A stretch of 64,000 nucleotides of DNA, taken from assembly GCF_000165485.1 (NCBI RefSeq), contig NC_014623.1, forward strand, positions 4,978,893 through 5,042,892. Reading direction: 5' to 3'. The notes below the pieces were generated by a model that was not told the DNA's origin, made no database searches, and saw only the letters and a program-made list of their open reading frames with translations. Made by a program: the position numbers and the translations under genes. Source of the stretch: Stigmatella aurantiaca DW4/3-1. Lineage in GTDB: Bacteria > Myxococcota > Myxococcia > Myxococcales > Myxococcaceae. Shown piece after piece: positions 1 through 64,000 of this stretch (position 1 is the first letter of the stretch; every line of letters begins with the position of its first letter).

Positions 1-1066
1 AGCCATCGAGCACCAGCCCCGCGGTGGGCCCCAAGGGGCCGAGCTGCCGTTCCAGCAGCTCCAGGCTCAGGGCATCGGGCAACCAGCCCGCGGGGCGCCG
101 CTGCGCTCCCGTCGTGGCGCCAAAGGCGGCGTCTTGCAAGGCGGCCCGCTTGCGCCGGAATTGTTGGATACGTGCGCCCAGCTCGCTGGAGCGAGCCAGC
201 TCGGTGCGAACACAGTGTCCGAAGTCGATGCCGGTGTAGCCCAGCGCCTGGGAGACCTGACGGAGCTGGGTGCTCTTGCCCGCGCCAGGAGGCCCCAGAA
301 GGACAACGCACCGGTGCGCTCCGGGGCTTCGGCCAAAGAGGGTGGCACTGCCTGACGGAGGCGTCCGCGTATAGAAGACATCCGTGCGAATCACGTACTT
401 GGGCCGCGGGTCCGGAATGGGCGCGAGCCCGGAGTGGCGAGGGTTCAGCGGTCCGAAGTGATGGAACACCAGCGCTGTTCCTGCTGTCGGCCGGATGCGA
501 ACCTCCCGGGCATCTTCATCTCCCGGGAGCATGTGGTCTCGCGTCTGTCCCCCGGGGAAGAAAACGGTCTCTCCCTCACCGAAGTCATCGTTGAGGTAGA
601 GGATGATGCTCAGCAGGGATCGGCAGTCCCGGCCGAGCGCGTAGCCGGTATCGAAGTGGGGGAAGAACTGCTCACCCGCCGCATAGCGGTTCATCCTCCA
701 GCGCTCGTTCAGCAGACGGCTTCCTGCCGCCAGCCGCCATTGCCCCACGCTGCTCACGTCGATGGCTTCGAGGTGTGGGCGCATGCGCTGCGTCAACGTC
801 TCGCTCAGCCCCGCATGGGCCTCATAGAGCAGCCGGGTATTGGTGCGGATGGGCGGTCCGGCGCGCCGGCTCTTCTTCGGGGCATAGCCGAGCGCCTCGG
901 AGGCCGCGATGAGCTGCTCACACTCTCCACGGGAGAGAACGGGGGCCAGCAGATAGGCCCCCGGTACGCCCTCGACGGGTTGGAGGGAGCGGGCGCTGTG
1001 TGGCAGGGGGGGCTCGAAGTCGACGGGGCACGTCGTGCTCGTGCGCAACAGAGAGGTTGCGGCCAT
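1..1066 (-). CDS. Fe(II)/2OG oxygenase fused to adenylate-kinase-like domain (3' end outside window)
   Basis: The frame is open from ATG 1066 to the left edge (355 codons seen), so the C-terminus is missing. Residues about 30-225 form a prolyl-4-hydroxylase-type double-stranded beta-helix: HFD at 137-139 gives the first two iron ligands, His211 in NPRHSG the third, and Arg in KYVIRTDVFY about ten residues later would bind 2-oxoglutarate. A second domain follows at once, with a perfect P-loop GPPGAGKST (258-266), then GIDFGHCVRTEL and the sequence LVLDG at the edge, which match the NMP-binding and LDGFPR regions of adenylate kinases. The substrate of either half is unknown. I see no stop or restart between the domains. 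A weak GGA lies about nine bases before the start. Confidence 0.8.
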   Translation of the reverse strand, partial: MAATSLLRTSTTCPVDFEPPLPHSARSLQPVEGVPGAYLLAPVLSRGECEQLIAASEALGYAPKKSRRAGPPIRTNTRLLYEAHAGLSETLTQRMRPHLEAIDVSSVGQWRLAAGSRLLNERWRMNRYAAGEQFFPHFDTGYALGRDCRSLLSIILYLNDDFGEGETVFFPGGQTRDHMLPGDEDAREVRIRPTAGTALVFHHFGPLNPRHSGLAPIPDPRPKYVIRTDVFYTRTPPSGSATLFGRSPGAHRCVVLLGPPGAGKSTQLRQVSQALGYTGIDFGHCVRTELARSSELGARIQQFRRKRAALQDAAFGATTGAQRRPAGWLPDALSLELLERQLGPLGPTAGLVLDG

Positions 1067-1131
1067 GCCGTCAGATCCTACCAGGGCCGGGGGAAACCCC
1101 CACGGATTCCCAATTCACAAGAATCGAGAAA

Positions 1132-4011
1132 TCATCGAGAGGGGGGCCTGGCGCGCGTGAGCATGAACGTGCGTGTCTGTGTTCCGCGGCGGATGGAGAG
1201 CGTTGCCTGGCTTCCCGGCGGGCCCAGCTCGCGTTGGCGCGCTTCACCTGAGGTGAGCACCGTGGCCCCATCAATGGCGGTGACCACGTCGCCGATCTGG
1301 AGGCCTCCGGGGTCCACGCCCACGGTGATCCAACGGATGATGACGTCCTTGCCGCTCATCCCGAAGGTCAGGCCCAGGCGTCCGGGTTCCACTTGGGGTG
1401 AATCCAGGTGCCAGTCGCCGAGATCCAGCACCTTCCCGGAGAGGATGGTCAGCTGCTTGTCGGTGATGCCGTGCTGCCGCTCCCAGGCGGTGGCCCGGTG
1501 CGCGCCGGGGGCGATGTCCTCGAGCCGGAATCGGCCGTCCGGACCTGTGGTGGGAGAGACGAGGCCGTCCACTTCGACGAAGGCCTGCGGGATGGGCTCG
1601 CCGGATTTCAGGTCAAGCAGGCGGCCTTGGATGCCACCTCCGGCCTCCACGACGATGTCGACATGGGCCTCCGAGCCCGAGAGGGTGGCCGTCTCGGCCT
1701 TTCCGGCCCTGCCATCCGGCAGCGTGGCCGTGACGGAGATGCGGCCTGGGGCGATGTCCTCCACCTGGAACCGGTCTCCGGCGAACTCGAACTGCTGCTG
1801 GCTGAAGTAGTCCTCTCCGGTCCGCACCGCCGCCACGACGAGTTGGAAGCCATTGACGGCGCGGCCGCCTCCCGAGCGGACGGTGCCCGTCAAGCGGGCG
1901 CCCGGGGAGAGCTGGAGGGTGGCACGGGTGCTCGAGGAAGGCACCCGGGGGAGATCCCCGCTGCGGCCTCCGTTGGCTGCCCAGAGGTGCAACCAGTCGG
2001 CGCCCAGGGAGTCGACCATCACGGTGACCTGTCCGGACGCATCGGTCAGGTCTTCGAGAAGGATGTTCGACTGTCCCGCCTCGCTTCCCATGACGGTGGC
2101 GCGCACGCTGGGGGCGCCGTTGGGCTCGAGGACGGTGACCGTGATGGGCTTCGTTCCTTCGCCCACCTCCAAGTCGACGCGCTGGAGCTGGCCTGCCTCC
2201 AGGGTGACGAGCTTCTCCTGGGCGTTCCCGGAGCGGACATCCACCAACCACGCACTGAGCTGATAGCGGCCTGCTCCAGCGCGAATCGAAAACGTTCCGT
2301 CCGCGGTAGCGGGCACCTCGAGCCCTTCGGAGCGGGGGGCTTCGACCCGTTTCGCATAGACGGTGACCGGCCGGGTGGGGAGGCGTCCCCCCGTGAGCCG
2401 GACGGTCCCCTCCAGGGTGCCCTCATCCGGGAGTTGAATCTGGACTCGCGAGGTCTTGCCAGCTTCGACCTTGACGGGAACACGTGTGGCCGCATCACTG
2501 CCAGGACGGCGGGCGGAGACGTAGACGTCTCCCGGGGGAACCTCTTCGAGCGAGAAGTGGCCTGTCTCGCCGGTCACCGTGGCGTTCACGCCTTCCAGGG
2601 GACCCCACTTCCGTTGAGGGCTGACGTGGACGCCCGCGATGGGTTGTTTCGAGCCGTCGGTCACCGTGCCCTCGATACGGCCGTTGGCGATCAGCTCGGC
2701 GATCAGCTCGAAGCGCTGTCCTTCGAGCAAGGTGATCCCCGTGCGGTGCAGTGCCTTGAAGCCCTGGGCCCGAACCTGCACGTCGTATGCGCCTGGGGCC
2801 AGGTTGCCCACCTCGAAGCGCCCCTCGGGGTCGGACGCAGCACGGCCAAGCTCACCGTGATCGCCGCTGGGAATGACGGAGATCGTCGCGTGGGCGATGG
2901 GAACGCCCAAGTCTTTCTGGCGCACCACGCCCGCGATCGCCGTGGAGGCTCCCAGCCGGATGCGGATGTTCTGGAGAGTCATTCCCGCGCCAACGACGAT
3001 CTTGCCGTGAGCGGAGCCGGTCTTGCCGCCGTGGTGGGCCGTGACTTGGTAGGACCCGGGAGGAACGTCGAGGGAGAATCCGCCGCCGCCGCCTGTCTCG
3101 GTGAAGATCGCCTCGTCCGCACCGAAGGCGCTCACATGGGCCTGCGCCGCGGGGCGTCCATCCGGTAGCTCGACGAAGCCTTCGATAAAAGCCGAGGCCT
3201 CCATTTCGACCGTGATTCCGGAGGACGGAACGTGCACGCGCGACAGCCGCTTGGGGGCATGGCCTGGTGCCTTGGCTTCGAGTTGGTACTCGCCCGGAGC
3301 CAGCCCGTCGAAGCGGAAGCCCCCGCGTTCGTTGCTGGAGGTGAAGGAGCGCTCCTCCGGGGGGGCCGAAGCGCGCTCATCCAGGGAGAGCCCGCGAGGG
3401 GTGAGAAGGAGCTCCGCGAGAGGTACCGGGTGCCGGGAAGCTCTGTTCACGACAGCGCCTTCCAACGCCGCCCCAGCGGCGAGCGTGAGCCGGACCGAGG
3501 TGAGGGCCTCTCCCTGGGGCTTGAGGACGTCGGCCCTTGCCGTGGCGAAGTTCCCGGCTCGCACCGAGACCAGGTACCTGCCAGGCCGTGCGGGGAGGAC
3601 CGCCACGCCTTCCGCGTTGGTCACCTCCGTCCCCGCCAGGCGCCACAGGGGGAGCCCGGAAGAGCGTTCATGGGGGACGCGGAGGTACAAGGAGACGTGG
3701 GCATTCGCCTGGGGGCCCGTGGAGGTGACGGCCTCGACGCGGAGCGTCCCTTCCTCCGCGCGCATGGGATCGGAGACGGGCGGTGTTTCACCTTCGGAGG
3801 GGAGACCCGGCCGGGGGTCCTGGGGTTTCAGACCCTCCGGCGTACCAGGGCGGGACCGGGCCTTGGGAGCATTCGGCGGGGAGCCCTGCTGTGCCGTGAG
3901 GGCAGCCGCCGGAGAGGGGGCCGCGGAATGGCTCGAGAGGAGATGCCATGCCCAGCCAGCCACCAGCAGGAGCCCTGCGGTTCCCACCCCGGCGAACGCC
4001 TTTCGATTCAT
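1132..4011 (-). CDS. Membrane-anchored carboxypeptidase-regulatory-repeat protein with C-terminal PDZ domain
   Basis: 959 residues from ATG 4011, chosen because AGGAGG lies six bases upstream; an in-frame ATG 57 bases earlier has no such site. The N-terminus is a single hydrophobic anchor (AGVGTAGLLLVAGWAWHLL). Nearly all the rest is a tandem array of about ten beta-sandwich repeats of the carboxypeptidase-regulatory/CnaB type, each with motifs like DGRFEVGNLAPGAYDVQV or GTFSIRAGAGRYQLS. The last 85 residues are a PDZ domain (LGLTFGMSGKDVIIR through GDVVTAIDG). This architecture is common in myxobacterial surface proteins; a role in envelope protein-protein contact is inference. No peptidase catalytic domain is present. 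Confidence 0.8.
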   Translation of the reverse strand: MNRKAFAGVGTAGLLLVAGWAWHLLSSHSAAPSPAAALTAQQGSPPNAPKARSRPGTPEGLKPQDPRPGLPSEGETPPVSDPMRAEEGTLRVEAVTSTGPQANAHVSLYLRVPHERSSGLPLWRLAGTEVTNAEGVAVLPARPGRYLVSVRAGNFATARADVLKPQGEALTSVRLTLAAGAALEGAVVNRASRHPVPLAELLLTPRGLSLDERASAPPEERSFTSSNERGGFRFDGLAPGEYQLEAKAPGHAPKRLSRVHVPSSGITVEMEASAFIEGFVELPDGRPAAQAHVSAFGADEAIFTETGGGGGFSLDVPPGSYQVTAHHGGKTGSAHGKIVVGAGMTLQNIRIRLGASTAIAGVVRQKDLGVPIAHATISVIPSGDHGELGRAASDPEGRFEVGNLAPGAYDVQVRAQGFKALHRTGITLLEGQRFELIAELIANGRIEGTVTDGSKQPIAGVHVSPQRKWGPLEGVNATVTGETGHFSLEEVPPGDVYVSARRPGSDAATRVPVKVEAGKTSRVQIQLPDEGTLEGTVRLTGGRLPTRPVTVYAKRVEAPRSEGLEVPATADGTFSIRAGAGRYQLSAWLVDVRSGNAQEKLVTLEAGQLQRVDLEVGEGTKPITVTVLEPNGAPSVRATVMGSEAGQSNILLEDLTDASGQVTVMVDSLGADWLHLWAANGGRSGDLPRVPSSSTRATLQLSPGARLTGTVRSGGGRAVNGFQLVVAAVRTGEDYFSQQQFEFAGDRFQVEDIAPGRISVTATLPDGRAGKAETATLSGSEAHVDIVVEAGGGIQGRLLDLKSGEPIPQAFVEVDGLVSPTTGPDGRFRLEDIAPGAHRATAWERQHGITDKQLTILSGKVLDLGDWHLDSPQVEPGRLGLTFGMSGKDVIIRWITVGVDPGGLQIGDVVTAIDGATVLTSGEARQRELGPPGSQATLSIRRGTQTRTFMLTRARPPSR

Positions 4012-4201
4012 TTCTTCCCTCCTGTGCCGGGCAGGCCCATCGCCCGGGCCACCCGCGAGGTTTCGCAAAAGAAGCGGGTGTGGAAAAATGCAGACGCGCT
4101 TTTTTGCAAGAGTGCGAGCTGCATGATGGCACGAGTGTGCTTCTTCTGATGACCGTGGAGGAGGGGTACTGGACGGGCTGTTGCTCAGGAGGAGCCGACC
4201 G

Positions 4202-4765
4202 GTGGATGAGCCGAAGGGAGGTCCCCAGGGCAGAAAAGCGGGAGCGCGAAAGCAGCCCCGGAAGGTGTCTCCGCGCTATCTCGAGAATGCCGCGCTGCAC
4301 TACCTCAAGCGGTATGCGGCCACGGTGGGCCAGCTCAAGCGCGTGCTCCTGCGCAAAGTGGACCAATCGTTGCGGTTCCACGGAGGAGATCGCGCTGAGG
4401 CGCTCGGTTGGGTGGATGCGCTCGCGGAGAAGCTCATCCGCAACGGGCTCATCAACGATCAGGCCTATGCCGAAACGAAAGCCCACGCGTTGCGCGCCTC
4501 GGGCCGCAGTGCCCGGGTGATTGCCCAGAAGCTGCGAATGAAGGGCGTCGCCGAGGATGTCGTCGCCGACAAGCTGGCCCAGGCGACAGCAGAGGTCTCC
4601 GAAGAGTCTGCCGCACGCATCTGGGCGCGGAAGAAGCGTCTAGGGCCTTTCCGGCGTGATCCACTCTCCCGGAAGGCCCACCGGGAGCGAGACCTCGCCG
4701 CGCTGGCGAGGGCAGGCTTCTCGTTTTCAACGGCGAAGAAGATCATCGACGGTGAGCCCGAGTAG
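4202..4765 (+). CDS. recX: Regulatory protein RecX
   Basis: 187 residues from GTG 4202, chosen for the AGGAGG nine bases upstream (4187-4192); a TTG at 4181 lies before that site and is less likely. RecX binds RecA filaments and limits recombination. The three-helix repeats typical of the family are visible: YLENAALHYLKRYAATVGQLKRVL, then WVDALAEKLIRNGLINDQAYAETKAHALRASGRSARVIAQKLRMKGV, and a C-terminal DLAALARAGFSFSTAKKII. No recA is adjacent. The gene is convergent with the thioredoxin gene. Confidence 0.85.
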   Translation: MDEPKGGPQGRKAGARKQPRKVSPRYLENAALHYLKRYAATVGQLKRVLLRKVDQSLRFHGGDRAEALGWVDALAEKLIRNGLINDQAYAETKAHALRASGRSARVIAQKLRMKGVAEDVVADKLAQATAEVSEESAARIWARKKRLGPFRRDPLSRKAHRERDLAALARAGFSFSTAKKIIDGEPE

Positions 4766-4783
4766 CCCGCCCGGGGGTGGGCT
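4764..4783. terminator. Hairpin between convergent recX and thioredoxin genes
   Basis: AGCCCGCC (4764-4771) pairs with GGTGGGCT (4776-4783), with one G-T pair and loop CGGG. It sits in the 33-base gap between two convergent stops and has no T tract, so bidirectional termination is an inference. Confidence 0.4.
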
Positions 4784-4798
4784 CGCGGTGTCAGGCCA

Positions 4799-5125
4799 TC
4801 AGAGCCAGGGGCGCAGCGCCTCGTCGAGCTTCGCTTTTTGCACCGCACCGGTGATCTGCTTCACCACCTTGCCTTCCTTGAAGAGGAGCAGGGTGGGGAG
4901 CGAGCGGATGCCGTACATCCGGGCCGTCTCCTGGTGGGCGTCAACGTCCAGCGTCGTGACCTTCAACCGGCCGTGATGCTCGGTGGCCAGCGCTTCCATG
5001 ATGGGCGTGAGGAAGCGGCAGGGAGGACACCATGCGGCGGTGAAATCCATCAGCACGGGTTGTTGCGACTCGAGGACTTCCCGCTGGAACTCCGCATCCC
5101 CTACCTCGATGACTTCTCCTGCCAT
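4799..5125 (-). CDS. trxA: Thioredoxin with WCPPC active site
   Basis: 108 residues, the full length of a one-domain cytosolic thioredoxin with no signal peptide. The fold markers are PVLMDFTAAWCPPCRFLTP, the cis-proline segment SLPTLLLFKEGK, and the C-terminal helix. The redox motif is WCPPC where the usual thioredoxin has WCGPC; the second residue is expected to alter redox potential and partner choice. GGAGG lies eight bases before ATG 5125. The upstream neighbour on the same strand is a LysR regulator; the two need not be linked. Confidence 0.88.
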   Translation of the reverse strand: MAGEVIEVGDAEFQREVLESQQPVLMDFTAAWCPPCRFLTPIMEALATEHHGRLKVTTLDVDAHQETARMYGIRSLPTLLLFKEGKVVKQITGAVQKAKLDEALRPWL

Positions 5126-5198
5126 AGGTCGTTTCCTCCGGTTTCTTCAGGAGGATGTACGGGCTGCCGTGTCCTGGGGCGAGCCTCCCTCGAACAAC

Positions 5199-6128
5199 TC
5201 ATTGTTCCGTGAAGAGCCCTTCTGCCTCCCAGGGGAGGACAGCACTGCTCTCGGAGAGCAGCTCGAGGAAGGCACGCACCTTGAGGGCGAGCTGGGGACG
5301 GCTGGGGTAGACGGCGAGGATCGGAATCCCCGGCGGCGTTTCTGCTTCCAGGAGAGGAACGAGCAGTCCCGCCCGGACGTCGTCCGCGACAAGGGAGGAG
5401 GGAAGCCGGACCACCCCCAGCCCCGCGCGGGCCGCGCTCTGTCCCGCGCGCACGCTGGGGACCCGGATCCGGCCTTCCACGGGGAGGGTCCTCGCGCTTG
5501 GACCTTCTCCGAAGAACCACACTTCATCAGTCCCTGGCTCCGCCAGGAGGACGCAGTCGTGCCCCTGGAGGTCCTCGGGGACGCGAGGGGTGCCGCGGTG
5601 CCGAAGGTAGGCCGGGCTGGCATAGCACCCGGTGTGCAAGCGCCCCAGACGGCGCATCACCAGGCTGGAGTCCACGAGGGGCCCTGTGCGCAGGGCCAGA
5701 TCATACTCCTCCGCGATGAGGTCCACGTGGGCCGGGGCGAGGGAGACTTCCACGCGCATCCGCGGCTGACGCAAGAGGAACTCGGCGATGAGCGGGGTGA
5801 GCAACTCGCCGAGCAACGAGAGGGTGGCGATGCGCAGCGTGCCCTGAGGCGTCCCCCGCGACTCGATCAGGGCTTTGTTCACCTCCCGGGCTTCAGCGAC
5901 GAGGCGCGCGCAGTGCGCGTGATACTCGCGCCCTGCCTCCGTGAGCCTCAGCCGGCGTGTGTTGCGCTCCAGCAGGCGCGCCCCCAGCCGCGCCTCGAGA
6001 GAGGCGAGCCGTCGGCTCACCGTCGATTTGCGCAAGCCCAGCCGCTCTGCGGCGGCCGTGATTCCTCCTGTCGCCACCACCTCGACGAGGAGGAGCATGT
6101 CATCCAGAAGGGGAGGGCTCGGGGGCAC
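5199..6128 (-). CDS. LysR-family transcriptional regulator
   Basis: 309 residues, usual LysR length. Residues 8-67 are the winged helix-turn-helix (ITAAAERLGLRKSTVSRRLASLE, then LLERNTRRLRLTEAG). The rest is the periplasmic-binding-protein-like effector domain. The sequence resembles the subgroup often found beside oxidoreductases, but no divergent target gene is visible: the flanking genes on both sides run in the same direction. The start is GTG 6128 with only a weak AAGG upstream; an in-frame ATG lies ten codons inside. Confidence 0.85.
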   Translation of the reverse strand: MPPSPPLLDDMLLLVEVVATGGITAAAERLGLRKSTVSRRLASLEARLGARLLERNTRRLRLTEAGREYHAHCARLVAEAREVNKALIESRGTPQGTLRIATLSLLGELLTPLIAEFLLRQPRMRVEVSLAPAHVDLIAEEYDLALRTGPLVDSSLVMRRLGRLHTGCYASPAYLRHRGTPRVPEDLQGHDCVLLAEPGTDEVWFFGEGPSARTLPVEGRIRVPSVRAGQSAARAGLGVVRLPSSLVADDVRAGLLVPLLEAETPPGIPILAVYPSRPQLALKVRAFLELLSESSAVLPWEAEGLFTEQ

Positions 6129-6218
6129 GGCCGAACCTTAATTCACCTGGAGCGGGATGCGCGTCACGTCGCCCCTTTGCTGAATGTAGGGGGCCCGGGA
6201 GGAGGTGCGAGCGTGAGG

Positions 6219-7907
6219 TCAGCGCCCGCGTTCCGCGGAGGCGCCCCGGAGGGCCTGGGCCTGGCTGACGAGCTTCACGAACTCGGTGCGCTCGGCCTTG
6301 CCCTCGGTGGCACCTTCCGCGAGCGTGCGCGCCGTGGCGAGGTTCCATCCCTGGGCGGCCGGGCTGGCGCGCAGGATGTCCGCGGCGGACGCCACGGCGA
6401 GCGCGAAGCGGAAGTCCGTGGAGGCCTCGGCCACCGTGGCGCGCAGCAGGCTCTTCGAGAAGGGGAAGCTCTGCTCGGCGGCCTCGGTCCCCTGGGGGGC
6501 CTTGGCCCGGATGCGCACCGTCGCGAGGTTCGTCGCCTCGCCCGTCAGCTCCACTTCGTAGAGGGCAGTGACGTTGTGGCCCGCGCCGATCTCCCCCGCG
6601 TCCACCTTGTCATTGCGGAAGTCACGGTCCGCCACGTCCCGGTTCTCGTAGCCCACCAGGCGGTAGCGGCGGACGGCTTCCGGATTGAACTCGACCTGGA
6701 TCTTCACGTCCTTGGCGATGACCTCGAGCGTGCCCGTGAGCTGCGCCTCGAAGACCTTCTTGGCTTCCTGATAGCTGTCCACGTAGAAGCAGTTGCCGTT
6801 GCCCTTGTCCGCGAGCCGCTCCATCAAATCATCCCGGTAGTTGCCCATGCCGAAGCCGATGGTGGACAGGGTGACGCCCTCGGCGACGTACTTTTCGATG
6901 CCGCTGAGCATCGACTCGGCGGACAGGTTGGGGCCGATGTTGGCGTCTCCATCCGTGAGGACGATGACGCGGGAGATGGCGTTGCCAGAGGCCTTCTTGA
7001 CCGCGTGGCGGTAGGCCAACTCCATGCCCGAGCCCATGGCCGTGCCACCGCCAGACTGGAGCAGGTCGATGGCCGTGTGGATGCGCTGCACCTCGGTGGC
7101 GGGCGTGGGCGGCAGGACATCCTGGGTGGAGCCCGCGTAGGTGACGATGGCCACCGTGTCGTTCTCGTTGAGGTTCCTCACGGCCACCTTCATGGCCTCC
7201 TTGGCCAGGGGCAGCTTGTCCTGCGAATGCATGGAGCCGCTGGTGTCCACCAGGAAGACCAGGTGGGCGGGCTTGCGCTGCGAACGCGAAACCACCTTGC
7301 CCTGAACACCCACACGCAGGAAATGGCGGCTGGGATCGAAGGGAGAGGGGGCACCTTCCAGGTGGACGGTGAAGGCGCCTTTGTCTGGAGGCGCATACTG
7401 GTACTTGAAGTAGTTGACGAACTCTTCGACGCGGACGGCCTCGGGCGGGGGCAGGCTGCCCTGGTTCAGATAGCGGCGCGCGAGGGTGTACGACGCGGTG
7501 TCCACATCGACCGCGAAGGTGGAGAGGGCATCCTCCCGCGCGGCGGTGAAGGCATGGGGCTGGTGCGCTTCAAAGGTGTTGCCCTGCTGGGGGCGGGTTT
7601 CCTCCAGGGGGGCGAGCAGGTTCGCGTGGGTGGGACCGGCGGAGCGTTTGCCCTCATCCATTTTCCGCTTTGCGGCGGGCGCAGGGGCGGCGGGAGGGGG
7701 CGGCGGGGGGGTGAACTGGGAGACCTCTGCCTCTGCTTTGCCGCTAAGCGCCGCGGAAGGGCTCTGCGGTTGTGCCCTGGACGTTGCCTCGTCATGGGCA
7801 GCGGTTTCCATGGAGGGAGCCTTTGCGGACATGCACGAAGACATGAGGCTCAGGCCGAGGAAGGCACTTCCCCAGAGGGGCAGGCGATACTGGGTGGTCG
7901 GTGACAT
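6219..7907 (-). CDS. VWA-domain lipoprotein (YfbK-like)
   Basis: 562 residues from ATG 7907, chosen because the signal peptide (LPLWGSAFLGLSLMSSC) starts right after it and GGAG lies upstream. The Cys in LMSSC is a likely lipidation site. A Pro/Ala-rich linker is followed by a conserved N-terminal VWA-associated region (STFAVDVDTASYTLARRYL), a von Willebrand A domain with MIDAS motif DTSGS, and the DUF3520-like C-terminus (FEAQLTGTLEVIAKDVKIQV). Such proteins sit in the envelope of many proteobacteria; the function is not established. Confidence 0.82.
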   Translation of the reverse strand: MSPTTQYRLPLWGSAFLGLSLMSSCMSAKAPSMETAAHDEATSRAQPQSPSAALSGKAEAEVSQFTPPPPPPAAPAPAAKRKMDEGKRSAGPTHANLLAPLEETRPQQGNTFEAHQPHAFTAAREDALSTFAVDVDTASYTLARRYLNQGSLPPPEAVRVEEFVNYFKYQYAPPDKGAFTVHLEGAPSPFDPSRHFLRVGVQGKVVSRSQRKPAHLVFLVDTSGSMHSQDKLPLAKEAMKVAVRNLNENDTVAIVTYAGSTQDVLPPTPATEVQRIHTAIDLLQSGGGTAMGSGMELAYRHAVKKASGNAISRVIVLTDGDANIGPNLSAESMLSGIEKYVAEGVTLSTIGFGMGNYRDDLMERLADKGNGNCFYVDSYQEAKKVFEAQLTGTLEVIAKDVKIQVEFNPEAVRRYRLVGYENRDVADRDFRNDKVDAGEIGAGHNVTALYEVELTGEATNLATVRIRAKAPQGTEAAEQSFPFSKSLLRATVAEASTDFRFALAVASAADILRASPAAQGWNLATARTLAEGATEGKAERTEFVKLVSQAQALRGASAERGR

Positions 7908-7994
7908 GGGGGCTCCGCGTTCGGTTCGAGAGGACGCCCCTGGAACGCACGGACATTTCATCCGGTTTAACCGCCGCATCCCACGCTGCGGGTT

Positions 7995-8525
7995 TCAGGG
8001 AGAACAGGTGAGTCCTGGCTCCGGGGCATCCACGTCCTGAAGCTGAAGCAGGCACCGGAGGGCGGCAGGGTCCGCGCTGTCCGTCAGGTACATCCGGCGC
8101 CACAGGAGGGCCGCCACGCGCTTGGGCAGCCCTTGGGTGGGGGCAACCAGGGCCCGCAGGACCCCGTTGCTCCCCGTGCGCGCTGTTTTTTGGGCCTCCA
8201 CGAGCTTCGCCACCTCCTCGGGGCATCCTTCCGGGCAGTCATAGAGGAAGACGGCGTGACCGTGCTCCAGGTTGTGCAGCCAGATGCAGGGGGGCTGCTC
8301 ACTGTCGAAAACCCTGCAGGACAGCGTCGTGCCGCAATGGGGGCCCGCGGTGGGCGGGTTCGTCCCATTTCCGCAAGCGATGCTCGAGCAGGAGACGTGC
8401 GGAGCGGTCACCGCCGGGGCCAGGGTGAACTCGAAGTCTTCGCACCCCTCCGGGGGCGAGTCCGTGTCACCACAGGCCACGAGTGTGAAAACCAGGAAAG
8501 GAAGGGCGAAAGGCAGTCGGCTCAT
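7995..8525 (-). CDS. DUF3105-type lipoprotein
   Basis: 176 residues with signal peptide and lipobox (FLVFTLVAC). The two family hallmarks are present: NPPTAGPHCG and WLHNLEHGHAVFLYDCP. Six or more Cys residues (CSSIACGNG, CRVF, PPC, DCPEGC) suggest an oxidised, secreted domain. DUF3105 has no known biochemical role that I can state. The gene is divergent from the M2 peptidase gene, sharing about 118 bases of upstream DNA. Confidence 0.75.
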   Translation of the reverse strand: MSRLPFALPFLVFTLVACGDTDSPPEGCEDFEFTLAPAVTAPHVSCSSIACGNGTNPPTAGPHCGTTLSCRVFDSEQPPCIWLHNLEHGHAVFLYDCPEGCPEEVAKLVEAQKTARTGSNGVLRALVAPTQGLPKRVAALLWRRMYLTDSADPAALRCLLQLQDVDAPEPGLTCSP

Positions 8526-8643
8526 CGGCCCCCCTCATACATCAGGAACGCGCTCTTTTCGCATTGCGTCAGCAATCCCGGGACAGCGAGGGGGTGATGT
8601 TTCGGGATGCCTTCGGCGGGTCGTTCCTCTAGCTTCGCGGCCC

Positions 8644-10476
8644 ATGATTCGACCCCCCTTCGTGTTGCCCCTCCTCCGCGCGGCCTGTGCGGCCGTGGCG
8701 CTGCTGGCCTTGCCCTCCGCCGCTCAACAAGGCAAGGCCACACCCGAGGAGGCGAAGCAGTTTGTCGAGCGGCTGAACGCCGATCTCAAGCGTCTCTGGA
8801 CGAAGCAGGCGACCGCCGAGTGGATCAAATCCACGTACATCACCGACGACACCGAGCGGAATGCCGCCTCGATCAACGAAGAGGTCCTCGCCTACCTGAA
8901 CCAGGCCATCAAGGACTCCCGGCGCTTTGATGGGTTGAAGCTGGATCCAGACACGGCCCGGATGATCCACCTGCTCAAGGTGAACTCCGCCATCGCCGCG
9001 CCTTCGGATGCGCAGAAGCGCTCAGAGCTGGCCTCCAGCGCCGCCAAGCTCGAAGGCCTGTATGGCAAGGGCAAGTACTGCTCCAAGGACAAGGCCGGGA
9101 AGGAGTTGTGCCGGGATCTGGGACAGCTCTCGGACGTGATGGCCTCGAGCCGGAACTATGACGAACTGCTGGATGTGTGGGTGGGGTGGCACTCCATCGC
9201 CCCCCCCATGCGTCCGCTCTATGAGCGCTTCGTGGCGCTCGGCAACGAGGGCGCCAAGGAGATCGGCTTCGCCAACATCGGCAACCTCTGGAAGTCCGCC
9301 TACGACATGCCGCCCGAGCAGTTCGAGCAAGACACACAGCGCCTCTGGCAGCAGGTGAAGCCGCTCTATGACGAGCTCCACTGCTACGTGCGTGCCCGGC
9401 TGGCGAAGAAGTACGGCGCGGACAAGGTTCCCGCGGGCAAGCCCATCCCCGCGCACCTGCTGGGCAACATGTGGGCGCAGGAGTGGAACAACATCTATCC
9501 GCTCGTGGAGCCCTACGCGGGGCAGGCCAGCCTGGACGTGAGCGCGGCGATCCAGAAGCAGCGCTACGACGCCAAGAAGATGGTTCAGCTCGGCGAGAAG
9601 TTCTTTACCTCCCTGGGCCTCAAGCCCTTGCCGGCCACGTTCTGGGAGCGCTCCCAGTTCACCCAGCCGAGAGATCGCGACGTGGTGTGTCACGCCAGCG
9701 CTTGGGATGTGACCTACGACAATGACCTGCGCATCAAGATGTGCATCAAGCCCACCGAGGAGGATCTGGTCACCATCCACCACGAGCTCGGCCACGACTA
9801 CTACTTCACCTATTACTACACGCTGCCCGTGCTCTATCAGTCGGGGGCCCATGATGGCTTCCACGAGGCCATCGGCGATGCCATCACCCTGTCCATCACC
9901 CCGGGCTATCTCCAGCAGGCGGGCCTGCTCAAGAGCGTGCCGCGCAACGACAAGAACCTCATCAACCTCCAGCTCAAGGACGCGCTGGAGAAGGTGGCCT
10001 TCCTGCCGTTCGGCTTGTTGATCGACCAGTGGCGCTGGGACGTGTTCGCCGGGAAGACCGCCCCGGAGGACTACAACAAGGCCTGGTGGGCCCTGCGGGA
10101 GAAGTACCAGGGGGTGGCCGCGCCCGTGGCCCGGAGCGAGAAGGACTTCGATCCGGGCGCCAAGTACCACGTGCCGGCGAATGTGCCGTACACGCGGTAT
10201 TTCCTGGCCCGCATCCTCCAGTTCCAGTTCCACAAGGCCATGTGCGAGGCGGCGGGCCATCAGGGCGCGCTGCACGAGTGCTCCGTCTACGGGAACAAGG
10301 AGGCGGGAAAGAGGCTTCAAGCCATGCTGGAGATGGGGGCGAGCAAGCCGTGGCCGGAGGCGCTCCAAGCCATGACGGGGCAGCGCCAGATGGATGCCAC
10401 GCCGCTGCTCGATTATTTCAGCCCGCTCCGAAGTTGGCTGAAGGAGCAGAACAAGGGGCAGCAGTGCGGCTGGTAG
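8644..10476 (+). CDS. M2-family zinc peptidase (angiotensin-converting-enzyme-like)
   Basis: 610 residues from ATG 8644. A Sec signal peptide (MIRPPFVLPLLRAACAAVAL, then LPSAAQQ) implies export. The gluzincin motif HELGH is in TIHHELGHDYYF, and the third zinc ligand Glu is in FHEAIGDA, the ACE pattern. Length matches one-domain bacterial ACE homologues, which remove C-terminal dipeptides. The start was set by the signal peptide; longer in-frame extensions lack one. No clear Shine-Dalgarno site precedes it. Two HExxH peptidases lie within 4 kb here, separated by a cold-shock gene. Confidence 0.9.
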   Translation: MIRPPFVLPLLRAACAAVALLALPSAAQQGKATPEEAKQFVERLNADLKRLWTKQATAEWIKSTYITDDTERNAASINEEVLAYLNQAIKDSRRFDGLKLDPDTARMIHLLKVNSAIAAPSDAQKRSELASSAAKLEGLYGKGKYCSKDKAGKELCRDLGQLSDVMASSRNYDELLDVWVGWHSIAPPMRPLYERFVALGNEGAKEIGFANIGNLWKSAYDMPPEQFEQDTQRLWQQVKPLYDELHCYVRARLAKKYGADKVPAGKPIPAHLLGNMWAQEWNNIYPLVEPYAGQASLDVSAAIQKQRYDAKKMVQLGEKFFTSLGLKPLPATFWERSQFTQPRDRDVVCHASAWDVTYDNDLRIKMCIKPTEEDLVTIHHELGHDYYFTYYYTLPVLYQSGAHDGFHEAIGDAITLSITPGYLQQAGLLKSVPRNDKNLINLQLKDALEKVAFLPFGLLIDQWRWDVFAGKTAPEDYNKAWWALREKYQGVAAPVARSEKDFDPGAKYHVPANVPYTRYFLARILQFQFHKAMCEAAGHQGALHECSVYGNKEAGKRLQAMLEMGASKPWPEALQAMTGQRQMDATPLLDYFSPLRSWLKEQNKGQQCGW

Positions 10477-10590
10477 CTTTCCCGTATGGACACGAATAGG
10501 GGCGTTGCCTAAATTCTGACCGTCTTATCGGGTGGTTGCTCGGAGGGCCGGACGTCGGATTTTCGCGTCCGTGAATAGGAAGAACGCGAC

Positions 10591-10797
10591 ATGGCTACTG
10601 GTACCGTGAAGTGGTTCAACGATGCGAAGGGCTTCGGCTTTATTACTCAGGACGGAGGTGGCGAGGACGTGTTCTGCCATCACTCCGCCATCAACATGGA
10701 TGGCTTCCGCACCCTTCAGGAGGGGCAGAAGGTCGAGTTCGAGGTGACCCGCGGTCCCAAGGGTCTGCAAGCCCAGAACGTGCGTTCCATCCCCTGA
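10591..10797 (+). CDS. Cold-shock domain protein
   Basis: 68 residues, one OB-fold cold-shock domain. RNP1 is KGFGFITQ and RNP2 is [10 protein letters not shown], where most family members have VFVHFSAI. These proteins bind single-stranded RNA and DNA as chaperones. AGGAAGA lies about eight bases before the ATG. The 114-base upstream region gives room for its own promoter and leader, and a strong hairpin follows, so it is probably monocistronic. Confidence 0.93.
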
Positions 10798-10825
10798 GCA
10801 CCCCTCCATTCCTTCGTTGCGCATG

Positions 10826-10853
10826 AGGGTCCGATCCATGAGGGTCGGACCCT
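10826..10853 (+). terminator. Perfect hairpin after the cold-shock gene
   Basis: AGGGTCCGA (10826-10834) and TCGGACCCT (10845-10853) form a nine-base-pair stem around a ten-base loop, 28 bases after the stop. It is followed by TGTCGCTTT rather than a clean T run. It also covers early in-frame ATG codons of the next gene, which argues against those starts. Confidence 0.6.
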
Positions 10854-10876
10854 TGTCGCTTTCTGGAGTCCCTGCC

Positions 10877-12994
10877 TTGTTCCTGAAACCCACTCAAGCC
10901 GTCTTTCTGTTGCCCTGGCTGGCTGTCCTGGGCTGTGCGTCTCCCCGGTCTTCCTCTCCCGCCTTGGCAGAGCACCCCATGACCCCCGGCACCGGTTCGA
11001 GTTCTTTTCCCGCCGTCCGGAAGCCCGAGACCGCCGCGCTGAAGGCGGAGCTGGTGGCGAAGCACGGGGAGGCTTCCCGCGCGCGCATCGAGCGGGGGGT
11101 GGACCAGGTGGCCGCTCAGTGGCGCGAGGAGGACGGGGAGATGGAGGCCTTCATCCGTGAGCAGTTCATCTCGGATCCGAAGGTGCTGGAGGCCACCTTC
11201 GGCCGGATGGAGCACATCTTCGAGCAGCTGGATGGCCACCTGAACGAGCTGGGCCGTGAGTTGCGGTGGGCCACGGACGTGGATCAAGGCCCCTTGCTCC
11301 CCGTGGACCCGCTGTTCGCGGCGTATGATCCGGGGGCCCCCGTGACCGAGGATCTGTTCCGCGCGAAGGTGGGCTTCGTGGTGCTGCTCAACTTCCCGTT
11401 GACCACGCTCGCTGAGCGTGTCGCGCACGCCAAGGACTACACGCGCCGTCAGTGGGCCGAGACGCGGCTCGCGGGGCGGTTCTACCGGCGCGTTCCCTCC
11501 GAGGTGCAGCAGGAGGTGTCGCGCGCGGGCGCGGCGGCGGACCTCTACATCTCTGAGTACAACATCTGGATGCACCACTTGGTGAACGAGCGCGGAGAGC
11601 GCCTCTTTCCCAAGGGGCTGCGGCTCATCAGCCACTGGAACCTGCGCGATGAGCTGAAGGCGGATTATGCCGATGCGGCCCAGGGCCCGGCCAAGCAGCG
11701 GACGATCATTCAGGTGATGGAGCGCATCGTCACGCAGACGATTCCCGCGGCGGTGATCAACAACCCGCGGGTGGATTGGAACCCGTTCACCAACGCCGTC
11801 ACGGTGGCGCCCCCTGGGACCGTGGAGGACAACGCCCCCCCGGGACAGGCGCGCGCGGAAGCGGCTCCCGAGCCCGATACGCGCTATGCGCGGCTGCTGG
11901 CCCACTTTCACGCGGCGCGCCGGGTGGATCCCTACGTGCCGGTGGCCCCCACGCAGCTCGCACGCGCCTTCGAGGTGCAGCGGGAGCTTCCCGAGGAGCG
12001 GGTGAAGGCGGTCCTGGAGCAGGTGCTCACCTCGCCGATGGTGCCCAGGGTGGCCCAGCTCATCGAGCAGCGGCTGGGACGCAAGCTGGAGCCCCAGGAT
12101 CTTTGGTTCAATGGCTTCCGGCCGGGCTCCTCGCGCTCGGAGGTGGAGCTGGACCGGCTCACCCGGCAGCGCTACCCGACCGCGGAGGCCTTCGCCCAGG
12201 ACATTCCGCGGCTCCTGCGCGGACTGGGGTTCTCGAAGGAGCGGGCGGCGTACCTGGCGGAGCGCATCCGGGTAGACCCCTCCCGGGGCGCAGGCCATGC
12301 CATGCAGGCCGCGAGGCGGGGGGACTTTCCGCACCTGCGCACGCGCGTCGAGAAGGAGGGGATGAACTACAAGGGCTACAACATCGCGGTCCACGAGCTG
12401 GGGCACAACGTGGAGCAGGTGTTCTCCCTCTATGACGTGGACCACACGCTGCTCGCGGGCGTTCCCAACAACGCCTTCACGGAGGCGCTGGCCTTCGTCT
12501 TCCAGGCCCGGGACATGGAGCTGCTGGGGCAGGGCAAGCCGGACGCCGCGGCCGAGCGAGAGCGGGTGCTCAACGACTTCTGGCAGACGTGGGAGATTGC
12601 CGGCGTGGCGCTGGTGGACATCGCGGTCTGGCACTGGATGTACGAGCACCCGGAGGCCACGCCCGCCCAGCTGAGGGACGCAACGGCCGCCATTGCCCGG
12701 GAGCACTGGGATCGCTACTACGCGCCGGTCCTGGGAGGGCAGGGGTCACCCTTGCTGGGCATCTACAGCCACATGATTTCGTACCCGCTGTATCTGCCGG
12801 ACTACCCCCTGGGCCACCTGATCGCCTTCCAGATCGAGGAGCACCTGCACCAGAAGGGTCCTCTGGGGGTGGAGTTCGAGCGGATGGCCCGCCAGGGGGC
12901 GGTGACGCCGGATGCCTGGATGGTGAACGCGACGGGCTCGCCGGTGAGTGCCGAGCCCTTGTTGCGTGCCACCGAGGCGGCGCTGGCGCGGTAG
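10877..12994 (+). CDS. Lipoprotein zinc metallopeptidase (HExxH)
   Basis: 705 residues from TTG 10877, chosen because GGAG lies about eight bases upstream and a lipoprotein signal (AVFLLPWLAVLGC) follows directly; earlier in-frame ATGs (10817-10838) lie in or before a hairpin. The catalytic helix is IAVHELGHNVEQVF, with a likely third ligand Glu in AFTEALAFVFQA, about 30 residues on. The fold looks helical like M3/M2 gluzincins, but I do not recognise a named family. The stop codon abuts the stop of the convergent FKBP gene with no gap. Confidence 0.75.
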   Translation: MFLKPTQAVFLLPWLAVLGCASPRSSSPALAEHPMTPGTGSSSFPAVRKPETAALKAELVAKHGEASRARIERGVDQVAAQWREEDGEMEAFIREQFISDPKVLEATFGRMEHIFEQLDGHLNELGRELRWATDVDQGPLLPVDPLFAAYDPGAPVTEDLFRAKVGFVVLLNFPLTTLAERVAHAKDYTRRQWAETRLAGRFYRRVPSEVQQEVSRAGAAADLYISEYNIWMHHLVNERGERLFPKGLRLISHWNLRDELKADYADAAQGPAKQRTIIQVMERIVTQTIPAAVINNPRVDWNPFTNAVTVAPPGTVEDNAPPGQARAEAAPEPDTRYARLLAHFHAARRVDPYVPVAPTQLARAFEVQRELPEERVKAVLEQVLTSPMVPRVAQLIEQRLGRKLEPQDLWFNGFRPGSSRSEVELDRLTRQRYPTAEAFAQDIPRLLRGLGFSKERAAYLAERIRVDPSRGAGHAMQAARRGDFPHLRTRVEKEGMNYKGYNIAVHELGHNVEQVFSLYDVDHTLLAGVPNNAFTEALAFVFQARDMELLGQGKPDAAAERERVLNDFWQTWEIAGVALVDIAVWHWMYEHPEATPAQLRDATAAIAREHWDRYYAPVLGGQGSPLLGIYSHMISYPLYLPDYPLGHLIAFQIEEHLHQKGPLGVEFERMARQGAVTPDAWMVNATGSPVSAEPLLRATEAALAR

Positions 12995-13714
12995 CTACCT
13001 CCGGGAGGTATCGCCGGGGATGCCGAGCAGCTCCACCTCGAACTCCAGCACGGCGTTCGGGGGGATCTTCGAGCCGGTGGGTGGGCGCTCCGCGTAAGCC
13101 GTCTTCGCGGGGCAGGTGAGCTTCGCCTTCGTGCCCACCTTCATCTTCTGGACGCCCTCCGTCCAGCACTTGATGACCCCGTTGAGGGGGAACTCGGCGG
13201 GCTGGTTGCGCTTGATCGAGCTGTCGAACTCCTCGCCGTTGGTGAGCGTGCCCCGGTAGTGGACGCTCACGGTGTCGGCGGCCTTGGGGCTGGGGCCGGT
13301 GCCGGCCTTCAGCTCCTTGTAGACGACGCCCGAGGGGAGCTTCACGGCGCCCTTCTCTTGGGCCGCCTTCTCCAGGAACATTTCGCTGACCTTGGCTTGG
13401 CGGGCCCGGGTCAGCGCTTGGAGCCGTTGGGCGTACTGGTCGACCTCCACGGCGGGGGGCGTTCCTGCGTTTCCCTCGAGGAGGGCGCGCTGGAAAATCT
13501 CGAATTCAGCAGCGGACAGGCCGAAAACCCCGAGCCCTTTTCCCATGTTGTAGCCAAACGCGTAGATCGTCTTCGCGTCGTCTGAGTCGAGTGCCGGGGA
13601 GGCCGCCCCCGCGGGCTGTGCCGGAGCAGGGGGCTGGGCCTTGGGTGTGCCTTGGGCCTGTGCTCCAGAGGCCAACAGGCCGGCTGCCACCGTCGCCAAC
13701 AACGTCTTTCTCAT
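12995..13714 (-). CDS. Secreted FKBP-type peptidyl-prolyl isomerase (Mip/FkpA-like)
   Basis: 239 residues from ATG 13714 (AAGGTGG six bases upstream). It has a Sec signal peptide ending AQAQG, an N-terminal FKBP_N-type dimerisation helix region (KTIYAFGYNMGKGL through LQALTRARQAK), and a C-terminal FKBP domain from about 125: VSVHYRGTLTNGEEFDSS, GVIKCWTEGVQKMKVG and the YAERPPTGSKIPPNAVLEFEVELL end. It probably assists folding in the periplasm. Confidence 0.9.
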   Translation of the reverse strand: MRKTLLATVAAGLLASGAQAQGTPKAQPPAPAQPAGAASPALDSDDAKTIYAFGYNMGKGLGVFGLSAAEFEIFQRALLEGNAGTPPAVEVDQYAQRLQALTRARQAKVSEMFLEKAAQEKGAVKLPSGVVYKELKAGTGPSPKAADTVSVHYRGTLTNGEEFDSSIKRNQPAEFPLNGVIKCWTEGVQKMKVGTKAKLTCPAKTAYAERPPTGSKIPPNAVLEFEVELLGIPGDTSRR

Positions 13715-13869
13715 TCCGTCCACCTTTCACAAGAACCGAGAAACGATAAGGCTCCCCTGGGCCGCCGCAGGGAGCCGGACAGTTTTCTTGCGGGGCCGCC
13801 AATTGCCTCTACCCTCGCGACAGCCTGATTCAACCTGGAAGCGGGCTGTAGCACGACCGGAGGAACAAG

Positions 13870-14211
13870 ATGCGCGAGCAGCGGAAGGCGAAGCGGGCCC
13901 CAATCGACATCTACCTGAACAAGTACATGGGGGGCGTGCCGTATATGACCCGGGCCTCCGATATCAGCCAGGAGGGCTTGAGCCTCGCGCAGCTCATCGA
14001 GCCGAGCCACCACGCCAAGCGGGTGGGCCTCCAGTTCCAGCTTCCGGGTTCCGAGGAAGTCATCTACGCGGAAGGGGAAGTGGTCCGCGAGTGGGCCGAG
14101 CTGGACCTGGCCCAGCGCGAGCGGTCGGGGGTGCGGTTCACCCTCCTGACCGAGCGGCACCGCAAGATGATCGACGCCTACATCAGCACGAGGGAAGATC
14201 GGGGGAACTGA
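13870..14211 (+). CDS. PilZ-domain protein
   Basis: 113 residues, a stand-alone PilZ domain. The cyclic-di-GMP-binding motifs are both present: RKAKR (RxxxR) near the N-terminus and DISQEG (DxSxxG) about 30 residues later. GGAGG lies six bases before ATG 13870. PilZ proteins of this size act as c-di-GMP receptors, often for motility or polysaccharide production; the target is unknown. Confidence 0.88.
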   Translation: MREQRKAKRAPIDIYLNKYMGGVPYMTRASDISQEGLSLAQLIEPSHHAKRVGLQFQLPGSEEVIYAEGEVVREWAELDLAQRERSGVRFTLLTERHRKMIDAYISTREDRGN

Positions 14212-14247
14212 GCGGGTTCCCGCAGGCAGGAAAGACGGAGGCCCTCT

Positions 14248-15039
14248 GTGAAGCGCTCGCTGTGGATGGTGGTCTTGGGGGTTCCTTGGATGGCGCTGGG
14301 CCAGGCCAAGGAGGCGAAATCCCCGGTCCCCGTGGCGGTCATGGCCTCCCCCAAGGCCGGGGTGGATTGGAAGGAAGGGGTTCTGCGCGCCACCGGCGCT
14401 GGGGCGCCGGACGTGCGGGCCTCCAATCCAGCTCAGGCCCGGTTGGGCGCGGAGCGGGCGGCGAAGAACGACGCCTACCGCAACCTGCTGCGGCAGCTCG
14501 AAGGGGTTCCCCTTCGCGCGGGCCAGACAGTGGGGGAAGCGATGGCCCAAGAAGAGGTCCGAGGCCGTGTTGAGGAAACCCTTCGTGGCTTCAAGATCTC
14601 CCACAAGCGCTACTATTCGGACAGCGGGGTGGAGATGGACGCCGAGGTGCCCTTGCCGGCGCTCGTGTCCGCGTTGGTGCCTGCCTCGGCCCCGGGCATC
14701 GTGCTGAACAAGCAGGGCCCGAAGAAGTACACCGGCTTGGTCGTGGATGCGCGAGGGCTGGGCGCGACGCCGGTGCTGGCGCCGGTGCTGGTGGATGCGG
14801 CAGGTCACCCGGTCTATGGCGTGGACGCGCTGTCGCGCCGGACCACCGCCGTGGCGGTGTACCCCGAGGGGCTGGACGAGGCCCGGAAGAGTTCCTTGGT
14901 GGGGGAAAAGCCACTGGTGGTGAAGGCGGTGCGGCTCCAAGGCTCGGATCTGGTCCTGGCCGACGAGGCCCTGAAGCAGCTCGCGGAATCGGATGTCTCC
15001 TTCCTGGCCGAAGGGCGTGTGGCGATCGTCACGCGGTGA
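14248..15039 (+). CDS. Secreted LPP20/FlgP-like protein
   Basis: 263 residues from GTG 14248 with GGAGG seven bases upstream. A signal peptide (LWMVVLGVPWMALGQA) is followed by an LPP20-type segment: AAKNDAYRNLLRQLEGVPL, then RGFKISHKRYYSDSGVEMDAEVPL. The second half (TGLVVDARGLGATPVLAPVL) is a conserved LPP20-associated region. In other bacteria the fold occurs in outer-membrane and flagellar-disc proteins. It lies 36 bases after the PilZ gene and 12 before a PEGA lipoprotein, so the three may form one transcript. Confidence 0.65.
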   Translation: MKRSLWMVVLGVPWMALGQAKEAKSPVPVAVMASPKAGVDWKEGVLRATGAGAPDVRASNPAQARLGAERAAKNDAYRNLLRQLEGVPLRAGQTVGEAMAQEEVRGRVEETLRGFKISHKRYYSDSGVEMDAEVPLPALVSALVPASAPGIVLNKQGPKKYTGLVVDARGLGATPVLAPVLVDAAGHPVYGVDALSRRTTAVAVYPEGLDEARKSSLVGEKPLVVKAVRLQGSDLVLADEALKQLAESDVSFLAEGRVAIVTR

Positions 15040-15051
15040 GCAGGGACCGGC

Positions 15052-15414
15052 ATGAGGCTTCTGCGCACACGGGGGTTCATGCTGGTGCTGGGGGCGTTGG
15101 GGTGTGCCGCCCGCCCGGAGGAACCCGGGGCCTTGGTCCAGGCCCGGAAGCTGATGCGCGGGGCCGAGTCCCAAAGTGGAAACCTCATCCTGAGGTGCGA
15201 TCCGCCAGAGGCGGAGGTCGCGCTGGACGGAGTCACTCAAGGGGTTTGCAGCGACTTCCAAGGCACCCCCCGGGGGTTGCAGGTGGGCGAGGGGCTGCAC
15301 CAGATCGAGGTGCGGCTGGAAGGCCACTGGCCCTACACCACCTATCTTGAGCCGCAGGGGGCTCGAACCACCTTGAACGTCCGGCTCCAGTCCAAGGCGG
15401 GGCCTGCTCCCTGA
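15052..15414 (+). CDS. Small PEGA-domain lipoprotein
   Basis: 120 residues. The signal peptide ends at the lipobox LGALGC. The mature part holds one PEGA-like beta unit: LRCDPPEAEVALDGVTQGVC, then GLQVGEGLHQIEVRLEGHWP. PEGA units are envelope beta-sandwiches without a known catalytic role. It starts 12 bases after the preceding secreted protein, likely co-transcribed. Confidence 0.7.
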   Translation: MRLLRTRGFMLVLGALGCAARPEEPGALVQARKLMRGAESQSGNLILRCDPPEAEVALDGVTQGVCSDFQGTPRGLQVGEGLHQIEVRLEGHWPYTTYLEPQGARTTLNVRLQSKAGPAP

Positions 15415-15544
15415 GGGAACCACGGCCCTCCAGGCAAGGCCTGCCCCGGCCGCTTGTGCGCCGGGCCTGGAAAGGCTTGCGATCCGACCCATCGGGTTGT
15501 CATGAAGGGACAGGACGCAGGCGGCTGTCAGTGGGAGCGGGCAG

Positions 15545-16234
15545 GTGACGCAGCTCGAGGCACTTCATGCGGAAATCACCCAGTGCCGGGCCTGTCCCAG
15601 GCTGGTGGCTTGGCGCGAGGAAGTGGCGCAGGTCAAACGCCGGGCGTTCCAGGATTGGACGTACTGGGGCCGGGCGGTTCCCGGCTTTGGGGATCCCCGG
15701 GCCCGGCTGCTCATCGTGGGCTTGGCCCCCGCGGCGCATGGTGCCAACCGGACGGGCCGTTTCTTCACGGGAGATCGTTCGGGAGATTTCCTCATGGCGG
15801 GGCTGTACCGGGCGGGATTCGCCAACCAGCCGCTGAGCCAGCACGCAGGAGACGGTTTGAAGCTGCGAGGGGCTTACATCACCGCGGCGGCGCGCTGTGC
15901 CCCTCCCGAGAACAAACCTCTGCCCGGCGAGCTGGCCCGCTGTGCCCCCTTCATTGATCGGGAGCTGGCGCTGCTGCCCACGCGGGTGTTCCTGGCGTTG
16001 GGGGCCATTGCCTGGGGGGCTGCTTTGACCGTGCTGGCGCGCACCGGAGTGGTCCTCCCCAAACCCCGGCCGGTCTTCGCCCATGGGGCGGAGTGGGCGC
16101 TACCAGGCGGCCGGACCCTCGTGGGCTGCTACCACGTCAGCCAGCAGAACACGCAGACGGGGCTGCTCACCCCGGCCATGTTCGATGCCGTGATGGTCCG
16201 GGTCCAGCGGTTGTTGGAGGAGGCGCCGGCGTGA
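15545..16234 (+). CDS. Family 5 (UdgB-type) uracil-DNA glycosylase
   Basis: 229 residues from GTG 15545, with GGGAG eight bases upstream. Motif 1 is GLAPAAHGANRTGRFFTGDRSG, typical of family 5 enzymes, which lack the polar catalytic residue of UNG; motif 3 is the HVSQQNTQTG segment. Cys pairs in CRACPRL and the later RCAPP and CYH segments are consistent with a 4Fe-4S cluster. It removes uracil and deaminated purines from DNA. The gene stands alone before tRNA-Val. Confidence 0.87.
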   Translation: MTQLEALHAEITQCRACPRLVAWREEVAQVKRRAFQDWTYWGRAVPGFGDPRARLLIVGLAPAAHGANRTGRFFTGDRSGDFLMAGLYRAGFANQPLSQHAGDGLKLRGAYITAAARCAPPENKPLPGELARCAPFIDRELALLPTRVFLALGAIAWGAALTVLARTGVVLPKPRPVFAHGAEWALPGGRTLVGCYHVSQQNTQTGLLTPAMFDAVMVRVQRLLEEAPA

Positions 16235-16278
16235 GCCCGTGGGGCGTGGGAAGATCCGGGGGCGCTGTTCGTGTTTCC

Positions 16279-16308
16279 TTGACAGCCGAGGGAACCCACT
16301 GCTAATTC
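16279..16308 (+). promoter_or_regulatory. Sigma70-type promoter for tRNA-Val
   Basis: TTGACA (16279-16284) and TAATTC (16303-16308) are 18 bases apart; the tRNA begins 20 bases downstream of the second box. Confidence 0.5.
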
Positions 16309-16328
16309 CCGCCGCGCTTTTCAGGCAC

Positions 16329-16400
<72 letters not shown>

Positions 16401-16421
16401 TCCCAGAGGAAGTCTCAACAG

Positions 16422-16455
16422 CGGGCGGCAAGGCTTTCAGTAAGCCTGCCGCCCG
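16422..16455 (+). terminator. Strong hairpin between tRNA-Val and thrS
   Basis: CGGGCGGC (16422-16429) plus AGGCTT (431-436) pair with AAGCCT (442-447) plus GCCGCCCG (448-455), 14 pairs with one bulged A and loop TCAGT. It may end the tRNA transcript or lie in the thrS leader; there is no T tract. It begins 22 bases after the tRNA and ends 21 before the thrS ATG. Confidence 0.45.
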
Positions 16456-16476
16456 TAGCATTTCGAGGTCTCGCCT

Positions 16477-18405
16477 ATGTCCGACATCATCACGGTGACA
16501 CTCCCTGATGGCAGCCAGAAGCAGACGGCCCGGGGCACCAGCATCGCGGACTTCGTGCGGGAAGGGATCGGTGCCGGTCTGGCCAAGGCGGCCCTCTTCG
16601 CGCGCGTCAATGGCCAGGACATGGACCTGGCCCGTCCGCTGACCGAGGACGCGAAGCTCCAAATCTTCACCACCAAGAGCACCGAGGCGTTGGAGCTCAT
16701 CCGCCACGATGCCGCGCACCTGGTCGCCAGCGCCGTGCAGCGCCTGTTTCCGGGCACCCAGGTGACGATCGGTCCGGCGACGGAGGAGGGCTTCTATTAC
16801 GACTTCTTCCGGGAGAAGCCCTTCACGCCCGAGGATCTGGAGAAGATCGAGGCCGAGGCCAATGCCGAGATCGCCCGGAACCTGCCCTTCGTCCGCAAGG
16901 AAGTCTCCATGGAGGAGGCGGTGCGCCTCTTCGAGGAGAAGGGCGAGAAGTTCAAGGTCGAGATCATCCAGGACATTGCCGCCAAGGGGGCGAAGACGCT
17001 GACGCTCTACAGCCACGGGGACTGGGTGGATTTCTGCCTGGGGCCCCATGGTCCGAGCACCGGCCGCGTCGGCGTCATCAAGATCCTGTCCTCCAGCGGT
17101 GCCTACTGGCGTGGCGATCACCGCAATCCGATGCTCCAGCGCATCTATGGCACGGCCTTCTTGGACAAGAAGGCCCTGCAGGAATACCTGACGCGCATCG
17201 AGGAGTCGAAGAAGCGCGACCACCGCAAGCTGGGCAAGGAACTGGACCTGTTCCACTTCCACCCGTTCGCGCCAGGCTCGGCGTTCTGGTCGCCCAAGGG
17301 GACCACGCTCTACCAGACCCTCTCGCAGTGGATGCGGCGGCTCACGGCCGAGACAGGGTACGTGGAGATCAAGACCCCCCTGATGTTCAACAAGGGGTTG
17401 TGGGAGGCCAGCGGCCACTGGGGCAAGTACAAGGAGAACATGTTCCTGGTGCTCGACAACGAGTCCGGCGAGCACGACTTCTCCCTCAAGCCGATGAACT
17501 GCCCGTCGCACCACCTGTACTTCGGGTTCAAGCGGCACAGCTACCGGGACCTGCCGCTGCGGCTGCACACCCAGGATGTGCTCCACCGCAACGAGGCGGC
17601 AGGGTCCCTCGGCGGGCTCACCCGGGTGCGGCAGTTCGCCCAGGACGACGCGCACATCTACTGCACGGAGGACCAGATTGGCGACGAGGTCCGCCGCTTC
17701 GTGAAGCTGCTCGACCACGTCTACAACGCCGTGGGCCTGAAGTACTCGGCCAAGTTCTCCACCCGGCCCGAGCAGCGCCTGGGAGAGGACGCCCTCTGGG
17801 ATCGGGCGGAGTCAGCGCTGGAAGGCGTGCTCAAGACGCTCGGCGTGCCCTACGAGGTCAAGCCGGGAGAGGGGGCCTTCTATGGCCCGAAGATCGACTT
17901 CGACGTGTCCGACAGCATTGGCCGCAAGTGGCAGCTGGGCACCATCCAGCTCGACTACCTGGCCGCCCAGCGCTTCGATCTGAAGTACATCGGCGAGGAC
18001 AATGCCGAGCACCGCCCGGTGGTCCTCCACCGCGCCATTTACGGCTCCTTCGAGCGCTTCATCGCCATCCTCATCGAGCACTTCGCGGGGGCCTTCCCCG
18101 CCTGGCTGGCGCCGATCCAGGCGGTGCTCGTGACGGTGGCGGACCGTCAACTGGACTACGCCCGGAAGGTTCGCGACCAACTGCGCGCCAAGGGCTTTCG
18201 CGTGGAGCTGGATGACCGGGGCCAGTCCCTCAACGCCAAGATTCGCGAGTGGCAGATCCAGAAGCTCCCCTTCACCCTGGTCATTGGCGACAACGAGGTC
18301 GAAGCCGGGGGGGTGGCCCCGCGGCGCTACGGGGGCGAGGACCTCAAGAGCATGAAGCTGGAGGACTTCGAGGCCCTCCTGAGCAAAGAGGCAGCCCTCC
18401 CTTGA
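16477..18405 (+). CDS. thrS: Threonyl-tRNA synthetase
   Basis: 642 residues, full length. Domains in order: TGS (1-60), second additional/editing domain ([16 protein letters not shown], then [15 protein letters not shown]), class II catalytic core (motif 2 region [27 protein letters not shown]; motif 3 around [22 protein letters not shown]), and anticodon-binding domain ([18 protein letters not shown] onward). Zinc ligands include the Cys in KPMNCPSHH. It heads the conserved thrS-infC-rpmI-rplT-pheST-ihfA block. Confidence 0.97.
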
Positions 18406-18415
18406 CATGTCGGCC

Positions 18416-18438
18416 GAGGTCAGGAAGTCGCTGACCTC
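18416..18438 (+). terminator. Hairpin downstream of thrS
   Basis: GAGGTCAG (18416-18423) and CTGACCTC (18431-18438) form eight perfect pairs with loop GAAGTCG, ten bases after the thrS stop. There is no T run. The infC promoter follows directly. Confidence 0.5.
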
Positions 18439-18440
18439 CC

Positions 18441-18468
18441 TTGACTCCCTGTAGTAGAAAAGTATCTT
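18441..18468 (+). promoter_or_regulatory. Candidate promoter for the infC-rpmI-rplT operon
   Basis: TTGACT (18441-18446) and TATCTT (18463-18468), 16 bases apart, lie between the thrS hairpin and the infC start, leaving a leader of about 50 bases. Confidence 0.45.
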
Positions 18469-18524
18469 GCGCCTCTTCCAGGGGGGGAGGCAGGGCCAAA
18501 CTCCCGTTTTTGGAGGATGTTCAC

Positions 18525-19259
<735 letters not shown>

Positions 19260-19351
19260 AAGGCTTTGGCTGCTGGCTTCGGCTACCGGCCTTGAACAGA
19301 AGGCCGAGGGCTGGACAGCCACCGGCATGACATGAAGGAAGGATTGGGACG

Positions 19352-19561
19352 ATGCCCAAGTTGAAGACTCGGAGCAGTGCAAAGAAGCGGTTGCAGGTGA
19401 AGAAGAGCGGCAAGGTGAAGCACGGCAAGGCCTACGGCAAGCACCTCTTCACCCACGCGAAGACCCCCGCCCAGAAGCGGCGCAACCGCGGAACGGGTCA
19501 CCTTCGCGACATGGATGCCAAGAAGGTCATCAAGGAGATGTTCCCCTACGGGGCGAACTAG
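19352..19561 (+). CDS. rpmI: 50S ribosomal protein L35
   Basis: 69 residues, full length. MPKLKTRSSAKKRLQVKKSG and KRRNRGTGHL are the family signature. It lies 92 bases after infC and 83 before rplT, the universal order. In enterics L20 represses this operon by binding its leader; I cannot see an L20 site with confidence. Confidence 0.97.
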   Translation: MPKLKTRSSAKKRLQVKKSGKVKHGKAYGKHLFTHAKTPAQKRRNRGTGHLRDMDAKKVIKEMFPYGAN

Positions 19562-19644
19562 CTGAACCCCTAACCCAGGGCTCTGGCGGAGCGGCGTGAG
19601 GCCTGCGCCGCGGAGCTCCCCCTGAAGCAGTCGAGGAGTGTGTC

Positions 19645-19992
19645 ATGCGCGTCAAGAAGGGCTTCAAGGCCCGTCGCCGTCGTAATCGGATTTTGAAGCT
19701 GGCCAAGGGTTACCGCGGCCGCCGGAAGAACTGCTACAAGCGCGCCAACCAGGCCGTGGAGCGGGCGCTCGACTACGCCACCCGCGACCGCGCGGTGCGC
19801 AAGCGCAACTTCCGTTCGCTGTGGATCGTCCGCATCAACGCGGCGGCCCGTGGCGTGGGGCTGTCCTACTCGAAGCTGATCGCCGGCCTGGCCAAGGCGA
19901 AGATCTCGCTGGACCGCAAGGTGCTGGCGGACCTGGCCGTCGCGGATCCTTCGGGCTTTACCGCCGTCGCCAACATCGCGAAGGCGGCCTGA
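19645..19992 (+). CDS. rplT: 50S ribosomal protein L20
   Basis: 115 residues, full length, beginning [20 protein letters not shown]. The basic N-terminal arm and the globular domain ([18 protein letters not shown]) are complete. It is an assembly protein and, in enterics, the autoregulator of its own operon. Confidence 0.97.
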
Positions 19993-19995
19993 CGG

Positions 19996-20101
19996 CACCG
20001 GCCCTGGGGGCCGGTGGACAGAGCGAGGAGGGGCTCCCTGAGGGGCTCCTCGCGCTGGAAACGGTTCCATGGGCTGCCTCGCAAGGGCGGCCCTTTTTTT
20101 T
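19996..20101 (+). terminator. Three-hairpin leader ending in an intrinsic terminator before pheS
   Basis: Three stems fill the rplT-pheS spacer: CACCGGCCC/GGGCCGGTG (19996-20016, nine perfect pairs, loop TGG); GAGGAG/CTCCTC (20025-20051) with an inner CCC/GGG; and GGGCTGCC/GGCGGCCC (20071-20093) followed by eight T residues (20094-20101). The last is a textbook intrinsic terminator 38 bases before pheS. In enterics the same spacer carries the pheM leader and attenuator. I find no Phe-rich leader peptide here, so it may simply end the L20 transcript or act by another attenuation route. Confidence 0.8.
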
Positions 20102-20139
20102 GCCCCACCGGCAGAGTGCGTGGGGACAGGAGTGAAGTC

Positions 20140-21189
20140 ATGCGAGACCGCTTGGAGACCCTCGCGGATGCGGCGCGGCGGGACATCACCGTTGCGTCCG
20201 AAGTGTCCGCCGTCGAGGCGTTGAGGATCCGCTACCTGGGCAAGAAGGGCGAGCTGTCGGGCGTGCTCGGGGGCATGGGCAAGCTGCCTCCCGAGGAGCG
20301 CAAGGCGCTGGGCGAGGTGGCCAACCAGGTCAAGACGGAGATCGAAAAGCTCCTGGCGGAGGCCCTGCGGCGTGCCGAGGAAGCCGCCCTGGAGGCCGAG
20401 CTGAAAGGCCCCCGGCTGGATGTGACGCTGCCCGGCCGCGCGGTGACTCCTGGCAGCCGGCACCCCGTGTCGCGGACGATGGAGGAGATTGTCCGCACGT
20501 TCGCCCGGTTGGGGTTCGAGGTGGCCGTGGGCCCCGAGATCGAACTGGACTACTTCAACTTCGAGGCGCTCAACCTCCCGAAGGATCACCCTGCCCGGGA
20601 CATGCAGGACACCTTCTATGTGGACGAGGCCTCGCTCGGACACGTGCAAAAGGCCGACAGCCCTGTGTTGTTGCGCACCCACACCTCCCCGGTTCAGGTG
20701 CGCTACATGCTGGCCCGTAAGCCGCCCGTTCGGGTGGTGGTGCCCGGACGGGTCTATCGCCGGGACTCGGACATCACCCACACCCCCATGTTCCACCAGG
20801 TGGAAGGCCTGCTCGTGGACAAGGACGTGAGCTTCGCGGAGCTCAAGGGCACGCTGGATGCCTTCGTGAAGGCGTTCTTCGGCTCGGACACACGCACGCG
20901 CTTCAGGCCGTCCTTCTTCCCCTTCACCGAGCCCTCGGCGGAGGTGGACATCTCCTGCACCTCATGCGGTGGGAAGGGCTGCCGGATCTGCAAGATGACC
21001 GGTTGGCTGGAGGTGCTGGGCAGCGGCATGGTGCATCCCAACGTCTTTACCTCCAGCGGGTACGATCCGCGCGAGGTGACGGGCTATGCCTTCGGCATGG
21101 GCGTCGAGCGCATCGCCATGTTGCACTACCGCATCGACGACCTGCGCATGATGTTCGAGAACGACGCGCGCTTCCTCGAGCAGTTCTGA
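20140..21189 (+). CDS. pheS: Phenylalanyl-tRNA synthetase alpha subunit
   Basis: 349 residues from ATG 20140 (AGGAG eight bases upstream); a longer in-frame frame upstream runs through the terminator and is not coding. It has the N-terminal coiled-coil arm, then the class II core: motif 1 [20 protein letters not shown], motif 2 region [20 protein letters not shown], and motif 3 [20 protein letters not shown]. The Cys-rich [16 protein letters not shown] loop is typical of one subgroup. Confidence 0.97.
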
Positions 21190-21245
21190 GCGGTGGTCCA
21201 GAGCATCCACGGAACCCAGTGACACGTCCGGAAGAGGGTTGAACT

Positions 21246-23654
21246 GTGAAGATTTCGGTGAAGTGGCTCGGCGATTACGTGGCGCTGCCAGCGGTGGAAG
21301 AGCTGGCGCGCAAGCTGACCGCGGCGGGGCTGGAGATCGAAGGGATGGAGCGGCCGGGTGAGGCCCTTCAGGGCGTGGTGGTGGCCCAGATTCGCGAGTC
21401 CGTGCAGCACCCCAACGCGGACAAGCTGTCCGTGACCCAGGTGGACGCGGGGGGCCCGCAGCTGCTGCAGGTGGTGTGCGGCGCGAAGAACTTCAAGGTG
21501 GGGGACAAGGTGCCCCTGGCCACCGTTGGCACGAAGTTGCCCAATGGCGTGGAGATCAAGCAGGCAGCGCTCCGGGGCGTGGACAGCCACGGGATGCTCT
21601 GCTCGTCGAAGGAGCTGGGGCTCTCCGAGGAGTCCTCGGGGTTGCTCATCCTTCCGGCGGGGTTGAAGCCTGGGTTGCCCATCGCCTCGGCGCTGGGGCT
21701 GGACGATGTGGTGCTGGAGGTGAACGTCACCCCGAACCGGCCGGACGCCCTGTCGCACCTGGGGGTGGCCCGGGAGGTGGGGGTGGTGACGGGCGTGGCG
21801 TTCCGTCCGCCGGAGCCGAAGCTCTCCGAGGCGGGAGGGGCCACGGCGGACAAGGTGAAGGTGCGCATCGAGGATCCCGTGCGTTGTCCTCGCTATGCCG
21901 CGCGGGTGGTCGAGAACGTCACCATCCAGCCCTCGCCTCAGTGGCTGCAGGACCGGCTGAAGGCCTGTGGCGTGCGTGCCATCAACAACGTGGTGGACGT
22001 GACCAACTACGTCAACCTCGAGTATGGCCAGCCGCTGCATGCGTTCGATCTCGACAAGGTGGCGGGGCAGGAGATCGTCATCCGCTGTGCCCGTCCGGGG
22101 GAGAAGATCCGCACATTGGATGGCAAGGAGCGCACGCTCGATGCGGACGATCTGGCCATTTGTGACCGGGACCGTGCTCAGGCCATTGCAGGGGTGATGG
22201 GCGGCGCGGACAGCGAGGTGACCGGGGGCACGAAGCGCATCGTGCTGGAGTCCGCGAACTTCCTGGCCTCCAGTGTCCGCCGCTCCTCCAAGCGTCATGG
22301 GCTGCACACCGAGGCGTCGCATCGCTTCGAGCGTGGGGCGGACCTCGATGCCGTGGGCCCTGCCATTGACCGGGCCGCGCAGCTCATCGCGGAGTTGTCG
22401 GGAGGTACCGTGGCTTCTGGCCGCGTGGATGTGTACCCCGGCCAGAAACCCGCCCGGCGCGTGACGCTGCGCTTCGCCCGGGTGGAGAAGGTGTTGGGCA
22501 CGGCCGTTCCGGAAGGGGAGTGCCGCCGAATCCTCGGCGCGCTCGGGTTCCGGGGGGTGGAGGACGGGTCTGCGCAGGCCACCTTCGAGGTGCCCCGGGC
22601 GCGGGTGGACGTGGAGCGCGAGGAGGATCTCCTCGAAGAAATCGCCCGGGTGTTCGGCTACGACAACATCCCGGCACGTCTGCCCCGCGGCGTGGCGGAG
22701 CTTGCCCCCGAGCCGCCCCAGGCCGAAGCCGAGCGGCGCCTGCGTCAGGCACTCTCCGGTGCGGGGTTGAACGAGGTGGTGAACTACTCGTTCGTGGCCC
22801 CGAGGAACCTGGAGGTGCTGGGAGGCAAGGATGCACCCGTGGTACTCGTCAATCCGCTCAGCGTGGAACAGTCCGTGATGCGCACCAGCCTGTTGCCTGG
22901 GTTGCTGGAGAACCTCTCTCGCAGCGTGCGGCACCAGGTGGAGCGCGTGGCCATCCATGAGACGGGCCGTGCCTATGTCCGGGATCCGGAAGGCGGCCAG
23001 GGCCAGCGCCCGGCGACCCGCGAGGTGTCCCGCGTGGCCGGGCTGGTCTGGGGCCTGCGCTCGGGGCGGACCTGGACGCAGAAAGATGCCCGGATGGACT
23101 TCTATGACGCCAAGGGCGCCGTGGAGGCGGTGCTGCACGGCCTGCGCGTGGTGGGCGCCCGCTTCGAGCCCGCGGAGGCCCCTGCCTGGCATCCACGGGC
23201 CTGCGCCCAGGTGCTTCTGGCCGACGGCACGGTGCTGGGGCATGTGGGAGAACTCCACCCGCGCGTAACGAAGGCGCTGGAGCTGCCCCAGGGCGTGTTC
23301 GCTTTCGAACTGGACACGGAGCCGCTGTACGCCGCGGCGCAGCTTGCGCCCGCCTACCACGCCCTGCCGCGCTTCCCAGCGGTGTTGCGGGATCTGGCCG
23401 TGGTGGTGCCCGTGGAACTGCGCAATGACGAGGTCCGCCGCGTCATCCTCGAGGTGGGGGGCACCCTGGTGGAGGATGCCCTCATCTTCGACGTGTACAC
23501 GGGCAAACCCATCCCCGAGGGGAAGAAGAACCTGGCTTATGCCATCCGCTACCGGTCGCAGGAGCGCACGCTCACCGATGGCGAGGTGGGGGAGGCGCAT
23601 CAGCGCATCATCTCCGAGGTGAATCAGCGCCTGGGAGGCGCCCTGCGCGCCTGA
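21246..23654 (+). CDS. pheT: Phenylalanyl-tRNA synthetase beta subunit
   Basis: 802 residues, full length. Domains in order: EMAP-II-like tRNA-binding domain (about 40-150), B3/B4 editing domain with the AINNVVDVTNYVNLEYGQPLHAFD signature, B5, the catalytic-like core, and the C-terminal ferredoxin-fold anticodon-binding domain (LPRFPAVLRDLAVVVP). It lies 56 bases after pheS. Confidence 0.97.
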   Translation: MKISVKWLGDYVALPAVEELARKLTAAGLEIEGMERPGEALQGVVVAQIRESVQHPNADKLSVTQVDAGGPQLLQVVCGAKNFKVGDKVPLATVGTKLPNGVEIKQAALRGVDSHGMLCSSKELGLSEESSGLLILPAGLKPGLPIASALGLDDVVLEVNVTPNRPDALSHLGVAREVGVVTGVAFRPPEPKLSEAGGATADKVKVRIEDPVRCPRYAARVVENVTIQPSPQWLQDRLKACGVRAINNVVDVTNYVNLEYGQPLHAFDLDKVAGQEIVIRCARPGEKIRTLDGKERTLDADDLAICDRDRAQAIAGVMGGADSEVTGGTKRIVLESANFLASSVRRSSKRHGLHTEASHRFERGADLDAVGPAIDRAAQLIAELSGGTVASGRVDVYPGQKPARRVTLRFARVEKVLGTAVPEGECRRILGALGFRGVEDGSAQATFEVPRARVDVEREEDLLEEIARVFGYDNIPARLPRGVAELAPEPPQAEAERRLRQALSGAGLNEVVNYSFVAPRNLEVLGGKDAPVVLVNPLSVEQSVMRTSLLPGLLENLSRSVRHQVERVAIHETGRAYVRDPEGGQGQRPATREVSRVAGLVWGLRSGRTWTQKDARMDFYDAKGAVEAVLHGLRVVGARFEPAEAPAWHPRACAQVLLADGTVLGHVGELHPRVTKALELPQGVFAFELDTEPLYAAAQLAPAYHALPRFPAVLRDLAVVVPVELRNDEVRRVILEVGGTLVEDALIFDVYTGKPIPEGKKNLAYAIRYRSQERTLTDGEVGEAHQRIISEVNQRLGGALRA

Positions 23655-23676
23655 ATTCCTGAATGAAGTCAGGAGG

Positions 23677-23705
23677 TTGACACGCCTCGGGGAAGGCTGT
23701 CAGCA
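23677..23705 (+). promoter_or_regulatory. Possible promoter for ihfA
   Basis: TTGACA (23677-23682) is a perfect -35 box; 17 bases on, TCAGCA is a poor -10. It lies in the 93-base pheT-ihfA spacer, where read-through from pheT is the alternative. Confidence 0.3.
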
Positions 23706-23747
23706 TCCGCTCCGTTCATTGCTGCGGAAGGGTTTCCGAGGGACCGT

Positions 23748-24152
23748 ATGACGAAGGCGGACATCATCGAGGGCGTCTACGAGAAGGTCGGCTTCTCCAA
23801 GAAGGAGTCGGCGGAGATCGTCGAGCTCGTCTTCGACACCCTGAAGGAAACGCTGGAACGCGGGGACAAGATCAAGATCTCCGGGTTTGGCAACTTCCAG
23901 GTGCGGCAGAAGAAGGCCCGCGTGGGCCGCAACCCGCAGACGGGCAAGGAGATCGAGATCTCGGCCCGCCGGGTGCTGACCTTCCGGCCGAGTCAGGTGC
24001 TCAAGAGCGCCCTCAATGGCGAGGCCCCCCCGGAGAACCACGCGGAGATCGACGCCCGGGAAGAGGAGAACGACGAGAACGAAGATTTTGACTCGGAGGA
24101 CATGGATTCCGAGGACATGGAGGCCGAAGGGGCCGAGGGCGGGAAGTACTGA
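23748..24152 (+). CDS. ihfA: Integration host factor alpha subunit with acidic tail
   Basis: 134 residues against about 99 for the enteric protein. The HU/IHF fold is complete: MTKADIIEGVYEKVGFSKKE, IKISGFGNFQVRQKKARVGR with the Pro-tipped arm NPQTGKEIEI, and VLTFRPSQVLKSALN. The last 35 residues are almost all Glu/Asp (EEENDENEDF and on), an extension absent from enteric IHF that may modulate DNA binding. Its place after pheT is conserved from Escherichia coli. A short GGCC/GGCC stem and T5 run follow the stop. Confidence 0.93.
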   Translation: MTKADIIEGVYEKVGFSKKESAEIVELVFDTLKETLERGDKIKISGFGNFQVRQKKARVGRNPQTGKEIEISARRVLTFRPSQVLKSALNGEAPPENHAEIDAREEENDENEDFDSEDMDSEDMEAEGAEGGKY

Positions 24153-24194
24153 GGCCCTGGGCCGGTTTTTCTCACGGCCGCTTGCGGCTCCTGC

Positions 24195-24223
24195 TTGACG
24201 CTGGCGTCATGGAGGGGCATAAG
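24195..24223 (+). promoter_or_regulatory. Promoter for tRNA-Pro
   Basis: TTGACG (24195-24200) and CATAAG (24218-24223) are 17 bases apart and the tRNA begins 26 bases downstream of the second box. Confidence 0.5.
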
Positions 24224-24249
24224 GGCGGCCCGTTTCACGACGGCAGTGC

Positions 24250-24326
<77 letters not shown>

Positions 24327-24328
24327 TC

Positions 24329-24375
24329 GAAGGCCCTGGAGTTTCACCGGTTGACCGGTGGGCTCCAGGGCCTTC
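24329..24375 (+). terminator. Nested hairpin after tRNA-Pro
   Basis: GAAGGCCCTGGAG (24329-24341) pairs perfectly with CTCCAGGGCCTTC (24363-24375). Inside the loop CACCGGT/ACCGGTG (24345-24360) forms a second stem. ACCTTTTGG follows. It starts two bases after the tRNA and is its likely terminator. Confidence 0.75.
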
Positions 24376-24781
24376 ACCTTTTGGGCTCCTGGACTGCGGA
24401 GGGGGGGCAGAGCTGAATGCGTCCCGTGCTCTCCGCTCACCCCACAGGGCTGGCAGGTGCGTGCCTCCTACCCAAGGCGGCCCCGGACGCGCGTCGGCAT
24501 CGCCTCGCGACGCTCATCCCATCAGAGTGGGTTGCGTTGCTGTCTTCACGGCTGTCAATGCAGCCAAGCCAGATCGCCACGCAGTTCAAGAAAACCAAGA
24601 CCAATACACAGGTGAGAATACAGAGCGGTAGATGTGTGCCATTCCGTGAGGAGCGAATCTCAACTGTTAGGTTTTGGCCGTTCTCTGCTGCCGTCTCCAG
24701 GAGTTTGAGAGGCTGATGTACCCTTAGAGCCAAAACCCACCCGGCCTGTTGCTTCCGGGACCACGCCAGCGAGTCCTCCGC
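24376..24781. other. Gene-free stretch at the left border of the accessory region
   Basis: I see no coding sequence here. Open frames lack start signals and have mixed third-position composition, and the middle is less GC-rich than the flanks. The only structure found is a nine-base inverted pair, GGTTTTGGC (24670-24678) and GCCAAAACC (24729-24737). No transposase remnant is recognisable. Confidence 0.5.
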
Positions 24782-26818
24782 ATGACGAGTCCTTCGTCCT
24801 CCTCAGGTCCACGGATGCGTTTGCGTTCAGCGACCCCCGGACGGGAGCGCTGGGATATCGAGCCCCTGTTAGGTTCGCCAGACTTGGCCGAGGAGTTGGA
24901 GAAGGCGCTCTTGTTGAACAAGGGTGTGGTCAAGGTGAGCGCCAGCCCTGTGTCGGGCCGAATCCTGATCCTCTATGGCGTCGGCAGCCTTGAGGCGTCA
25001 GTGGAGGCGCTGTTGCGAGAGGCGCTGGAGCGGCTTCCTTCCCAGAAGACCGCCGAGCCCCCGGCCAAGAGGGGATTCAACGCATTATCCGGTCCGCTTC
25101 TGGAGCTGCTTCCTGCGCTTGAGCAGCTCAAACGGCCTCTCATGTGGTCCGTGGTGAGCCATGGACTGAGCATCGCCCAAGGGCTGTTCGTCGTCGCCAC
25201 GTTGAACGCCGCCCTTGAGAAGAACCCCAAGCTGTTGCGGAGGTTGCTGGGCTCTCGTTTCGGGATCATGAGCTCCATGCTCATGATCTCCACGGGCGCG
25301 AACATGTACGTTCAACATCAGCGCAAGCGGGCTTGGAGGCAGCTCGCGCGCAATTATGAGCACGCGCTGCGTGCCAGGGTGTTGGCCGCCATCGAGGCGC
25401 AGGATCTGGCCACCTTCGATCAACAGGGCACAGGCCGGCTCCTGAGCCTCATGACCAAGGACACGGCCCGGATCACTTCCTTCCTGGAACGGGGGGTGGA
25501 CGACGCCGTCAAAAACGCCCTCACCATCCTCATCTCCGGCAGCTTGTTGCTCACGACCTCTCCGGTGCTTGTACTCATTGCGTGCCTGCCCGTGCCCTTC
25601 ATGGTGCTGCCTCTGCGCAAGTTGGGCCAGAGGGCTTCCGCAGCCCGCACGCGTCAGAACGAGCGCTCGGATCTTTTCACCCAGCACCTGGAGAATAGTT
25701 TCTCCGGCATCATCGACATCAAGAGCTTCACCGCGGAGCAGCAGGATATTCGCCGCCTGTCCGAGTCTGCCCGGCAGTTGGCCGATGCGGAGTTGGAGGC
25801 GGCGGAGGTCTCCTCGCTCGAAGCCCATCTCATGCAGGGCGCGTTCGCCACTGGGTTCGTGGTGATGACCGTCTACGGTGGACTGAAGACCCTCAAGGGA
25901 CGGCTCTCCGACAAGGTGTTCGCGAGGACGATGTACCTGTTCCCGCAGGTCCTGGGGGCTCTCGGAGGCGTGAGCGAGGTGCTGGGGAACTACCGCGCCG
26001 CAGCCAGCTCCGCGGAGCGCCTCAAGGAAATGCTCGGCTCGCGCCCAAGCATCCAGAGCGGTCCTGTCCGGCTGCCCAAGGGCCAGGTGCGGGGCGAGGT
26101 TCTCTTCGAGAACGTCGTCTTTGGCTACGAGCCGTCCACGACGGTCATCCATGGCATTTCTCTCCACCTGCGCCCCGGAGAGACGCTCGCCATCGTCGGG
26201 CCCACCGGTTCTGGCAAGAGCACCCTCCTGCGGCTGCTGCTGCGCTTCCACGATGTGCGTGATGGAAGCATCCGGGTGGATGGCCATGATCTCCGGACGC
26301 TGGATCTGCAGGATCTTCGCTCCGCCATCAGCATCGTGGGTCAGGAGCCTTACCTGTTCGATGGAACGGTGAAGGACAACGTGCTCCTTGGCCATCCCCA
26401 GGCTTCCGACGAGGACGTTGCAGAGGCCCTCAAGAGCGCGGGAGCACTGGAGTTCGTCAACGCCCTCAGGGGCCGCATGGACGCTCAGGTGGGCGAGCGC
26501 GGCCGGAAGCTCTCGGGCGGCCAACGGCAGCGGATCGCCATCGCCCGTGCCCTGCTGAAAAAAGCTCCCATCCTCGCGCTCGATGAGGCGACCTCCCATC
26601 TGGACTACGAGACGGAGGCCGCCATCCAACGCTCGGTCCGCAACGCGTCATCGCGGATGAGCATGATCGTGGTGGCCCATCGTCTCTCCACCATCCGCCG
26701 CGCGGACATGATTCTGGTCGTCGACCAGGGGAAGGTCCGGGAGATGGGGCGTCACGATGAGCTGCTGGCGCATGGGGGGCTCTACTCGTTTCTTTGGAAC
26801 CTTCAGAGTGGCGAATGA
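24782..26818 (+). CDS. ABC exporter (fused membrane and ATPase domains) with N-terminal HMA-like domain
   Basis: 678 residues from ATG 24782. Residues about 20-95 look like a ferredoxin-fold HMA domain without the metal-binding CxxC (LLLNKGVVKVSASPVSGRIL). A six-helix exporter domain follows (ANMYVQHQRKRAWRQLARNY, with helices near 250-300). The ATPase has Walker A GPTGSGKST (473-481), signature LSGGQ (577-581), Walker B ILALDEATS and the H-loop VAHRLST. There is no C39 peptidase domain, so it is not a standard LanT. It could export the RiPP, but it lies 8 kb away and is followed by an unrelated hydrolase gene. Confidence 0.85.
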   Translation: MTSPSSSSGPRMRLRSATPGRERWDIEPLLGSPDLAEELEKALLLNKGVVKVSASPVSGRILILYGVGSLEASVEALLREALERLPSQKTAEPPAKRGFNALSGPLLELLPALEQLKRPLMWSVVSHGLSIAQGLFVVATLNAALEKNPKLLRRLLGSRFGIMSSMLMISTGANMYVQHQRKRAWRQLARNYEHALRARVLAAIEAQDLATFDQQGTGRLLSLMTKDTARITSFLERGVDDAVKNALTILISGSLLLTTSPVLVLIACLPVPFMVLPLRKLGQRASAARTRQNERSDLFTQHLENSFSGIIDIKSFTAEQQDIRRLSESARQLADAELEAAEVSSLEAHLMQGAFATGFVVMTVYGGLKTLKGRLSDKVFARTMYLFPQVLGALGGVSEVLGNYRAAASSAERLKEMLGSRPSIQSGPVRLPKGQVRGEVLFENVVFGYEPSTTVIHGISLHLRPGETLAIVGPTGSGKSTLLRLLLRFHDVRDGSIRVDGHDLRTLDLQDLRSAISIVGQEPYLFDGTVKDNVLLGHPQASDEDVAEALKSAGALEFVNALRGRMDAQVGERGRKLSGGQRQRIAIARALLKKAPILALDEATSHLDYETEAAIQRSVRNASSRMSMIVVAHRLSTIRRADMILVVDQGKVREMGRHDELLAHGGLYSFLWNLQSGE

Positions 26819-26863
26819 CTTCCAATCCCTGATTCCAGGGATTGCTGATGCCAGGAGGCCGTG

Positions 26864-28489
26864 ATGAACGATGCATTGAGAGAGCAGATCGATGGCTTGT
26901 TCAGCCCCTGGAGCCGTCCGGACAGCCCAGGGGGGGCCGTGGGCGTCTACCAGGAGGGCGAGCTCGTCCATGCACGCGGCTACGGCGCCGCGAACCTGGA
27001 GCACGCTGTCCCCATCACGCCAGCCACCGTGTTCCACGTGGCCTCGCTCTCCAAACAATTCACCGCCGTGGCCGTGGGGCTCCTGGCCCGAGAGGGCCGC
27101 CTCTCACTCCAGGACGATATCCGGCGCTATGTGCCAGAGTTGCCCGAAGGCCCCCCCATCACGTTCCGGCACATCATCCACCACACCAGCGGTCTGAGGG
27201 ATCAGTGGGATCTGCTGCGCTTGGCGGGCTGGCGTGCCGCGGATCTCAAGACGACAGACGACATCCTGTGGCTGGCCTCGCGACAGAAGGAGCTGAATTT
27301 CCCAACGGGGACCCGTTACCAGTACATCAATACTGGCTACACGTTGATGGCCCTTGCGATCGAGCGCATCACCGGCCTCTCCTTGCAGGCGTACGCGGAA
27401 GAAAACCTCTTCCAGCCGCTCGGAATGCGCCACACGTCCTTCCAGGACGATCACCGGCGGCTCGTCCAGCACAGGGCCCAGGCCTACTCGCGTGAAGCGG
27501 GTGGGCCCTGGAAGCTCAACATTCCCGCCTACGAGACGATAGGCCCCACGGGGTTGCTTTCGACGGTCGAGGACTTCACCTTCTGGGAGCGCAACTTCCT
27601 CTCCCCCACGGTAGGGGACGAGGCCTTCATCCAACAGCTCTCGCGGCCCGGCCACTTCGACGACGGGCGGCCCCTCAGCTATGGCTTTGGCCTCATCCTG
27701 GGACAATACCGGGGGCTGGCCGTCGCGGAGCACGCAGGCGGGGACGCGGGCTTCGCTTCCTATTTCCTGCGCTTTCCCGAGCAGCGCTTCGCGGTCGCCA
27801 TCTTCTGCAATGCCGCCGAGATGAGGCCCGGGCTGCTGACGCGGCAGATCGCCGACATCCTCCTGGCCGACCACTTCAAGGAAGGGCCAGCCCCGGATAG
27901 ACACTTGCCCTCCTGGGCGGGCCGGGCTGCCGGAGCCGCCGGTTCCGCCTTGAGCGAATTCGAGGCCATGACAGGCCTCTACCGGGACCAGTGGAGTGGG
28001 GCGACCCTCGGGGTTGAATCCCGAGGAGGGAAAATCTTCCTCGTGCCGAGCACCGGTGGAACGTATGAGCTGCTGCCAGCGGGCCCGGGCTGCTTGCGCT
28101 TCCCGGATGTGGACGCGCAATGTCAATTCACCCCGGCAGAGGGCAACACGCCGGTCCGGATGAAGGTCACGCACGCGGGGCAGACCACGGCGATGTGTGA
28201 ACGCATCGAGGTGGCGGAGCGGGGGCCAGAATCGTTGGCCGAGTACGCCGGTACCTACCGGAGCGACGAGTTGGGTGTTCACTACACCCTCGCCGTTTCA
28301 GGAGAGGCCCTCGTCCTGCGGCGCGAGAAGTTCGCGGAGGCCCGTGTCCAATTCACCTCGGAGAATGACGGCTCAACCCGCAGCGGTGATGGGGTCCATC
28401 TGCGCTTTGTCCGCGATGATCACAACCGCATCACCGGCTTGTTCTTGAACGCCGAGCGTGCCTGGAACATCCACTTCGTCCGCACGTAA
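26864..28489 (+). CDS. Serine beta-lactamase-like hydrolase (class C/esterase type)
   Basis: 541 residues from ATG 26864 (AGGAGG five bases upstream; the overlapping GTG 26861 would be too close). The catalytic Ser-x-x-Lys is SLSK in HVASLSKQFTAVA, and the Tyr-x-Asn motif is YIN in YQYINTGYTLMA. A C-terminal beta-rich domain of about 180 residues (EYAGTYRSDELGVHYTL) matches the lipocalin-like extension often found in this family. No signal peptide is visible. The gene begins 45 bases after the exporter, so the two are probably co-transcribed. Confidence 0.85.
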   Translation: MNDALREQIDGLFSPWSRPDSPGGAVGVYQEGELVHARGYGAANLEHAVPITPATVFHVASLSKQFTAVAVGLLAREGRLSLQDDIRRYVPELPEGPPITFRHIIHHTSGLRDQWDLLRLAGWRAADLKTTDDILWLASRQKELNFPTGTRYQYINTGYTLMALAIERITGLSLQAYAEENLFQPLGMRHTSFQDDHRRLVQHRAQAYSREAGGPWKLNIPAYETIGPTGLLSTVEDFTFWERNFLSPTVGDEAFIQQLSRPGHFDDGRPLSYGFGLILGQYRGLAVAEHAGGDAGFASYFLRFPEQRFAVAIFCNAAEMRPGLLTRQIADILLADHFKEGPAPDRHLPSWAGRAAGAAGSALSEFEAMTGLYRDQWSGATLGVESRGGKIFLVPSTGGTYELLPAGPGCLRFPDVDAQCQFTPAEGNTPVRMKVTHAGQTTAMCERIEVAERGPESLAEYAGTYRSDELGVHYTLAVSGEALVLRREKFAEARVQFTSENDGSTRSGDGVHLRFVRDDHNRITGLFLNAERAWNIHFVRT

Positions 28490-28504
28490 GCCGCGAAATG
28501 TCTA

Positions 28505-28795
28505 TCAGGCGGAGGGCTTGGTGTCCGGACCAGAGTCCTCCTCGCCGGGCGTTGTCGGCCCGGAGCCCTCCGCCTTCTCTGCGGCCTGCTCGGCCATCAC
28601 CTCCGCGATCAGGTCTTCCAGGTCCTCCACGAACCGGGTTGCCTGCTTGCGGAGCTCGACGCCGATGGCAATGCCATTCTTCAGCGCATTCTCCACCAGC
28701 GGCCGGAGCTTCTTGCGCAGCTCTTCGCGGTCAATCCTGGCGCCCACGGCAGCGCCCAGGGCAAATGAAATGAAGGCAATGATTGGACGATTCAC
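28505..28795 (-). CDS. Small membrane-anchored hypothetical protein
   Basis: 96 residues. An N-terminal hydrophobic helix with glycine zipper (IIAFISFALGAAVGA) is followed by an amphipathic charged helix (RIDREELRKKLRPLVENALK) and an acidic, disordered tail. The layout resembles YtxH/DUF5132-like small proteins, but I cannot place it. It is the only minus-strand gene between 8.5 and 48.9 kb apart from the FKBP gene. The start is GTG 28795 with a poorly spaced AGAG. Confidence 0.6.
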   Translation of the reverse strand: MNRPIIAFISFALGAAVGARIDREELRKKLRPLVENALKNGIAIGVELRKQATRFVEDLEDLIAEVMAEQAAEKAEGSGPTTPGEEDSGPDTKPSA

Positions 28796-28873
28796 CTCTT
28801 GATTCTACGTGGCGTTCGTACATAGGGTCAAGCCGCCGCCGCTCACCGTGCGCGGCACAGGGGAGGGGAAAAA

Positions 28874-29920
28874 ATGCCATCAATTGCAATGCCAGTGGCC
28901 TCCGCAGGTCTACAAACCTCAGCGGATGCCGTGAGGCTCCTCAAGCCCTTCTGCGTGCCACCGTTTTACTCCCAAGAAAGCTACTCGGACATTCTGAAGA
29001 CTGCCGAGACGTTGCCCTCCATTCTCTCGCTGAGCCACATGTTCGAGCGCCCCTTGGGGGTGCCCGAGCATCCGGTGGATTTCTCCGTCTGGATCTTGGC
29101 GAAGGGCCGCCGCGATGTGCTGGCGGGGATTCACGAAGGCCTTCCCTCGGCCTTCTATGCCCAGGAGCCCTGGAGGCGGATCCGCGACTTTGCCAGAAGC
29201 TGGGTAGATGAGACGTCTCCCCTGCACGATGTCAGCTCGGTCTGGTTGGAGTTTGACATTCGCCACCGGCCCAGTGGTATTCCGACGCCGCTGTTATTCT
29301 TTACCATCGGACCCCACCTCTCGCCGCAGCCCGGCCTGGAGTTGCTCCAGCCCAAACCCTTTGTCTCACCAGAGTTCGCGTCCTTGCGCCGCTGCTGGGA
29401 ACTCATCCCCGCCTCCTGCCGATACCGCACGCTGGGCATCTTTTACTCGCGGCATACCGAGGCCATTCGCCTCATCATCATCACGAATCCGGATGAGGCG
29501 TTTGCCTACCTGGAGAAGGTTGGCTGGCCCGGCTCCCCCGCGAAGCTGAGAAAGCGGGTGGAGAAGTTTTTGCATTTCCATTCCGAGATCGCGCTGCACA
29601 TCGATGTCCACCCCCAGGGCGTGCAGCCACAGGTGGGGATGGAGATCTACGTGGACGAGAATTCCTTGTACCGGGGGCGGGGAGGGGATTGCAGGCCCTT
29701 GCTCGACCTGGCCGTCGAGGAGTCGCTGTGCTTGCCGGAAATCCGTGATGCGCTCACGGCGTGGCCTGGCACGGGCACCGAGAGCCTTGCAGATGGGCGG
29801 GTGGTGCGGGTGGAGCGCATGTTCCACCATGTGAAGCTGGTGAGCCAGCTGGACCTGACCCTGCAGGCCAAGGCTTATACAACCGCCGAATACGAGGAGA
29901 GTTCACCATGGGACAGGTAA
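28874..29920 (+). CDS. Unrecognised RiPP-locus protein, family A copy 1
   Basis: 348 residues from ATG 28874, preceded by GGGGAGGGG. I do not recognise the family. It is paralogous to the protein at 34911-36020: both share WLEFD, LH(I/L)DV, PQ(V/I)G(M/I)E and QAKAY in the same order. The alternating beta-strand pattern and the C-terminal QAKAY recall barrel-type peptide prenyltransferases, and a prenyl diphosphate synthase lies in the locus, but this link is speculative. It has no signal peptide or membrane helix. The stop overlaps the next gene (2OG oxygenase) by 13 bases, so the two are translationally coupled. Confidence 0.7.
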   Translation: MPSIAMPVASAGLQTSADAVRLLKPFCVPPFYSQESYSDILKTAETLPSILSLSHMFERPLGVPEHPVDFSVWILAKGRRDVLAGIHEGLPSAFYAQEPWRRIRDFARSWVDETSPLHDVSSVWLEFDIRHRPSGIPTPLLFFTIGPHLSPQPGLELLQPKPFVSPEFASLRRCWELIPASCRYRTLGIFYSRHTEAIRLIIITNPDEAFAYLEKVGWPGSPAKLRKRVEKFLHFHSEIALHIDVHPQGVQPQVGMEIYVDENSLYRGRGGDCRPLLDLAVEESLCLPEIRDALTAWPGTGTESLADGRVVRVERMFHHVKLVSQLDLTLQAKAYTTAEYEESSPWDR

Positions 29921-30759
29921 CGCAGGCAGAATGGTTCAAGTTCCGCTCCGTGGATTACTCCCAGCTCGGCACCCTGGAACATTGCCTCGATGAGTTCACA
30001 CGACGCACCCTCGATGGGGTGGTGATCCGGCAAGTGTATTCCCCGGAATACATGCAAGAAATCAGCTCTCGAATCGAGCGGCACGAGCCTCCTTTCTACA
30101 TCTTTCCGAACATGGCCACTGCCGCCGAGGCCCGCAAAAACAAGCACTTGTACGGGATTACCCTCGTGGCCGCCGGCCGCGACCTGAACGAGTACTTCCG
30201 CGTGGCGGCGGGCTTCCGCTCCCATTGTCACGAGCTCTTCCAGGACGGCGCCGATTACGAAGAGCGCATGAGGCAGATCTTCTCGGTGCTCGGCGGGGGC
30301 CGCGCCGTGGTGCTCCCTCGCAATCCTGACGGGCAGGACTACATGCCCGCGACCGTCCGGATTCTTCCCGCGGGGGCTGCCATCGACTTGCACTGCGACA
30401 ACAACCTCAGTCACCACCCCACCTACGCGCACCTGAAGACGGTCTGCGATGTGGGCAACCAGCTCAGTTTCTTCCTGACGCTCAACGCACCAGGGGGTGG
30501 GGGCGAGCTGGTCGTCTACGAGCGGCGTTGGTCGGATCGCGACGATGTGGGCAACGAGTATGTGGTGAGCAAGGACGCGTCGATGGTTGAGGACTCTGAG
30601 TGGATCGCCCTCAAGCCCCAGCCCGGTGATTTGATCCTCTTCGCCGGAGGGCGCATCTACCACCGCGTCGCCCCGACCGAGGGGAACCGTCCTCGCTATA
30701 CGCTGGGAGGATTCCTGGCGAATGCCCACGAGGGCAAGTCGCTCTACTACTGGAGCTGA
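29908..30759 (+). CDS. Fe(II)/2-oxoglutarate-dependent oxygenase
   Basis: 283 residues from ATG 29908 (GAGGAG upstream, 13-base overlap with family A copy 1). The facial triad is H162-x-D164 in IDLHCDNNL and His252 in IYHRVAPTEGN, with Arg in PRYTLGGF as the 2-oxoglutarate anchor. The jelly roll is complete (SFFLTLNAPGGGGELVVYER). It probably hydroxylates the precursor core or a tailoring intermediate; Thr, Trp and Asn in the core are candidates. Confidence 0.85.
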   Translation: MGQVTQAEWFKFRSVDYSQLGTLEHCLDEFTRRTLDGVVIRQVYSPEYMQEISSRIERHEPPFYIFPNMATAAEARKNKHLYGITLVAAGRDLNEYFRVAAGFRSHCHELFQDGADYEERMRQIFSVLGGGRAVVLPRNPDGQDYMPATVRILPAGAAIDLHCDNNLSHHPTYAHLKTVCDVGNQLSFFLTLNAPGGGGELVVYERRWSDRDDVGNEYVVSKDASMVEDSEWIALKPQPGDLILFAGGRIYHRVAPTEGNRPRYTLGGFLANAHEGKSLYYWS

Positions 30760-30836
30760 GCGAGGCCGCTTCCAGGGCGGCCCTCTGGTTCCCATGGGGG
30801 AGGGGGGAGCGGCGCTGGGGCGCGCGAGGAGAGAAT

Positions 30837-31724
30837 ATGTCTACTCGTTCCGTGGCAAGGCCGTCCCTTCATCCATCGTTCATCCTGATTGGCCCGCCGA
30901 AAAGCGGCAGCACCTCCTTATGGTACAGCCTGTCCGCGCACCCAGGCGTTGCGGTGCGCGAGCATATTCATTGCAAGGAGCCGTCATTCTTCTGGCGCGA
31001 TGACCTCTATGCCCGGGGCATCGCGTTCTATCTGCGCAATTTCCCGGAGGACGATGGGTCGGGCCGCGTCACCTTTGAGTGCACGCAGAACTACTTCTCC
31101 TCGCCAGATGCCTGCCGCAGAATTCACGAGGCCTACCCGGACATGAAGCTCATCGTGGTTCTGCGTGAGCCGGTGGCACGTGCGTACTCGCTCTATACCC
31201 ATTTGCACATGGACGCGCTCATCCTGCGCAAGCTGCGTCAGGACCCAGGGGAGGGCGAGCGGATTCTGGCGCGCCACCCGGAGCTCTTGGATGGAGGCTA
31301 TCTGCCGGACCCGAAGGACGAGCGTTATCACGGCGAGCCGGCGTCCTTCGAAGAGCTCGTAGAGGAATATTTGAGCGGCCGCTGCTCGCGGCACTGGGCG
31401 CTCGATTACCTGGGCATGAGCGAGTACATCCGGCACATCGAGCGGTGGACATCCTTCTTCAACCGACAGCAGATGCTCTTTGTCTGTGCCGAGGAACTCT
31501 TTAGCCACTATCAGGCGGTGCTGCGTCCAATCCAGGAATTCGCAGGACTCCCCCCCAGCGTGCTGCCCTATCGCCGCGACAATCAAGGCGAGCTGCGGGC
31601 GATGGCCGCTGGCGTGCCGTACGTGCCTCCGAAAGACAGTCTGGTCAAAAAACTGCGGGAGCACTTTGCACCCTTGAACCGCGAGCTGTTTGCGTTTCTC
31701 GGCCGCACTTACCCATGGGGCTGA
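30837..31724 (+). CDS. PAPS-dependent sulfotransferase
   Basis: 295 residues. The 5'-phosphosulfate loop is PPKSGSTSL (about residues 20-28) and the 3'-phosphate motif is REPVARAYSLY. It has the size and layout of the heparan-sulfate/NDST-like bacterial sulfotransferases. GGAG precedes ATG 30837. The acceptor is unknown: the core peptide has no Tyr, so a hydroxyl made by one of the oxygenases, or an isoprenoid hydroxyl, would be a natural target. Confidence 0.87.
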   Translation: MSTRSVARPSLHPSFILIGPPKSGSTSLWYSLSAHPGVAVREHIHCKEPSFFWRDDLYARGIAFYLRNFPEDDGSGRVTFECTQNYFSSPDACRRIHEAYPDMKLIVVLREPVARAYSLYTHLHMDALILRKLRQDPGEGERILARHPELLDGGYLPDPKDERYHGEPASFEELVEEYLSGRCSRHWALDYLGMSEYIRHIERWTSFFNRQQMLFVCAEELFSHYQAVLRPIQEFAGLPPSVLPYRRDNQGELRAMAAGVPYVPPKDSLVKKLREHFAPLNRELFAFLGRTYPWG

Positions 31725-31928
31725 GCAGGATTTCCCTCATCTTCTCCAGTCACTTTGTTCGTTGGTAGGCATTTCATGCTGCTGGCACGTCAGTGCGATT
31801 GACTGACATATTAATGAACAATGCACCTGCGGGATGGGGAACCGATGAGAGGATGAGAGGTTTTGCTAGCAGTATGAAAGAGAAATGTGTATGGTCCGCA
31901 GGCTGCTCTAGTCTGATGGGGGAGGGAC

Positions 31929-34499
31929 ATGACGAGCTCGAACTCGAGTGGCAGCACAACCTGGAGTAACTGGGCGGATACCATCGAGTTCAAGCCGGAG
32001 TATTTTTTTCAGCCCACGACCTTTGATGATTTGCTCTCAGCGGTCTCGCATGCCGCCCAGGGAAAACTGCCCATCCGTGCCGTAGGCAGTGGGCATTCAT
32101 GGAGCCTGGGCGCCGTGCCAGGGGCCCAGGCCTACCAACCCGGAGAGCAGGTCAAAGGCGTCTTGATCGATCTGGGCAACATGAAGCCCGAGAACTGTCG
32201 GGCTGATCCGTATCTGAAAGCCTTCTACTTCAAGGACGCCAACGACACGATTTACGTCGCCGCGCCCCCAGGCACTCCCCAAGGTTGGTTGGCGGACAAT
32301 GCTGCCAATGGCAATGACCGCCAGCACGAATACAGCTCCGAGCACCCGGATGCAGCCCTCTCCTCCATGGGCCCGGCTCCGGACATCACCCTGGGGGGAT
32401 TCATCGCCAACGGTTGTCATGGCACGGGGTGGGTGCATCCTCCTGTGTCCGACCTCGTCGTCGCCATCGAGGTGCTGACGATTGACGCGACGGGCAGGGT
32501 GGTGCCTCGGTCCTTCACCGTGAGCGCCGAGCTGGCGCAGGTGCTGACGCAGAATGGCATTTTCAAATCCACCCCCGAGGTTTCGCCCGACGTCATGAGG
32601 GCGTTGCGCGTCAGCCTCGGCGCGCTGGGGGTGATTAGCCGGTTCGTCCTCCAGCTGGAGCCGCTGTTCCATGTGGGCGTGCTCGATGAGGTCGCGGACG
32701 TGGAGGAGATCTTCCCTGCCGATGGCGATCCCTCCGCGCTGGCGACGCTGGTCACCTCGAGCGACTATGTCGAGATTTTCTGGTTTCCATACAACAAGCA
32801 GCTGTGGATCAAGCGCTTCCAGCGGTTGAAGGACACGCCCCCGCGGTACGTGTCGAAGGTCGTCGGCTTCAACACGATCGTCAGTATTCTCACCGAGCTG
32901 ACCGATGGGTTGTTGGGGGATCTTTTCGAGCTGGCCCCGAAGGTCACGCCGGTCACGTTGCAGGTGTTCTTCGAGAGCTTGAAGTTGCTCATGCAGGGGC
33001 GGAAGCTGGGGGCCCTGCCGTTCGACGAGGACTTCACGCCGCAGGATCCGGTTGTCCCAGTGCACAAGGCGTATCTCTACCAGACCCGGTATTTCAACAA
33101 CATCGTCGATCTGGAGTACACGGTCCCCATCCCTTCGGTGGGAAAGGGAGGCCATGACTTTTCGCAGGTCATGACCGCGTGGACGCAGGCCAAGGCCCAG
33201 ATTGATGCGATGCAAGCCGCCGGGGAATTCCCCATCAACCTCAGCGTCCACTTCCGGTTCATCAACAACTCGAACAGCCTGCTGTCTCCGGCCAACTCAG
33301 GGGACTCCACCACCCATACCTGCTACATCGAGTACATCAGCTTCTCGCAACAGCTCAGTGGCTATACGCGTTACTCGGAGGCGGTCGCGCCAAAGTGGGC
33401 AGCGCTGGGCGGATTGCCGAACTGGGCGAAAATCTTCCAGATTGTCCCGAACAGCTACGCCGACTCCCAGCAGAAACTCAAGGCGCTCGGCTCCCTGCAA
33501 CCATTCCTCCATCATCGCAAAGCGTTGGATCCCTCTGGCCACTTCATCAACAACTTCCTTCAGCAACTGTTAGGGCTGACGCCCATGCAGCCCCGGGCTG
33601 CCCCCCGCGTTGCTGCCTCGAAAGCAGGTGTCAAGGTGAAAGCCCCGCCCGTGGCGGTCCAGCGCTTTCAACTGGCACCCGCGGATGAGGGGCGTGTATT
33701 GAGGGCTCTCCCCACGGCGGACAGGTGGGCGAAGAGTGCGCGGGGCTGCACCCTCGCGCACGATCCGCAGCAGCAAACCGCTGTGTTGGTGGATGAGCAA
33801 CGCCATGGTCACTTCTTCTCCTACGAACTGACGGAGGGGGCTGGTTTGACGTACACCTTGTTGACTGGCTCGAAGATGTTGTCTCCCCGGGAGGTTTTCG
33901 AGCGGGTGGCCGAGGTGTTGCGAGAGAGCCAGATCGTGACCGGGATTACCTTCGCGCCGGGGGGCCGATCACGTCCATTGGAAGTCCTTCACCAGAAAGG
34001 TTGGGTAGCGACTGATATGGAAGAGACGGCAATGCAGAGTGCTCGGGAGGCCCGCGCCCATGAGATCGTCAAGAAGCACTCCCTCTGGGCGCTGGGGGCG
34101 GGAGGGATTCCTGTCCCAGGATTGGATATCGCGGCGTTCATCCTCGTCCAACTGCGGATGATACGCGAGCTGGCCGGACACTATGGGATGACCTTCAACG
34201 AGCAAGCCGCGAAAGGCATCCTCTCGTCGTTGCTCGGCGGAGCTTCCGCCGCGTACCTGGGACGCCCGGTGCTGTTCAGCTTGCTGAAGAGTGTCCCGAT
34301 CGTCGGGGCGACGGCAGGCGTGGTGTCTGGCGCCGTGTCGATGACGGCGCTCTCTCGCGCTTTGGGGAACCTCTTCATCCAGCATTTCGAGACAGGGGGA
34401 ACCCTGCTTACCTTCGATGCGAAGGCCTTGCGTTCCCACTTCATGAATGAGTTCCAGAAGAACTCCGCACCCACTTCCACGCAAGCTCCGCTTGCGTGA
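31929..34499 (+). CDS. VAO-type FAD-linked oxidase fused to DUF697-like C-terminal domain
   Basis: 856 residues from ATG 31929 (GGGGGAGG upstream). Residues 20-220 form the FAD-binding domain of the aldonolactone/alditol-oxidase group: RAVGSGHSWS, with His56 the expected covalent flavin site, and TLGGFIANGCHGTG. The ALO-type cap and the closing KALDPSGHFINNF motif end near residue 545. After a linker region of unknown kind, residues about 710-850 hold a hydrophobic DUF697/YcjF-like domain (HSLWALGAGGIPVPGLDIAA, VPIVGATAGVVSGAVSM). I know of no such fusion. The last domain could tether the oxidase to the membrane. Confidence 0.8.
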   Translation: MTSSNSSGSTTWSNWADTIEFKPEYFFQPTTFDDLLSAVSHAAQGKLPIRAVGSGHSWSLGAVPGAQAYQPGEQVKGVLIDLGNMKPENCRADPYLKAFYFKDANDTIYVAAPPGTPQGWLADNAANGNDRQHEYSSEHPDAALSSMGPAPDITLGGFIANGCHGTGWVHPPVSDLVVAIEVLTIDATGRVVPRSFTVSAELAQVLTQNGIFKSTPEVSPDVMRALRVSLGALGVISRFVLQLEPLFHVGVLDEVADVEEIFPADGDPSALATLVTSSDYVEIFWFPYNKQLWIKRFQRLKDTPPRYVSKVVGFNTIVSILTELTDGLLGDLFELAPKVTPVTLQVFFESLKLLMQGRKLGALPFDEDFTPQDPVVPVHKAYLYQTRYFNNIVDLEYTVPIPSVGKGGHDFSQVMTAWTQAKAQIDAMQAAGEFPINLSVHFRFINNSNSLLSPANSGDSTTHTCYIEYISFSQQLSGYTRYSEAVAPKWAALGGLPNWAKIFQIVPNSYADSQQKLKALGSLQPFLHHRKALDPSGHFINNFLQQLLGLTPMQPRAAPRVAASKAGVKVKAPPVAVQRFQLAPADEGRVLRALPTADRWAKSARGCTLAHDPQQQTAVLVDEQRHGHFFSYELTEGAGLTYTLLTGSKMLSPREVFERVAEVLRESQIVTGITFAPGGRSRPLEVLHQKGWVATDMEETAMQSAREARAHEIVKKHSLWALGAGGIPVPGLDIAAFILVQLRMIRELAGHYGMTFNEQAAKGILSSLLGGASAAYLGRPVLFSLLKSVPIVGATAGVVSGAVSMTALSRALGNLFIQHFETGGTLLTFDAKALRSHFMNEFQKNSAPTSTQAPLA

Positions 34500-34680
34500 T
34501 GGCGGAGACGGGGGCGGATAGCTCGAGGTCGTTGAGTGATTCCGCCTGAAAGTTTGTGCCTGGCAGAACACCCCTTGGCCAATGCTTGTGATTCAGGCGC
34601 CGTCTCGCTCTCACGGGATGGCTTGCCGCGAAGCATCAACTGAGTCCTTGCCGGGCACTAGCGGCGCAGCACCCGTAGTG

Positions 34681-34694
34681 TGTTGTGTACAACA
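34681..34694. promoter_or_regulatory. Palindrome just upstream of the precursor gene
   Basis: TGTTGT and ACAACA arms are separated by GT, 21 bases before the precursor ATG and six before its Shine-Dalgarno site. It could be an operator or part of the mRNA leader; the site is short and chance is possible. Confidence 0.3.
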
Positions 34695-34715
34695 GAAACA
34701 GGAGGAAGCACTCAG

Positions 34716-34841
34716 ATGGATAATAACCAGACGCAGCCGACCGAGCAGGACACTCAGAACACCGAGCAGGAGCTGACCGACGAGCAGCTCCTGCAGATGG
34801 CCGAAGGTTCCTGTACCTGGGGCGCCAACTGCGGCAAGTAG
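34716..34841 (+). CDS. Lanthipeptide precursor peptide
   Basis: 41 residues, with AGGAGG ten bases before ATG 34716. The leader is Gln/Glu/Asp-rich and ends ELTDEQLLQMAEG, a helix typical of class II lanthipeptide leaders. The core is SCTWGANCGK: one Ser, one Thr and two Cys for (methyl)lanthionine formation, plus Trp and Asn. A Thr34-Cys39 ring is sterically easy; Ser32 sits next to Cys33, so Cys33 may remain free or be modified otherwise. The exact leader cleavage point is unknown; it may be after Gly31 or Glu30. It stands between the flavin oxidase and family A copy 2, 6.5 kb upstream of lanM. Confidence 0.85.
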   Translation: MDNNQTQPTEQDTQNTEQELTDEQLLQMAEGSCTWGANCGK

Positions 34842-34910
34842 CCGCAGGCGTGCCATTCAACCTTAAACACGAGAGGTAGGACGGCAACATCATGCAGGAC
34901 ATGACCCCGG

Positions 34911-36020
34911 GTGGATTGCCTGGGGGCTTGCCGCAGCACGGGCTCCTGCGAGTTGAAGTCCTTCACCGGCGACATGGAAATCAAGTTAGATACATCCTTG
35001 GAACGGGTGGAGTCTCTGCTCCCCCCGCTGCTCATGCCGCCGGTGAGTTTCTCTCGTATCAAGAGAGCCGCGCGGCTGCTGCCGCGGTCTGCGGCGGATT
35101 TTCTGGGGTTCGAGTGCCGCTTGGCCGAGGGGGATTCGCACACGGACTGTGCCCTCAACCTGACGGCGGACGGAGCCCGTTACCTGGCGGGGCGCCACGG
35201 CACGCCGCTGCCGGATGAACTGCGAACGGAGAGCTGGCAGCGCGTCCAGCGCTTCTACCAGGAGTGGGGCGATACCCGGGATCCCGCCTATGTGGACGCA
35301 GGCGCGACCTGGTTGGAGTTCGACACGGCCGCGGAGGAGCTCAGGCCCAATCTCTTGTTTGGGTATTGGCCCGGTAAGAAGGAGATCCGGCGGCCTCTGC
35401 CCTGGTTGGTGGAGTCCATCATCCCCATGCTGTTGGGCACGCCCATCTCGCAGGCATTCCAGAGCCACTTGCTGCGCTGCTTCGAGGCGTGTCCGCCCGG
35501 AACCGATGACTTCCAGATTGGGCTGATGATCGCCCGCCGCATTCAAGCCGTGCGGTTGTGCGTGTTCGACATTCGCCCGGACGCCGCACCGGCCTATCTC
35601 GAGAGGTTGGGCTGGAAAGGGCCCTTGGACGAGGTTCGCCGCACCCTGGAAGCGCTCGCACCGCACGCGGACTTCATGGGGCTGCACCTGGACGTGGGCG
35701 AGCAGCTCTACCCCCAGATTGGGATCGAGCCGGGCTTCATCGCGGGGCCCTGGGCTCGCCAGCCTCACCTGGAGCCGCGCTGGCATCGCCAGTTCGAGCA
35801 GCTCGTGAACCTGGGCTTGTGCATGCCCACCAAACGCGACGCCTTGATGGGCTGGATCGGTCATCAGCGCTACCCGAGAGACTCAAGGGATGAGGGGCTC
35901 GTGCTGCTGCGTGGGCTGAGCCATTTGAAGGTCATCTTGCGGGCGGGCACCCCTCCGCAGGCGAAGGCCTACTTTGGAATCGCCCACCGGCCGCTGAAGG
36001 CCGCGGCTGGGGCGGCTTGA
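34911..36020 (+). CDS. Unrecognised RiPP-locus protein, family A copy 2
   Basis: 369 residues from GTG 34911, or 348 from ATG 34974 (MEIKLDTSLERVESL). I prefer GTG because codons between the two starts have a GC third base in 18 of 20 cases and AGGA lies upstream, whereas ATG 34974 has no ribosome site. A well-placed ATG at 34892 is one frame out, so a one-base indel in the CCCCGGG run (34905-34911) is possible. It shares WLEFD, LHLDV, PQIGIE and QAKAYFG with copy 1. The function is unknown; placement right after the precursor argues for a direct role in maturation. Confidence 0.65.
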   Translation: MDCLGACRSTGSCELKSFTGDMEIKLDTSLERVESLLPPLLMPPVSFSRIKRAARLLPRSAADFLGFECRLAEGDSHTDCALNLTADGARYLAGRHGTPLPDELRTESWQRVQRFYQEWGDTRDPAYVDAGATWLEFDTAAEELRPNLLFGYWPGKKEIRRPLPWLVESIIPMLLGTPISQAFQSHLLRCFEACPPGTDDFQIGLMIARRIQAVRLCVFDIRPDAAPAYLERLGWKGPLDEVRRTLEALAPHADFMGLHLDVGEQLYPQIGIEPGFIAGPWARQPHLEPRWHRQFEQLVNLGLCMPTKRDALMGWIGHQRYPRDSRDEGLVLLRGLSHLKVILRAGTPPQAKAYFGIAHRPLKAAAGAA

Positions 36021-36023
36021 GCC

Positions 36024-37103
36024 ATGGCCGCTCCGGACCAGACCTCTGCGGAGGCAGCCATCGCCGCGGCGCTGGGCTTTCTGTTGAAGGCTCAGGATGA
36101 GCGAGGTGCGTGGAAGGACTTCATGCTCCCGGCCACGCAGAGCGACGTCTGGGTCAGCGGCTTCGTGGGAGAGGTGCTCGCCAGTCTGGGTGAACCCGCG
36201 GCGCGGTGGGCCGCGGAGGCTGCCTGGCGGTATCTCGAGGGCGTGGTGGCCCCAGGGGGCGGCTGGAGCTACAACACCCTGGTCCCAGGCGATGGCGACA
36301 GCACGCTCTGGGGTCTCAGGCTGGCGGAGGCGCTGGGGGCCGGAGGCTCCGCCCGAGCCCTGGCCGCGAGGGACTTCCTGGAGCGGCACCTGCAAGAGGA
36401 CGGCGGCATGGCGACTTATGCGTCGGCCGGGCCCGTGCGGGATTACATCGGCTTGCCGCCGGAGGTCTCCTTCCAAGGATGGACGCACTCCCATGTGTGC
36501 GTGAGCGCCGCGGGAGCCAACCTCTCCGCTTACCGCGAGCGGCTGGGCACGTACCTGCTGCGGACCCAGGATGAGCAGGGGCACTGGCCCGCTTACTGGT
36601 GGTTCGATGAGGAGTACGCCACTGCGGAGGCCGTGGCGGCCTTGGCGGGGGCGGGGGAGGCCGTGGCTTCCGCGTCCGAGCGGGCTTTCCGGCTCGAACG
36701 GGCTGCGGAGTGGGCACTGGGGCGCGTGGAGCGCCACCTGGAGTTCGTGGGCTCCCGGCCGCCGTCGTTCGCCCTGGCACAGGCGCTGCGCGTGGTGGCT
36801 CGCGCCGAGCCTTCGCCGCAGCGGCGGGAGGCCATCGGCCGGGGCGTGTCCCAGCTGTGCGCCTGGCAGAAACCTCAGGGCTCCTGGTCTCCGTCCGCCC
36901 GTCTGCGGGTGCCGCGTCCGGACGTGGTGGTGCCAGAGCCCAAGGCGCCGTGGACGCTCTGGAGAGGCCTGCCGCCCGGGGTTTCCTCGGTGGAAGACCT
37001 CTTGCAGCACACCTTCACCAACTACTCCCTGGATCATTACGCCGTGTACACGACAGGGACCGTGCTCCGCGCCTTGCATGAGGTGCGTGGGTTCCTCGGA
37101 TGA
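36024..37103 (+). CDS. Squalene-cyclase/prenyltransferase-repeat alpha-barrel protein
   Basis: 359 residues, about half of a full squalene-hopene cyclase, consistent with one alpha/alpha barrel. QW-like repeats are visible (KAQDERGAWKD, RTQDEQGHWPAYWW, AWQKPQGSWSPS). DGDSTLWGLRL at about residue 92 aligns with the DxDDTA-R segment of class II terpene cyclases, keeping the first and the middle (general-acid) Asp but with Ser in place of the last. It may cyclise or bind a prenyl chain supplied by the polyprenyl synthase of the locus. It starts four bases after family A copy 2. Confidence 0.75.
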   Translation: MAAPDQTSAEAAIAAALGFLLKAQDERGAWKDFMLPATQSDVWVSGFVGEVLASLGEPAARWAAEAAWRYLEGVVAPGGGWSYNTLVPGDGDSTLWGLRLAEALGAGGSARALAARDFLERHLQEDGGMATYASAGPVRDYIGLPPEVSFQGWTHSHVCVSAAGANLSAYRERLGTYLLRTQDEQGHWPAYWWFDEEYATAEAVAALAGAGEAVASASERAFRLERAAEWALGRVERHLEFVGSRPPSFALAQALRVVARAEPSPQRREAIGRGVSQLCAWQKPQGSWSPSARLRVPRPDVVVPEPKAPWTLWRGLPPGVSSVEDLLQHTFTNYSLDHYAVYTTGTVLRALHEVRGFLG

Positions 37104-37122
37104 CGCCAGACAAGAGGGAACC

Positions 37123-37932
37123 ATGACTGGACTGCCGAAACTCGATGCCAAGCAGCTCCAAGCGGAGGCGGAGGCGGAGGCGTTGCGCGCCGCGGGCCAC
37201 GTCCTGCTCCGGGGCGTTTTTTCTCCCGAGGAGATCGCCGCCTACCGCCCCGCGCTGCGGGACTACATTTTGGACAAGCGGGAGCAGCTCACCACGGCGG
37301 AGCGCAATCTGGGCGCCAGCCCGGAGAACACCACCTTCAGCCTGGGGGATGCTCCCTCCGCCGTGGCCGACTTCGTGACGTCGCCGCGGCTGGGGGAAGT
37401 TGCTGCCCGGTTGCTCGGCGTGGAGGCTGTGCGGATCCTCCACTTCTGCGGCTTCTTCAAGCCCGGTGGTGGCCCGCCCACGCCCTGGCACCAGGACCTG
37501 AGCTTCATCCCGTTGGACAGCGATCGGGCGCTCTCTGCCTGGATCCCGCTGATGGATGTCTCGCCAGCCATGGGTGGCCTGGTTTTCGCCGAGGGCTCTC
37601 ATCAGCAGGGCCATCAAGAGCCCGCGGCCGCGGCCCGCTTTCGCCTGGCGCGAAACGGGGCGATGAAGGCCGGGGACTTGTCGCTGCACATGGGGTGGAC
37701 CCTGCATGCCGCTGGGAAGAACGCGAGCACGGTGATGCGGGAGGCGATCGCCGTGTGCTTCTACGCGGACGGAGCGCGGGTGGCCAGTGAGGAGGGATTG
37801 CCGTTCCGCCGCAGCTTGATGACGTCCTACTTCGCCGGGCTTCGCCCGGGAGATGTGGCCGCAGGGCCCCTGAACCCCGTCGTCTTCCGGCGAAGCGGCC
37901 CGCCGGCTGGCACGGAAGGAGCGCATCCGTGA
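37123..37932 (+). CDS. Phytanoyl-CoA-dioxygenase-family oxygenase, copy 1
   Basis: 269 residues from ATG 37123 (GAGGG upstream). The iron triad is H123-x-D125 in PWHQDLSFIP and His195 in WTLHAAGKN; Arg for 2-oxoglutarate lies a few residues on. The domain is complete. Its stop overlaps the second PhyH gene by four bases (GTGA), and the two proteins share FSPEEIAAYRP/LSPEEIEAYRP and the TPWHQD region, so they are tandem paralogues. Confidence 0.87.
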   Translation: MTGLPKLDAKQLQAEAEAEALRAAGHVLLRGVFSPEEIAAYRPALRDYILDKREQLTTAERNLGASPENTTFSLGDAPSAVADFVTSPRLGEVAARLLGVEAVRILHFCGFFKPGGGPPTPWHQDLSFIPLDSDRALSAWIPLMDVSPAMGGLVFAEGSHQQGHQEPAAAARFRLARNGAMKAGDLSLHMGWTLHAAGKNASTVMREAIAVCFYADGARVASEEGLPFRRSLMTSYFAGLRPGDVAAGPLNPVVFRRSGPPAGTEGAHP

Positions 37933-38861
37933 TCGCACATGGCGTCAGTCCAGAGAGCAGTCCCCCCCCTGAAGGCCTCACGGGCAAGCTTCCCTCGATC
38001 GAGGAGAAGTATGCGCTGCCGGAGGGGATGATCGAGACGTTCCGCCGTGACGGACACGTCAAGCTGCGCGGTGTCTTGTCTCCCGAGGAGATCGAGGCGT
38101 ACCGGCCGCATCTGAAGCGGGTGGTGGAGTCTCACAGCACCGAGACGCACGCCATGGAGCGCAAAGTGGCGGGCAACGGGAAGAACTGGATGTTCGTCAA
38201 CAACCTGTGGACGCGGGATGACCTGACGCGCCACTTCATCCAGAACCGGCGCCTGGCGCGGCTCGCGGCGGACCTGCTGGGCGTGGAGGGGGTGCGGCTG
38301 TTCCGGGATCAGTCGTACTTCAAGGGCCCTGGCGGCTCCAATACGCCCTGGCACCAGGATGCCCGCTTCATGCCGTTGGATACGGACAAGATCATCACCT
38401 TCTGGATTCCGCTCACCGCCATCACCCCGGCGATGGCCCCCATGGGTTACGTGACGGGTTCTCATCGGGCCGAATACCTGGGCACCTCGAATGGGGATGA
38501 TGAGTCGATGGACCGCTTCGAGGAAGAGCTGCGCCTCAAGGGCTTCCAGATCGCCAACTACGGCCACTTCGATGTGGGCGATATCGCGGCGCACTGGGCC
38601 AGCACGCTGCACTCGTCCCGCACCAATGACGCGCCCATCCTTCGGGAGATCGTCGTCATCGTCTATTTCGCCGATGGGGCGCACGTCGCCCCGGAGAAGC
38701 CTTTGACGAAGACGGCCCACCCGTCCGAGTTCTACGCCACCATCATCCAGCGGGAGAACCGAAGCACCTCCTTGCCTGGACTGAAGCCGGGAGATCTGGC
38801 CGCTGGACCGATGACGCCGCTGGTCTATCGCCGCGAGTGGGATGCGCTGCCGGTCCGCTGA
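37929..38861 (+). CDS. Phytanoyl-CoA-dioxygenase-family oxygenase, copy 2
   Basis: 310 residues from GTG 37929. The triad is H142-x-D144 in PWHQDARFMP and His228 in STLHSSRTND. It is larger than copy 1 by an N-terminal extension and an insert (SNGDDESMDRFEEEL). The similarity to copy 1 is partial, so they probably oxidise different positions. Small-molecule PhyH enzymes hydroxylate or chlorinate aliphatic carbons; peptide substrates would be less usual. Confidence 0.87.
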   Translation: MIAHGVSPESSPPPEGLTGKLPSIEEKYALPEGMIETFRRDGHVKLRGVLSPEEIEAYRPHLKRVVESHSTETHAMERKVAGNGKNWMFVNNLWTRDDLTRHFIQNRRLARLAADLLGVEGVRLFRDQSYFKGPGGSNTPWHQDARFMPLDTDKIITFWIPLTAITPAMAPMGYVTGSHRAEYLGTSNGDDESMDRFEEELRLKGFQIANYGHFDVGDIAAHWASTLHSSRTNDAPILREIVVIVYFADGAHVAPEKPLTKTAHPSEFYATIIQRENRSTSLPGLKPGDLAAGPMTPLVYRREWDALPVR

Positions 38862-38891
38862 TCTCGAGCACGACGGAAGGAATCCAACCCC

Positions 38892-40160
38892 ATGATGGCA
38901 ATGGACAACCGGAGCAATCAGGCCGCTGGCCCCCGAAGCGGTGAGGTGAAGAGGGCAGGGGAGATCGGGTTCGAGGATCTGCTGGCTCCGGTCACGCTGG
39001 AGGATTTCTTCCGTGAGTATTGGGAGCAGAAGCCCCTGGTGACGCGGGGGCGGGCGCAAGGCTTCTTCGCGCCCTTGTTCTCCATCCGGGACGTGGATCG
39101 GGTGATCTGCTACCAGAAGCCGGGGCCGGGGCGCTTGGACCTGGTGACGGAGGGAGGTTTCGTCCGCGACAACTTCCTCAACCTCGACAACACCGCCAAC
39201 ATCAACCTGGTCTACGAGAACTACCTGAAGGGCAGCACGGTCATCCTCAGTGGGCTCGAGGAGACGTGGGAGCCGCTGGTGGTGTTCTGCCGGAAGCTGG
39301 AGGGGCAGCTCAGCCATCCGGTCGCCGTGGCGGTCTACTTGACGCCGCCCAATCACCATGGCGTGCAGCCCCATTTCGACACCCAGGAGAACTTCATCCT
39401 TCAGGTGGATGGGGTGAAGCACTGGAAGGTGTATGGGGCCGGGCAAGAGCTGCCTCGCGTGGAGGGCTCCTACACGCCGGTGGCCCGCGAGCGGCTCCCC
39501 GAACTGCTTCTGGAGACGGAACTCCACCCCGGAGACATGCTCTACGTGCCACGGGGCTTCGTGCACGAGGCGGAGGCACGGGACAGTGCCTCCCTGCACA
39601 TCACCGTGGATGTCCATGTGCGTACCTGGCGCGACTTTCTCGAGGATGCGCTGGCGGCCATGGCGGATCGCAATCCCCGGTTTCGCAAGTCCTTGCCCCC
39701 CGGCCTTCTGAACGGCTCGCACGCAAAGGCTCAGCTGGAGGAAGGGTTCCGGGAGTTGATGGAGATGGTGCATCGCGAGGTCCGGCTCTCGGATGCCCTG
39801 GGCAAGCATGCCGAGAAGCTGATCGTCGCCCGGCCGCCATTGCCGGATGGCCACTTCGCCCTGTTGCATGCGGAGATCGGCTTGGACACGCCGCTGAGGA
39901 AGCGGACGGCGATGCTGACGCGGCGCTTTCAGGAGGAGGCGGTGGCGGGCATCCAGTTTTCCGGGAACCAGATCCTGGGGCCCGTGAAGATCGCCGAGGC
40001 ACTTCGGCACATTGACGAGACCGAAATCGTGGTGCCGTCTCAGCTGCCCGGGGGACTCAGCAACAACGAGAAGCTGGTGCTCGTCCGGCGGCTGGTCCGG
40101 GTGGGGTTGCTGACGCACGCTTCGGAAGGGAACTCCGCAGGCGCGGCGAAAAGGGGATAG
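38892..40160 (+). CDS. JmjC/cupin_4 (ROXA-like) oxygenase, copy 1
   Basis: 422 residues. N-terminal LEDFFREYWEQKPLVTRG is the classic start of this family (ROXA/YcfD, MINA53, NO66), whose known members hydroxylate Arg or His in ribosomal proteins. The iron ligands are H161-x-D163 in PHFDTQENF and His225 in PRGFVHEAE. A C-terminal winged-helix dimerisation domain follows (NNEKLVLVRRLVRVGLL). The known peptide activity of the family makes it a good candidate for acting on the precursor core. Confidence 0.88.
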   Translation: MMAMDNRSNQAAGPRSGEVKRAGEIGFEDLLAPVTLEDFFREYWEQKPLVTRGRAQGFFAPLFSIRDVDRVICYQKPGPGRLDLVTEGGFVRDNFLNLDNTANINLVYENYLKGSTVILSGLEETWEPLVVFCRKLEGQLSHPVAVAVYLTPPNHHGVQPHFDTQENFILQVDGVKHWKVYGAGQELPRVEGSYTPVARERLPELLLETELHPGDMLYVPRGFVHEAEARDSASLHITVDVHVRTWRDFLEDALAAMADRNPRFRKSLPPGLLNGSHAKAQLEEGFRELMEMVHREVRLSDALGKHAEKLIVARPPLPDGHFALLHAEIGLDTPLRKRTAMLTRRFQEEAVAGIQFSGNQILGPVKIAEALRHIDETEIVVPSQLPGGLSNNEKLVLVRRLVRVGLLTHASEGNSAGAAKRG

Positions 40161-40163
40161 GGC

Positions 40164-41315
40164 ATGAGCCTGGCGAGACTGCTCCACCCCATCGCGCCAT
40201 CGGTCTTTTTCGAGGAGGCCTGGGAGCGCAAGCCCCTGGTGCTTCAGGGGCCGCCGGACCGGTGGTCCGGCCTCTTCTCCTCGCGCGATCTCGGCCGCCT
40301 GCTGACGTACCAGCCGCCCCGGTCCATCGAGGGCATGATGCTCGTCAAGGAGGGGCGCCACCGGGATGAGAACTGGTTGAGCCCAGACGGCTCACCGCGC
40401 CTGGAGCAGGTGCAGGCCGCATGGCGCGAGGGCTACACGATCGTCATCAACAAGGTGGGCCAGTTCTGGGAGCCCGTGGGCCGGTTCTGCGCCGCGGTGG
40501 AGGAGGAACTGCACCACCCCGTGGGCGTCAACCTCTACATGACCCCCCCGGGGGCGCAGGGCTTCAAAGCCCATTTCGACATCATGGATGCCTTCGTCTT
40601 GCAGGTCGAAGGCTCCAAGGTGTGGCAGGTGCGAGGCCCTCAGGTGACGCTTCCCCTGCCGGATGAGCACACCGCGACCTCGTCCGAATCTCTGCCCCCC
40701 GTGCTCCTGGAGCAGGAGCTGAAGCGTGGGGATGTGCTCTACATCCCTCGCGGCTTCGTTCACGAGGCCCGCACGGCGCAGACGCACTCGGTGCACCTGA
40801 CCCTGGGTCTGCAAGCCGTGACCTGGAGTGACCTCTTCGTGGCGGCCATCGCCGCCGCCCGGCGGGACGAGCGGTTCCGCAAGGGGCTGCCCCCTCGATT
40901 CCTGGAGGGCTCGGCCATGATGGAGCAGACCTTCCGGGAGTTGCTGGCGGAGTTACCACGGCACCTGGAACTGGGCCATGCGCTCACCCAGCTCGCGGAA
41001 CGGCTCGTCGTCCAGAAGCCGCCGCCGCCCACCGAGGATCTGCTCGAGGGGGCCGTGGAGTTGAAAGGCAGCACCGTGCTCACGCGGCGCCCGGGGATGG
41101 TGCTGCGTGTCATGGAGGGGCCTGGGTATGCGGGCCTGCAGTACTCCGGGGGCAAGCTCATGGGGCCCGCCAAGATTGGTCCGGCCCTGCGGCACATCGC
41201 CAAAGGCTCCGTCATCCCCGTCCAGTCGCTCCCCGGCCTGAGCGAGAAGGAGCAACTCGTGCTTGCGGGGCGGCTGGTTCGCAGTGGTGTGCTGGCCGTG
41301 CAGGAGACGCCATGA
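40164..41315 (+). CDS. JmjC/cupin_4 (ROXA-like) oxygenase, copy 2
   Basis: 383 residues, clearly paralogous to copy 1 (PSVFFEEAWERKPLVLQG; YIPRGFVHEARTAQTHSVHL). The ligands are H137-x-D139 in AHFDIMDAF and His200. It starts three bases after copy 1 and its stop overlaps lanM by four (ATGA), tying the pair to the lanthionine synthetase. Confidence 0.88.
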   Translation: MSLARLLHPIAPSVFFEEAWERKPLVLQGPPDRWSGLFSSRDLGRLLTYQPPRSIEGMMLVKEGRHRDENWLSPDGSPRLEQVQAAWREGYTIVINKVGQFWEPVGRFCAAVEEELHHPVGVNLYMTPPGAQGFKAHFDIMDAFVLQVEGSKVWQVRGPQVTLPLPDEHTATSSESLPPVLLEQELKRGDVLYIPRGFVHEARTAQTHSVHLTLGLQAVTWSDLFVAAIAAARRDERFRKGLPPRFLEGSAMMEQTFRELLAELPRHLELGHALTQLAERLVVQKPPPPTEDLLEGAVELKGSTVLTRRPGMVLRVMEGPGYAGLQYSGGKLMGPAKIGPALRHIAKGSVIPVQSLPGLSEKEQLVLAGRLVRSGVLAVQETP

Positions 41316-44300
41316 GCGAGGAACTCCTGGCCGAGGAAGAGGCGGTCCGCCAGCTTGCGGCGCGCGCCTCGACACTCTGGGAACGCCTGGCGGGGGACTT
41401 TGTCCCCGAAGAAGGCCCTGAGAGTGCACGGCTGGCGAGCGAGCGCCTGGGGAAGTGGCGCGACAAGGCCGCGGGCGGCGATGCACAGCTGTTCCAAAAA
41501 CGGCTCGACTGGCTTGGCACTTCACCACAGCAGGTCCAGGCGCTCTTGGGCGAGGTTCGGCTCAAGGGAGCGCTTCCTGCGTGGACGCAGACGTTCCGGC
41601 GGGCGATGGCGGCCCGGCGGACGGCAGGGCAGGGGAGACACCCCAGCACGTTTCCCTTCAGCGAATTGCTGATTCCCTTCGCGGAGGCGGCCAAGGGGCT
41701 GCTCATTCCCGAGTGCCGCGCCGTGTTCACGCCGGAGGCCTTTGACAGTCTGGTGGAGGATCTCATCCACGAGCTGAGTTATGTCGCGGCACCCTCGCTG
41801 CTGGCGGAGTTCACGGGCTTTCGTTCGCGGCAGGGAGGAGGCGCGGAGCCCACTTCTCGCAGGCTGTACGAGGCCTTCACAGCCCAGCAGCTCGATGAGG
41901 GGCTGTGGCGGTTCTTCTCTGGCTACCCCGTGCTTGCGCGGCTGCTCTCGAGGACCACCGAGCAGTGGGCGTTCAACGTCTGCGAACTTGCGCGAGCCGT
42001 GAAGGCGGATCAGCGGGAGTTGCAGCGGGTCTTTGCTGGTGGAGCGCCGCAGGGACGGATCGCCTCCATCCAACCCTCCCTCTCGGATCGGCATCATGGT
42101 GGCCGCACCGTGGCTCGCGTCACGTTCGAGGGAGGGGTGCAGCTCTTCTACAAGCCCCGCGGCTTGGGCATCGAAGATGCCTGGTACCGGTTGCTCGAGG
42201 ATCTGAATGCGCGCGGAGGGGACTTCCACCTTCTGCGGGTGCTCCACCGGGGGGACAGGGGTTGGGTGGAGCCTGCCTTTCACGCCTCGTGTACTCAGGT
42301 TCAGGAAGCCAAGCAGTTCTATGTCCGCGCGGGGATGCTGCTGGGCATCCTCTATGTGCTCGAAGCCTCGGACTGCTTCTTCGAGAACATCATCGCCGCC
42401 GGGGCCTTCCCTGTCCTCATCGACACGGAGACGTTGATGCACCACGTCCCCCAGCGGAGCCAGGACGGGGTGTCGGCCGAGGAGCTCGCGCAGGACATCG
42501 TCTTCAACTCCGTGTTCCGTTCCGGTTTTCTGCCCTCATGGGACGTGGGACCCCGTGGCGAGCGCGTCGACATCAGCGGCTTGGGGGCCACCGCGGGCCA
42601 GGTGACGGCCTACCTTCGGCGGCAGTGGCGTCACGTCAACACCGATGCCATGGCGTTGGAGCACGTGCCTATCCGGGTGGAGACAGAGGACCATTTGCCG
42701 CATCTCGGCGGCGCGTCCCTGCGGGCCTTTGACCACGCTGGGGAGATCATCGAGGGTTTCTCGATGATGTACCGGCTGCTCCGCAAGCACCGGGAGGAGT
42801 TGGCCAGGCCCGAGTCCCCGCTGGTTCGCCTGAGCACCCAGGAGATCCGCTTCATCTTCCATGCCTCTCGCATCTATGGGCTGCTGCTGAAGCGGCTGGG
42901 TGCTCCGAACCACATGAAGGCCGGGGTGGAGCGAAGCATCGAGACGGACATTCTCAGCCGCTTCTATGTGGAGTCGCGGGAGAAGTCCCGGTACTGGCCC
43001 CTGCTCCAGGCGGAGCTGGAGGCGATCGAGCAACTGGACATCCCTTGCTTCAGGGCTCGCGCGGACAGTCACGCGCTCACCTTGCCCACGGGGAAGGTGT
43101 TGCCGGAGGCTTTCAAGGAGAGCGGCAGCGAACGCGTGTGGCGCAAGCTCGCCTCCCTGGATGAGGCCGATCTGGAGTTGCAGGTGCGCTTCATCCATGC
43201 CGCGCTGGGCATGGTCAGCTCCTCCCAGGAGCAAGCACCCGCCGCACGGCTCAGGCGGGAGGCTGCCTCCTGGGAGGGGGGGCCCTTGCCGCGGGAGGAG
43301 TTCGCCGCCGAGGCCTCCTCCATCGCCGCCGTGCTGCAGGAGCGGGCCATCTTCGCGCCCGATGGTGGGGCGACCTGGATAGCACCTCAGCTGTTGCCGC
43401 ATGCAGGTCACCACCAACTGCGCCCCCTGCGCATGGATCTCTACGACGGGCTGGGGGGGATTGCGCTGTTCTACGCGGCCTTGGAGCACGTCTCTGGGCA
43501 GGGCCGCCGGATGGCGCTCGCAGCGCTGTCCTCGTTGAGGCGGTTCGTGGTCACGGGCCCCCCTCGGCGTGTGGCCCAGGAAGGCTACACCCTGGGCGCA
43601 GCCACCGGGGTAGGGTCCTTCCTCTACGTGCTGTGCCGCTCCTCCGCCCTCTTGGGAGAGCCTGCTTTGCTCGAGGACGCCACGCGGGCCGCGGGCCTCA
43701 TCACCCCAGAGGGGATCGAGGCCGATGCCCAGTTCGATGTCATGTCAGGAGTCGCGGGGGCCCTCCTCGGGTTGCTGGCGCTGCACCAAGCGACGGGAGC
43801 TGTAGAGGCGCTTGAGAAGGCCAAGCTCTGCGGGGAGCACCTGCTGAAGCACCAGCTCCCCTGTGAGCCAGCGGGGGCCGCCTGGCGCACGAAGAAGGGC
43901 TGGCCCCTTGCCGGTTTTGCCCATGGGGCGGCGGGGATCACCCTTGCGTTGCTGAGACTTCATGCCGTGGTGGGGGATGCGCGGCTGCGTCAGGCGGCTG
44001 TGCAGGCGCTGGCCTTCGAAGACGCCGTCTTCGTTCCCTCCGAGGGCAACTGGCCTGATTTCCGGCACGCCCGCGAGGGAACTCCTTCCTTCATGAACGC
44101 CTGGTGTCACGGGGCTCCGGGCATGGGGCTCGCGCGCATCTCGGGGCTGGCCTTCCTGGACTCGGTGGGCATCCGGCGCGACATCGAGGCTGCCGTCTCC
44201 TCCGTGAAGCGGCAGGGACTGGGGGACAAGGATGGGCTGTGCTGTGGGCAGGCGGGGAGGATCGAGTTCCTCCTGGCCGCCGCGCGGGCCAACGAGGACA

Positions 44301-44497
44301 AGGCGCTCGAAGAGCTGGCGCTTCGTCAGGCCTCCGTGGTGGTGAGGGAGGCCCGGGCCGGGAGCTACCGGTTCTCCGGGGCCGAGCGGGGCGGCTTCTT
44401 CGATCCGTCTTTTTTCCAGGGACTCTCGGGCATCGGCTTCCAGTTGCTGAGGCTCGCCTTCCCGGGGCGGCTTCCCTCAGTACTCGTGTGGGAATGA
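41312..44497 (+). CDS. Class II lanthionine synthetase LanM (CCG type)
   Basis: 1061 residues, full length. The N-terminal kinase-like dehydratase has FYKPRGLGIEDAWYRLL and the DxE of VLIDTETLMH; the usual TDxHxEN motif is present as SDCFFENIIA with His replaced by Phe. The C-terminal LanC-like cyclase starts near 700 (MDLYDGLGGIALFYAALE). Its zinc ligands are Cys932 in WCHGAPG and Cys977-Cys978 in LCCGQAGR; having Cys where most enzymes have His (CHG) places it with the ProcM-type CCG cyclases, known for relaxed reactivity. It dehydrates Ser/Thr of the core and adds Cys thiols. Confidence 0.93.
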   Translation: MSEELLAEEEAVRQLAARASTLWERLAGDFVPEEGPESARLASERLGKWRDKAAGGDAQLFQKRLDWLGTSPQQVQALLGEVRLKGALPAWTQTFRRAMAARRTAGQGRHPSTFPFSELLIPFAEAAKGLLIPECRAVFTPEAFDSLVEDLIHELSYVAAPSLLAEFTGFRSRQGGGAEPTSRRLYEAFTAQQLDEGLWRFFSGYPVLARLLSRTTEQWAFNVCELARAVKADQRELQRVFAGGAPQGRIASIQPSLSDRHHGGRTVARVTFEGGVQLFYKPRGLGIEDAWYRLLEDLNARGGDFHLLRVLHRGDRGWVEPAFHASCTQVQEAKQFYVRAGMLLGILYVLEASDCFFENIIAAGAFPVLIDTETLMHHVPQRSQDGVSAEELAQDIVFNSVFRSGFLPSWDVGPRGERVDISGLGATAGQVTAYLRRQWRHVNTDAMALEHVPIRVETEDHLPHLGGASLRAFDHAGEIIEGFSMMYRLLRKHREELARPESPLVRLSTQEIRFIFHASRIYGLLLKRLGAPNHMKAGVERSIETDILSRFYVESREKSRYWPLLQAELEAIEQLDIPCFRARADSHALTLPTGKVLPEAFKESGSERVWRKLASLDEADLELQVRFIHAALGMVSSSQEQAPAARLRREAASWEGGPLPREEFAAEASSIAAVLQERAIFAPDGGATWIAPQLLPHAGHHQLRPLRMDLYDGLGGIALFYAALEHVSGQGRRMALAALSSLRRFVVTGPPRRVAQEGYTLGAATGVGSFLYVLCRSSALLGEPALLEDATRAAGLITPEGIEADAQFDVMSGVAGALLGLLALHQATGAVEALEKAKLCGEHLLKHQLPCEPAGAAWRTKKGWPLAGFAHGAAGITLALLRLHAVVGDARLRQAAVQALAFEDAVFVPSEGNWPDFRHAREGTPSFMNAWCHGAPGMGLARISGLAFLDSVGIRRDIEAAVSSVKRQGLGDKDGLCCGQAGRIEFLLAAARANEDKALEELALRQASVVVREARAGSYRFSGAERGGFFDPSFFQGLSGIGFQLLRLAFPGRLPSVLVWE

Positions 44498-44508
44498 GGG
44501 AGAGGGCG

Positions 44509-45963
44509 ATGGAGCGGACTGGCACACCAGAGCAGCTCGCCTCCTTCCTGGAGCGCACGCGGGGCTCGGAGCCTGGCGGTGGCGAGGTCCTCGACCAGGC
44601 CCGCGAGCTGTTGGAGCAGGCTTATGTTCACCTGCCCGACAACCAGGCCTCGGGATTGGATCCGCTGAGCTTGCTGGCAGCGCTTCAGCGCACGCCGTCC
44701 CTGGATCGGGTCCAGCTGTACCGGGAGTTGCTCGCGATCTTCGCGCGGCTGGGAGATCGCCACACCCATTGCAGCCTGCCCGAGCCTTTCGCGAGCCAGA
44801 TTGCGTTCCTGCCCTTCTTGGTAGGGGAGTTCCACGAGCGAGGCGAGCGGCAGCTCGCGGTGCTCCACTCCGCCATGGGTGTGCTGGAGCGTGGGGATGT
44901 CCTCCTCTCCTGGAATGGCGCCGCCATGGCGGAAGTGATCGGACGCCAACTGGAGTGGCAGCACGGTGCCAATCCCGAGGCCCGGCACGCCAAGGCGGTG
45001 CAAACGCTGACCTTCCGTCCCCTGGCGCTGATGCCACCTCCCGAGGAGGAATCGGTCGTCCTGGAGTGTGTGTCCGCCACGGGACGGAGGCGGACGGTGC
45101 GGGTGGACTGGCGCGTGACGGATGCCGCGTGGCTCTCGCGGCACTTCTCTTCCTTCCAGCAGGGAGCCTCCATGGCTGAGCTGGGGCAGGAGGGAGGTAT
45201 CTCCTCGCGCCGGGTGAACACCTCGAAGGGGGCGTTTGGGTACATCCGGGTGAACTCATTCCTGGGCCGTCCCGAGCCCTTCTTGGAGCACTTCTCCCGA
45301 GCGCTGGAGGACATGCCCCGCCAAGGGGTGATCCTGGACATGCGGAGCTGCGAGGACGGGATCGTGCAGATTGGGGAGCGGCTGCTCCAGCTCTTCACCC
45401 CGCGGAGGATCCAGCCCGAGCCCTTTCAGTTTCGGGTCACGGCGCTGACCTTGGATCTCGTCCGCTCGGTGCCAGCCCTCGCTGGCTGGCGAGAGGCCGT
45501 CGAGCGCGCGGCGGCCCAGGGCCGGACCTACTCGGAGGCGCTGCCGCTGACGCCCGAGGGAGAGGCCAATGGGATTGGCCAGAAGTACGCAGGTGCCGTC
45601 GTGCTCCTCACGAGCGCACTGACCTACAGCACGGCCGAGATGTTTGCCGCGGGGTTTCAGGATCACGGCATCGGGCAGGTGGTGGGGTCCGCCGCTCGTA
45701 CGGGAGGCGGGGGTGCTTCTCCTTGGCCACAGAGCATGCTCTTCAAGCTCAGCGGCAGGGCCGCCTTTCGCCCTTTGCCCGGTGGCCCCTTGTTTCGCGT
45801 CGCCGTCCGAAGGTGTCAGCGCGTGCATGCGCAGGCGGGAACGCCTCTCGAGCGCGAGGGGGTCGTCCCCGATGTGCTCCACCTGCCAACGCGGGCGGAT
45901 CTCTTCGAGCAGGACAGGGACCTCTTGGAAGTGGCGGGCCAGGTGCTGTCACGGATGCAGTAG
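44509..45963 (+). CDS. S41-family serine peptidase
   Basis: 484 residues from ATG 44509 (GGGAG six bases upstream); ATG 44494, overlapping the lanM stop as ATGA, is the alternative. The C-terminal tail-specific-protease core is present, with VILDMRSCEDG and the nucleophile Ser374 in LTYSTAEMFAAGF. A Lys partner is not obvious. No signal peptide is visible. No other leader peptidase or C39 transporter is encoded in the locus, so this is a candidate for removing the leader; that is inference. Confidence 0.8.
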   Translation: MERTGTPEQLASFLERTRGSEPGGGEVLDQARELLEQAYVHLPDNQASGLDPLSLLAALQRTPSLDRVQLYRELLAIFARLGDRHTHCSLPEPFASQIAFLPFLVGEFHERGERQLAVLHSAMGVLERGDVLLSWNGAAMAEVIGRQLEWQHGANPEARHAKAVQTLTFRPLALMPPPEEESVVLECVSATGRRRTVRVDWRVTDAAWLSRHFSSFQQGASMAELGQEGGISSRRVNTSKGAFGYIRVNSFLGRPEPFLEHFSRALEDMPRQGVILDMRSCEDGIVQIGERLLQLFTPRRIQPEPFQFRVTALTLDLVRSVPALAGWREAVERAAAQGRTYSEALPLTPEGEANGIGQKYAGAVVLLTSALTYSTAEMFAAGFQDHGIGQVVGSAARTGGGGASPWPQSMLFKLSGRAAFRPLPGGPLFRVAVRRCQRVHAQAGTPLEREGVVPDVLHLPTRADLFEQDRDLLEVAGQVLSRMQ

Positions 45964-46006
45964 CCGGAACAACGGAATTTCAGACGGGTGCATGAAGGGG
46001 GTCGCG

Positions 46007-46945
46007 ATGTCCGCAGCGAACTTGTCAGCCAGAGCCCATGAGGCGACGTCCAGCATCGACTTCCGGCGGCGGCTGCATGAGCGGCAACAGCTCGTGGCAC
46101 GGGCGCTGGACGAGCACTTCCCCCCGGGAGCGGGGCACCTGACGGCGGCGATCCGGGAAGCGTTGCTCGCGGACGGCAAGCGGCTCAGGCCCATTCTCTG
46201 CCTGGAGGCCTGCGAGTGGGTGGGAGGGAGCGTCAAGGCGGCGCTGCCCGCCGCCTGCGCGCTCGAGATGATCCACAAGATGACGCTGGTGCACGATGAC
46301 CTACCGGCCATGGATGATGCGGAGACGCGCAACGGCCGGCCGGCACTGCACAAGGTGCATGGCGAGGCGCTGGCCATCCTCGCCGGGGATGCGCTGCTGG
46401 TGCATGCGTTCGGGCTGCTGGCATCCACCCGAGGCGTTCCCGCGGAACGGGTGACCGTTGCGATCAGGCGTTTGTGCCAAGCGCTGGGCACCACCGGTCT
46501 GGCCGGAGGACAAGCCCTGGATGTGCTCTCTCAGACGGAGGGAGTGACGCCCGAGAAGCTCGATCACGTTCACACCTGGAAGACCGCGAGCTTCTTCGAG
46601 GTGGCCATCGTTATTGGCGCGGAGATGGGGGGCGCGGACGCATCCCAGGTCGAGGCGCTGGCCCGCTACGGGATGCTGCTCGGCAGGGCGTTCCAGATCT
46701 CCGATGACCTTCTGGACGCCCGGGACGAAAAGGGGAAGGTCGAAGGAGAGGTGACGAACTACGTCCAGCTCCACGGGGTGGAAGGCGCCCGGCGCAAGCT
46801 GCGCGAACTGCTGAACCAGGCGGTCTCGTCGATCGCCTCGGTGAAGGGGGGAGACATCCAGCTGCTGGCTGGAATCACGGAACTCGTCTGGGAGCGTTCC
46901 TGGAACGCGGAAGAAGAGGAGGGTCACCATGGCAATGACGCTTGA
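46007..46945 (+). CDS. Polyprenyl (farnesyl/geranylgeranyl) diphosphate synthase
   Basis: 312 residues from ATG 46007 (AAGGGGG five bases upstream). The first Asp-rich motif is DDLPAMDD (97-104), the second DDLLD; GKRLRPILCLEA and KTASFFEVAI are also diagnostic. Residue -5 from the first motif is Met, not the Tyr of farnesyl synthases, so a C20 product is possible. Such an enzyme in a lanthipeptide locus implies that an isoprenoid is attached or made. It overlaps the next gene by 17 bases. Confidence 0.9.
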   Translation: MSAANLSARAHEATSSIDFRRRLHERQQLVARALDEHFPPGAGHLTAAIREALLADGKRLRPILCLEACEWVGGSVKAALPAACALEMIHKMTLVHDDLPAMDDAETRNGRPALHKVHGEALAILAGDALLVHAFGLLASTRGVPAERVTVAIRRLCQALGTTGLAGGQALDVLSQTEGVTPEKLDHVHTWKTASFFEVAIVIGAEMGGADASQVEALARYGMLLGRAFQISDDLLDARDEKGKVEGEVTNYVQLHGVEGARRKLRELLNQAVSSIASVKGGDIQLLAGITELVWERSWNAEEEEGHHGNDA

Positions 46946-48929
46946 AGCCGTTCCGGCTCAGTACGACGTTTGCCTGTTGTCGATGCCTTTTCCCGTGCTG
47001 AACCAGCCCTCCATGGCGCTGGGGTTGCTGAAGCCCGCGCTGACGCAAGCCGGGTTGTCGGTGAAGACGCTTTACCCGTGCCTGTGGTTCGCAGAGGAGG
47101 TGGGACTGGATGCCTACGTCGCCATCTGTGACAGCAAGCAGGAGTTCCTCGTGGGGGAGTGGATCTTCGCCGAGGCCGCTTTCCCCGGCTTCCAACCGGA
47201 TCTGGACACCTATCTGGAGCGCGTGCTGTCCGCGCCGGTGTCCCGAGGGCTGTTGAAGAAGAGCCGCTTCAGCGGCGATCCCCACGCGGCCCTGCGAGCG
47301 GCGCGCCAGGCCGCCAAGGGCTTCATCGAGCGGGTGGCGGCCCGCGTCCTGGAACTCCAGCCCCGCATCGTCGGGTGCACCTCCACGTTCACCCAGCACT
47401 GTGCCTCATTGGCGGTCCTCCGGAAGATCCGCGAACTGGCGCCGGAGGTCGTCACCGTCATGGGAGGGGCCAACTGCGAGGGAGAGATGGGCGTGAGCGC
47501 GCGGCGCAACTTCCCCTGGGTGGACTTCGTGGTTTCGGGGGAGGGGGAGCTGCTCTTTCCCAAGCTCTGCCAGAGCATCCTGGAGCATGGGCGGGACATT
47601 CCTGCGCAGCAGTTGCCCCATGGTCTCATCGGGGAAGCGCAATTGCGCCTGCCCGCGGGGGCCCCGGCTCCCAGGGCCTCGGTCACCCGCATGGACACCA
47701 CGCCCGTGCCAGATTTCGATGACTACTTCGAGGAGATCCTGTCCTCGCCGCTGAGGCCCTTCATCTTCCCGGGGCTCGCCATGGAGACCTCACGGGGGTG
47801 CTGGTGGGGCAAGAAGCACCACTGCACGTTCTGCGGGCTGAACGGCGGCAACATGGACTTCCGTTCCAAGAGCGCCGACCGCGTCATCTCGGAGTTGTCC
47901 GAGCTGTCCACGAAGTATGGCATCCGAAAGTTCAACATCGTGGACAACATCATGGACCTTGCCTACATCCAGGATCTGGCGCCACGCATCACGTCGGATA
48001 CGCCCTACACGCTCTTCTTCGAGACGAAGGTCAACCTGAAGCGTGCTCAGCTGGAGCGGATCGCCGCCGCCGGGATCCGGCGCCTCCAGCCCGGCGTCGA
48101 GAGCATGCACGACGAGATCCTCCGGCTGGTGGATAAGGGAACCACGGCACTGCAGAACATCCAGCTCCTCAAGTGGGCGCGCGAGATTGGGATCTTCATT
48201 ACCTGGAACTTCTTGTGGGATGTGCCCGGGGAGCAGGACGCGTGGTACGGCGAGATGGCCGCATGGCTGCCCTGGGTGACCCACCTCCAGCCGCCAGGGG
48301 TGGATCGCATCCAGTTCCACCGCTTCAGCCCCTACCACCAGCGGCCCGCCAGCTTCGGTCTCACGCTTGAGCCGTACCCCCTCTATTCGCACGTCTACCC
48401 GCTCACCCCGGAGGAGCTGGGTGGACTGGCCTACTACTTCCATGACCCCCGCCGACGGTCCGCCAAGGAGGAGCTGGAGCGGCGGCCGCACCTGAGGCAG
48501 ACGATGCGGGAGATCGCTCAGTGGAACAAGCTGTGGAACCGAGGGGGGTTCGAAGGCACCTGGGAAAAGCCCGTACTGCGGATGTTCGATGAAGGCGAGC
48601 GCCTGCGCCTGATGGACACGCGGCCCTGCGCCCCTGCGAGCGAGCAGATCCTCACGGGACTCGCGAAGCAGGTCTACCAGCAGTGTGACGCGATTCAGAC
48701 CTTGAAGAGCTTGCTCGAAGGCCTGGCAAAGCACGGCGTCGAGGGAGCCTCGCCAGGGGACGTCCAGGCCATCCTGGACGACCTGGTGAAGCGCAAGCTG
48801 CTGCTGCGGCAGGGCGAGCGGTTCATCGCCCTGGCCTTGCGCGAGATATCCCGGATCCCCGACTCGGATGAGGACTTCCCCGGTGGCTACACGGATGTGG
48901 ATGCCTGGCGCCAGGCCCTGACGCTTTAG
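46929..48929 (+). CDS. Cobalamin-type radical SAM RiPP maturase (rSAM_ocin_1-like)
   Basis: 666 residues from ATG 46929 (GGAGGG upstream). The N-terminal 230 residues resemble a B12-binding Rossmann domain (VVTVMGGANCEGEMG, VDFVVSGEGELLFP). The 4Fe-4S motif is C291-x7-C299-x2-C302 in RGCWWGKKHHCTFCGLNGG, the spacing that marks the RiPP maturation radical SAM family (C-methyltransferases). The radical SAM barrel and a C-terminal helical region follow. It may methylate an unactivated carbon of the core. It is the last gene of the locus, 15 bases from a convergent permease. Confidence 0.9.
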   Translation: MAMTLEAVPAQYDVCLLSMPFPVLNQPSMALGLLKPALTQAGLSVKTLYPCLWFAEEVGLDAYVAICDSKQEFLVGEWIFAEAAFPGFQPDLDTYLERVLSAPVSRGLLKKSRFSGDPHAALRAARQAAKGFIERVAARVLELQPRIVGCTSTFTQHCASLAVLRKIRELAPEVVTVMGGANCEGEMGVSARRNFPWVDFVVSGEGELLFPKLCQSILEHGRDIPAQQLPHGLIGEAQLRLPAGAPAPRASVTRMDTTPVPDFDDYFEEILSSPLRPFIFPGLAMETSRGCWWGKKHHCTFCGLNGGNMDFRSKSADRVISELSELSTKYGIRKFNIVDNIMDLAYIQDLAPRITSDTPYTLFFETKVNLKRAQLERIAAAGIRRLQPGVESMHDEILRLVDKGTTALQNIQLLKWAREIGIFITWNFLWDVPGEQDAWYGEMAAWLPWVTHLQPPGVDRIQFHRFSPYHQRPASFGLTLEPYPLYSHVYPLTPEELGGLAYYFHDPRRRSAKEELERRPHLRQTMREIAQWNKLWNRGGFEGTWEKPVLRMFDEGERLRLMDTRPCAPASEQILTGLAKQVYQQCDAIQTLKSLLEGLAKHGVEGASPGDVQAILDDLVKRKLLLRQGERFIALALREISRIPDSDEDFPGGYTDVDAWRQALTL

Positions 48930-48944
48930 GGAAAGCTCCGAAGG

Positions 48945-51005
48945 CTAATCAGCCGCTTGCATTGCCTGCACCGGGGAGACCCGCGTCGCCAAAATCGCCG
49001 GGTAGAGCGTGGAGAGCACGCTCACCCCGAGCACCATCACGTACCCCGCGAGCAGGTTGGCCACGGAGATCGATGGGAACAGCCGCGGCCCCGAGAAGAA
49101 GAAGTGCATCTCGTCGGTGACGGCGGGCAGGCCGGTGTTCCCCAGGTACCCCATGAGCAGCACGCTGGCCAGCGCCCCCATCGAGCCGAAGGTGATGCCG
49201 AGAAAGAGGGTCTCCAGGATGATCATCCAACGGACGAAGCCGCGCTGCGCTCCGATCGCGCGCATCGTTCCGATTTCGCGGACCCGCTGGAGCGCCGCCA
49301 TCATCATGGCGTTGTTGATGACGATGAGCGCCACCACGAAGATCATGAACACTCCGAAGTAGAGCGCGGCCTTGACCACCAGCGTGAACTGGCCAATGAG
49401 GCCCGAGGCTTGCTTCCAGGTGGAGAGCTTGATGGGCAGCCCCTTGTTCTGGGCGAGGTCCTCCAGCGCCGGTGCTACCGATTCCAGGGAGTTTCCGGGT
49501 TTGAGCAGCACCGCTGCGCTGAGGACCACGGACTGATCCAGCTCCTCCTGGGTGTACGTCTCCTTCAGGGACTTGTTCTCTCCCGGCTCGCGGCCCTCGA
49601 GCACGCTCTCCTCGTCGATGTGAGCCTGCTCAGCCGACCCGACAATGTCGCTGTTCGAGCCGAAAAGCGCGTCTTCGGCGCTCGACCTGTCCACGTCCTT
49701 CAGCCCGCTCTGGCTTTTGATGTGCTCGATCTCACGCGCCTCCTCCTGACTCTGGGCACCCTGGAGCTTCTGGAAGGAGATCAGGTCCATCAGGTTCACC
49801 GTGCCCGCGAGCGGCGATTTCTCCAGCCCCTTGAATTCGATCGTCCCATAGAACGGGACGTTGACCGATTGGACGTACCCCCGGGGGGAGACGTTCTGGA
49901 CCGTCACCACGTCGCCAATCTGGATGCGGTAGAGCGCGAGGAGGGGAGCCACCTCGGAATAGAAGAGTTGGTAGCGCTCCAGGAAGTTCTCGTCGCTGGT
50001 GTTCAGCAGCAAGGCCAGCAGCTTCGCGGGTTCTGGCTCACGGACGCTGAGCCGCCGTTGCAGCCGTGACACCAGCTCCTGAGTCTTCAGGTCATCGAGC
50101 TGGAACAGGATCTCCCGCACCTGTTTCTGGTTCCTGGCAACGTAGCGCCGCAGCTCAGGATCCTCCGCGATGCGCCGCCCCTTCACCGTGAGGGCCTCGT
50201 GAATGAGGTCGAGCCGACGCGCGGTCTTGAGCTTGAACTTGTCCTCGTAGAAGTACTGGCCCATCAGCAGCCCGCGCTTGCCGGGCGGCACCTGGGTGCC
50301 TTCTTTCAGGTGCATGCGATCGAAGGCGGCCTGGAAAGCCTCCAGGTCCGTGCCGATGTAGCGGATCTTGATGGTCTCGGCGTCGAGCACCAGCTTGGCG
50401 ATCCGGTTCTCCAGAAATTCCAGCGCGTCGAGGGGAGCCTGATCGAACTCCGCCCAGAACGCGTCCGAGGCTGCGCGATCCAGCGCGGCGAGTTCCCCGT
50501 CGTCGGAGGCGTTCGTGGCCGCTGCTTGCGCGTTTCGGAGATCCTCCTGAAGGACGCGAACCATCTGCTGTGCCAAGCGCTTGAGGCTGCTCACCTGTTC
50601 CGCGGGAGCTTGGGCACGGACGGCGTTCCGAAGCCGCTCGAACACGTCATCCATGGCGTTGCCGGAGAGGACCAGCCCGTTGCTCACGTTGGTGGGCACG
50701 ATGCTCAGGACCTCTGGTCTTGCCAGTAACTCCTGCTTGATGCGGGGGAAGCCGTCGATCACGGGCAGGCGCTGATCCGCGCTCAGGTCCAAGTCCTCTG
50801 TCGATTGGCTGGAGTAGATCTGAAGGTCACCGGTTCCGCTGCCGATGAGACTGCGGGTCATGGCCCCATCGATGCTGTCCAGCATCGCCCCGCCTACGAC
50901 GACGAGGGCCGTGCCCACGAGAATGATTCCGCCGATGACGAGGTTGATTGTGCTCGTGAACAGGTTCCGTACCGCGATCTGAACCAGGATCCTCAGGGGG
51001 CCCAT
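48945..51005 (-). CDS. FtsX/MacB-type ABC permease
   Basis: 686 residues from ATG 51005 (GGAG upstream). An N-terminal transmembrane helix (NLFTSTINLVIGGIILVGTA) is followed by a large extracytoplasmic domain of about 500 residues and three C-terminal helices (YFGVFMIFVVALIVINNAMM; LGITFGSMGALASVLL; LLAGYVMVLGVSVLSTL), the MacB/LolE layout. No ATPase is encoded beside it. It ends the minus-strand operon of the NRPS locus. Confidence 0.85.
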   Translation of the reverse strand: MGPLRILVQIAVRNLFTSTINLVIGGIILVGTALVVVGGAMLDSIDGAMTRSLIGSGTGDLQIYSSQSTEDLDLSADQRLPVIDGFPRIKQELLARPEVLSIVPTNVSNGLVLSGNAMDDVFERLRNAVRAQAPAEQVSSLKRLAQQMVRVLQEDLRNAQAAATNASDDGELAALDRAASDAFWAEFDQAPLDALEFLENRIAKLVLDAETIKIRYIGTDLEAFQAAFDRMHLKEGTQVPPGKRGLLMGQYFYEDKFKLKTARRLDLIHEALTVKGRRIAEDPELRRYVARNQKQVREILFQLDDLKTQELVSRLQRRLSVREPEPAKLLALLLNTSDENFLERYQLFYSEVAPLLALYRIQIGDVVTVQNVSPRGYVQSVNVPFYGTIEFKGLEKSPLAGTVNLMDLISFQKLQGAQSQEEAREIEHIKSQSGLKDVDRSSAEDALFGSNSDIVGSAEQAHIDEESVLEGREPGENKSLKETYTQEELDQSVVLSAAVLLKPGNSLESVAPALEDLAQNKGLPIKLSTWKQASGLIGQFTLVVKAALYFGVFMIFVVALIVINNAMMMAALQRVREIGTMRAIGAQRGFVRWMIILETLFLGITFGSMGALASVLLMGYLGNTGLPAVTDEMHFFFSGPRLFPSISVANLLAGYVMVLGVSVLSTLYPAILATRVSPVQAMQAAD

Positions 51006-51039
51006 GGGTTCTCCGTGCCTGGCATGTGACTCGGCTCGC

Positions 51040-51807
51040 TCAGCGCGGCGCGAAACGGATGGCGCCATCCAACCGGATGGTCTCGCCGTTGAGCATCGCG
51101 TTCTCCACGATGTGGAGCACCAGCGACGCGAATTCATCCGGGCGTCCCATCCGCTTGGGGAATGGGACCTGTGCCTCGAGCTCTTCACGCACCTCCTTGG
51201 GGAAGCCGCTCATCATGGGCGTGTCAAAGAGCCCCGGCGCGATGGTCATCACCCGGATCCCGTGCTCGGCGAGATCCCGTGCGATGGGCAACGTCATCCC
51301 GATGATTCCCGCCTTCGATGCCGCATAGGCGGCTTGGCGGGCCTGGCCGTCGTAGGCCGCGACGGAAGAGGTGTTGACGATCACCCCGCGCTCGCCGTCC
51401 GTGTTCGGCTCGTTCTTCGCCATCTGGGAGGCCGCGAGCCGAATGCAGTTGAAGGTGCCGATCAGGTTCACCTGGATGGGCCGGGCGAAATCGTCCAGCT
51501 TGGCGGGCCCCAGTGCCCCCAGAGTGGGCACCGAGACGCCAAGCCCCGCGCAGTTGACGAGGATCGACACCGGCCCGAGGGACTGTTGAACGGATTGGAA
51601 CGAGGAGGCGACCGCCGAGGCGTTGGTGACATCCGCTGCCAGGAACTGGGTGGGCTCACCGAGTTCCTTTGCCACCGAAGCCCCTTGGGAGTGCGGGCGG
51701 TCCAGCAAAGCCACTTTCGCTCCGGCCGCCACCAGCCGCGCCGCCACGGCCTTCCCCAGCCCCGAGGCGCCTCCGGTCACGATTGCCACGGCCCCTTGCA
51801 CCTTCAT
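51040..51807 (-). CDS. Short-chain dehydrogenase/reductase
   Basis: 255 residues from ATG 51807, which overlaps the upstream stop as ATGA. The Rossmann motif is TGGASGLG, NAG is present as NCAGLG, and the catalytic Ser and YAASK are in place. The sequence is close to type II 3-hydroxyacyl-CoA dehydrogenases (LDRPHSQG, APGLFDTPMMSGFPKEV). Coupled to the hydroxylase gene, it might oxidise or reduce a beta-hydroxy group; that is inference. Confidence 0.88.
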   Translation of the reverse strand: MKVQGAVAIVTGGASGLGKAVAARLVAAGAKVALLDRPHSQGASVAKELGEPTQFLAADVTNASAVASSFQSVQQSLGPVSILVNCAGLGVSVPTLGALGPAKLDDFARPIQVNLIGTFNCIRLAASQMAKNEPNTDGERGVIVNTSSVAAYDGQARQAAYAASKAGIIGMTLPIARDLAEHGIRVMTIAPGLFDTPMMSGFPKEVREELEAQVPFPKRMGRPDEFASLVLHIVENAMLNGETIRLDGAIRFAPR

Positions 51808-53411
51808 GACCGGGGCTCCGTGGAGATCCTCAGCTCGGATGTGCCCCGGAGCTGTTGCGCCACCTCCAGCCCGCGCGTGCGCGCTTCGGACAGCAGGGTG
51901 TTGGACTCCTTCATGCGCGGTGAATCGGGGGGCGACTCCGGGCCGACGATGTGCGACAGCCAGGGCTCGAGGCCCATGGCGTAGTTGTAGAGCCGCCGGG
52001 CTCCGAGGATCTCCAGCAGCCGCACGCCCTCGCTGGCGTTGCTCCCCCGGCACCGGCGGTTTTTCTCCGCGCGGCGGTCGCGGCGCTTGGGGAACAGGGC
52101 CTCGATGGTGAACGTGAGCGGGGAGCCCTCATTCTCGGTGTTCATGAAGACCGTCTGTATTTCACCGACCGCCTGACGGATGTTGCGGTAGAGCGTGTCG
52201 TCCAGGTTGGTCGAGTCCGCGGCGAAGAGGATCTGCTCCTGGCCCATGCGGATCAGGTAAGCACTCTTGGCGTGCGACAAGTCGCCGTGCTCTCCCAAAA
52301 AGGGAATCGCGACGATCTCCCCATCGGGGAGCGGCAGCGAGTCGAACATCTCCATGTCGACGACCCGCTTGTAGCCCATCATCGTGGACATCAGCTTGAG
52401 CGAGACGTCTCCCACGAGCATGCCCCGCGCCCGAGGAACCACGAGGCAGTCGATCCGCCGCCGCAGGCGCAGGAGCGTCTCGGGGTTGTAGTGGTCGGCG
52501 TGGGCATGTGTCACGAGCGCGTAGTCGATCCGGGCCGGGAGGTTTTCGTAGCTCAGACGCGCTTCGCCTCCTGCGCGCGGCCGGACGCCGATGACCGGAT
52601 CGATCAGGATCGAGGTTCCCTTCCACTCGACGAGCACGCATGCGTGACCCACGTACCTCACGCGCGCACCGGGACCTGTCCACGGTTCTGGCTCGGCCGG
52701 GGCAGGCGCCTCGGTCAGCAGGGAGCGAAGCAGTTCCTCGCTTGGGACGGCATCACCGAGCAACTCTTGGATGTGGCCAAGGGGTTGGGGCGTGCGCTCC
52801 AACTCGAAGAGGCGGTCGACACGCGCGTCCGCGAAGGGTACCCGCCACTCGATTTGCCGCTCCTGGGTAAGCCGTGGGGTGGTGAAGAAGGTGCGGCGAT
52901 CGAAGTCGGACTCCAGCGCCCCGAGTTGCAGGGTCTGGAGTTGCGGCTGGTAGTAACGGCTCTTGTACGAGAGTGGCTCCAGCACCTGAATGGAGGCCCG
53001 GTTGTTGTAGTCGTAGACCAGCTCCACCAGCCCGCGCAGGGGCTCGGGGAGCTTCTGGTACAGCGGCTCCAGTGACTGTCCCTTGGCCTCGGTCAAGAGG
53101 AACGCTTGGAACTCCTCGAACGCCTCGGCCAGCTTGAGCCCCGCCTCCTGTGCGCTCTGCGTTCGCTGCAACAGCGCGCGGACCTCCGCGGCGCGAGAGG
53201 CTGGGACTCCCACGAACGAGCCGCCGTTGATCTCCCGCTCCGATTTCTCGTGGAAGGCTGGGTTCTGGAGGTACGCCTTCAGCAGGGGAAGCTGGAAGTT
53301 GTACGCGTTGAGGCAGGCGGGGATCGGCGCGAGGGTGAGCCACCACGCCATCCATTGGTTGACCAGGGGCTCGATGCAGGTGTGCTCGGACAGACGGTAG
53401 GTTGCGGACAT
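51804..53411 (-). CDS. CmlA-like diiron beta-hydroxylase of NRPS-bound amino acids
   Basis: 535 residues from ATG 53411; CmlA of the chloramphenicol pathway is about 532. An N-terminal alpha/beta domain (residues 1-245) precedes a metallo-beta-lactamase fold with H302-x-H304-x-D306-H307 (THAHADHY), Glu374 in LGEHGDL and an Asp in FAADSTNLDD. From memory these match the CmlA iron ligands at 305, 307, 309, 310, 377 and 403 with a constant shift of three. CmlA hydroxylates the beta carbon of an aminoacyl group on a T domain. An NRPS with aromatic-type A domains lies next door. A plain MBL hydrolase is the alternative. Confidence 0.78.
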   Translation of the reverse strand: MSATYRLSEHTCIEPLVNQWMAWWLTLAPIPACLNAYNFQLPLLKAYLQNPAFHEKSEREINGGSFVGVPASRAAEVRALLQRTQSAQEAGLKLAEAFEEFQAFLLTEAKGQSLEPLYQKLPEPLRGLVELVYDYNNRASIQVLEPLSYKSRYYQPQLQTLQLGALESDFDRRTFFTTPRLTQERQIEWRVPFADARVDRLFELERTPQPLGHIQELLGDAVPSEELLRSLLTEAPAPAEPEPWTGPGARVRYVGHACVLVEWKGTSILIDPVIGVRPRAGGEARLSYENLPARIDYALVTHAHADHYNPETLLRLRRRIDCLVVPRARGMLVGDVSLKLMSTMMGYKRVVDMEMFDSLPLPDGEIVAIPFLGEHGDLSHAKSAYLIRMGQEQILFAADSTNLDDTLYRNIRQAVGEIQTVFMNTENEGSPLTFTIEALFPKRRDRRAEKNRRCRGSNASEGVRLLEILGARRLYNYAMGLEPWLSHIVGPESPPDSPRMKESNTLLSEARTRGLEVAQQLRGTSELRISTEPRS

Positions 53412-53437
53412 GGGATTGGGGAGGGGCCGGTCCTGGA

Positions 53438-54739
53438 TTACCCGGCGTGGTGCATGGCGGTGATTGGCTTGAGGCGCGCCGCCAGGAAGGAAGGGATGAG
53501 GGCGATGGCCGTCGTGCAGGCGCTGATCATCGTGATGGAGAACAGGGCAACCTCGGCGTCCACGAGCAGGTACAGCCGGTCTCCCATCAGGAACAGCTGC
53601 ACCGCGTGGGGGACGGGGACTTGCAGCGCATTCAGGATCGCGCAGAGGATGGAGCCCAGCACCGCGCCCGTTCCTGCGCTCATGACGCTGAGCACCAGCG
53701 CCTCCAGCGCGAACATCAAGACGACCCGCGACCGCTGCATTCCAATCGCGCGCAGGGTGCCCACCTCCTGCGTGCGTTCCCGGATGGCGATCCAGAGGGT
53801 GTTCATGAGCCCGACCGCGATGGTCACGATCAGTACGAACATCAGCGCGAAGCTCAGCACGTTGAGCATGCCGCTCGTCCAGTTGACGAAGGCGATCTCG
53901 TCCTTCCACGTCGTGACGTCCAGCCGCTGGCCCGTCCAGTCGTCCTGGGTGACCAGCTCGAGTTTCTGCCAGTAGGGCTGCTGTTCCTCCTCGATGAGCT
54001 CGTAGTGGGCGGAGGCGAGCACTTGGCGCAGCCGTTGTTGAACGGCAGGAGCGTGGTCGAGGTGCTCGAGATACAGCAAGAGTGCGCCCGTCGCATCATC
54101 GTGAAGTTGGTACAGCGCCCGGAGGGTGGCATTCGGGACGAAGACGTTGATCGAGCTGAGCAGCCCGATGTCGCGGGCGATGGCCACCACCCGGACATCT
54201 TGGGTGTTGGTGCTGCCGCGCACGGTCATCCCCGACAGGGTGAGCATGTCGCCGGTCTTCACCTCGAGCTTCTTCGCCTGGGATTCGAACAGCAGGATGC
54301 TTCCCGGCTGGGCCAGATCCGCCAGGTTGCCCTCGGCCAGCCGGATGACCTGGCGGAAGACCGGCTCCGCCTCGATGTCCAGACCGTTGAGCGCGATCTG
54401 CATGCCGTGGGTGTCGCTGATCGCCTTGGCGAGACCCCTGCCGCGTTGCGACACGCTGACGAGCTCCGGGACCTCGCGCCGGATGAGTTCGATGAGCTGG
54501 GGGTAGTGCGTCACCACCGCGCTCGATTGGCCGCGCGTCACTTTGTAGAAGCCGGCGACGTTCACGTGGCCTGACATCAACGTGGTGGCCGACTGCAGGA
54601 TCGTGCTCTGGACGCCGTTGGAGAGCCCCAGCAGGAAGAGCAACAGGGCGGTGACCCCGGCCATGGCCCCCCCAAGCATCAGGGTCCGACGGCGGTGCAA
54701 GGCCAGATTACGGACGGCAAGCAGGATGAATTGGATCAC
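53438..54739 (-). CDS. FtsX/LolE-type ABC permease
   Basis: 433 residues from GTG 54739. It has one N-terminal helix (TLMLGGAMAGVTALLLFLLG), a periplasmic domain of about 230 residues and three C-terminal helices (MLNVLSFALMFVLIVTIAVG; LEALVLSVMSAGTGAVLG; LFSITMISACTTAIALIPSF). It is the first gene of the minus-strand operon, divergent from the NRPS. Together with the permease at 48945 it could form a heteromeric exporter, but the ATPase is not in this window. Confidence 0.85.
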   Translation of the reverse strand: MIQFILLAVRNLALHRRRTLMLGGAMAGVTALLLFLLGLSNGVQSTILQSATTLMSGHVNVAGFYKVTRGQSSAVVTHYPQLIELIRREVPELVSVSQRGRGLAKAISDTHGMQIALNGLDIEAEPVFRQVIRLAEGNLADLAQPGSILLFESQAKKLEVKTGDMLTLSGMTVRGSTNTQDVRVVAIARDIGLLSSINVFVPNATLRALYQLHDDATGALLLYLEHLDHAPAVQQRLRQVLASAHYELIEEEQQPYWQKLELVTQDDWTGQRLDVTTWKDEIAFVNWTSGMLNVLSFALMFVLIVTIAVGLMNTLWIAIRERTQEVGTLRAIGMQRSRVVLMFALEALVLSVMSAGTGAVLGSILCAILNALQVPVPHAVQLFLMGDRLYLLVDAEVALFSITMISACTTAIALIPSFLAARLKPITAMHHAG

Positions 54740-54846
54740 CTAGGGGGCACCTGTGGCCATATCGCGCACTTACACGTATAAGAGCCCAGGGAAAGTAGTA
54801 TAAGGCGGGGCCGTTGTAATCAACTGTTTCCAAGAAAATAATGTAG
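54740..54846. promoter_or_regulatory. Divergent, AT-rich promoter region of the NRPS locus
   Basis: This 107-base spacer is far more AT-rich than its surroundings. TATAAG occurs twice (near 54778 and 54800), and TTGTAA with AATAAT 17 bases on lies just before the NRPS start. No Shine-Dalgarno site precedes the NRPS ATG. I cannot assign individual start sites. Confidence 0.45.
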
Positions 54847-57800
54847 ATGATGGAAAATCCGCAAGACTCGAAGGCCGGTGTGCCGCTCTCTGGCTCCCGA
54901 TTCGTTCCGTGCTCCTTGCTCCAGGAGCATGTCTGGAACTTTGAGCAGGTGGCAGGCAGTGGGGGGGCCTGCGTGCAAGGAGGCTTCCGCATCTCCGGCG
55001 CACTGGAGGTGCCGTTGCTGGAGCGAAGCCTCGACGCGCTCATCCAGCGGCACCAGATTCTGCGCACCCGCTTTGCCCTTGTCGAAGGGACGCTGGCCCA
55101 GATCGTCGAGGATGCCGGGCGTTTGCCGCTGACGGTCATCGAACTGGCGCGGGCGGATGAGGCGGCGCTCAAAGAGGTGGCCCTCGAACAGGCTCGGCGG
55201 CCGTTCGATCCGGGCCGGGGGCCCCTGCTGCGCGCGGTGCTGCTGCACCTCGGGGTTCAGGAGCACGTGCTGCTTCTCTGCATGCATCGGCTGATTGCCG
55301 ATGAGGCTTCATTTGGAGTGCTGGGGAGGGAGCTGGCCACTTTGTACAGCGCCTTCTCCGCCGGCCGGGCTCCGCGCCTCCCGGAGCCTTCCCAATATGG
55401 GGAGTTCGCCGAGAAGCAGCGGTCGTCCCTGCGGGGCGAGGCGCTGGATCTCCACCTGCACTTCTGGAAGCAAAAGTTCTCCGGGGCCACCCCGATCCAA
55501 CTTCCCACGGACTTTCATCCGCCCCAGGCCGTGACTGGAGTCCGGGCACGGCATTCGTTTGTGTTGCCCCGTGCGTTGGTTGAAGCCCTTCGGGCCCTGG
55601 CGCCCGGAGAGGCTGACTCCCTGCGCGATACGCTGCTGGCGGCCTTCCGGCTGTTGCTGCACCGCCATGCCTACCAGCAGGAGGACACCAGCATCGGTCT
55701 CCTGGTTTCCCACGCGCCTGACTCGGGGGGGCCTGGGCTCCTCGGTCCTGTCGCCAGCCCACTGGTGCTTCGGCTTCCGCTCTCGGGGAACCCCGCGTTT
55801 CACTCGTTCCGGCGTTCGGTCCGCAAAACGCTGGCCGAGGCCTTGGCCCATCGTGCGCTGCCCTTCGAGACCCTCCTCGATGTGCTGCAGTTGGGTCCGG
55901 AGCGTGGCCCCGAATTGCTCAGGGCCTTGGTCATCTTCGAGGCGCCTGCGCCGGAGTTTCTTCAACTTCCGGAGCTCTCGTTCGTTCCGCTCGAGACGCA
56001 AGGAGGCGTGACGCCGTGCGAGCTGGTCCTGCGGCTCTCGGAAGGGCTGTGCGAGCTTCGCGGTGCATTCGAGTACAACGCGGAGCTGTTCCAGGCCGCC
56101 ACCATCTCTCGGATGGTGGAGCGGTTTGAGCGGCTGCTGGAGGGCATCGCCGCCACGCCTGACCAGCGTGTCTTGGCACTGCCGCTCCTGACGCGGCAGG
56201 AGCACCACCAGATCCATCAGGAGTGGAACCCGAGGAGAGTGGAGAGGAGAGAAGAGAGCGCGCACGGACTGTTCGAGGAGCAGGTGAGGCGGACGCCCGA
56301 AGCGGTGGCGGTGAGCTTCGAGGAAGAGGAGGTGACGTACGGGGAGCTGGAGAAGAGGGCAAACCAGGTAGCGAACTACCTGAGGGGGAAGGGTGTGGGG
56401 CCAGAGAGCCGAGTGGGAGTGTGCGTGGAGCGCTCGGTGGAACTGGTGGTGGGAATGCTGGGGACGCTGAAGGCGGGGGGAGCGTACGTGCCGCTGGACC
56501 CCAGTGTGCCCGCCGAGAGGCTTGGGTACATGGTGGAGGATTCGGGGTTGGAGGTGCTGCTGACGCAGGCGCACCTGGAGGGGAAGCTGCCGCAGGGAGC
56601 GTTGAGAGTGGTGAGGCTGGACGCGGACTGGGGGGAGATTGGGCAGCAAAGCCAGGGGAAGGTGGAGAGTGGGAGCGGTGGGGGGAACCTGGCGTACGTG
56701 ATCTACACGTCCGGGTCGACGGGGAAGCCGAAGGGGACGCTGCTGGAGCACGGGGGGCTGTGCAACACGGTGAGAGAGGCCATCGAGATGATGGAACTGG
56801 GACCCGGGAAGAGGGTGCTGCAGTTCTCGTCGATGGGGTTCGATGCGTCGGTGTGGGAGATGTTCTCGGCGCTGCTGTCAGGAGCGAGGCTGGAGATGGC
56901 GCCGAAGGAGGCGCTGCAACCGGGAGCTCCGCTGCAGGAGTTGCTGAAGCAGAAGGAGATCACGACGGCGACGTTGACGCCAGCGGTGCTGATGCAGTTG
57001 GAGCCGAGGGAGTTGCCGAAGTTGAAGACGGTGGCGGCGGCGGGAGAGGCGAGCACGGGGGAGTTGGTGAGGCGTTGGAAGGAGGGGAGGAGGTTCATCA
57101 ACGCGTATGGACCGACGGAGGTGACGATCTGCGCGACGAAGAATGGGCAGGTGGAGGAGAGGAGGCCGACGATAGGTCGGCCGCTGAAGAACGTGCAGGT
57201 GTACGTGCTGGATGAAGAGCAGAACGAAGTGCCAGTGGGAGTGGCCGGAGAGTTGTGCGTGGGAGGAGTGGGGGTAGGGCGTGGGTACCAGGGGAGGCCC
57301 GAGCTGACGGCGGAGCGTTTCATCCCGCACCCGTTCAGCCAAGAGGCGGGGGCGAGGCTGTACCGGACGGGGGACCGGGCGAGGTACGTGGAGGGAGGGG
57401 AGTTGGAGTTCCTGGGGCGGATGGACTTCCAGGTGAAGCTGAGAGGTTTCCGGATCGAGTTGGAGGAGGTGGAGGGAGTGCTGGGAAAGCACCCCGGGGT
57501 GAGGGAAGTGGTGGTGGTGGTGAGGGAGGATGAGGGAGGAAGCCGGAGGTTGGTGGCGTACGTGGTGGGGAAGCAGAAGGAGTCTGCGCCGAGCAGTGAG
57601 AGTCTGAGGAGCTACCTGAAGGAGAAGTTGCCGGAGTACATGGTGCCCTCGGCGTATGTGAGGCTGGAGGCGCTACCACTGGCGCTCACCGGCAAGGTCG
57701 ACCGGCGGGCCCTTCCCGCTCCAGATTGGAGCAGGCCGGAGCTGGACGGCGAGTACGTTGCTCCCCAGACGCCCGTTGAGAAGCAGCTGGCTGCCATCTG

Positions 57801-60800
57801 GGCGAAAGTGCTCAGGCTCGAGCGCGTGGGTCGGCACGACAACTTCTTCTTACTCGGTGGCGATTCCATCATTGGAATGCAGATCCTGGCCCGCGCCCAC
57901 CAGGTGGGGCTTCGCTTCACGTCGAAGCAGCTCTTCCAGCACCCGACCCTCGCCGCGCTGGCGCCCCTGGTAACGGAGGCCCAAGGCCACGGCGAGCAAG
58001 GCGTGATCACCGGGCCGGTGCCTCTGACGCCCATTCAGCGCTGGTTCCTGGATCAGCAGCAGCCGGAGCCACACCACTTCAAGCAGGGGATGGTCTTCGA
58101 GGTGACCGAGCAGGTGGATCCCGCGCTTCTGGCGCGAGCCCTGCGGCGGCTCCTCGAGCACCATGATGCCTTGCGCATGTGCTTCCTCGAGGAGGACGGG
58201 CACTGGAAGCAGTCCAACAGTGCGCAGGCGCAGGAGGTCTCCCTGCGGAAGGTGAACCTGGCTCAGGTTCCGGAGGCGCAACGGGAGGCGGCGATCGAGG
58301 CAGTGGCGGAGGAGCTGCAAGAGGGCATCGAGCTCTCTCAGGGACTGCTGCTGCGCGCGGCATTGCTCCATCTCGGAGCAGGACAGACCGAGCGGTTGCT
58401 GCTCGTCATCCATCACTTCGTGGTGGACTTCGTCTCGTGGCGCATCTTGCTGGAGGATCTGAATACGGCCTACCAGCAGCTCTGCCGGGGCGAAGAGGTG
58501 GAGCTGCCGGCCAAGACGACGTCCTTCAAGACATGGGCCGGAAAGTTGGAGGAATACGCTCAGTCTCCGCTGGAGGAGGAGCTGGCCTACTGGCTGGCGC
58601 CTCGCAAGCAAGTCCAGGCGCTGCCGGTGGATCGGCCGGGGGGAGCCAATACACAAGCGTCGGCTCGTGGGGTGTCCCTGTCCTTGGATGTGGAGCAGAC
58701 GCGGGCGCTGCTGCAGGAAGTGCCGGGGGCTTACCGGGCTCACATCAATGACGTGCTGCTGACGGTGCTGGCGCAGTCCTTGGCGCAATGGACGGGGTCG
58801 CGCCAGGTGCGGATTGACCTGGAAGGGCACGGACGCGAGGAGTTGTTCGAGGACGTGAACCTGTCTCGGACGGTGGGTTGGTTCACGACGCTGTTCCCCG
58901 TTCAATTGGAACTGCCGGAGTCAACGAGTCCCGCGTCGGCACTGGGGGTGGTGCGGGAGGAGTTGCGGCGGCTGCCCCATCGAGGCATTGGCTACGGGTT
59001 GCTGCGCTACCTGCGGAAGGATGGCGCGGCACAAGGCCTGCGGTCTCTTCCCCAGGCCGAGGTGAGCTTCAACTATTGGGGGCAGATCGACCTGATGGGA
59101 CAGGGCTCGGCGCCCTTCGTGCTCGCGCCGGAGTTGGGAGGCCCGGAGTTCGGCGGGAATCACCGTCGGCCGCACCTGCTGGCCGTGGAGGCCCGCGTCT
59201 TCGGAGGCAAGCTCGAGGTCACCTGTCTGTACAGCGAGAACGTCCACGAGCGGGCGACCATCGAGGCGCTGGTCCAGGGGTTCATGGCGTCCCTGCGGGC
59301 CCTCATCGCGGGTCGCACGTCGCCGGAAGCCGCGCGCTACGTGCCCGCGGACTTTCCGCTGGCCAGGTTGGATCCGGCCGCGCTGGAACAGGTGGTGAAG
59401 CAGGCTCCGCGTATCGAGGACCTCTACCCGCTCTCACCGCTCCAACAGGGGCTGCTCTACCATGCGCACCTTGCGCCTGGGACGGACCTGTACTTCGAGC
59501 AGGTGAGCTGGACCCTTTCCCATGCGCTGGATGCCTCCGCTTTCCAAAAGGCCTGGGAGCGGGTGGTGGCGCAAAACCCCATCCTCAGGACCGCCTTCCT
59601 CTGGGAGGGTTTGTCAGAGCCGCTTCAGGCCGTCCTCCCTTCGGTCACGTTGCCATGGCGGCAACTCGATTGGCGGGACGTTCCGGAGGCCGAGCAGAAG
59701 GCGCGGCTCTCCTCTCTCGTGAGAGAGGATCGCACCCGTGGCTTCGAGCTGTCACAGGCACCGCTGATGCGCGTGACGCTCGTCCGGCTCGGTGAGGCCG
59801 CATACCAGTGCCTGTTCAGCTTTCACCACCTGTTGCTGGATGGATGGAGCGTGGGCCTGGTGTTCCAGGAGCTGTACGCTCACTGCGAAGCCATCTCCGC
59901 TGGCAAGGAATTGCCCCTCAAGCGGGGGCCTGCCTACCGCGAGTACATCGCGTGGTTGCGGCAGCAAGACTTCGCGCGCTCGGAGGCCTACTGGAGGCAG
60001 GCGCTCAAGGGGTTCAGTACGCCGACGCCGCTGCCCTACGGGCAAAGGCCAGGAGGGGATGCGGAGGCGCCTCAGGGCTACAACGAGCGGCAACTCCAGA
60101 TCGGCACGGCCTCGGCCGCTGCGCTTCAAGCGTTCGTGCGGCAGCACCGCCTGACGTTGAACACGCTGGTGTTGGGCGCGTGGGGGCTCGTTCTGGGCCA
60201 GCATGGTGGCGTCACGGACGTCGTCTTCGGCACAACGCTGGCCGGCCGCCCGCCTGAACTGCCGGGCTCCGATGCCGTGATGGGGCTGCTCATCAACACG
60301 CTTCCGGTGAGGGTGCGCCTGGATTCTCGGGCGCCGCTGTTGCCATGGCTGGAGCGCCTCCAATCCGAACAGGACGAACTGCGCCAATACGAGCACAGCC
60401 CCTTGTCGCAAGTTCAGGCGTGGAGCGAGGTGCCTCGCGGGACGGCCCTGTTCGAGAGCCTGTACAGCTTTGAAAACTACCCGATGGATTCGGCTCTGGG
60501 AGGTGCCGAGTTCATCGAGCGGACCCAGTTCGCGATTGCCGCTTCCATCATCCCCAACCGGAAGGGGCTGCTGCTCAGGATCGCCTTCGAGCCCGCGCGA
60601 TTCGAGAAGAGCACCATTGATCGGCTGCTGGAGCATTGGAGCCTCGCGCTGGAACGCATGGTGGCGGCCCGGCCGGAACAGCCCCTTGGGCGCATCTCGC
60701 TGCTCTCCGAGGCGGAGCGGAGGCAGGTGCTGGAGGAGTGGAACCCGAGGAGAGTGGAGAGGAGAGAAGAGAGCGCGCACGGACTGTTCGAAGAGCAGGT

Positions 60801-63800
60801 GAGGCGAACGCCCGAAGCGGTGGCGGTGAGCTTCGAGGAAGAGGAGGTGACGTACGGGGAGCTGGAGAAGAGGGCAAACCAGGTAGCGAACTACCTGAGG
60901 GGGAAGGGTGTGGGGCCAGAGAGCCGAGTGGGAGTGTGCGTGGAGCGCTCGGTGGAACTGGTGGTGGGAATGCTGGGGACGCTGAAGGCGGGGGGAGCGT
61001 ACGTGCCGCTGGACCCCAGTGTGCCCGCCGAGAGGCTTGGGTACATGGTGGAGGATTCGGGGTTGGAGGTGCTGCTGACGCAGGCGCACCTGGAGGGGAA
61101 GCTGCCGCAGGGAGCGTTGAGAGTGGTGAGGCTGGACGCGGACTGGGGGGAGATTGGGCAGCAAAGCCAGGGGAAGGTGGAGAGTGGGAGCGGTGGGGGG
61201 AACCTGGCGTACGTGATCTACACGTCCGGGTCGACGGGGAAGCCGAAGGGGACGCTGCTGGAGCACGGGGGGCTGTGCAACACGGTGAGAGAGGCCATCG
61301 AGATGATGGAACTGGGACCCGGGAAGAGGGTGCTGCAGTTCTCGTCGATGGGGTTCGATGCGTCGGTGTGGGAGATGTTCTCGGCGCTGCTGTCAGGAGC
61401 GAGGCTGGAGATGGCGCCGAAGGAGGCGCTGCAACCGGGAGCTCCGCTGCAGGAGTTGCTGAAGCAGAAGGAGATCACGACGGCGACGTTGACGCCAGCG
61501 GTGCTGATGCAGTTGGAGCCGAGGGAGTTGCCGAAGTTGAAGACGGTGGCGGCGGCGGGAGAGGCGAGCACGGGGGAGTTGGTGAGGCGTTGGAAGGAGG
61601 GGAGGAGGTTCATCAACGCGTATGGACCGACGGAGGTGACGATCTGCGCGACGAAGAATGGGCAGGTGGAGGAGAGGAGGCCGACGATAGGTCGGCCGCT
61701 GAAGAACGTGCAGGTGTACGTGCTGGATGAAGAGCAGAACGAAGTGCCAGTGGGAGTGGCCGGAGAGTTGTGCGTGGGAGGAGTGGGGGTAGGGCGTGGG
61801 TACCAGGGGAGGCCCGAGCTGACGGCGGAGCGTTTCATCCCGCACCCGTTCAGCCAAGAGGCGGGGGCGAGGCTGTACCGGACGGGGGACCGGGCGAGGT
61901 ACGTGGAGGGAGGGGAGTTGGAGTTCCTGGGGCGGATGGACTTCCAGGTGAAGCTGAGAGGTTTCCGGATCGAGTTGGAGGAGGTGGAGGGAGTGCTGGG
62001 AAAGCACCCCGGGGTGAGGGAAGTGGTGGTGGTGGTGAGGGAGGATGAGGGAGGAAGCCGGAGGTTGGTGGCGTACGTGGTGGGGAAGCAGAAGGAGTCT
62101 GCGCCGAGCAGTGAGAGTCTGAGGAGCTACCTGAAGGAGAAGTTGCCGGAGTACATGGTGCCCTCGGCGTATGTGAGGCTGGAGGCGCTGCCGCTGGCGC
62201 TCACCGGCAAGGTCGACCGGCGGGCCCTGCCGGTCCCCACTCTGGACGGAGCTGGACGGCGGGAGGGCTTCGTCGAGCCGAGGACGGAGCTGGAGCGGAA
62301 GCTGGCAGAGGTATGGGCCAGCGTGCTCAAGCACGCGCGCGTCGGCGTGCACGACAACTTCTTCGAGTTGGGGGGAGATTCGATCAGCAGCATGCAGATC
62401 GTGGCTCGAGCTCACCAGGCGGGGCTCAAGGTCACGTCGAAGCAGCTGTTCCAACATCAGACGATCGCCGAGCTTGCACCCGTGGTGGATGTGAGCAGGG
62501 AGCAGGGCATGGCGCGGGATTCCATGCCGCTCACCGCCATCCGCCGGGGCAACGCGGATGCAGCGCGTCCGATGGTCTCCGACTTCCCGCTGGCCCGGAT
62601 GGAGCCCGCGACGCTGGAGCGGGTGCTGAAAAAGCATCCGCAGGTAGAGGACATCTATCCGCTGTCGCCGCTGCAGCAGGGAATGCTGTTCCATGCGCTG
62701 CTGTCGGTCGAGCTGGGGATGTACTTCGAGCAGGCCGTCTGGCGGTTCGGGGGAGCGCTCGATGTTCGTGCCTTCCAGCAGGCGTGGCAGGCGGTGGTGG
62801 ACCAGAACCCCATTTTGCGGACAGGGTTCTTCTGGGGCGAAGTGCCCGAGCCGCTCCAGGTGGTGCACCCGCAGGGAGAGCTGCCGTGGCAGGAGCTTGA
62901 TTGGCGCGGGGTTCCTTCGGCGGAACAGCCGGCGCGGATGGCGTCCTTCCTTGAGGAGGATCGCGCCCGGGGCTTCGACCTTTCACGCCCGCCGCTGATG
63001 CGTGTGGCGATTGTCCGGATGGGGAACAGCGATGACTGGATCATCTGGAGCTTCCACCACGTCGTGTTGGATGGGTGGAGTTCGTCGCTGCTGCTCAAGG
63101 ATTTGTTCGCGCTGTACGAGGCCTTCGTCCAAGGCCGCCCGCTTCAGCGCGTCCAGCGGCCCGCTTTCCGGGAGTACATCGCGTGGCTGCAACAGCAGGA
63201 CACCCGTGAGGCCCAGGCGTACTGGAGCCAGGAACTCAAGGGGTTTACGGCCCCCACGCCGTTGCCCGGCGCGAGAAGTCTAGAGCGCACGGGTTCGGAG
63301 TCGACGCACCAGCGCGAGCGCGAGGTGCAATTCACGGAGGGCGAGACGGAGGCCGTGCAGGCGTTTGCAAGGAAGCACAAGGTCACGGTCAACACGGTGG
63401 CGCAGGCGGCGTGGGCGCTGGTGTTGGGGCGCTACAGCGGGGAGCCGGAGGTGGTCTTTGGCAGCACCGTGGCGGGCCGCCCACCGGACCTGGCTGGGGT
63501 CGATGCGATGGTCGGCGTGCTCATCAACACGCTGCCAATTCGGGTCCGGTTGCCTGCCGAAGTGCCTGTGCTGGAATGGTTGCAGGGGCTTCAGGCGCAG
63601 CAACTCGAGCAGCGGCAGCACCAGCATTGCCCGCTGGTGCAGATCCAGAAGTGGAGTGAGGTACCGAGGGACAGGGCCCTGTTCGACAGCCTCTTTGTCT
63701 TCGACTACCCAATGGACGCCTCTGAAATGGGGCGGCTGGGGATTCTAGAGGCGGAGACCTTCCGGCCAAGTCAGCGGACGAACTACCCGCTCACGGCCAC

Positions 63801-64000
63801 GCTGGGCTTCCCGCGAGGAAAGCTGGAGCTGAGGCTCGCGCATGAGCCCCAGTCCTTCGATGCGGCACTCATGGAGCAGGTCCTCGTCCATTGGAAGGTG
63901 GCGCTGGAGCGCATCATCGCCTACCCGGAACATCGGCTGAGACAACTGCAGCTCCTGACGGATGAGGAGCGCCGGGAGTTGGTGGAGAGGTGGAATGAGA
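54847..64000 (+). CDS. Multimodular nonribosomal peptide synthetase (3' end outside window)
   Basis: 3,051 residues are visible, open to the right edge; the in-frame TAG just before ATG 54847 fixes the start nearby. Domains: C0 (about 1-455), with HRLIADE where HHxxxDG is expected, so catalytic His is Arg148; A1 (459-955); T1, Ser1007 in LGGDSI; E (about 1055-1500), HHFVVDFVSW at 1189; C2 (from 1528), FHHLLLDG at 1660; A2 (1964-2461); T2, Ser2512; C3 (from 2604), FHHVVLDG at 2737; then the first residues of A3. The E domain after T1 predicts a D residue 1. Both A domains have code DAWTAAAICK, against DAWTIAAICK of gramicidin synthetase for Phe, so an aromatic residue is likely. Confidence 0.95.
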   Translation, partial: MMENPQDSKAGVPLSGSRFVPCSLLQEHVWNFEQVAGSGGACVQGGFRISGALEVPLLERSLDALIQRHQILRTRFALVEGTLAQIVEDAGRLPLTVIELARADEAALKEVALEQARRPFDPGRGPLLRAVLLHLGVQEHVLLLCMHRLIADEASFGVLGRELATLYSAFSAGRAPRLPEPSQYGEFAEKQRSSLRGEALDLHLHFWKQKFSGATPIQLPTDFHPPQAVTGVRARHSFVLPRALVEALRALAPGEADSLRDTLLAAFRLLLHRHAYQQEDTSIGLLVSHAPDSGGPGLLGPVASPLVLRLPLSGNPAFHSFRRSVRKTLAEALAHRALPFETLLDVLQLGPERGPELLRALVIFEAPAPEFLQLPELSFVPLETQGGVTPCELVLRLSEGLCELRGAFEYNAELFQAATISRMVERFERLLEGIAATPDQRVLALPLLTRQEHHQIHQEWNPRRVERREESAHGLFEEQVRRTPEAVAVSFEEEEVTYGELEKRANQVANYLRGKGVGPESRVGVCVERSVELVVGMLGTLKAGGAYVPLDPSVPAERLGYMVEDSGLEVLLTQAHLEGKLPQGALRVVRLDADWGEIGQQSQGKVESGSGGGNLAYVIYTSGSTGKPKGTLLEHGGLCNTVREAIEMMELGPGKRVLQFSSMGFDASVWEMFSALLSGARLEMAPKEALQPGAPLQELLKQKEITTATLTPAVLMQLEPRELPKLKTVAAAGEASTGELVRRWKEGRRFINAYGPTEVTICATKNGQVEERRPTIGRPLKNVQVYVLDEEQNEVPVGVAGELCVGGVGVGRGYQGRPELTAERFIPHPFSQEAGARLYRTGDRARYVEGGELEFLGRMDFQVKLRGFRIELEEVEGVLGKHPGVREVVVVVREDEGGSRRLVAYVVGKQKESAPSSESLRSYLKEKLPEYMVPSAYVRLEALPLALTGKVDRRALPAPDWSRPELDGEYVAPQTPVEKQLAAIWAKVLRLERVGRHDNFFLLGGDSIIGMQILARAHQVGLRFTSKQLFQHPTLAALAPLVTEAQGHGEQGVITGPVPLTPIQRWFLDQQQPEPHHFKQGMVFEVTEQVDPALLARALRRLLEHHDALRMCFLEEDGHWKQSNSAQAQEVSLRKVNLAQVPEAQREAAIEAVAEELQEGIELSQGLLLRAALLHLGAGQTERLLLVIHHFVVDFVSWRILLEDLNTAYQQLCRGEEVELPAKTTSFKTWAGKLEEYAQSPLEEELAYWLAPRKQVQALPVDRPGGANTQASARGVSLSLDVEQTRALLQEVPGAYRAHINDVLLTVLAQSLAQWTGSRQVRIDLEGHGREELFEDVNLSRTVGWFTTLFPVQLELPESTSPASALGVVREELRRLPHRGIGYGLLRYLRKDGAAQGLRSLPQAEVSFNYWGQIDLMGQGSAPFVLAPELGGPEFGGNHRRPHLLAVEARVFGGKLEVTCLYSENVHERATIEALVQGFMASLRALIAGRTSPEAARYVPADFPLARLDPAALEQVVKQAPRIEDLYPLSPLQQGLLYHAHLAPGTDLYFEQVSWTLSHALDASAFQKAWERVVAQNPILRTAFLWEGLSEPLQAVLPSVTLPWRQLDWRDVPEAEQKARLSSLVREDRTRGFELSQAPLMRVTLVRLGEAAYQCLFSFHHLLLDGWSVGLVFQELYAHCEAISAGKELPLKRGPAYREYIAWLRQQDFARSEAYWRQALKGFSTPTPLPYGQRPGGDAEAPQGYNERQLQIGTASAAALQAFVRQHRLTLNTLVLGAWGLVLGQHGGVTDVVFGTTLAGRPPELPGSDAVMGLLINTLPVRVRLDSRAPLLPWLERLQSEQDELRQYEHSPLSQVQAWSEVPRGTALFESLYSFENYPMDSALGGAEFIERTQFAIAASIIPNRKGLLLRIAFEPARFEKSTIDRLLEHWSLALERMVAARPEQPLGRISLLSEAERRQVLEEWNPRRVERREESAHGLFEEQVRRTPEAVAVSFEEEEVTYGELEKRANQVANYLRGKGVGPESRVGVCVERSVELVVGMLGTLKAGGAYVPLDPSVPAERLGYMVEDSGLEVLLTQAHLEGKLPQGALRVVRLDADWGEIGQQSQGKVESGSGGGNLAYVIYTSGSTGKPKGTLLEHGGLCNTVREAIEMMELGPGKRVLQFSSMGFDASVWEMFSALLSGARLEMAPKEALQPGAPLQELLKQKEITTATLTPAVLMQLEPRELPKLKTVAAAGEASTGELVRRWKEGRRFINAYGPTEVTICATKNGQVEERRPTIGRPLKNVQVYVLDEEQNEVPVGVAGELCVGGVGVGRGYQGRPELTAERFIPHPFSQEAGARLYRTGDRARYVEGGELEFLGRMDFQVKLRGFRIELEEVEGVLGKHPGVREVVVVVREDEGGSRRLVAYVVGKQKESAPSSESLRSYLKEKLPEYMVPSAYVRLEALPLALTGKVDRRALPVPTLDGAGRREGFVEPRTELERKLAEVWASVLKHARVGVHDNFFELGGDSISSMQIVARAHQAGLKVTSKQLFQHQTIAELAPVVDVSREQGMARDSMPLTAIRRGNADAARPMVSDFPLARMEPATLERVLKKHPQVEDIYPLSPLQQGMLFHALLSVELGMYFEQAVWRFGGALDVRAFQQAWQAVVDQNPILRTGFFWGEVPEPLQVVHPQGELPWQELDWRGVPSAEQPARMASFLEEDRARGFDLSRPPLMRVAIVRMGNSDDWIIWSFHHVVLDGWSSSLLLKDLFALYEAFVQGRPLQRVQRPAFREYIAWLQQQDTREAQAYWSQELKGFTAPTPLPGARSLERTGSESTHQREREVQFTEGETEAVQAFARKHKVTVNTVAQAAWALVLGRYSGEPEVVFGSTVAGRPPDLAGVDAMVGVLINTLPIRVRLPAEVPVLEWLQGLQAQQLEQRQHQHCPLVQIQKWSEVPRDRALFDSLFVFDYPMDASEMGRLGILEAETFRPSQRTNYPLTATLGFPRGKLELRLAHEPQSFDAALMEQVLVHWKVALERIIAYPEHRLRQLQLLTDEERRELVERWNE
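56219..57713 (+). repeat. A-domain repeat, copy 1
   Basis: 1,495 bases that recur at 60734-62228. The copies differ at four positions, all silent (GAG/GAA, CGG/CGA, CTA/CTG, CCA/CCG), two near each end. The repeat spans exactly the A domain, from the WNPRR linker to LTGKVDRRAL. Arg codons inside are mostly AGG/AGA, unlike the flanks. Confidence 0.97.
60734..62228 (+). repeat. A-domain repeat, copy 2
   Basis: Direct repeat of 56219-57713 at a constant offset of 4,515 bases. The encoded proteins are identical across the A domain, while the T, E and C domains on either side are not. Confidence 0.97.

What the first reader, a model, noticed from the sequence alone, without database searches (positions are those of the whole stretch)
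28874..48929. Lanthipeptide locus with an isoprenoid module, five iron oxygenases and a B12 radical SAM enzyme
Seen: a 41-residue precursor, a LanM, and within 20 kb of co-directional genes a polyprenyl synthase, a squalene-cyclase-like barrel, two PhyH, two JmjC and one 2OG oxygenase, a radical SAM RiPP maturase, a sulfotransferase and a flavin oxidase. Known: each family is established, and four-base overlaps couple the JmjC pair to LanM. Inferred: the product is a small lanthipeptide that is heavily oxidised, C-methylated and joined to or made alongside a terpenoid. I know of no described lanthipeptide of this kind. A fusion of two neighbouring loci (RiPP and terpenoid) is the main alternative.
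Basis: partly seen in the sequence, partly recalled or inferred. Interest (0 to 1): 0.93.

Follow-up and report, generated by a model that had tools for sequence, protein, structure and literature searches.

The report
Terpenoid-decorated lanthipeptide gene cluster
A myxobacterium carries a gene set predicted to make a small ring-shaped peptide whose tryptophan is fused to a cyclised terpene and then heavily oxidised, a richer version of a peptide-terpene hybrid type first reported in 2024.

Summary
The gene set is real and is one conserved cluster, not two neighbouring loci. The 'squalene-cyclase-like barrel' is a MstE-type terpene cyclase, 3 bp behind the second copy. In Nostocaceae, relatives of these two proteins form one fused chain beside a LanM, the architecture described for NctPC, which puts C20 on a Trp and cyclises it. 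So both 'modules' most likely act on one substrate, the Trp of SCTWGANCGK. A C-[ST]-W-G-x-x-C precursor, prenyltransferase, cyclase, two PhyH oxygenases and LanM recur together in five genomes of three phyla; their prenyltransferases form one clade (100/100). The rest varies: JmjC pair, S41 and radical SAM in 4 of 5; polyprenyl synthase in 3 of 5; sulfotransferase only here. The '2OG oxygenase' is WelO5 family but keeps an iron-binding Asp, so probably an oxygenase, not a halogenase. A new, unusually elaborate variant of a known kind; no chemistry is shown.

The parts
24749..26818 (+). ABC transporter, probable exporter
   Evidence: PF00664+PF00005; 74-75% identical, same place, in both Myxococcus loci; no match in the Sphingomonas or Nostocaceae locus
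26861..28489 (+). Beta-lactamase-fold (PF00144) protein, possible peptidase
   Evidence: 83% in both Myxococcus loci and 47% beside the precursors in Sphingomonas
28874..29920 (+). Family A copy 1 (A1): predicted ABBA prenyltransferase
   Evidence: 30% to A2; model pLDDT 89.5; VIA Z 15.9 to CymD
29908..30759 (+). WelO5-family Fe/2OG enzyme with HxD...H
   Evidence: PF22814 E 4.2e-80; PDB WelO5 E about 1e-51; motif alignment
30837..31724 (+). Sulfotransferase, found only in this locus of the five
   Evidence: PF00685; no match in the other four loci
31929..34499 (+). ALO-type FAD oxidase with C-terminal DUF697 domain
   Evidence: Myxococcus loci hold only residues 689-845; Sphingomonas holds a 21-23% match to residues 2-548
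34716..34841 (+). LanA precursor, 41 aa, core SCTWGANCGK
   Evidence: ELTDEQLLQMAEGSC identical in two Myxococcus and two Sphingomonas precursors
34974..36020 (+). Family A copy 2 (A2): predicted ABBA prenyltransferase, proposed Trp prenyltransferase
   Evidence: model pLDDT 86.3; Foldseek IptA E 2.3e-5; VIA Z 17.0 MpnD; fused to MstE-like cyclase in Nostocaceae
36024..37103 (+). MstE-like monodomain terpene cyclase, DGDST acid motif
   Evidence: PDB 6sbb/6sbg E about 2.5e-55; motif kept in 8 of 8 aligned
37123..37932 (+). PhyH oxygenase 1 (HQD...H)
   Evidence: PF05721
37929..38861 (+). PhyH oxygenase 2 (HQD...H)
   Evidence: PF05721
38892..40160 (+). JmjC_2 oxygenase 1 (HFD...H)
   Evidence: PF08007
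40164..41315 (+). JmjC_2 oxygenase 2 (HFD...H)
   Evidence: PF08007
41312..44497 (+). LanM, class II lanthionine synthetase
   Evidence: TIGR03897, DUF4135 + LANC_like; WCHG and CCG motifs
44494..45963 (+). S41-family peptidase, candidate leader peptidase
   Evidence: PF03572; 73-75% in Myxococcus, 44% in Sphingomonas
45992..46945 (+). Trans-prenyl diphosphate synthase homologue (prenyl donor supply, or diverged transferase)
   Evidence: PF00348; FPP/GGPP synthases in PDB; RNG in place of RRG and a shortened loop
46929..48929 (+). B12-type radical SAM RiPP C-methyltransferase (CX7CX2C)
   Evidence: TIGR03975, PF02310 + PF04055; 83% in Myxococcus, 60% in Sphingomonas

Best explanation
One pathway for a class II lanthipeptide-terpenoid hybrid. 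LanM dehydrates the core SCTWGANCGK and closes a thioether ring that probably runs from the conserved Ser/Thr before Trp to the second Cys, so that Trp sits inside the ring (inferred). An ABBA prenyltransferase (most likely A2) then transfers a prenyl group, most likely C20, to the Trp indole, and the MstE-like cyclase encoded 3 bp downstream protonates the chain through its DxD[ST]T motif and folds it into a polycycle, as described for the fused protein NctPC. The two PhyH enzymes, which travel with this pair into three phyla, most likely oxidise the terpene; the JmjC pair, the WelO5-family enzyme, the radical SAM methyltransferase and here a sulfotransferase and a FAD oxidase decorate peptide and terpene further. 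S41 and/or the beta-lactamase-fold protein remove the leader and the ABC transporter exports the product. Shown by computation: gene content, fold, homology, conserved synteny and conserved core motif. Inferred: every chemical step, the order and the product.
For: A2 and A1 are predicted with good confidence as five alpha-alpha-beta-beta repeats; all 50 rows shown for A2 by Foldseek are ABBA or cyanobactin prenyltransferases, best IptA E 2.3e-5, VIA Z 17.0 (4.3 A, 297 aligned) for MpnD and 15.9 for CymD with A1. Cyclase to MstE E 2.4e-55 with the acid motif kept. Four Nostocaceae proteins are A + MstE-like in one chain (three, a fourth), three of them between a PhyH and a LanM, with precursors containing SWTGC or NWTGC where intact and readable. 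PMC13290415 (sections 8, 9 read): NctPC, an ABBA P domain plus MstE-like C domain, transfers C20 to Trp and cyclises it. PMC12715784 (whole text): MppC, an ABBA enzyme, geranylates a Trp of a LanM-macrocyclised core. Same-core loci in five genomes and one A2 clade at 100/100. In myxobacterial class II loci, 9 of 9 readable precursors beside family A hold an SC-x(0-2)-W core against 2 of 12 not known to lie beside it.
Against: No biochemical data. TM-scores of the A2 model to ABBA chains are only 0.4-0.5, and neither Pfam, NCBIfam nor a profile search of the PDB links family A to ABBA enzymes by sequence. The fused Nostocaceae proteins do not group with the A2 clade. The polyprenyl synthase is absent from the Sphingomonas and Nostocaceae loci and has lost usual motifs, so chain length C20 is unproven; the residue before its first Asp motif does not tell FPP from GGPP synthases. 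One LanM locus has an SCGWSSC precursor without any family A in 20 kb. Two ABBA copies leave the division of labour open.
Confidence: 0.72

Rival explanations
1. The polyprenyl synthase homologue is not a donor synthase but a trans-IDS-like tryptophan prenyltransferase (as ComQ, the ChrPC P domain and PalQ), and the ABBA proteins prenylate another site or only bind the peptide.
For: It lacks the usual RRG (RNG in 3 of 3 orthologs) and the usual loop after the second Asp motif, whereas the 3 other synthases of this genome that could be compared keep RRG. PMC13290415 section 9 describes such Trp transferases. The genome has 4 other polyprenyl synthases.
Against: Both DDxxD motifs are kept and the best PDB matches are FPP and GGPP synthases. 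It is missing from two of five same-core loci where A2 and the cyclase stay. The characterised fused form pairs an ABBA domain with the MstE-like cyclase.
Confidence: 0.15
2. Two pathways side by side: a lanthipeptide, and a separate small-molecule meroterpenoid or indole terpenoid made by the prenyltransferases, cyclase and oxygenases.
For: ABBA enzymes, MstE and WelO5 are known from small-molecule pathways; in L036-L038 and L132 family A sits near a 28-31% cyclase relative with no LanM detected in 20 kb.
Against: LanM, precursor, A2, cyclase and both PhyH are interleaved and kept together in five genomes of three phyla, and A + cyclase + LanM also adjoin in the fused Nostocaceae loci.
Confidence: 0.08
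3. The product is a prenylated but uncyclised lanthipeptide; the MstE-like protein has another role.
For: Many family A + LanM loci have no cyclase detected by the window protein, and MppC makes a simple geranylated peptide (PMC12715784).
Against: The cyclase keeps D-x-D-[ST]-[ST] in 8 of 8 aligned members and follows A2 directly in all five same-core loci.
Confidence: 0.05

Closest known systems
NctPC-type peptide-terpenoid hybrids (Hubrich et al. 2024, Chem 10:3224; not held, seen only as cited in PMC12715784 and described in PMC13290415)
   Same: ABBA-fold prenyltransferase plus MstE-like cyclase; Trp target; relatives of both window proteins occur fused in one chain beside PhyH and LanM in Nostocaceae
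   Different: Here prenyltransferase and cyclase are separate genes, the A2 clade is distinct from the fused ones examined, and the cluster adds a second ABBA enzyme, a WelO5-family enzyme, a JmjC pair, a radical SAM C-methyltransferase, a synthase homologue, an oxidase and a sulfotransferase. I had no NctPC sequence, so identity of the families is inferred from architecture
MppC / mpp cluster of Moorena producens (PMC12715784, whole text)
   Same: Class II lanthipeptide with an ABBA Trp prenyltransferase acting on a macrocyclised short core
   Different: C10 and no cyclase described; long Nif11-like leader; no oxygenase set described
MstE (PDB 6sbb, 6sbg), monodomain terpene cyclase
   Same: Sequence homology over 340 residues, E 2.4e-55, DxD[ST]T motif
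   Different: MstE acts on a small meroterpenoid precursor (recalled); here the substrate would be a prenylated peptide
WelO5 (PDB 5iqu, 5j4r and others)
   Same: PF22814, about 250 residues aligned, E about 1e-51
   Different: Window protein has H-C-D where the aligned chain 8aut_A has H-V-G, so no open chloride site is expected

Membership tests
Class II lanthipeptide cluster | LanM with DUF4135 dehydratase and LanC-like cyclase domains and zinc-ligand motifs | tested here: met
Class II lanthipeptide cluster | Short precursor with leader and Ser/Thr/Cys core beside LanM | tested here: met
   the leader itself matches no NCBIfam model
Class II lanthipeptide cluster | Thioether rings in the product | not testable with these tools
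   needs expression and mass spectrometry
ABBA prenyltransferase (family A, both copies) | Barrel of five alpha-alpha-beta-beta repeats, matching solved ABBA enzymes | tested here: met
   A2; A1
ABBA prenyltransferase (family A, both copies) | Sequence match to a known prenyltransferase family | tested here: inconclusive
   none in Pfam, NCBIfam or a PDB profile search; the group is known for low sequence similarity (PMC13290415 section 8)
NctPC-type prenyltransferase-cyclase | ABBA P domain with MstE-like C domain | tested here: met
   as two adjacent genes
NctPC-type prenyltransferase-cyclase | P and C fused in one chain | tested here: not met
   separate ORFs, 36020 and 36024; hence filed as a variant, not a member
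NctPC-type prenyltransferase-cyclase | C20 transfer to peptide Trp, then cyclisation | not testable with these tools
   needs reconstitution
MstE-like terpene cyclase | Homology to MstE and the protonating DxD[ST]T motif | tested here: met
WelO5-type halogenase | Membership of PF22814 | tested here: met
   269.7 bits, cut-off 27
WelO5-type halogenase | Gly/Ala in place of the iron-binding Asp/Glu | tested here: not met
   HCD in window and both Myxococcus, HCE in Nostocaceae G658
RiPP radical SAM C-methyltransferase (TIGR03975) | Score over curated cut-off | tested here: met
   815.3 against 281.85 bits
Trans-prenyl diphosphate synthase | Two DDxxD motifs | tested here: met
Trans-prenyl diphosphate synthase | RRG after the first Asp motif and the usual loop after the second | tested here: not met
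   RNG and a shortened loop in 3 of 3 orthologs; so called only a homologue

The most novel reading that the evidence does not exclude
A three-phylum lineage of ribosomal peptide-terpenoid hybrids in which one indole inside a C-[ST]-W-G-x-x-C thioether ring is prenylated, polycyclised and then rebuilt oxidatively, with two ABBA enzymes (and perhaps the diverged synthase) acting as successive transferases on the same short core and the WelO5-family enzyme doing hapalindole-like oxidation of a prenylated indole on a peptide.
Probability: 0.2. Interest if true: 0.85.

Novelty: new variant of a known kind. Interest (0 to 1): 0.6.

Why it matters
If right, this gives a genetically complete, closed-genome example of a lanthipeptide-terpenoid hybrid with unbundled prenyltransferase and cyclase, and a tailoring set (WelO5-family, JmjC pair, PhyH pair, radical SAM C-methylation, sulfation) that I did not find described together on a RiPP. 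The core motif C-[ST]-W-G-x-x-C with a split prenyltransferase and cyclase is a direct handle for mining and for testing how leader-guided enzymes build polycyclic terpenes on peptides. It also gives a likely function to an unannotated protein family found in 27 of 145 genomes of the window's order and 39 of 217 Nostocaceae genomes.

Tried and rejected
Rejected: (1) 'Fusion of two loci': contradicted by shared gene content and order in four other genomes. (2) WelO5-type chlorination: the iron-binding Asp/Glu is present. (3) Using the synthase to fix chain length: the top FPP- and GGPP-named PDB chains carry the same residue, Met, five before the first Asp motif. (4) Trp cores as an exclusive mark of family A: not exclusive, see L136/L164.

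Core pattern searches: 4 of 397 Sphingomonadaceae genomes matched, only S. trueperi really; 5 of 195 Myxococcota matched, really only the window genome, G095 and G100; the rest are frames with no precursor. The cyclase was sought in 13 genomes or records with family A: found in 2, S. trueperi and one weak match.

Rows dropped: of 30 loci read, 9 gave no usable precursor and are left out of the 9-of-9 against 2-of-12 count. Family A nearness was judged from coordinates and seen in the same fetched stretch for 5 of 9. L144, one of the two exceptions, lies on a contig that ends soon after the ABC gene, so its neighbourhood is cut. Fisher p 2.2e-4 ignores kinship of the genomes. In one search one of the four other synthases (L089) was not read by the script. 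In one search the Myxococcus G095 JmjC and LanM rows were not included.

Literature: PMC12715784 whole text; PMC13290415 passages and sections 8 and 9; PMC10959286 passages (a Hyalangium genome paper that lists two lanthipeptide clusters without detail). Hubrich et al. 2024 is not held; what I say of it beyond the two citing papers is recalled. That this enzyme set is not in print rests on searches of open-licence papers only; one search listed 12 of 791.


Full report
WHAT IS THERE. From 24749 to 48929, 17 genes on one strand form the cluster: ABC transporter, beta-lactamase-fold protein, A1, WelO5-family enzyme, sulfotransferase, FAD oxidase with DUF697, precursor, A2, MstE-like cyclase, PhyH1, PhyH2, JmjC1, JmjC2, LanM, S41, synthase homologue, radical SAM.

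FAMILY A IS A PREDICTED PRENYLTRANSFERASE. A1 and A2 are 30% identical and match no Pfam or NCBIfam model and nothing in a PDB profile search. With alignments of window proteins and relatives, both fold with good confidence (pLDDT 86.3 and 89.5) into five alpha-alpha-beta-beta repeats. For A2, Foldseek finds IptA at E 2.3e-5 and all 50 rows shown are ABBA or cyanobactin prenyltransferases, though TM-scores stay below about 0.5; VIA-align gives Z 17.0, 4.3 A over 297 residues, to MpnD, and 130 of 1000 chains at Z 8 or more. A1 gives Z 15.9 to CymD. A shared fold does not prove function, but the context does point to it.

THE CYCLASE. P0007 matches MstE in the PDB at E 2.4e-55. The acid motif is gDGDST here; a D-x-D-[ST]-[ST] motif is kept in 8 of 8 aligned relatives. 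It starts 3 bp behind A2.

FUSED FORMS TIE THE TWO TOGETHER. Of 217 Nostocaceae genomes 39 have family A. Of the 30 loci read, three are single proteins of 707-737 aa made of A plus a 34-39% cyclase domain; a fourth, in G717, was seen when larger stretches were read. Three of the four lie between a PhyH (about 50% to window PhyH2) and a LanM; the fourth contig ends soon after the fusion. Their precursors in L125 and L126 hold SWTGC or NWTGC behind long NHLP-like leaders. This is the architecture told of NctPC: ABBA P domain, MstE-like C domain, C20 on Trp, then cyclisation (PMC13290415 section 8). MppC, an ABBA enzyme of a class II lanthipeptide cluster, geranylates Trp on the LanM-macrocyclised core (PMC12715784, whole text).

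FIVE SAME-CORE LOCI. Window, Myxococcus G100, Myxococcus dinghuensis (G095 = L048), Sphingomonas trueperi (G145 = L064) and a Nostocaceae genome (G658) share precursor, A2, cyclase, PhyH1, PhyH2 and LanM. Cores: SCTWGANCGK (window and both Myxococcus), SCSWGANCNKGC and SCSWGANCRG (Sphingomonas), GCTWGVSCQSSSN with a quite different leader (G658). The 15 residues ELTDEQLLQMAEGSC are identical in the five precursors of the first four genomes. A2 of these five form one clade at 100/100. Presence of the rest (stretches of about 32 kb each in Myxococcus, 39.5 kb in Sphingomonas, 35 kb in G658): JmjC1, JmjC2, S41, radical SAM and beta-lactamase-fold protein 4 of 5 (not G658); WelO5-family 4 of 5 (not Sphingomonas); ABC and synthase 3 of 5; A1 3 of 5, plus a remote A-like protein (21%) in G658 whose place in the tree is unsure; sulfotransferase 1 of 5; FAD-oxidase part 2 of 5 (window and, at 21-23%, Sphingomonas), while the Myxococcus loci have only the DUF697 part.

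TRP AS THE TARGET. Family A also sits beside other LanMs. In the window's order, 9 of 9 readable precursors close to family A have SC-x(0-2)-W cores (SCCWESC, SCCWSSC, SCGWDSC, SCDWCSC, SCVCWSGC), against 2 of 12 with related leaders and no known family A neighbour. Of the two exceptions one lies on a short contig, the other (L164) truly has LanM and SCGWSSC without family A. The set is small and related, so this is support, not proof. In Pseudanabaena, family A is fused to a 2OG oxygenase and sits near LanM; the precursor there ends in Trp.

IRON ENZYMES. All five in the window keep H-x-D...H; so do the aligned relatives, with H-x-E in the G658 WelO5-like protein. The WelO5-family enzyme has HCD where the aligned chain 8aut_A has HVG; that Gly is the halogenase mark is recalled. 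An oxygenase is the likelier reading.

SYNTHASE. Closest PDB chains are named FPP and GGPP synthases. Both DDxxD motifs are kept, but RRG is RNG and the loop behind the second motif is short in 3 of 3 orthologs, unlike three other synthases of this genome. The genome has four more PF00348 genes. It may feed the pathway, or have turned into a transferase; C20 is therefore taken from the NctPC precedent, not from this protein.

MECHANISM. LanM ring closure, ABBA transfer to Trp, cyclisation, oxidation, methylation, leader removal, export. Only gene content, homology, predicted fold, synteny and core conservation are shown; all chemistry and its order are inferred.

NOVELTY. The broad kind is known, so this is a new variant: split prenyltransferase and cyclase, short-leader precursor, and a much larger tailoring set. 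I found no description of it in the searches listed under Tried and rejected, which cover open-licence papers only.

Noticed in passing
L035, L041, L042, L043, L045, L050: Family A beside LanM with mersacidin-like leaders and SC-W cores in several myxobacteria: probably simple prenylated lanthipeptides without the cyclase.
   Followed up: partly
L012, L013, L019, L020: Family A at the C-terminus of 699-790 aa open frames with a helical-looking N-terminal part that the window cyclase does not match; no LanM match in the two larger stretches read (L039, L040).
   Followed up: partly
L091 (Pseudanabaena galeata plasmid) 9920-11713: Family A fused to a 2OG-Fe(II) oxygenase, near LanM and Nif11-type precursors.
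   Followed up: partly
L052 1288-6147 (Thermoplasmatales archaeon MAG): Family A beside a B12-type radical SAM relative (24%) in an archaeal contig.
   Followed up: no
L164 6128-9430: LanM with an SCGWSSC precursor but no family A in 20 kb.
   Followed up: partly
L128 5180-6481: ORF between PhyH2 and the WelO5-like gene that looks like an RRXRR/HNH-type mobile protein (name recalled), perhaps an insertion in the G658 cluster.
   Followed up: no
L065 10001-11011 and 19593-20603: Two family A genes in an alphaproteobacterial MAG near NHLP-like precursors ending in WCCCGQ and CCCW.
   Followed up: no
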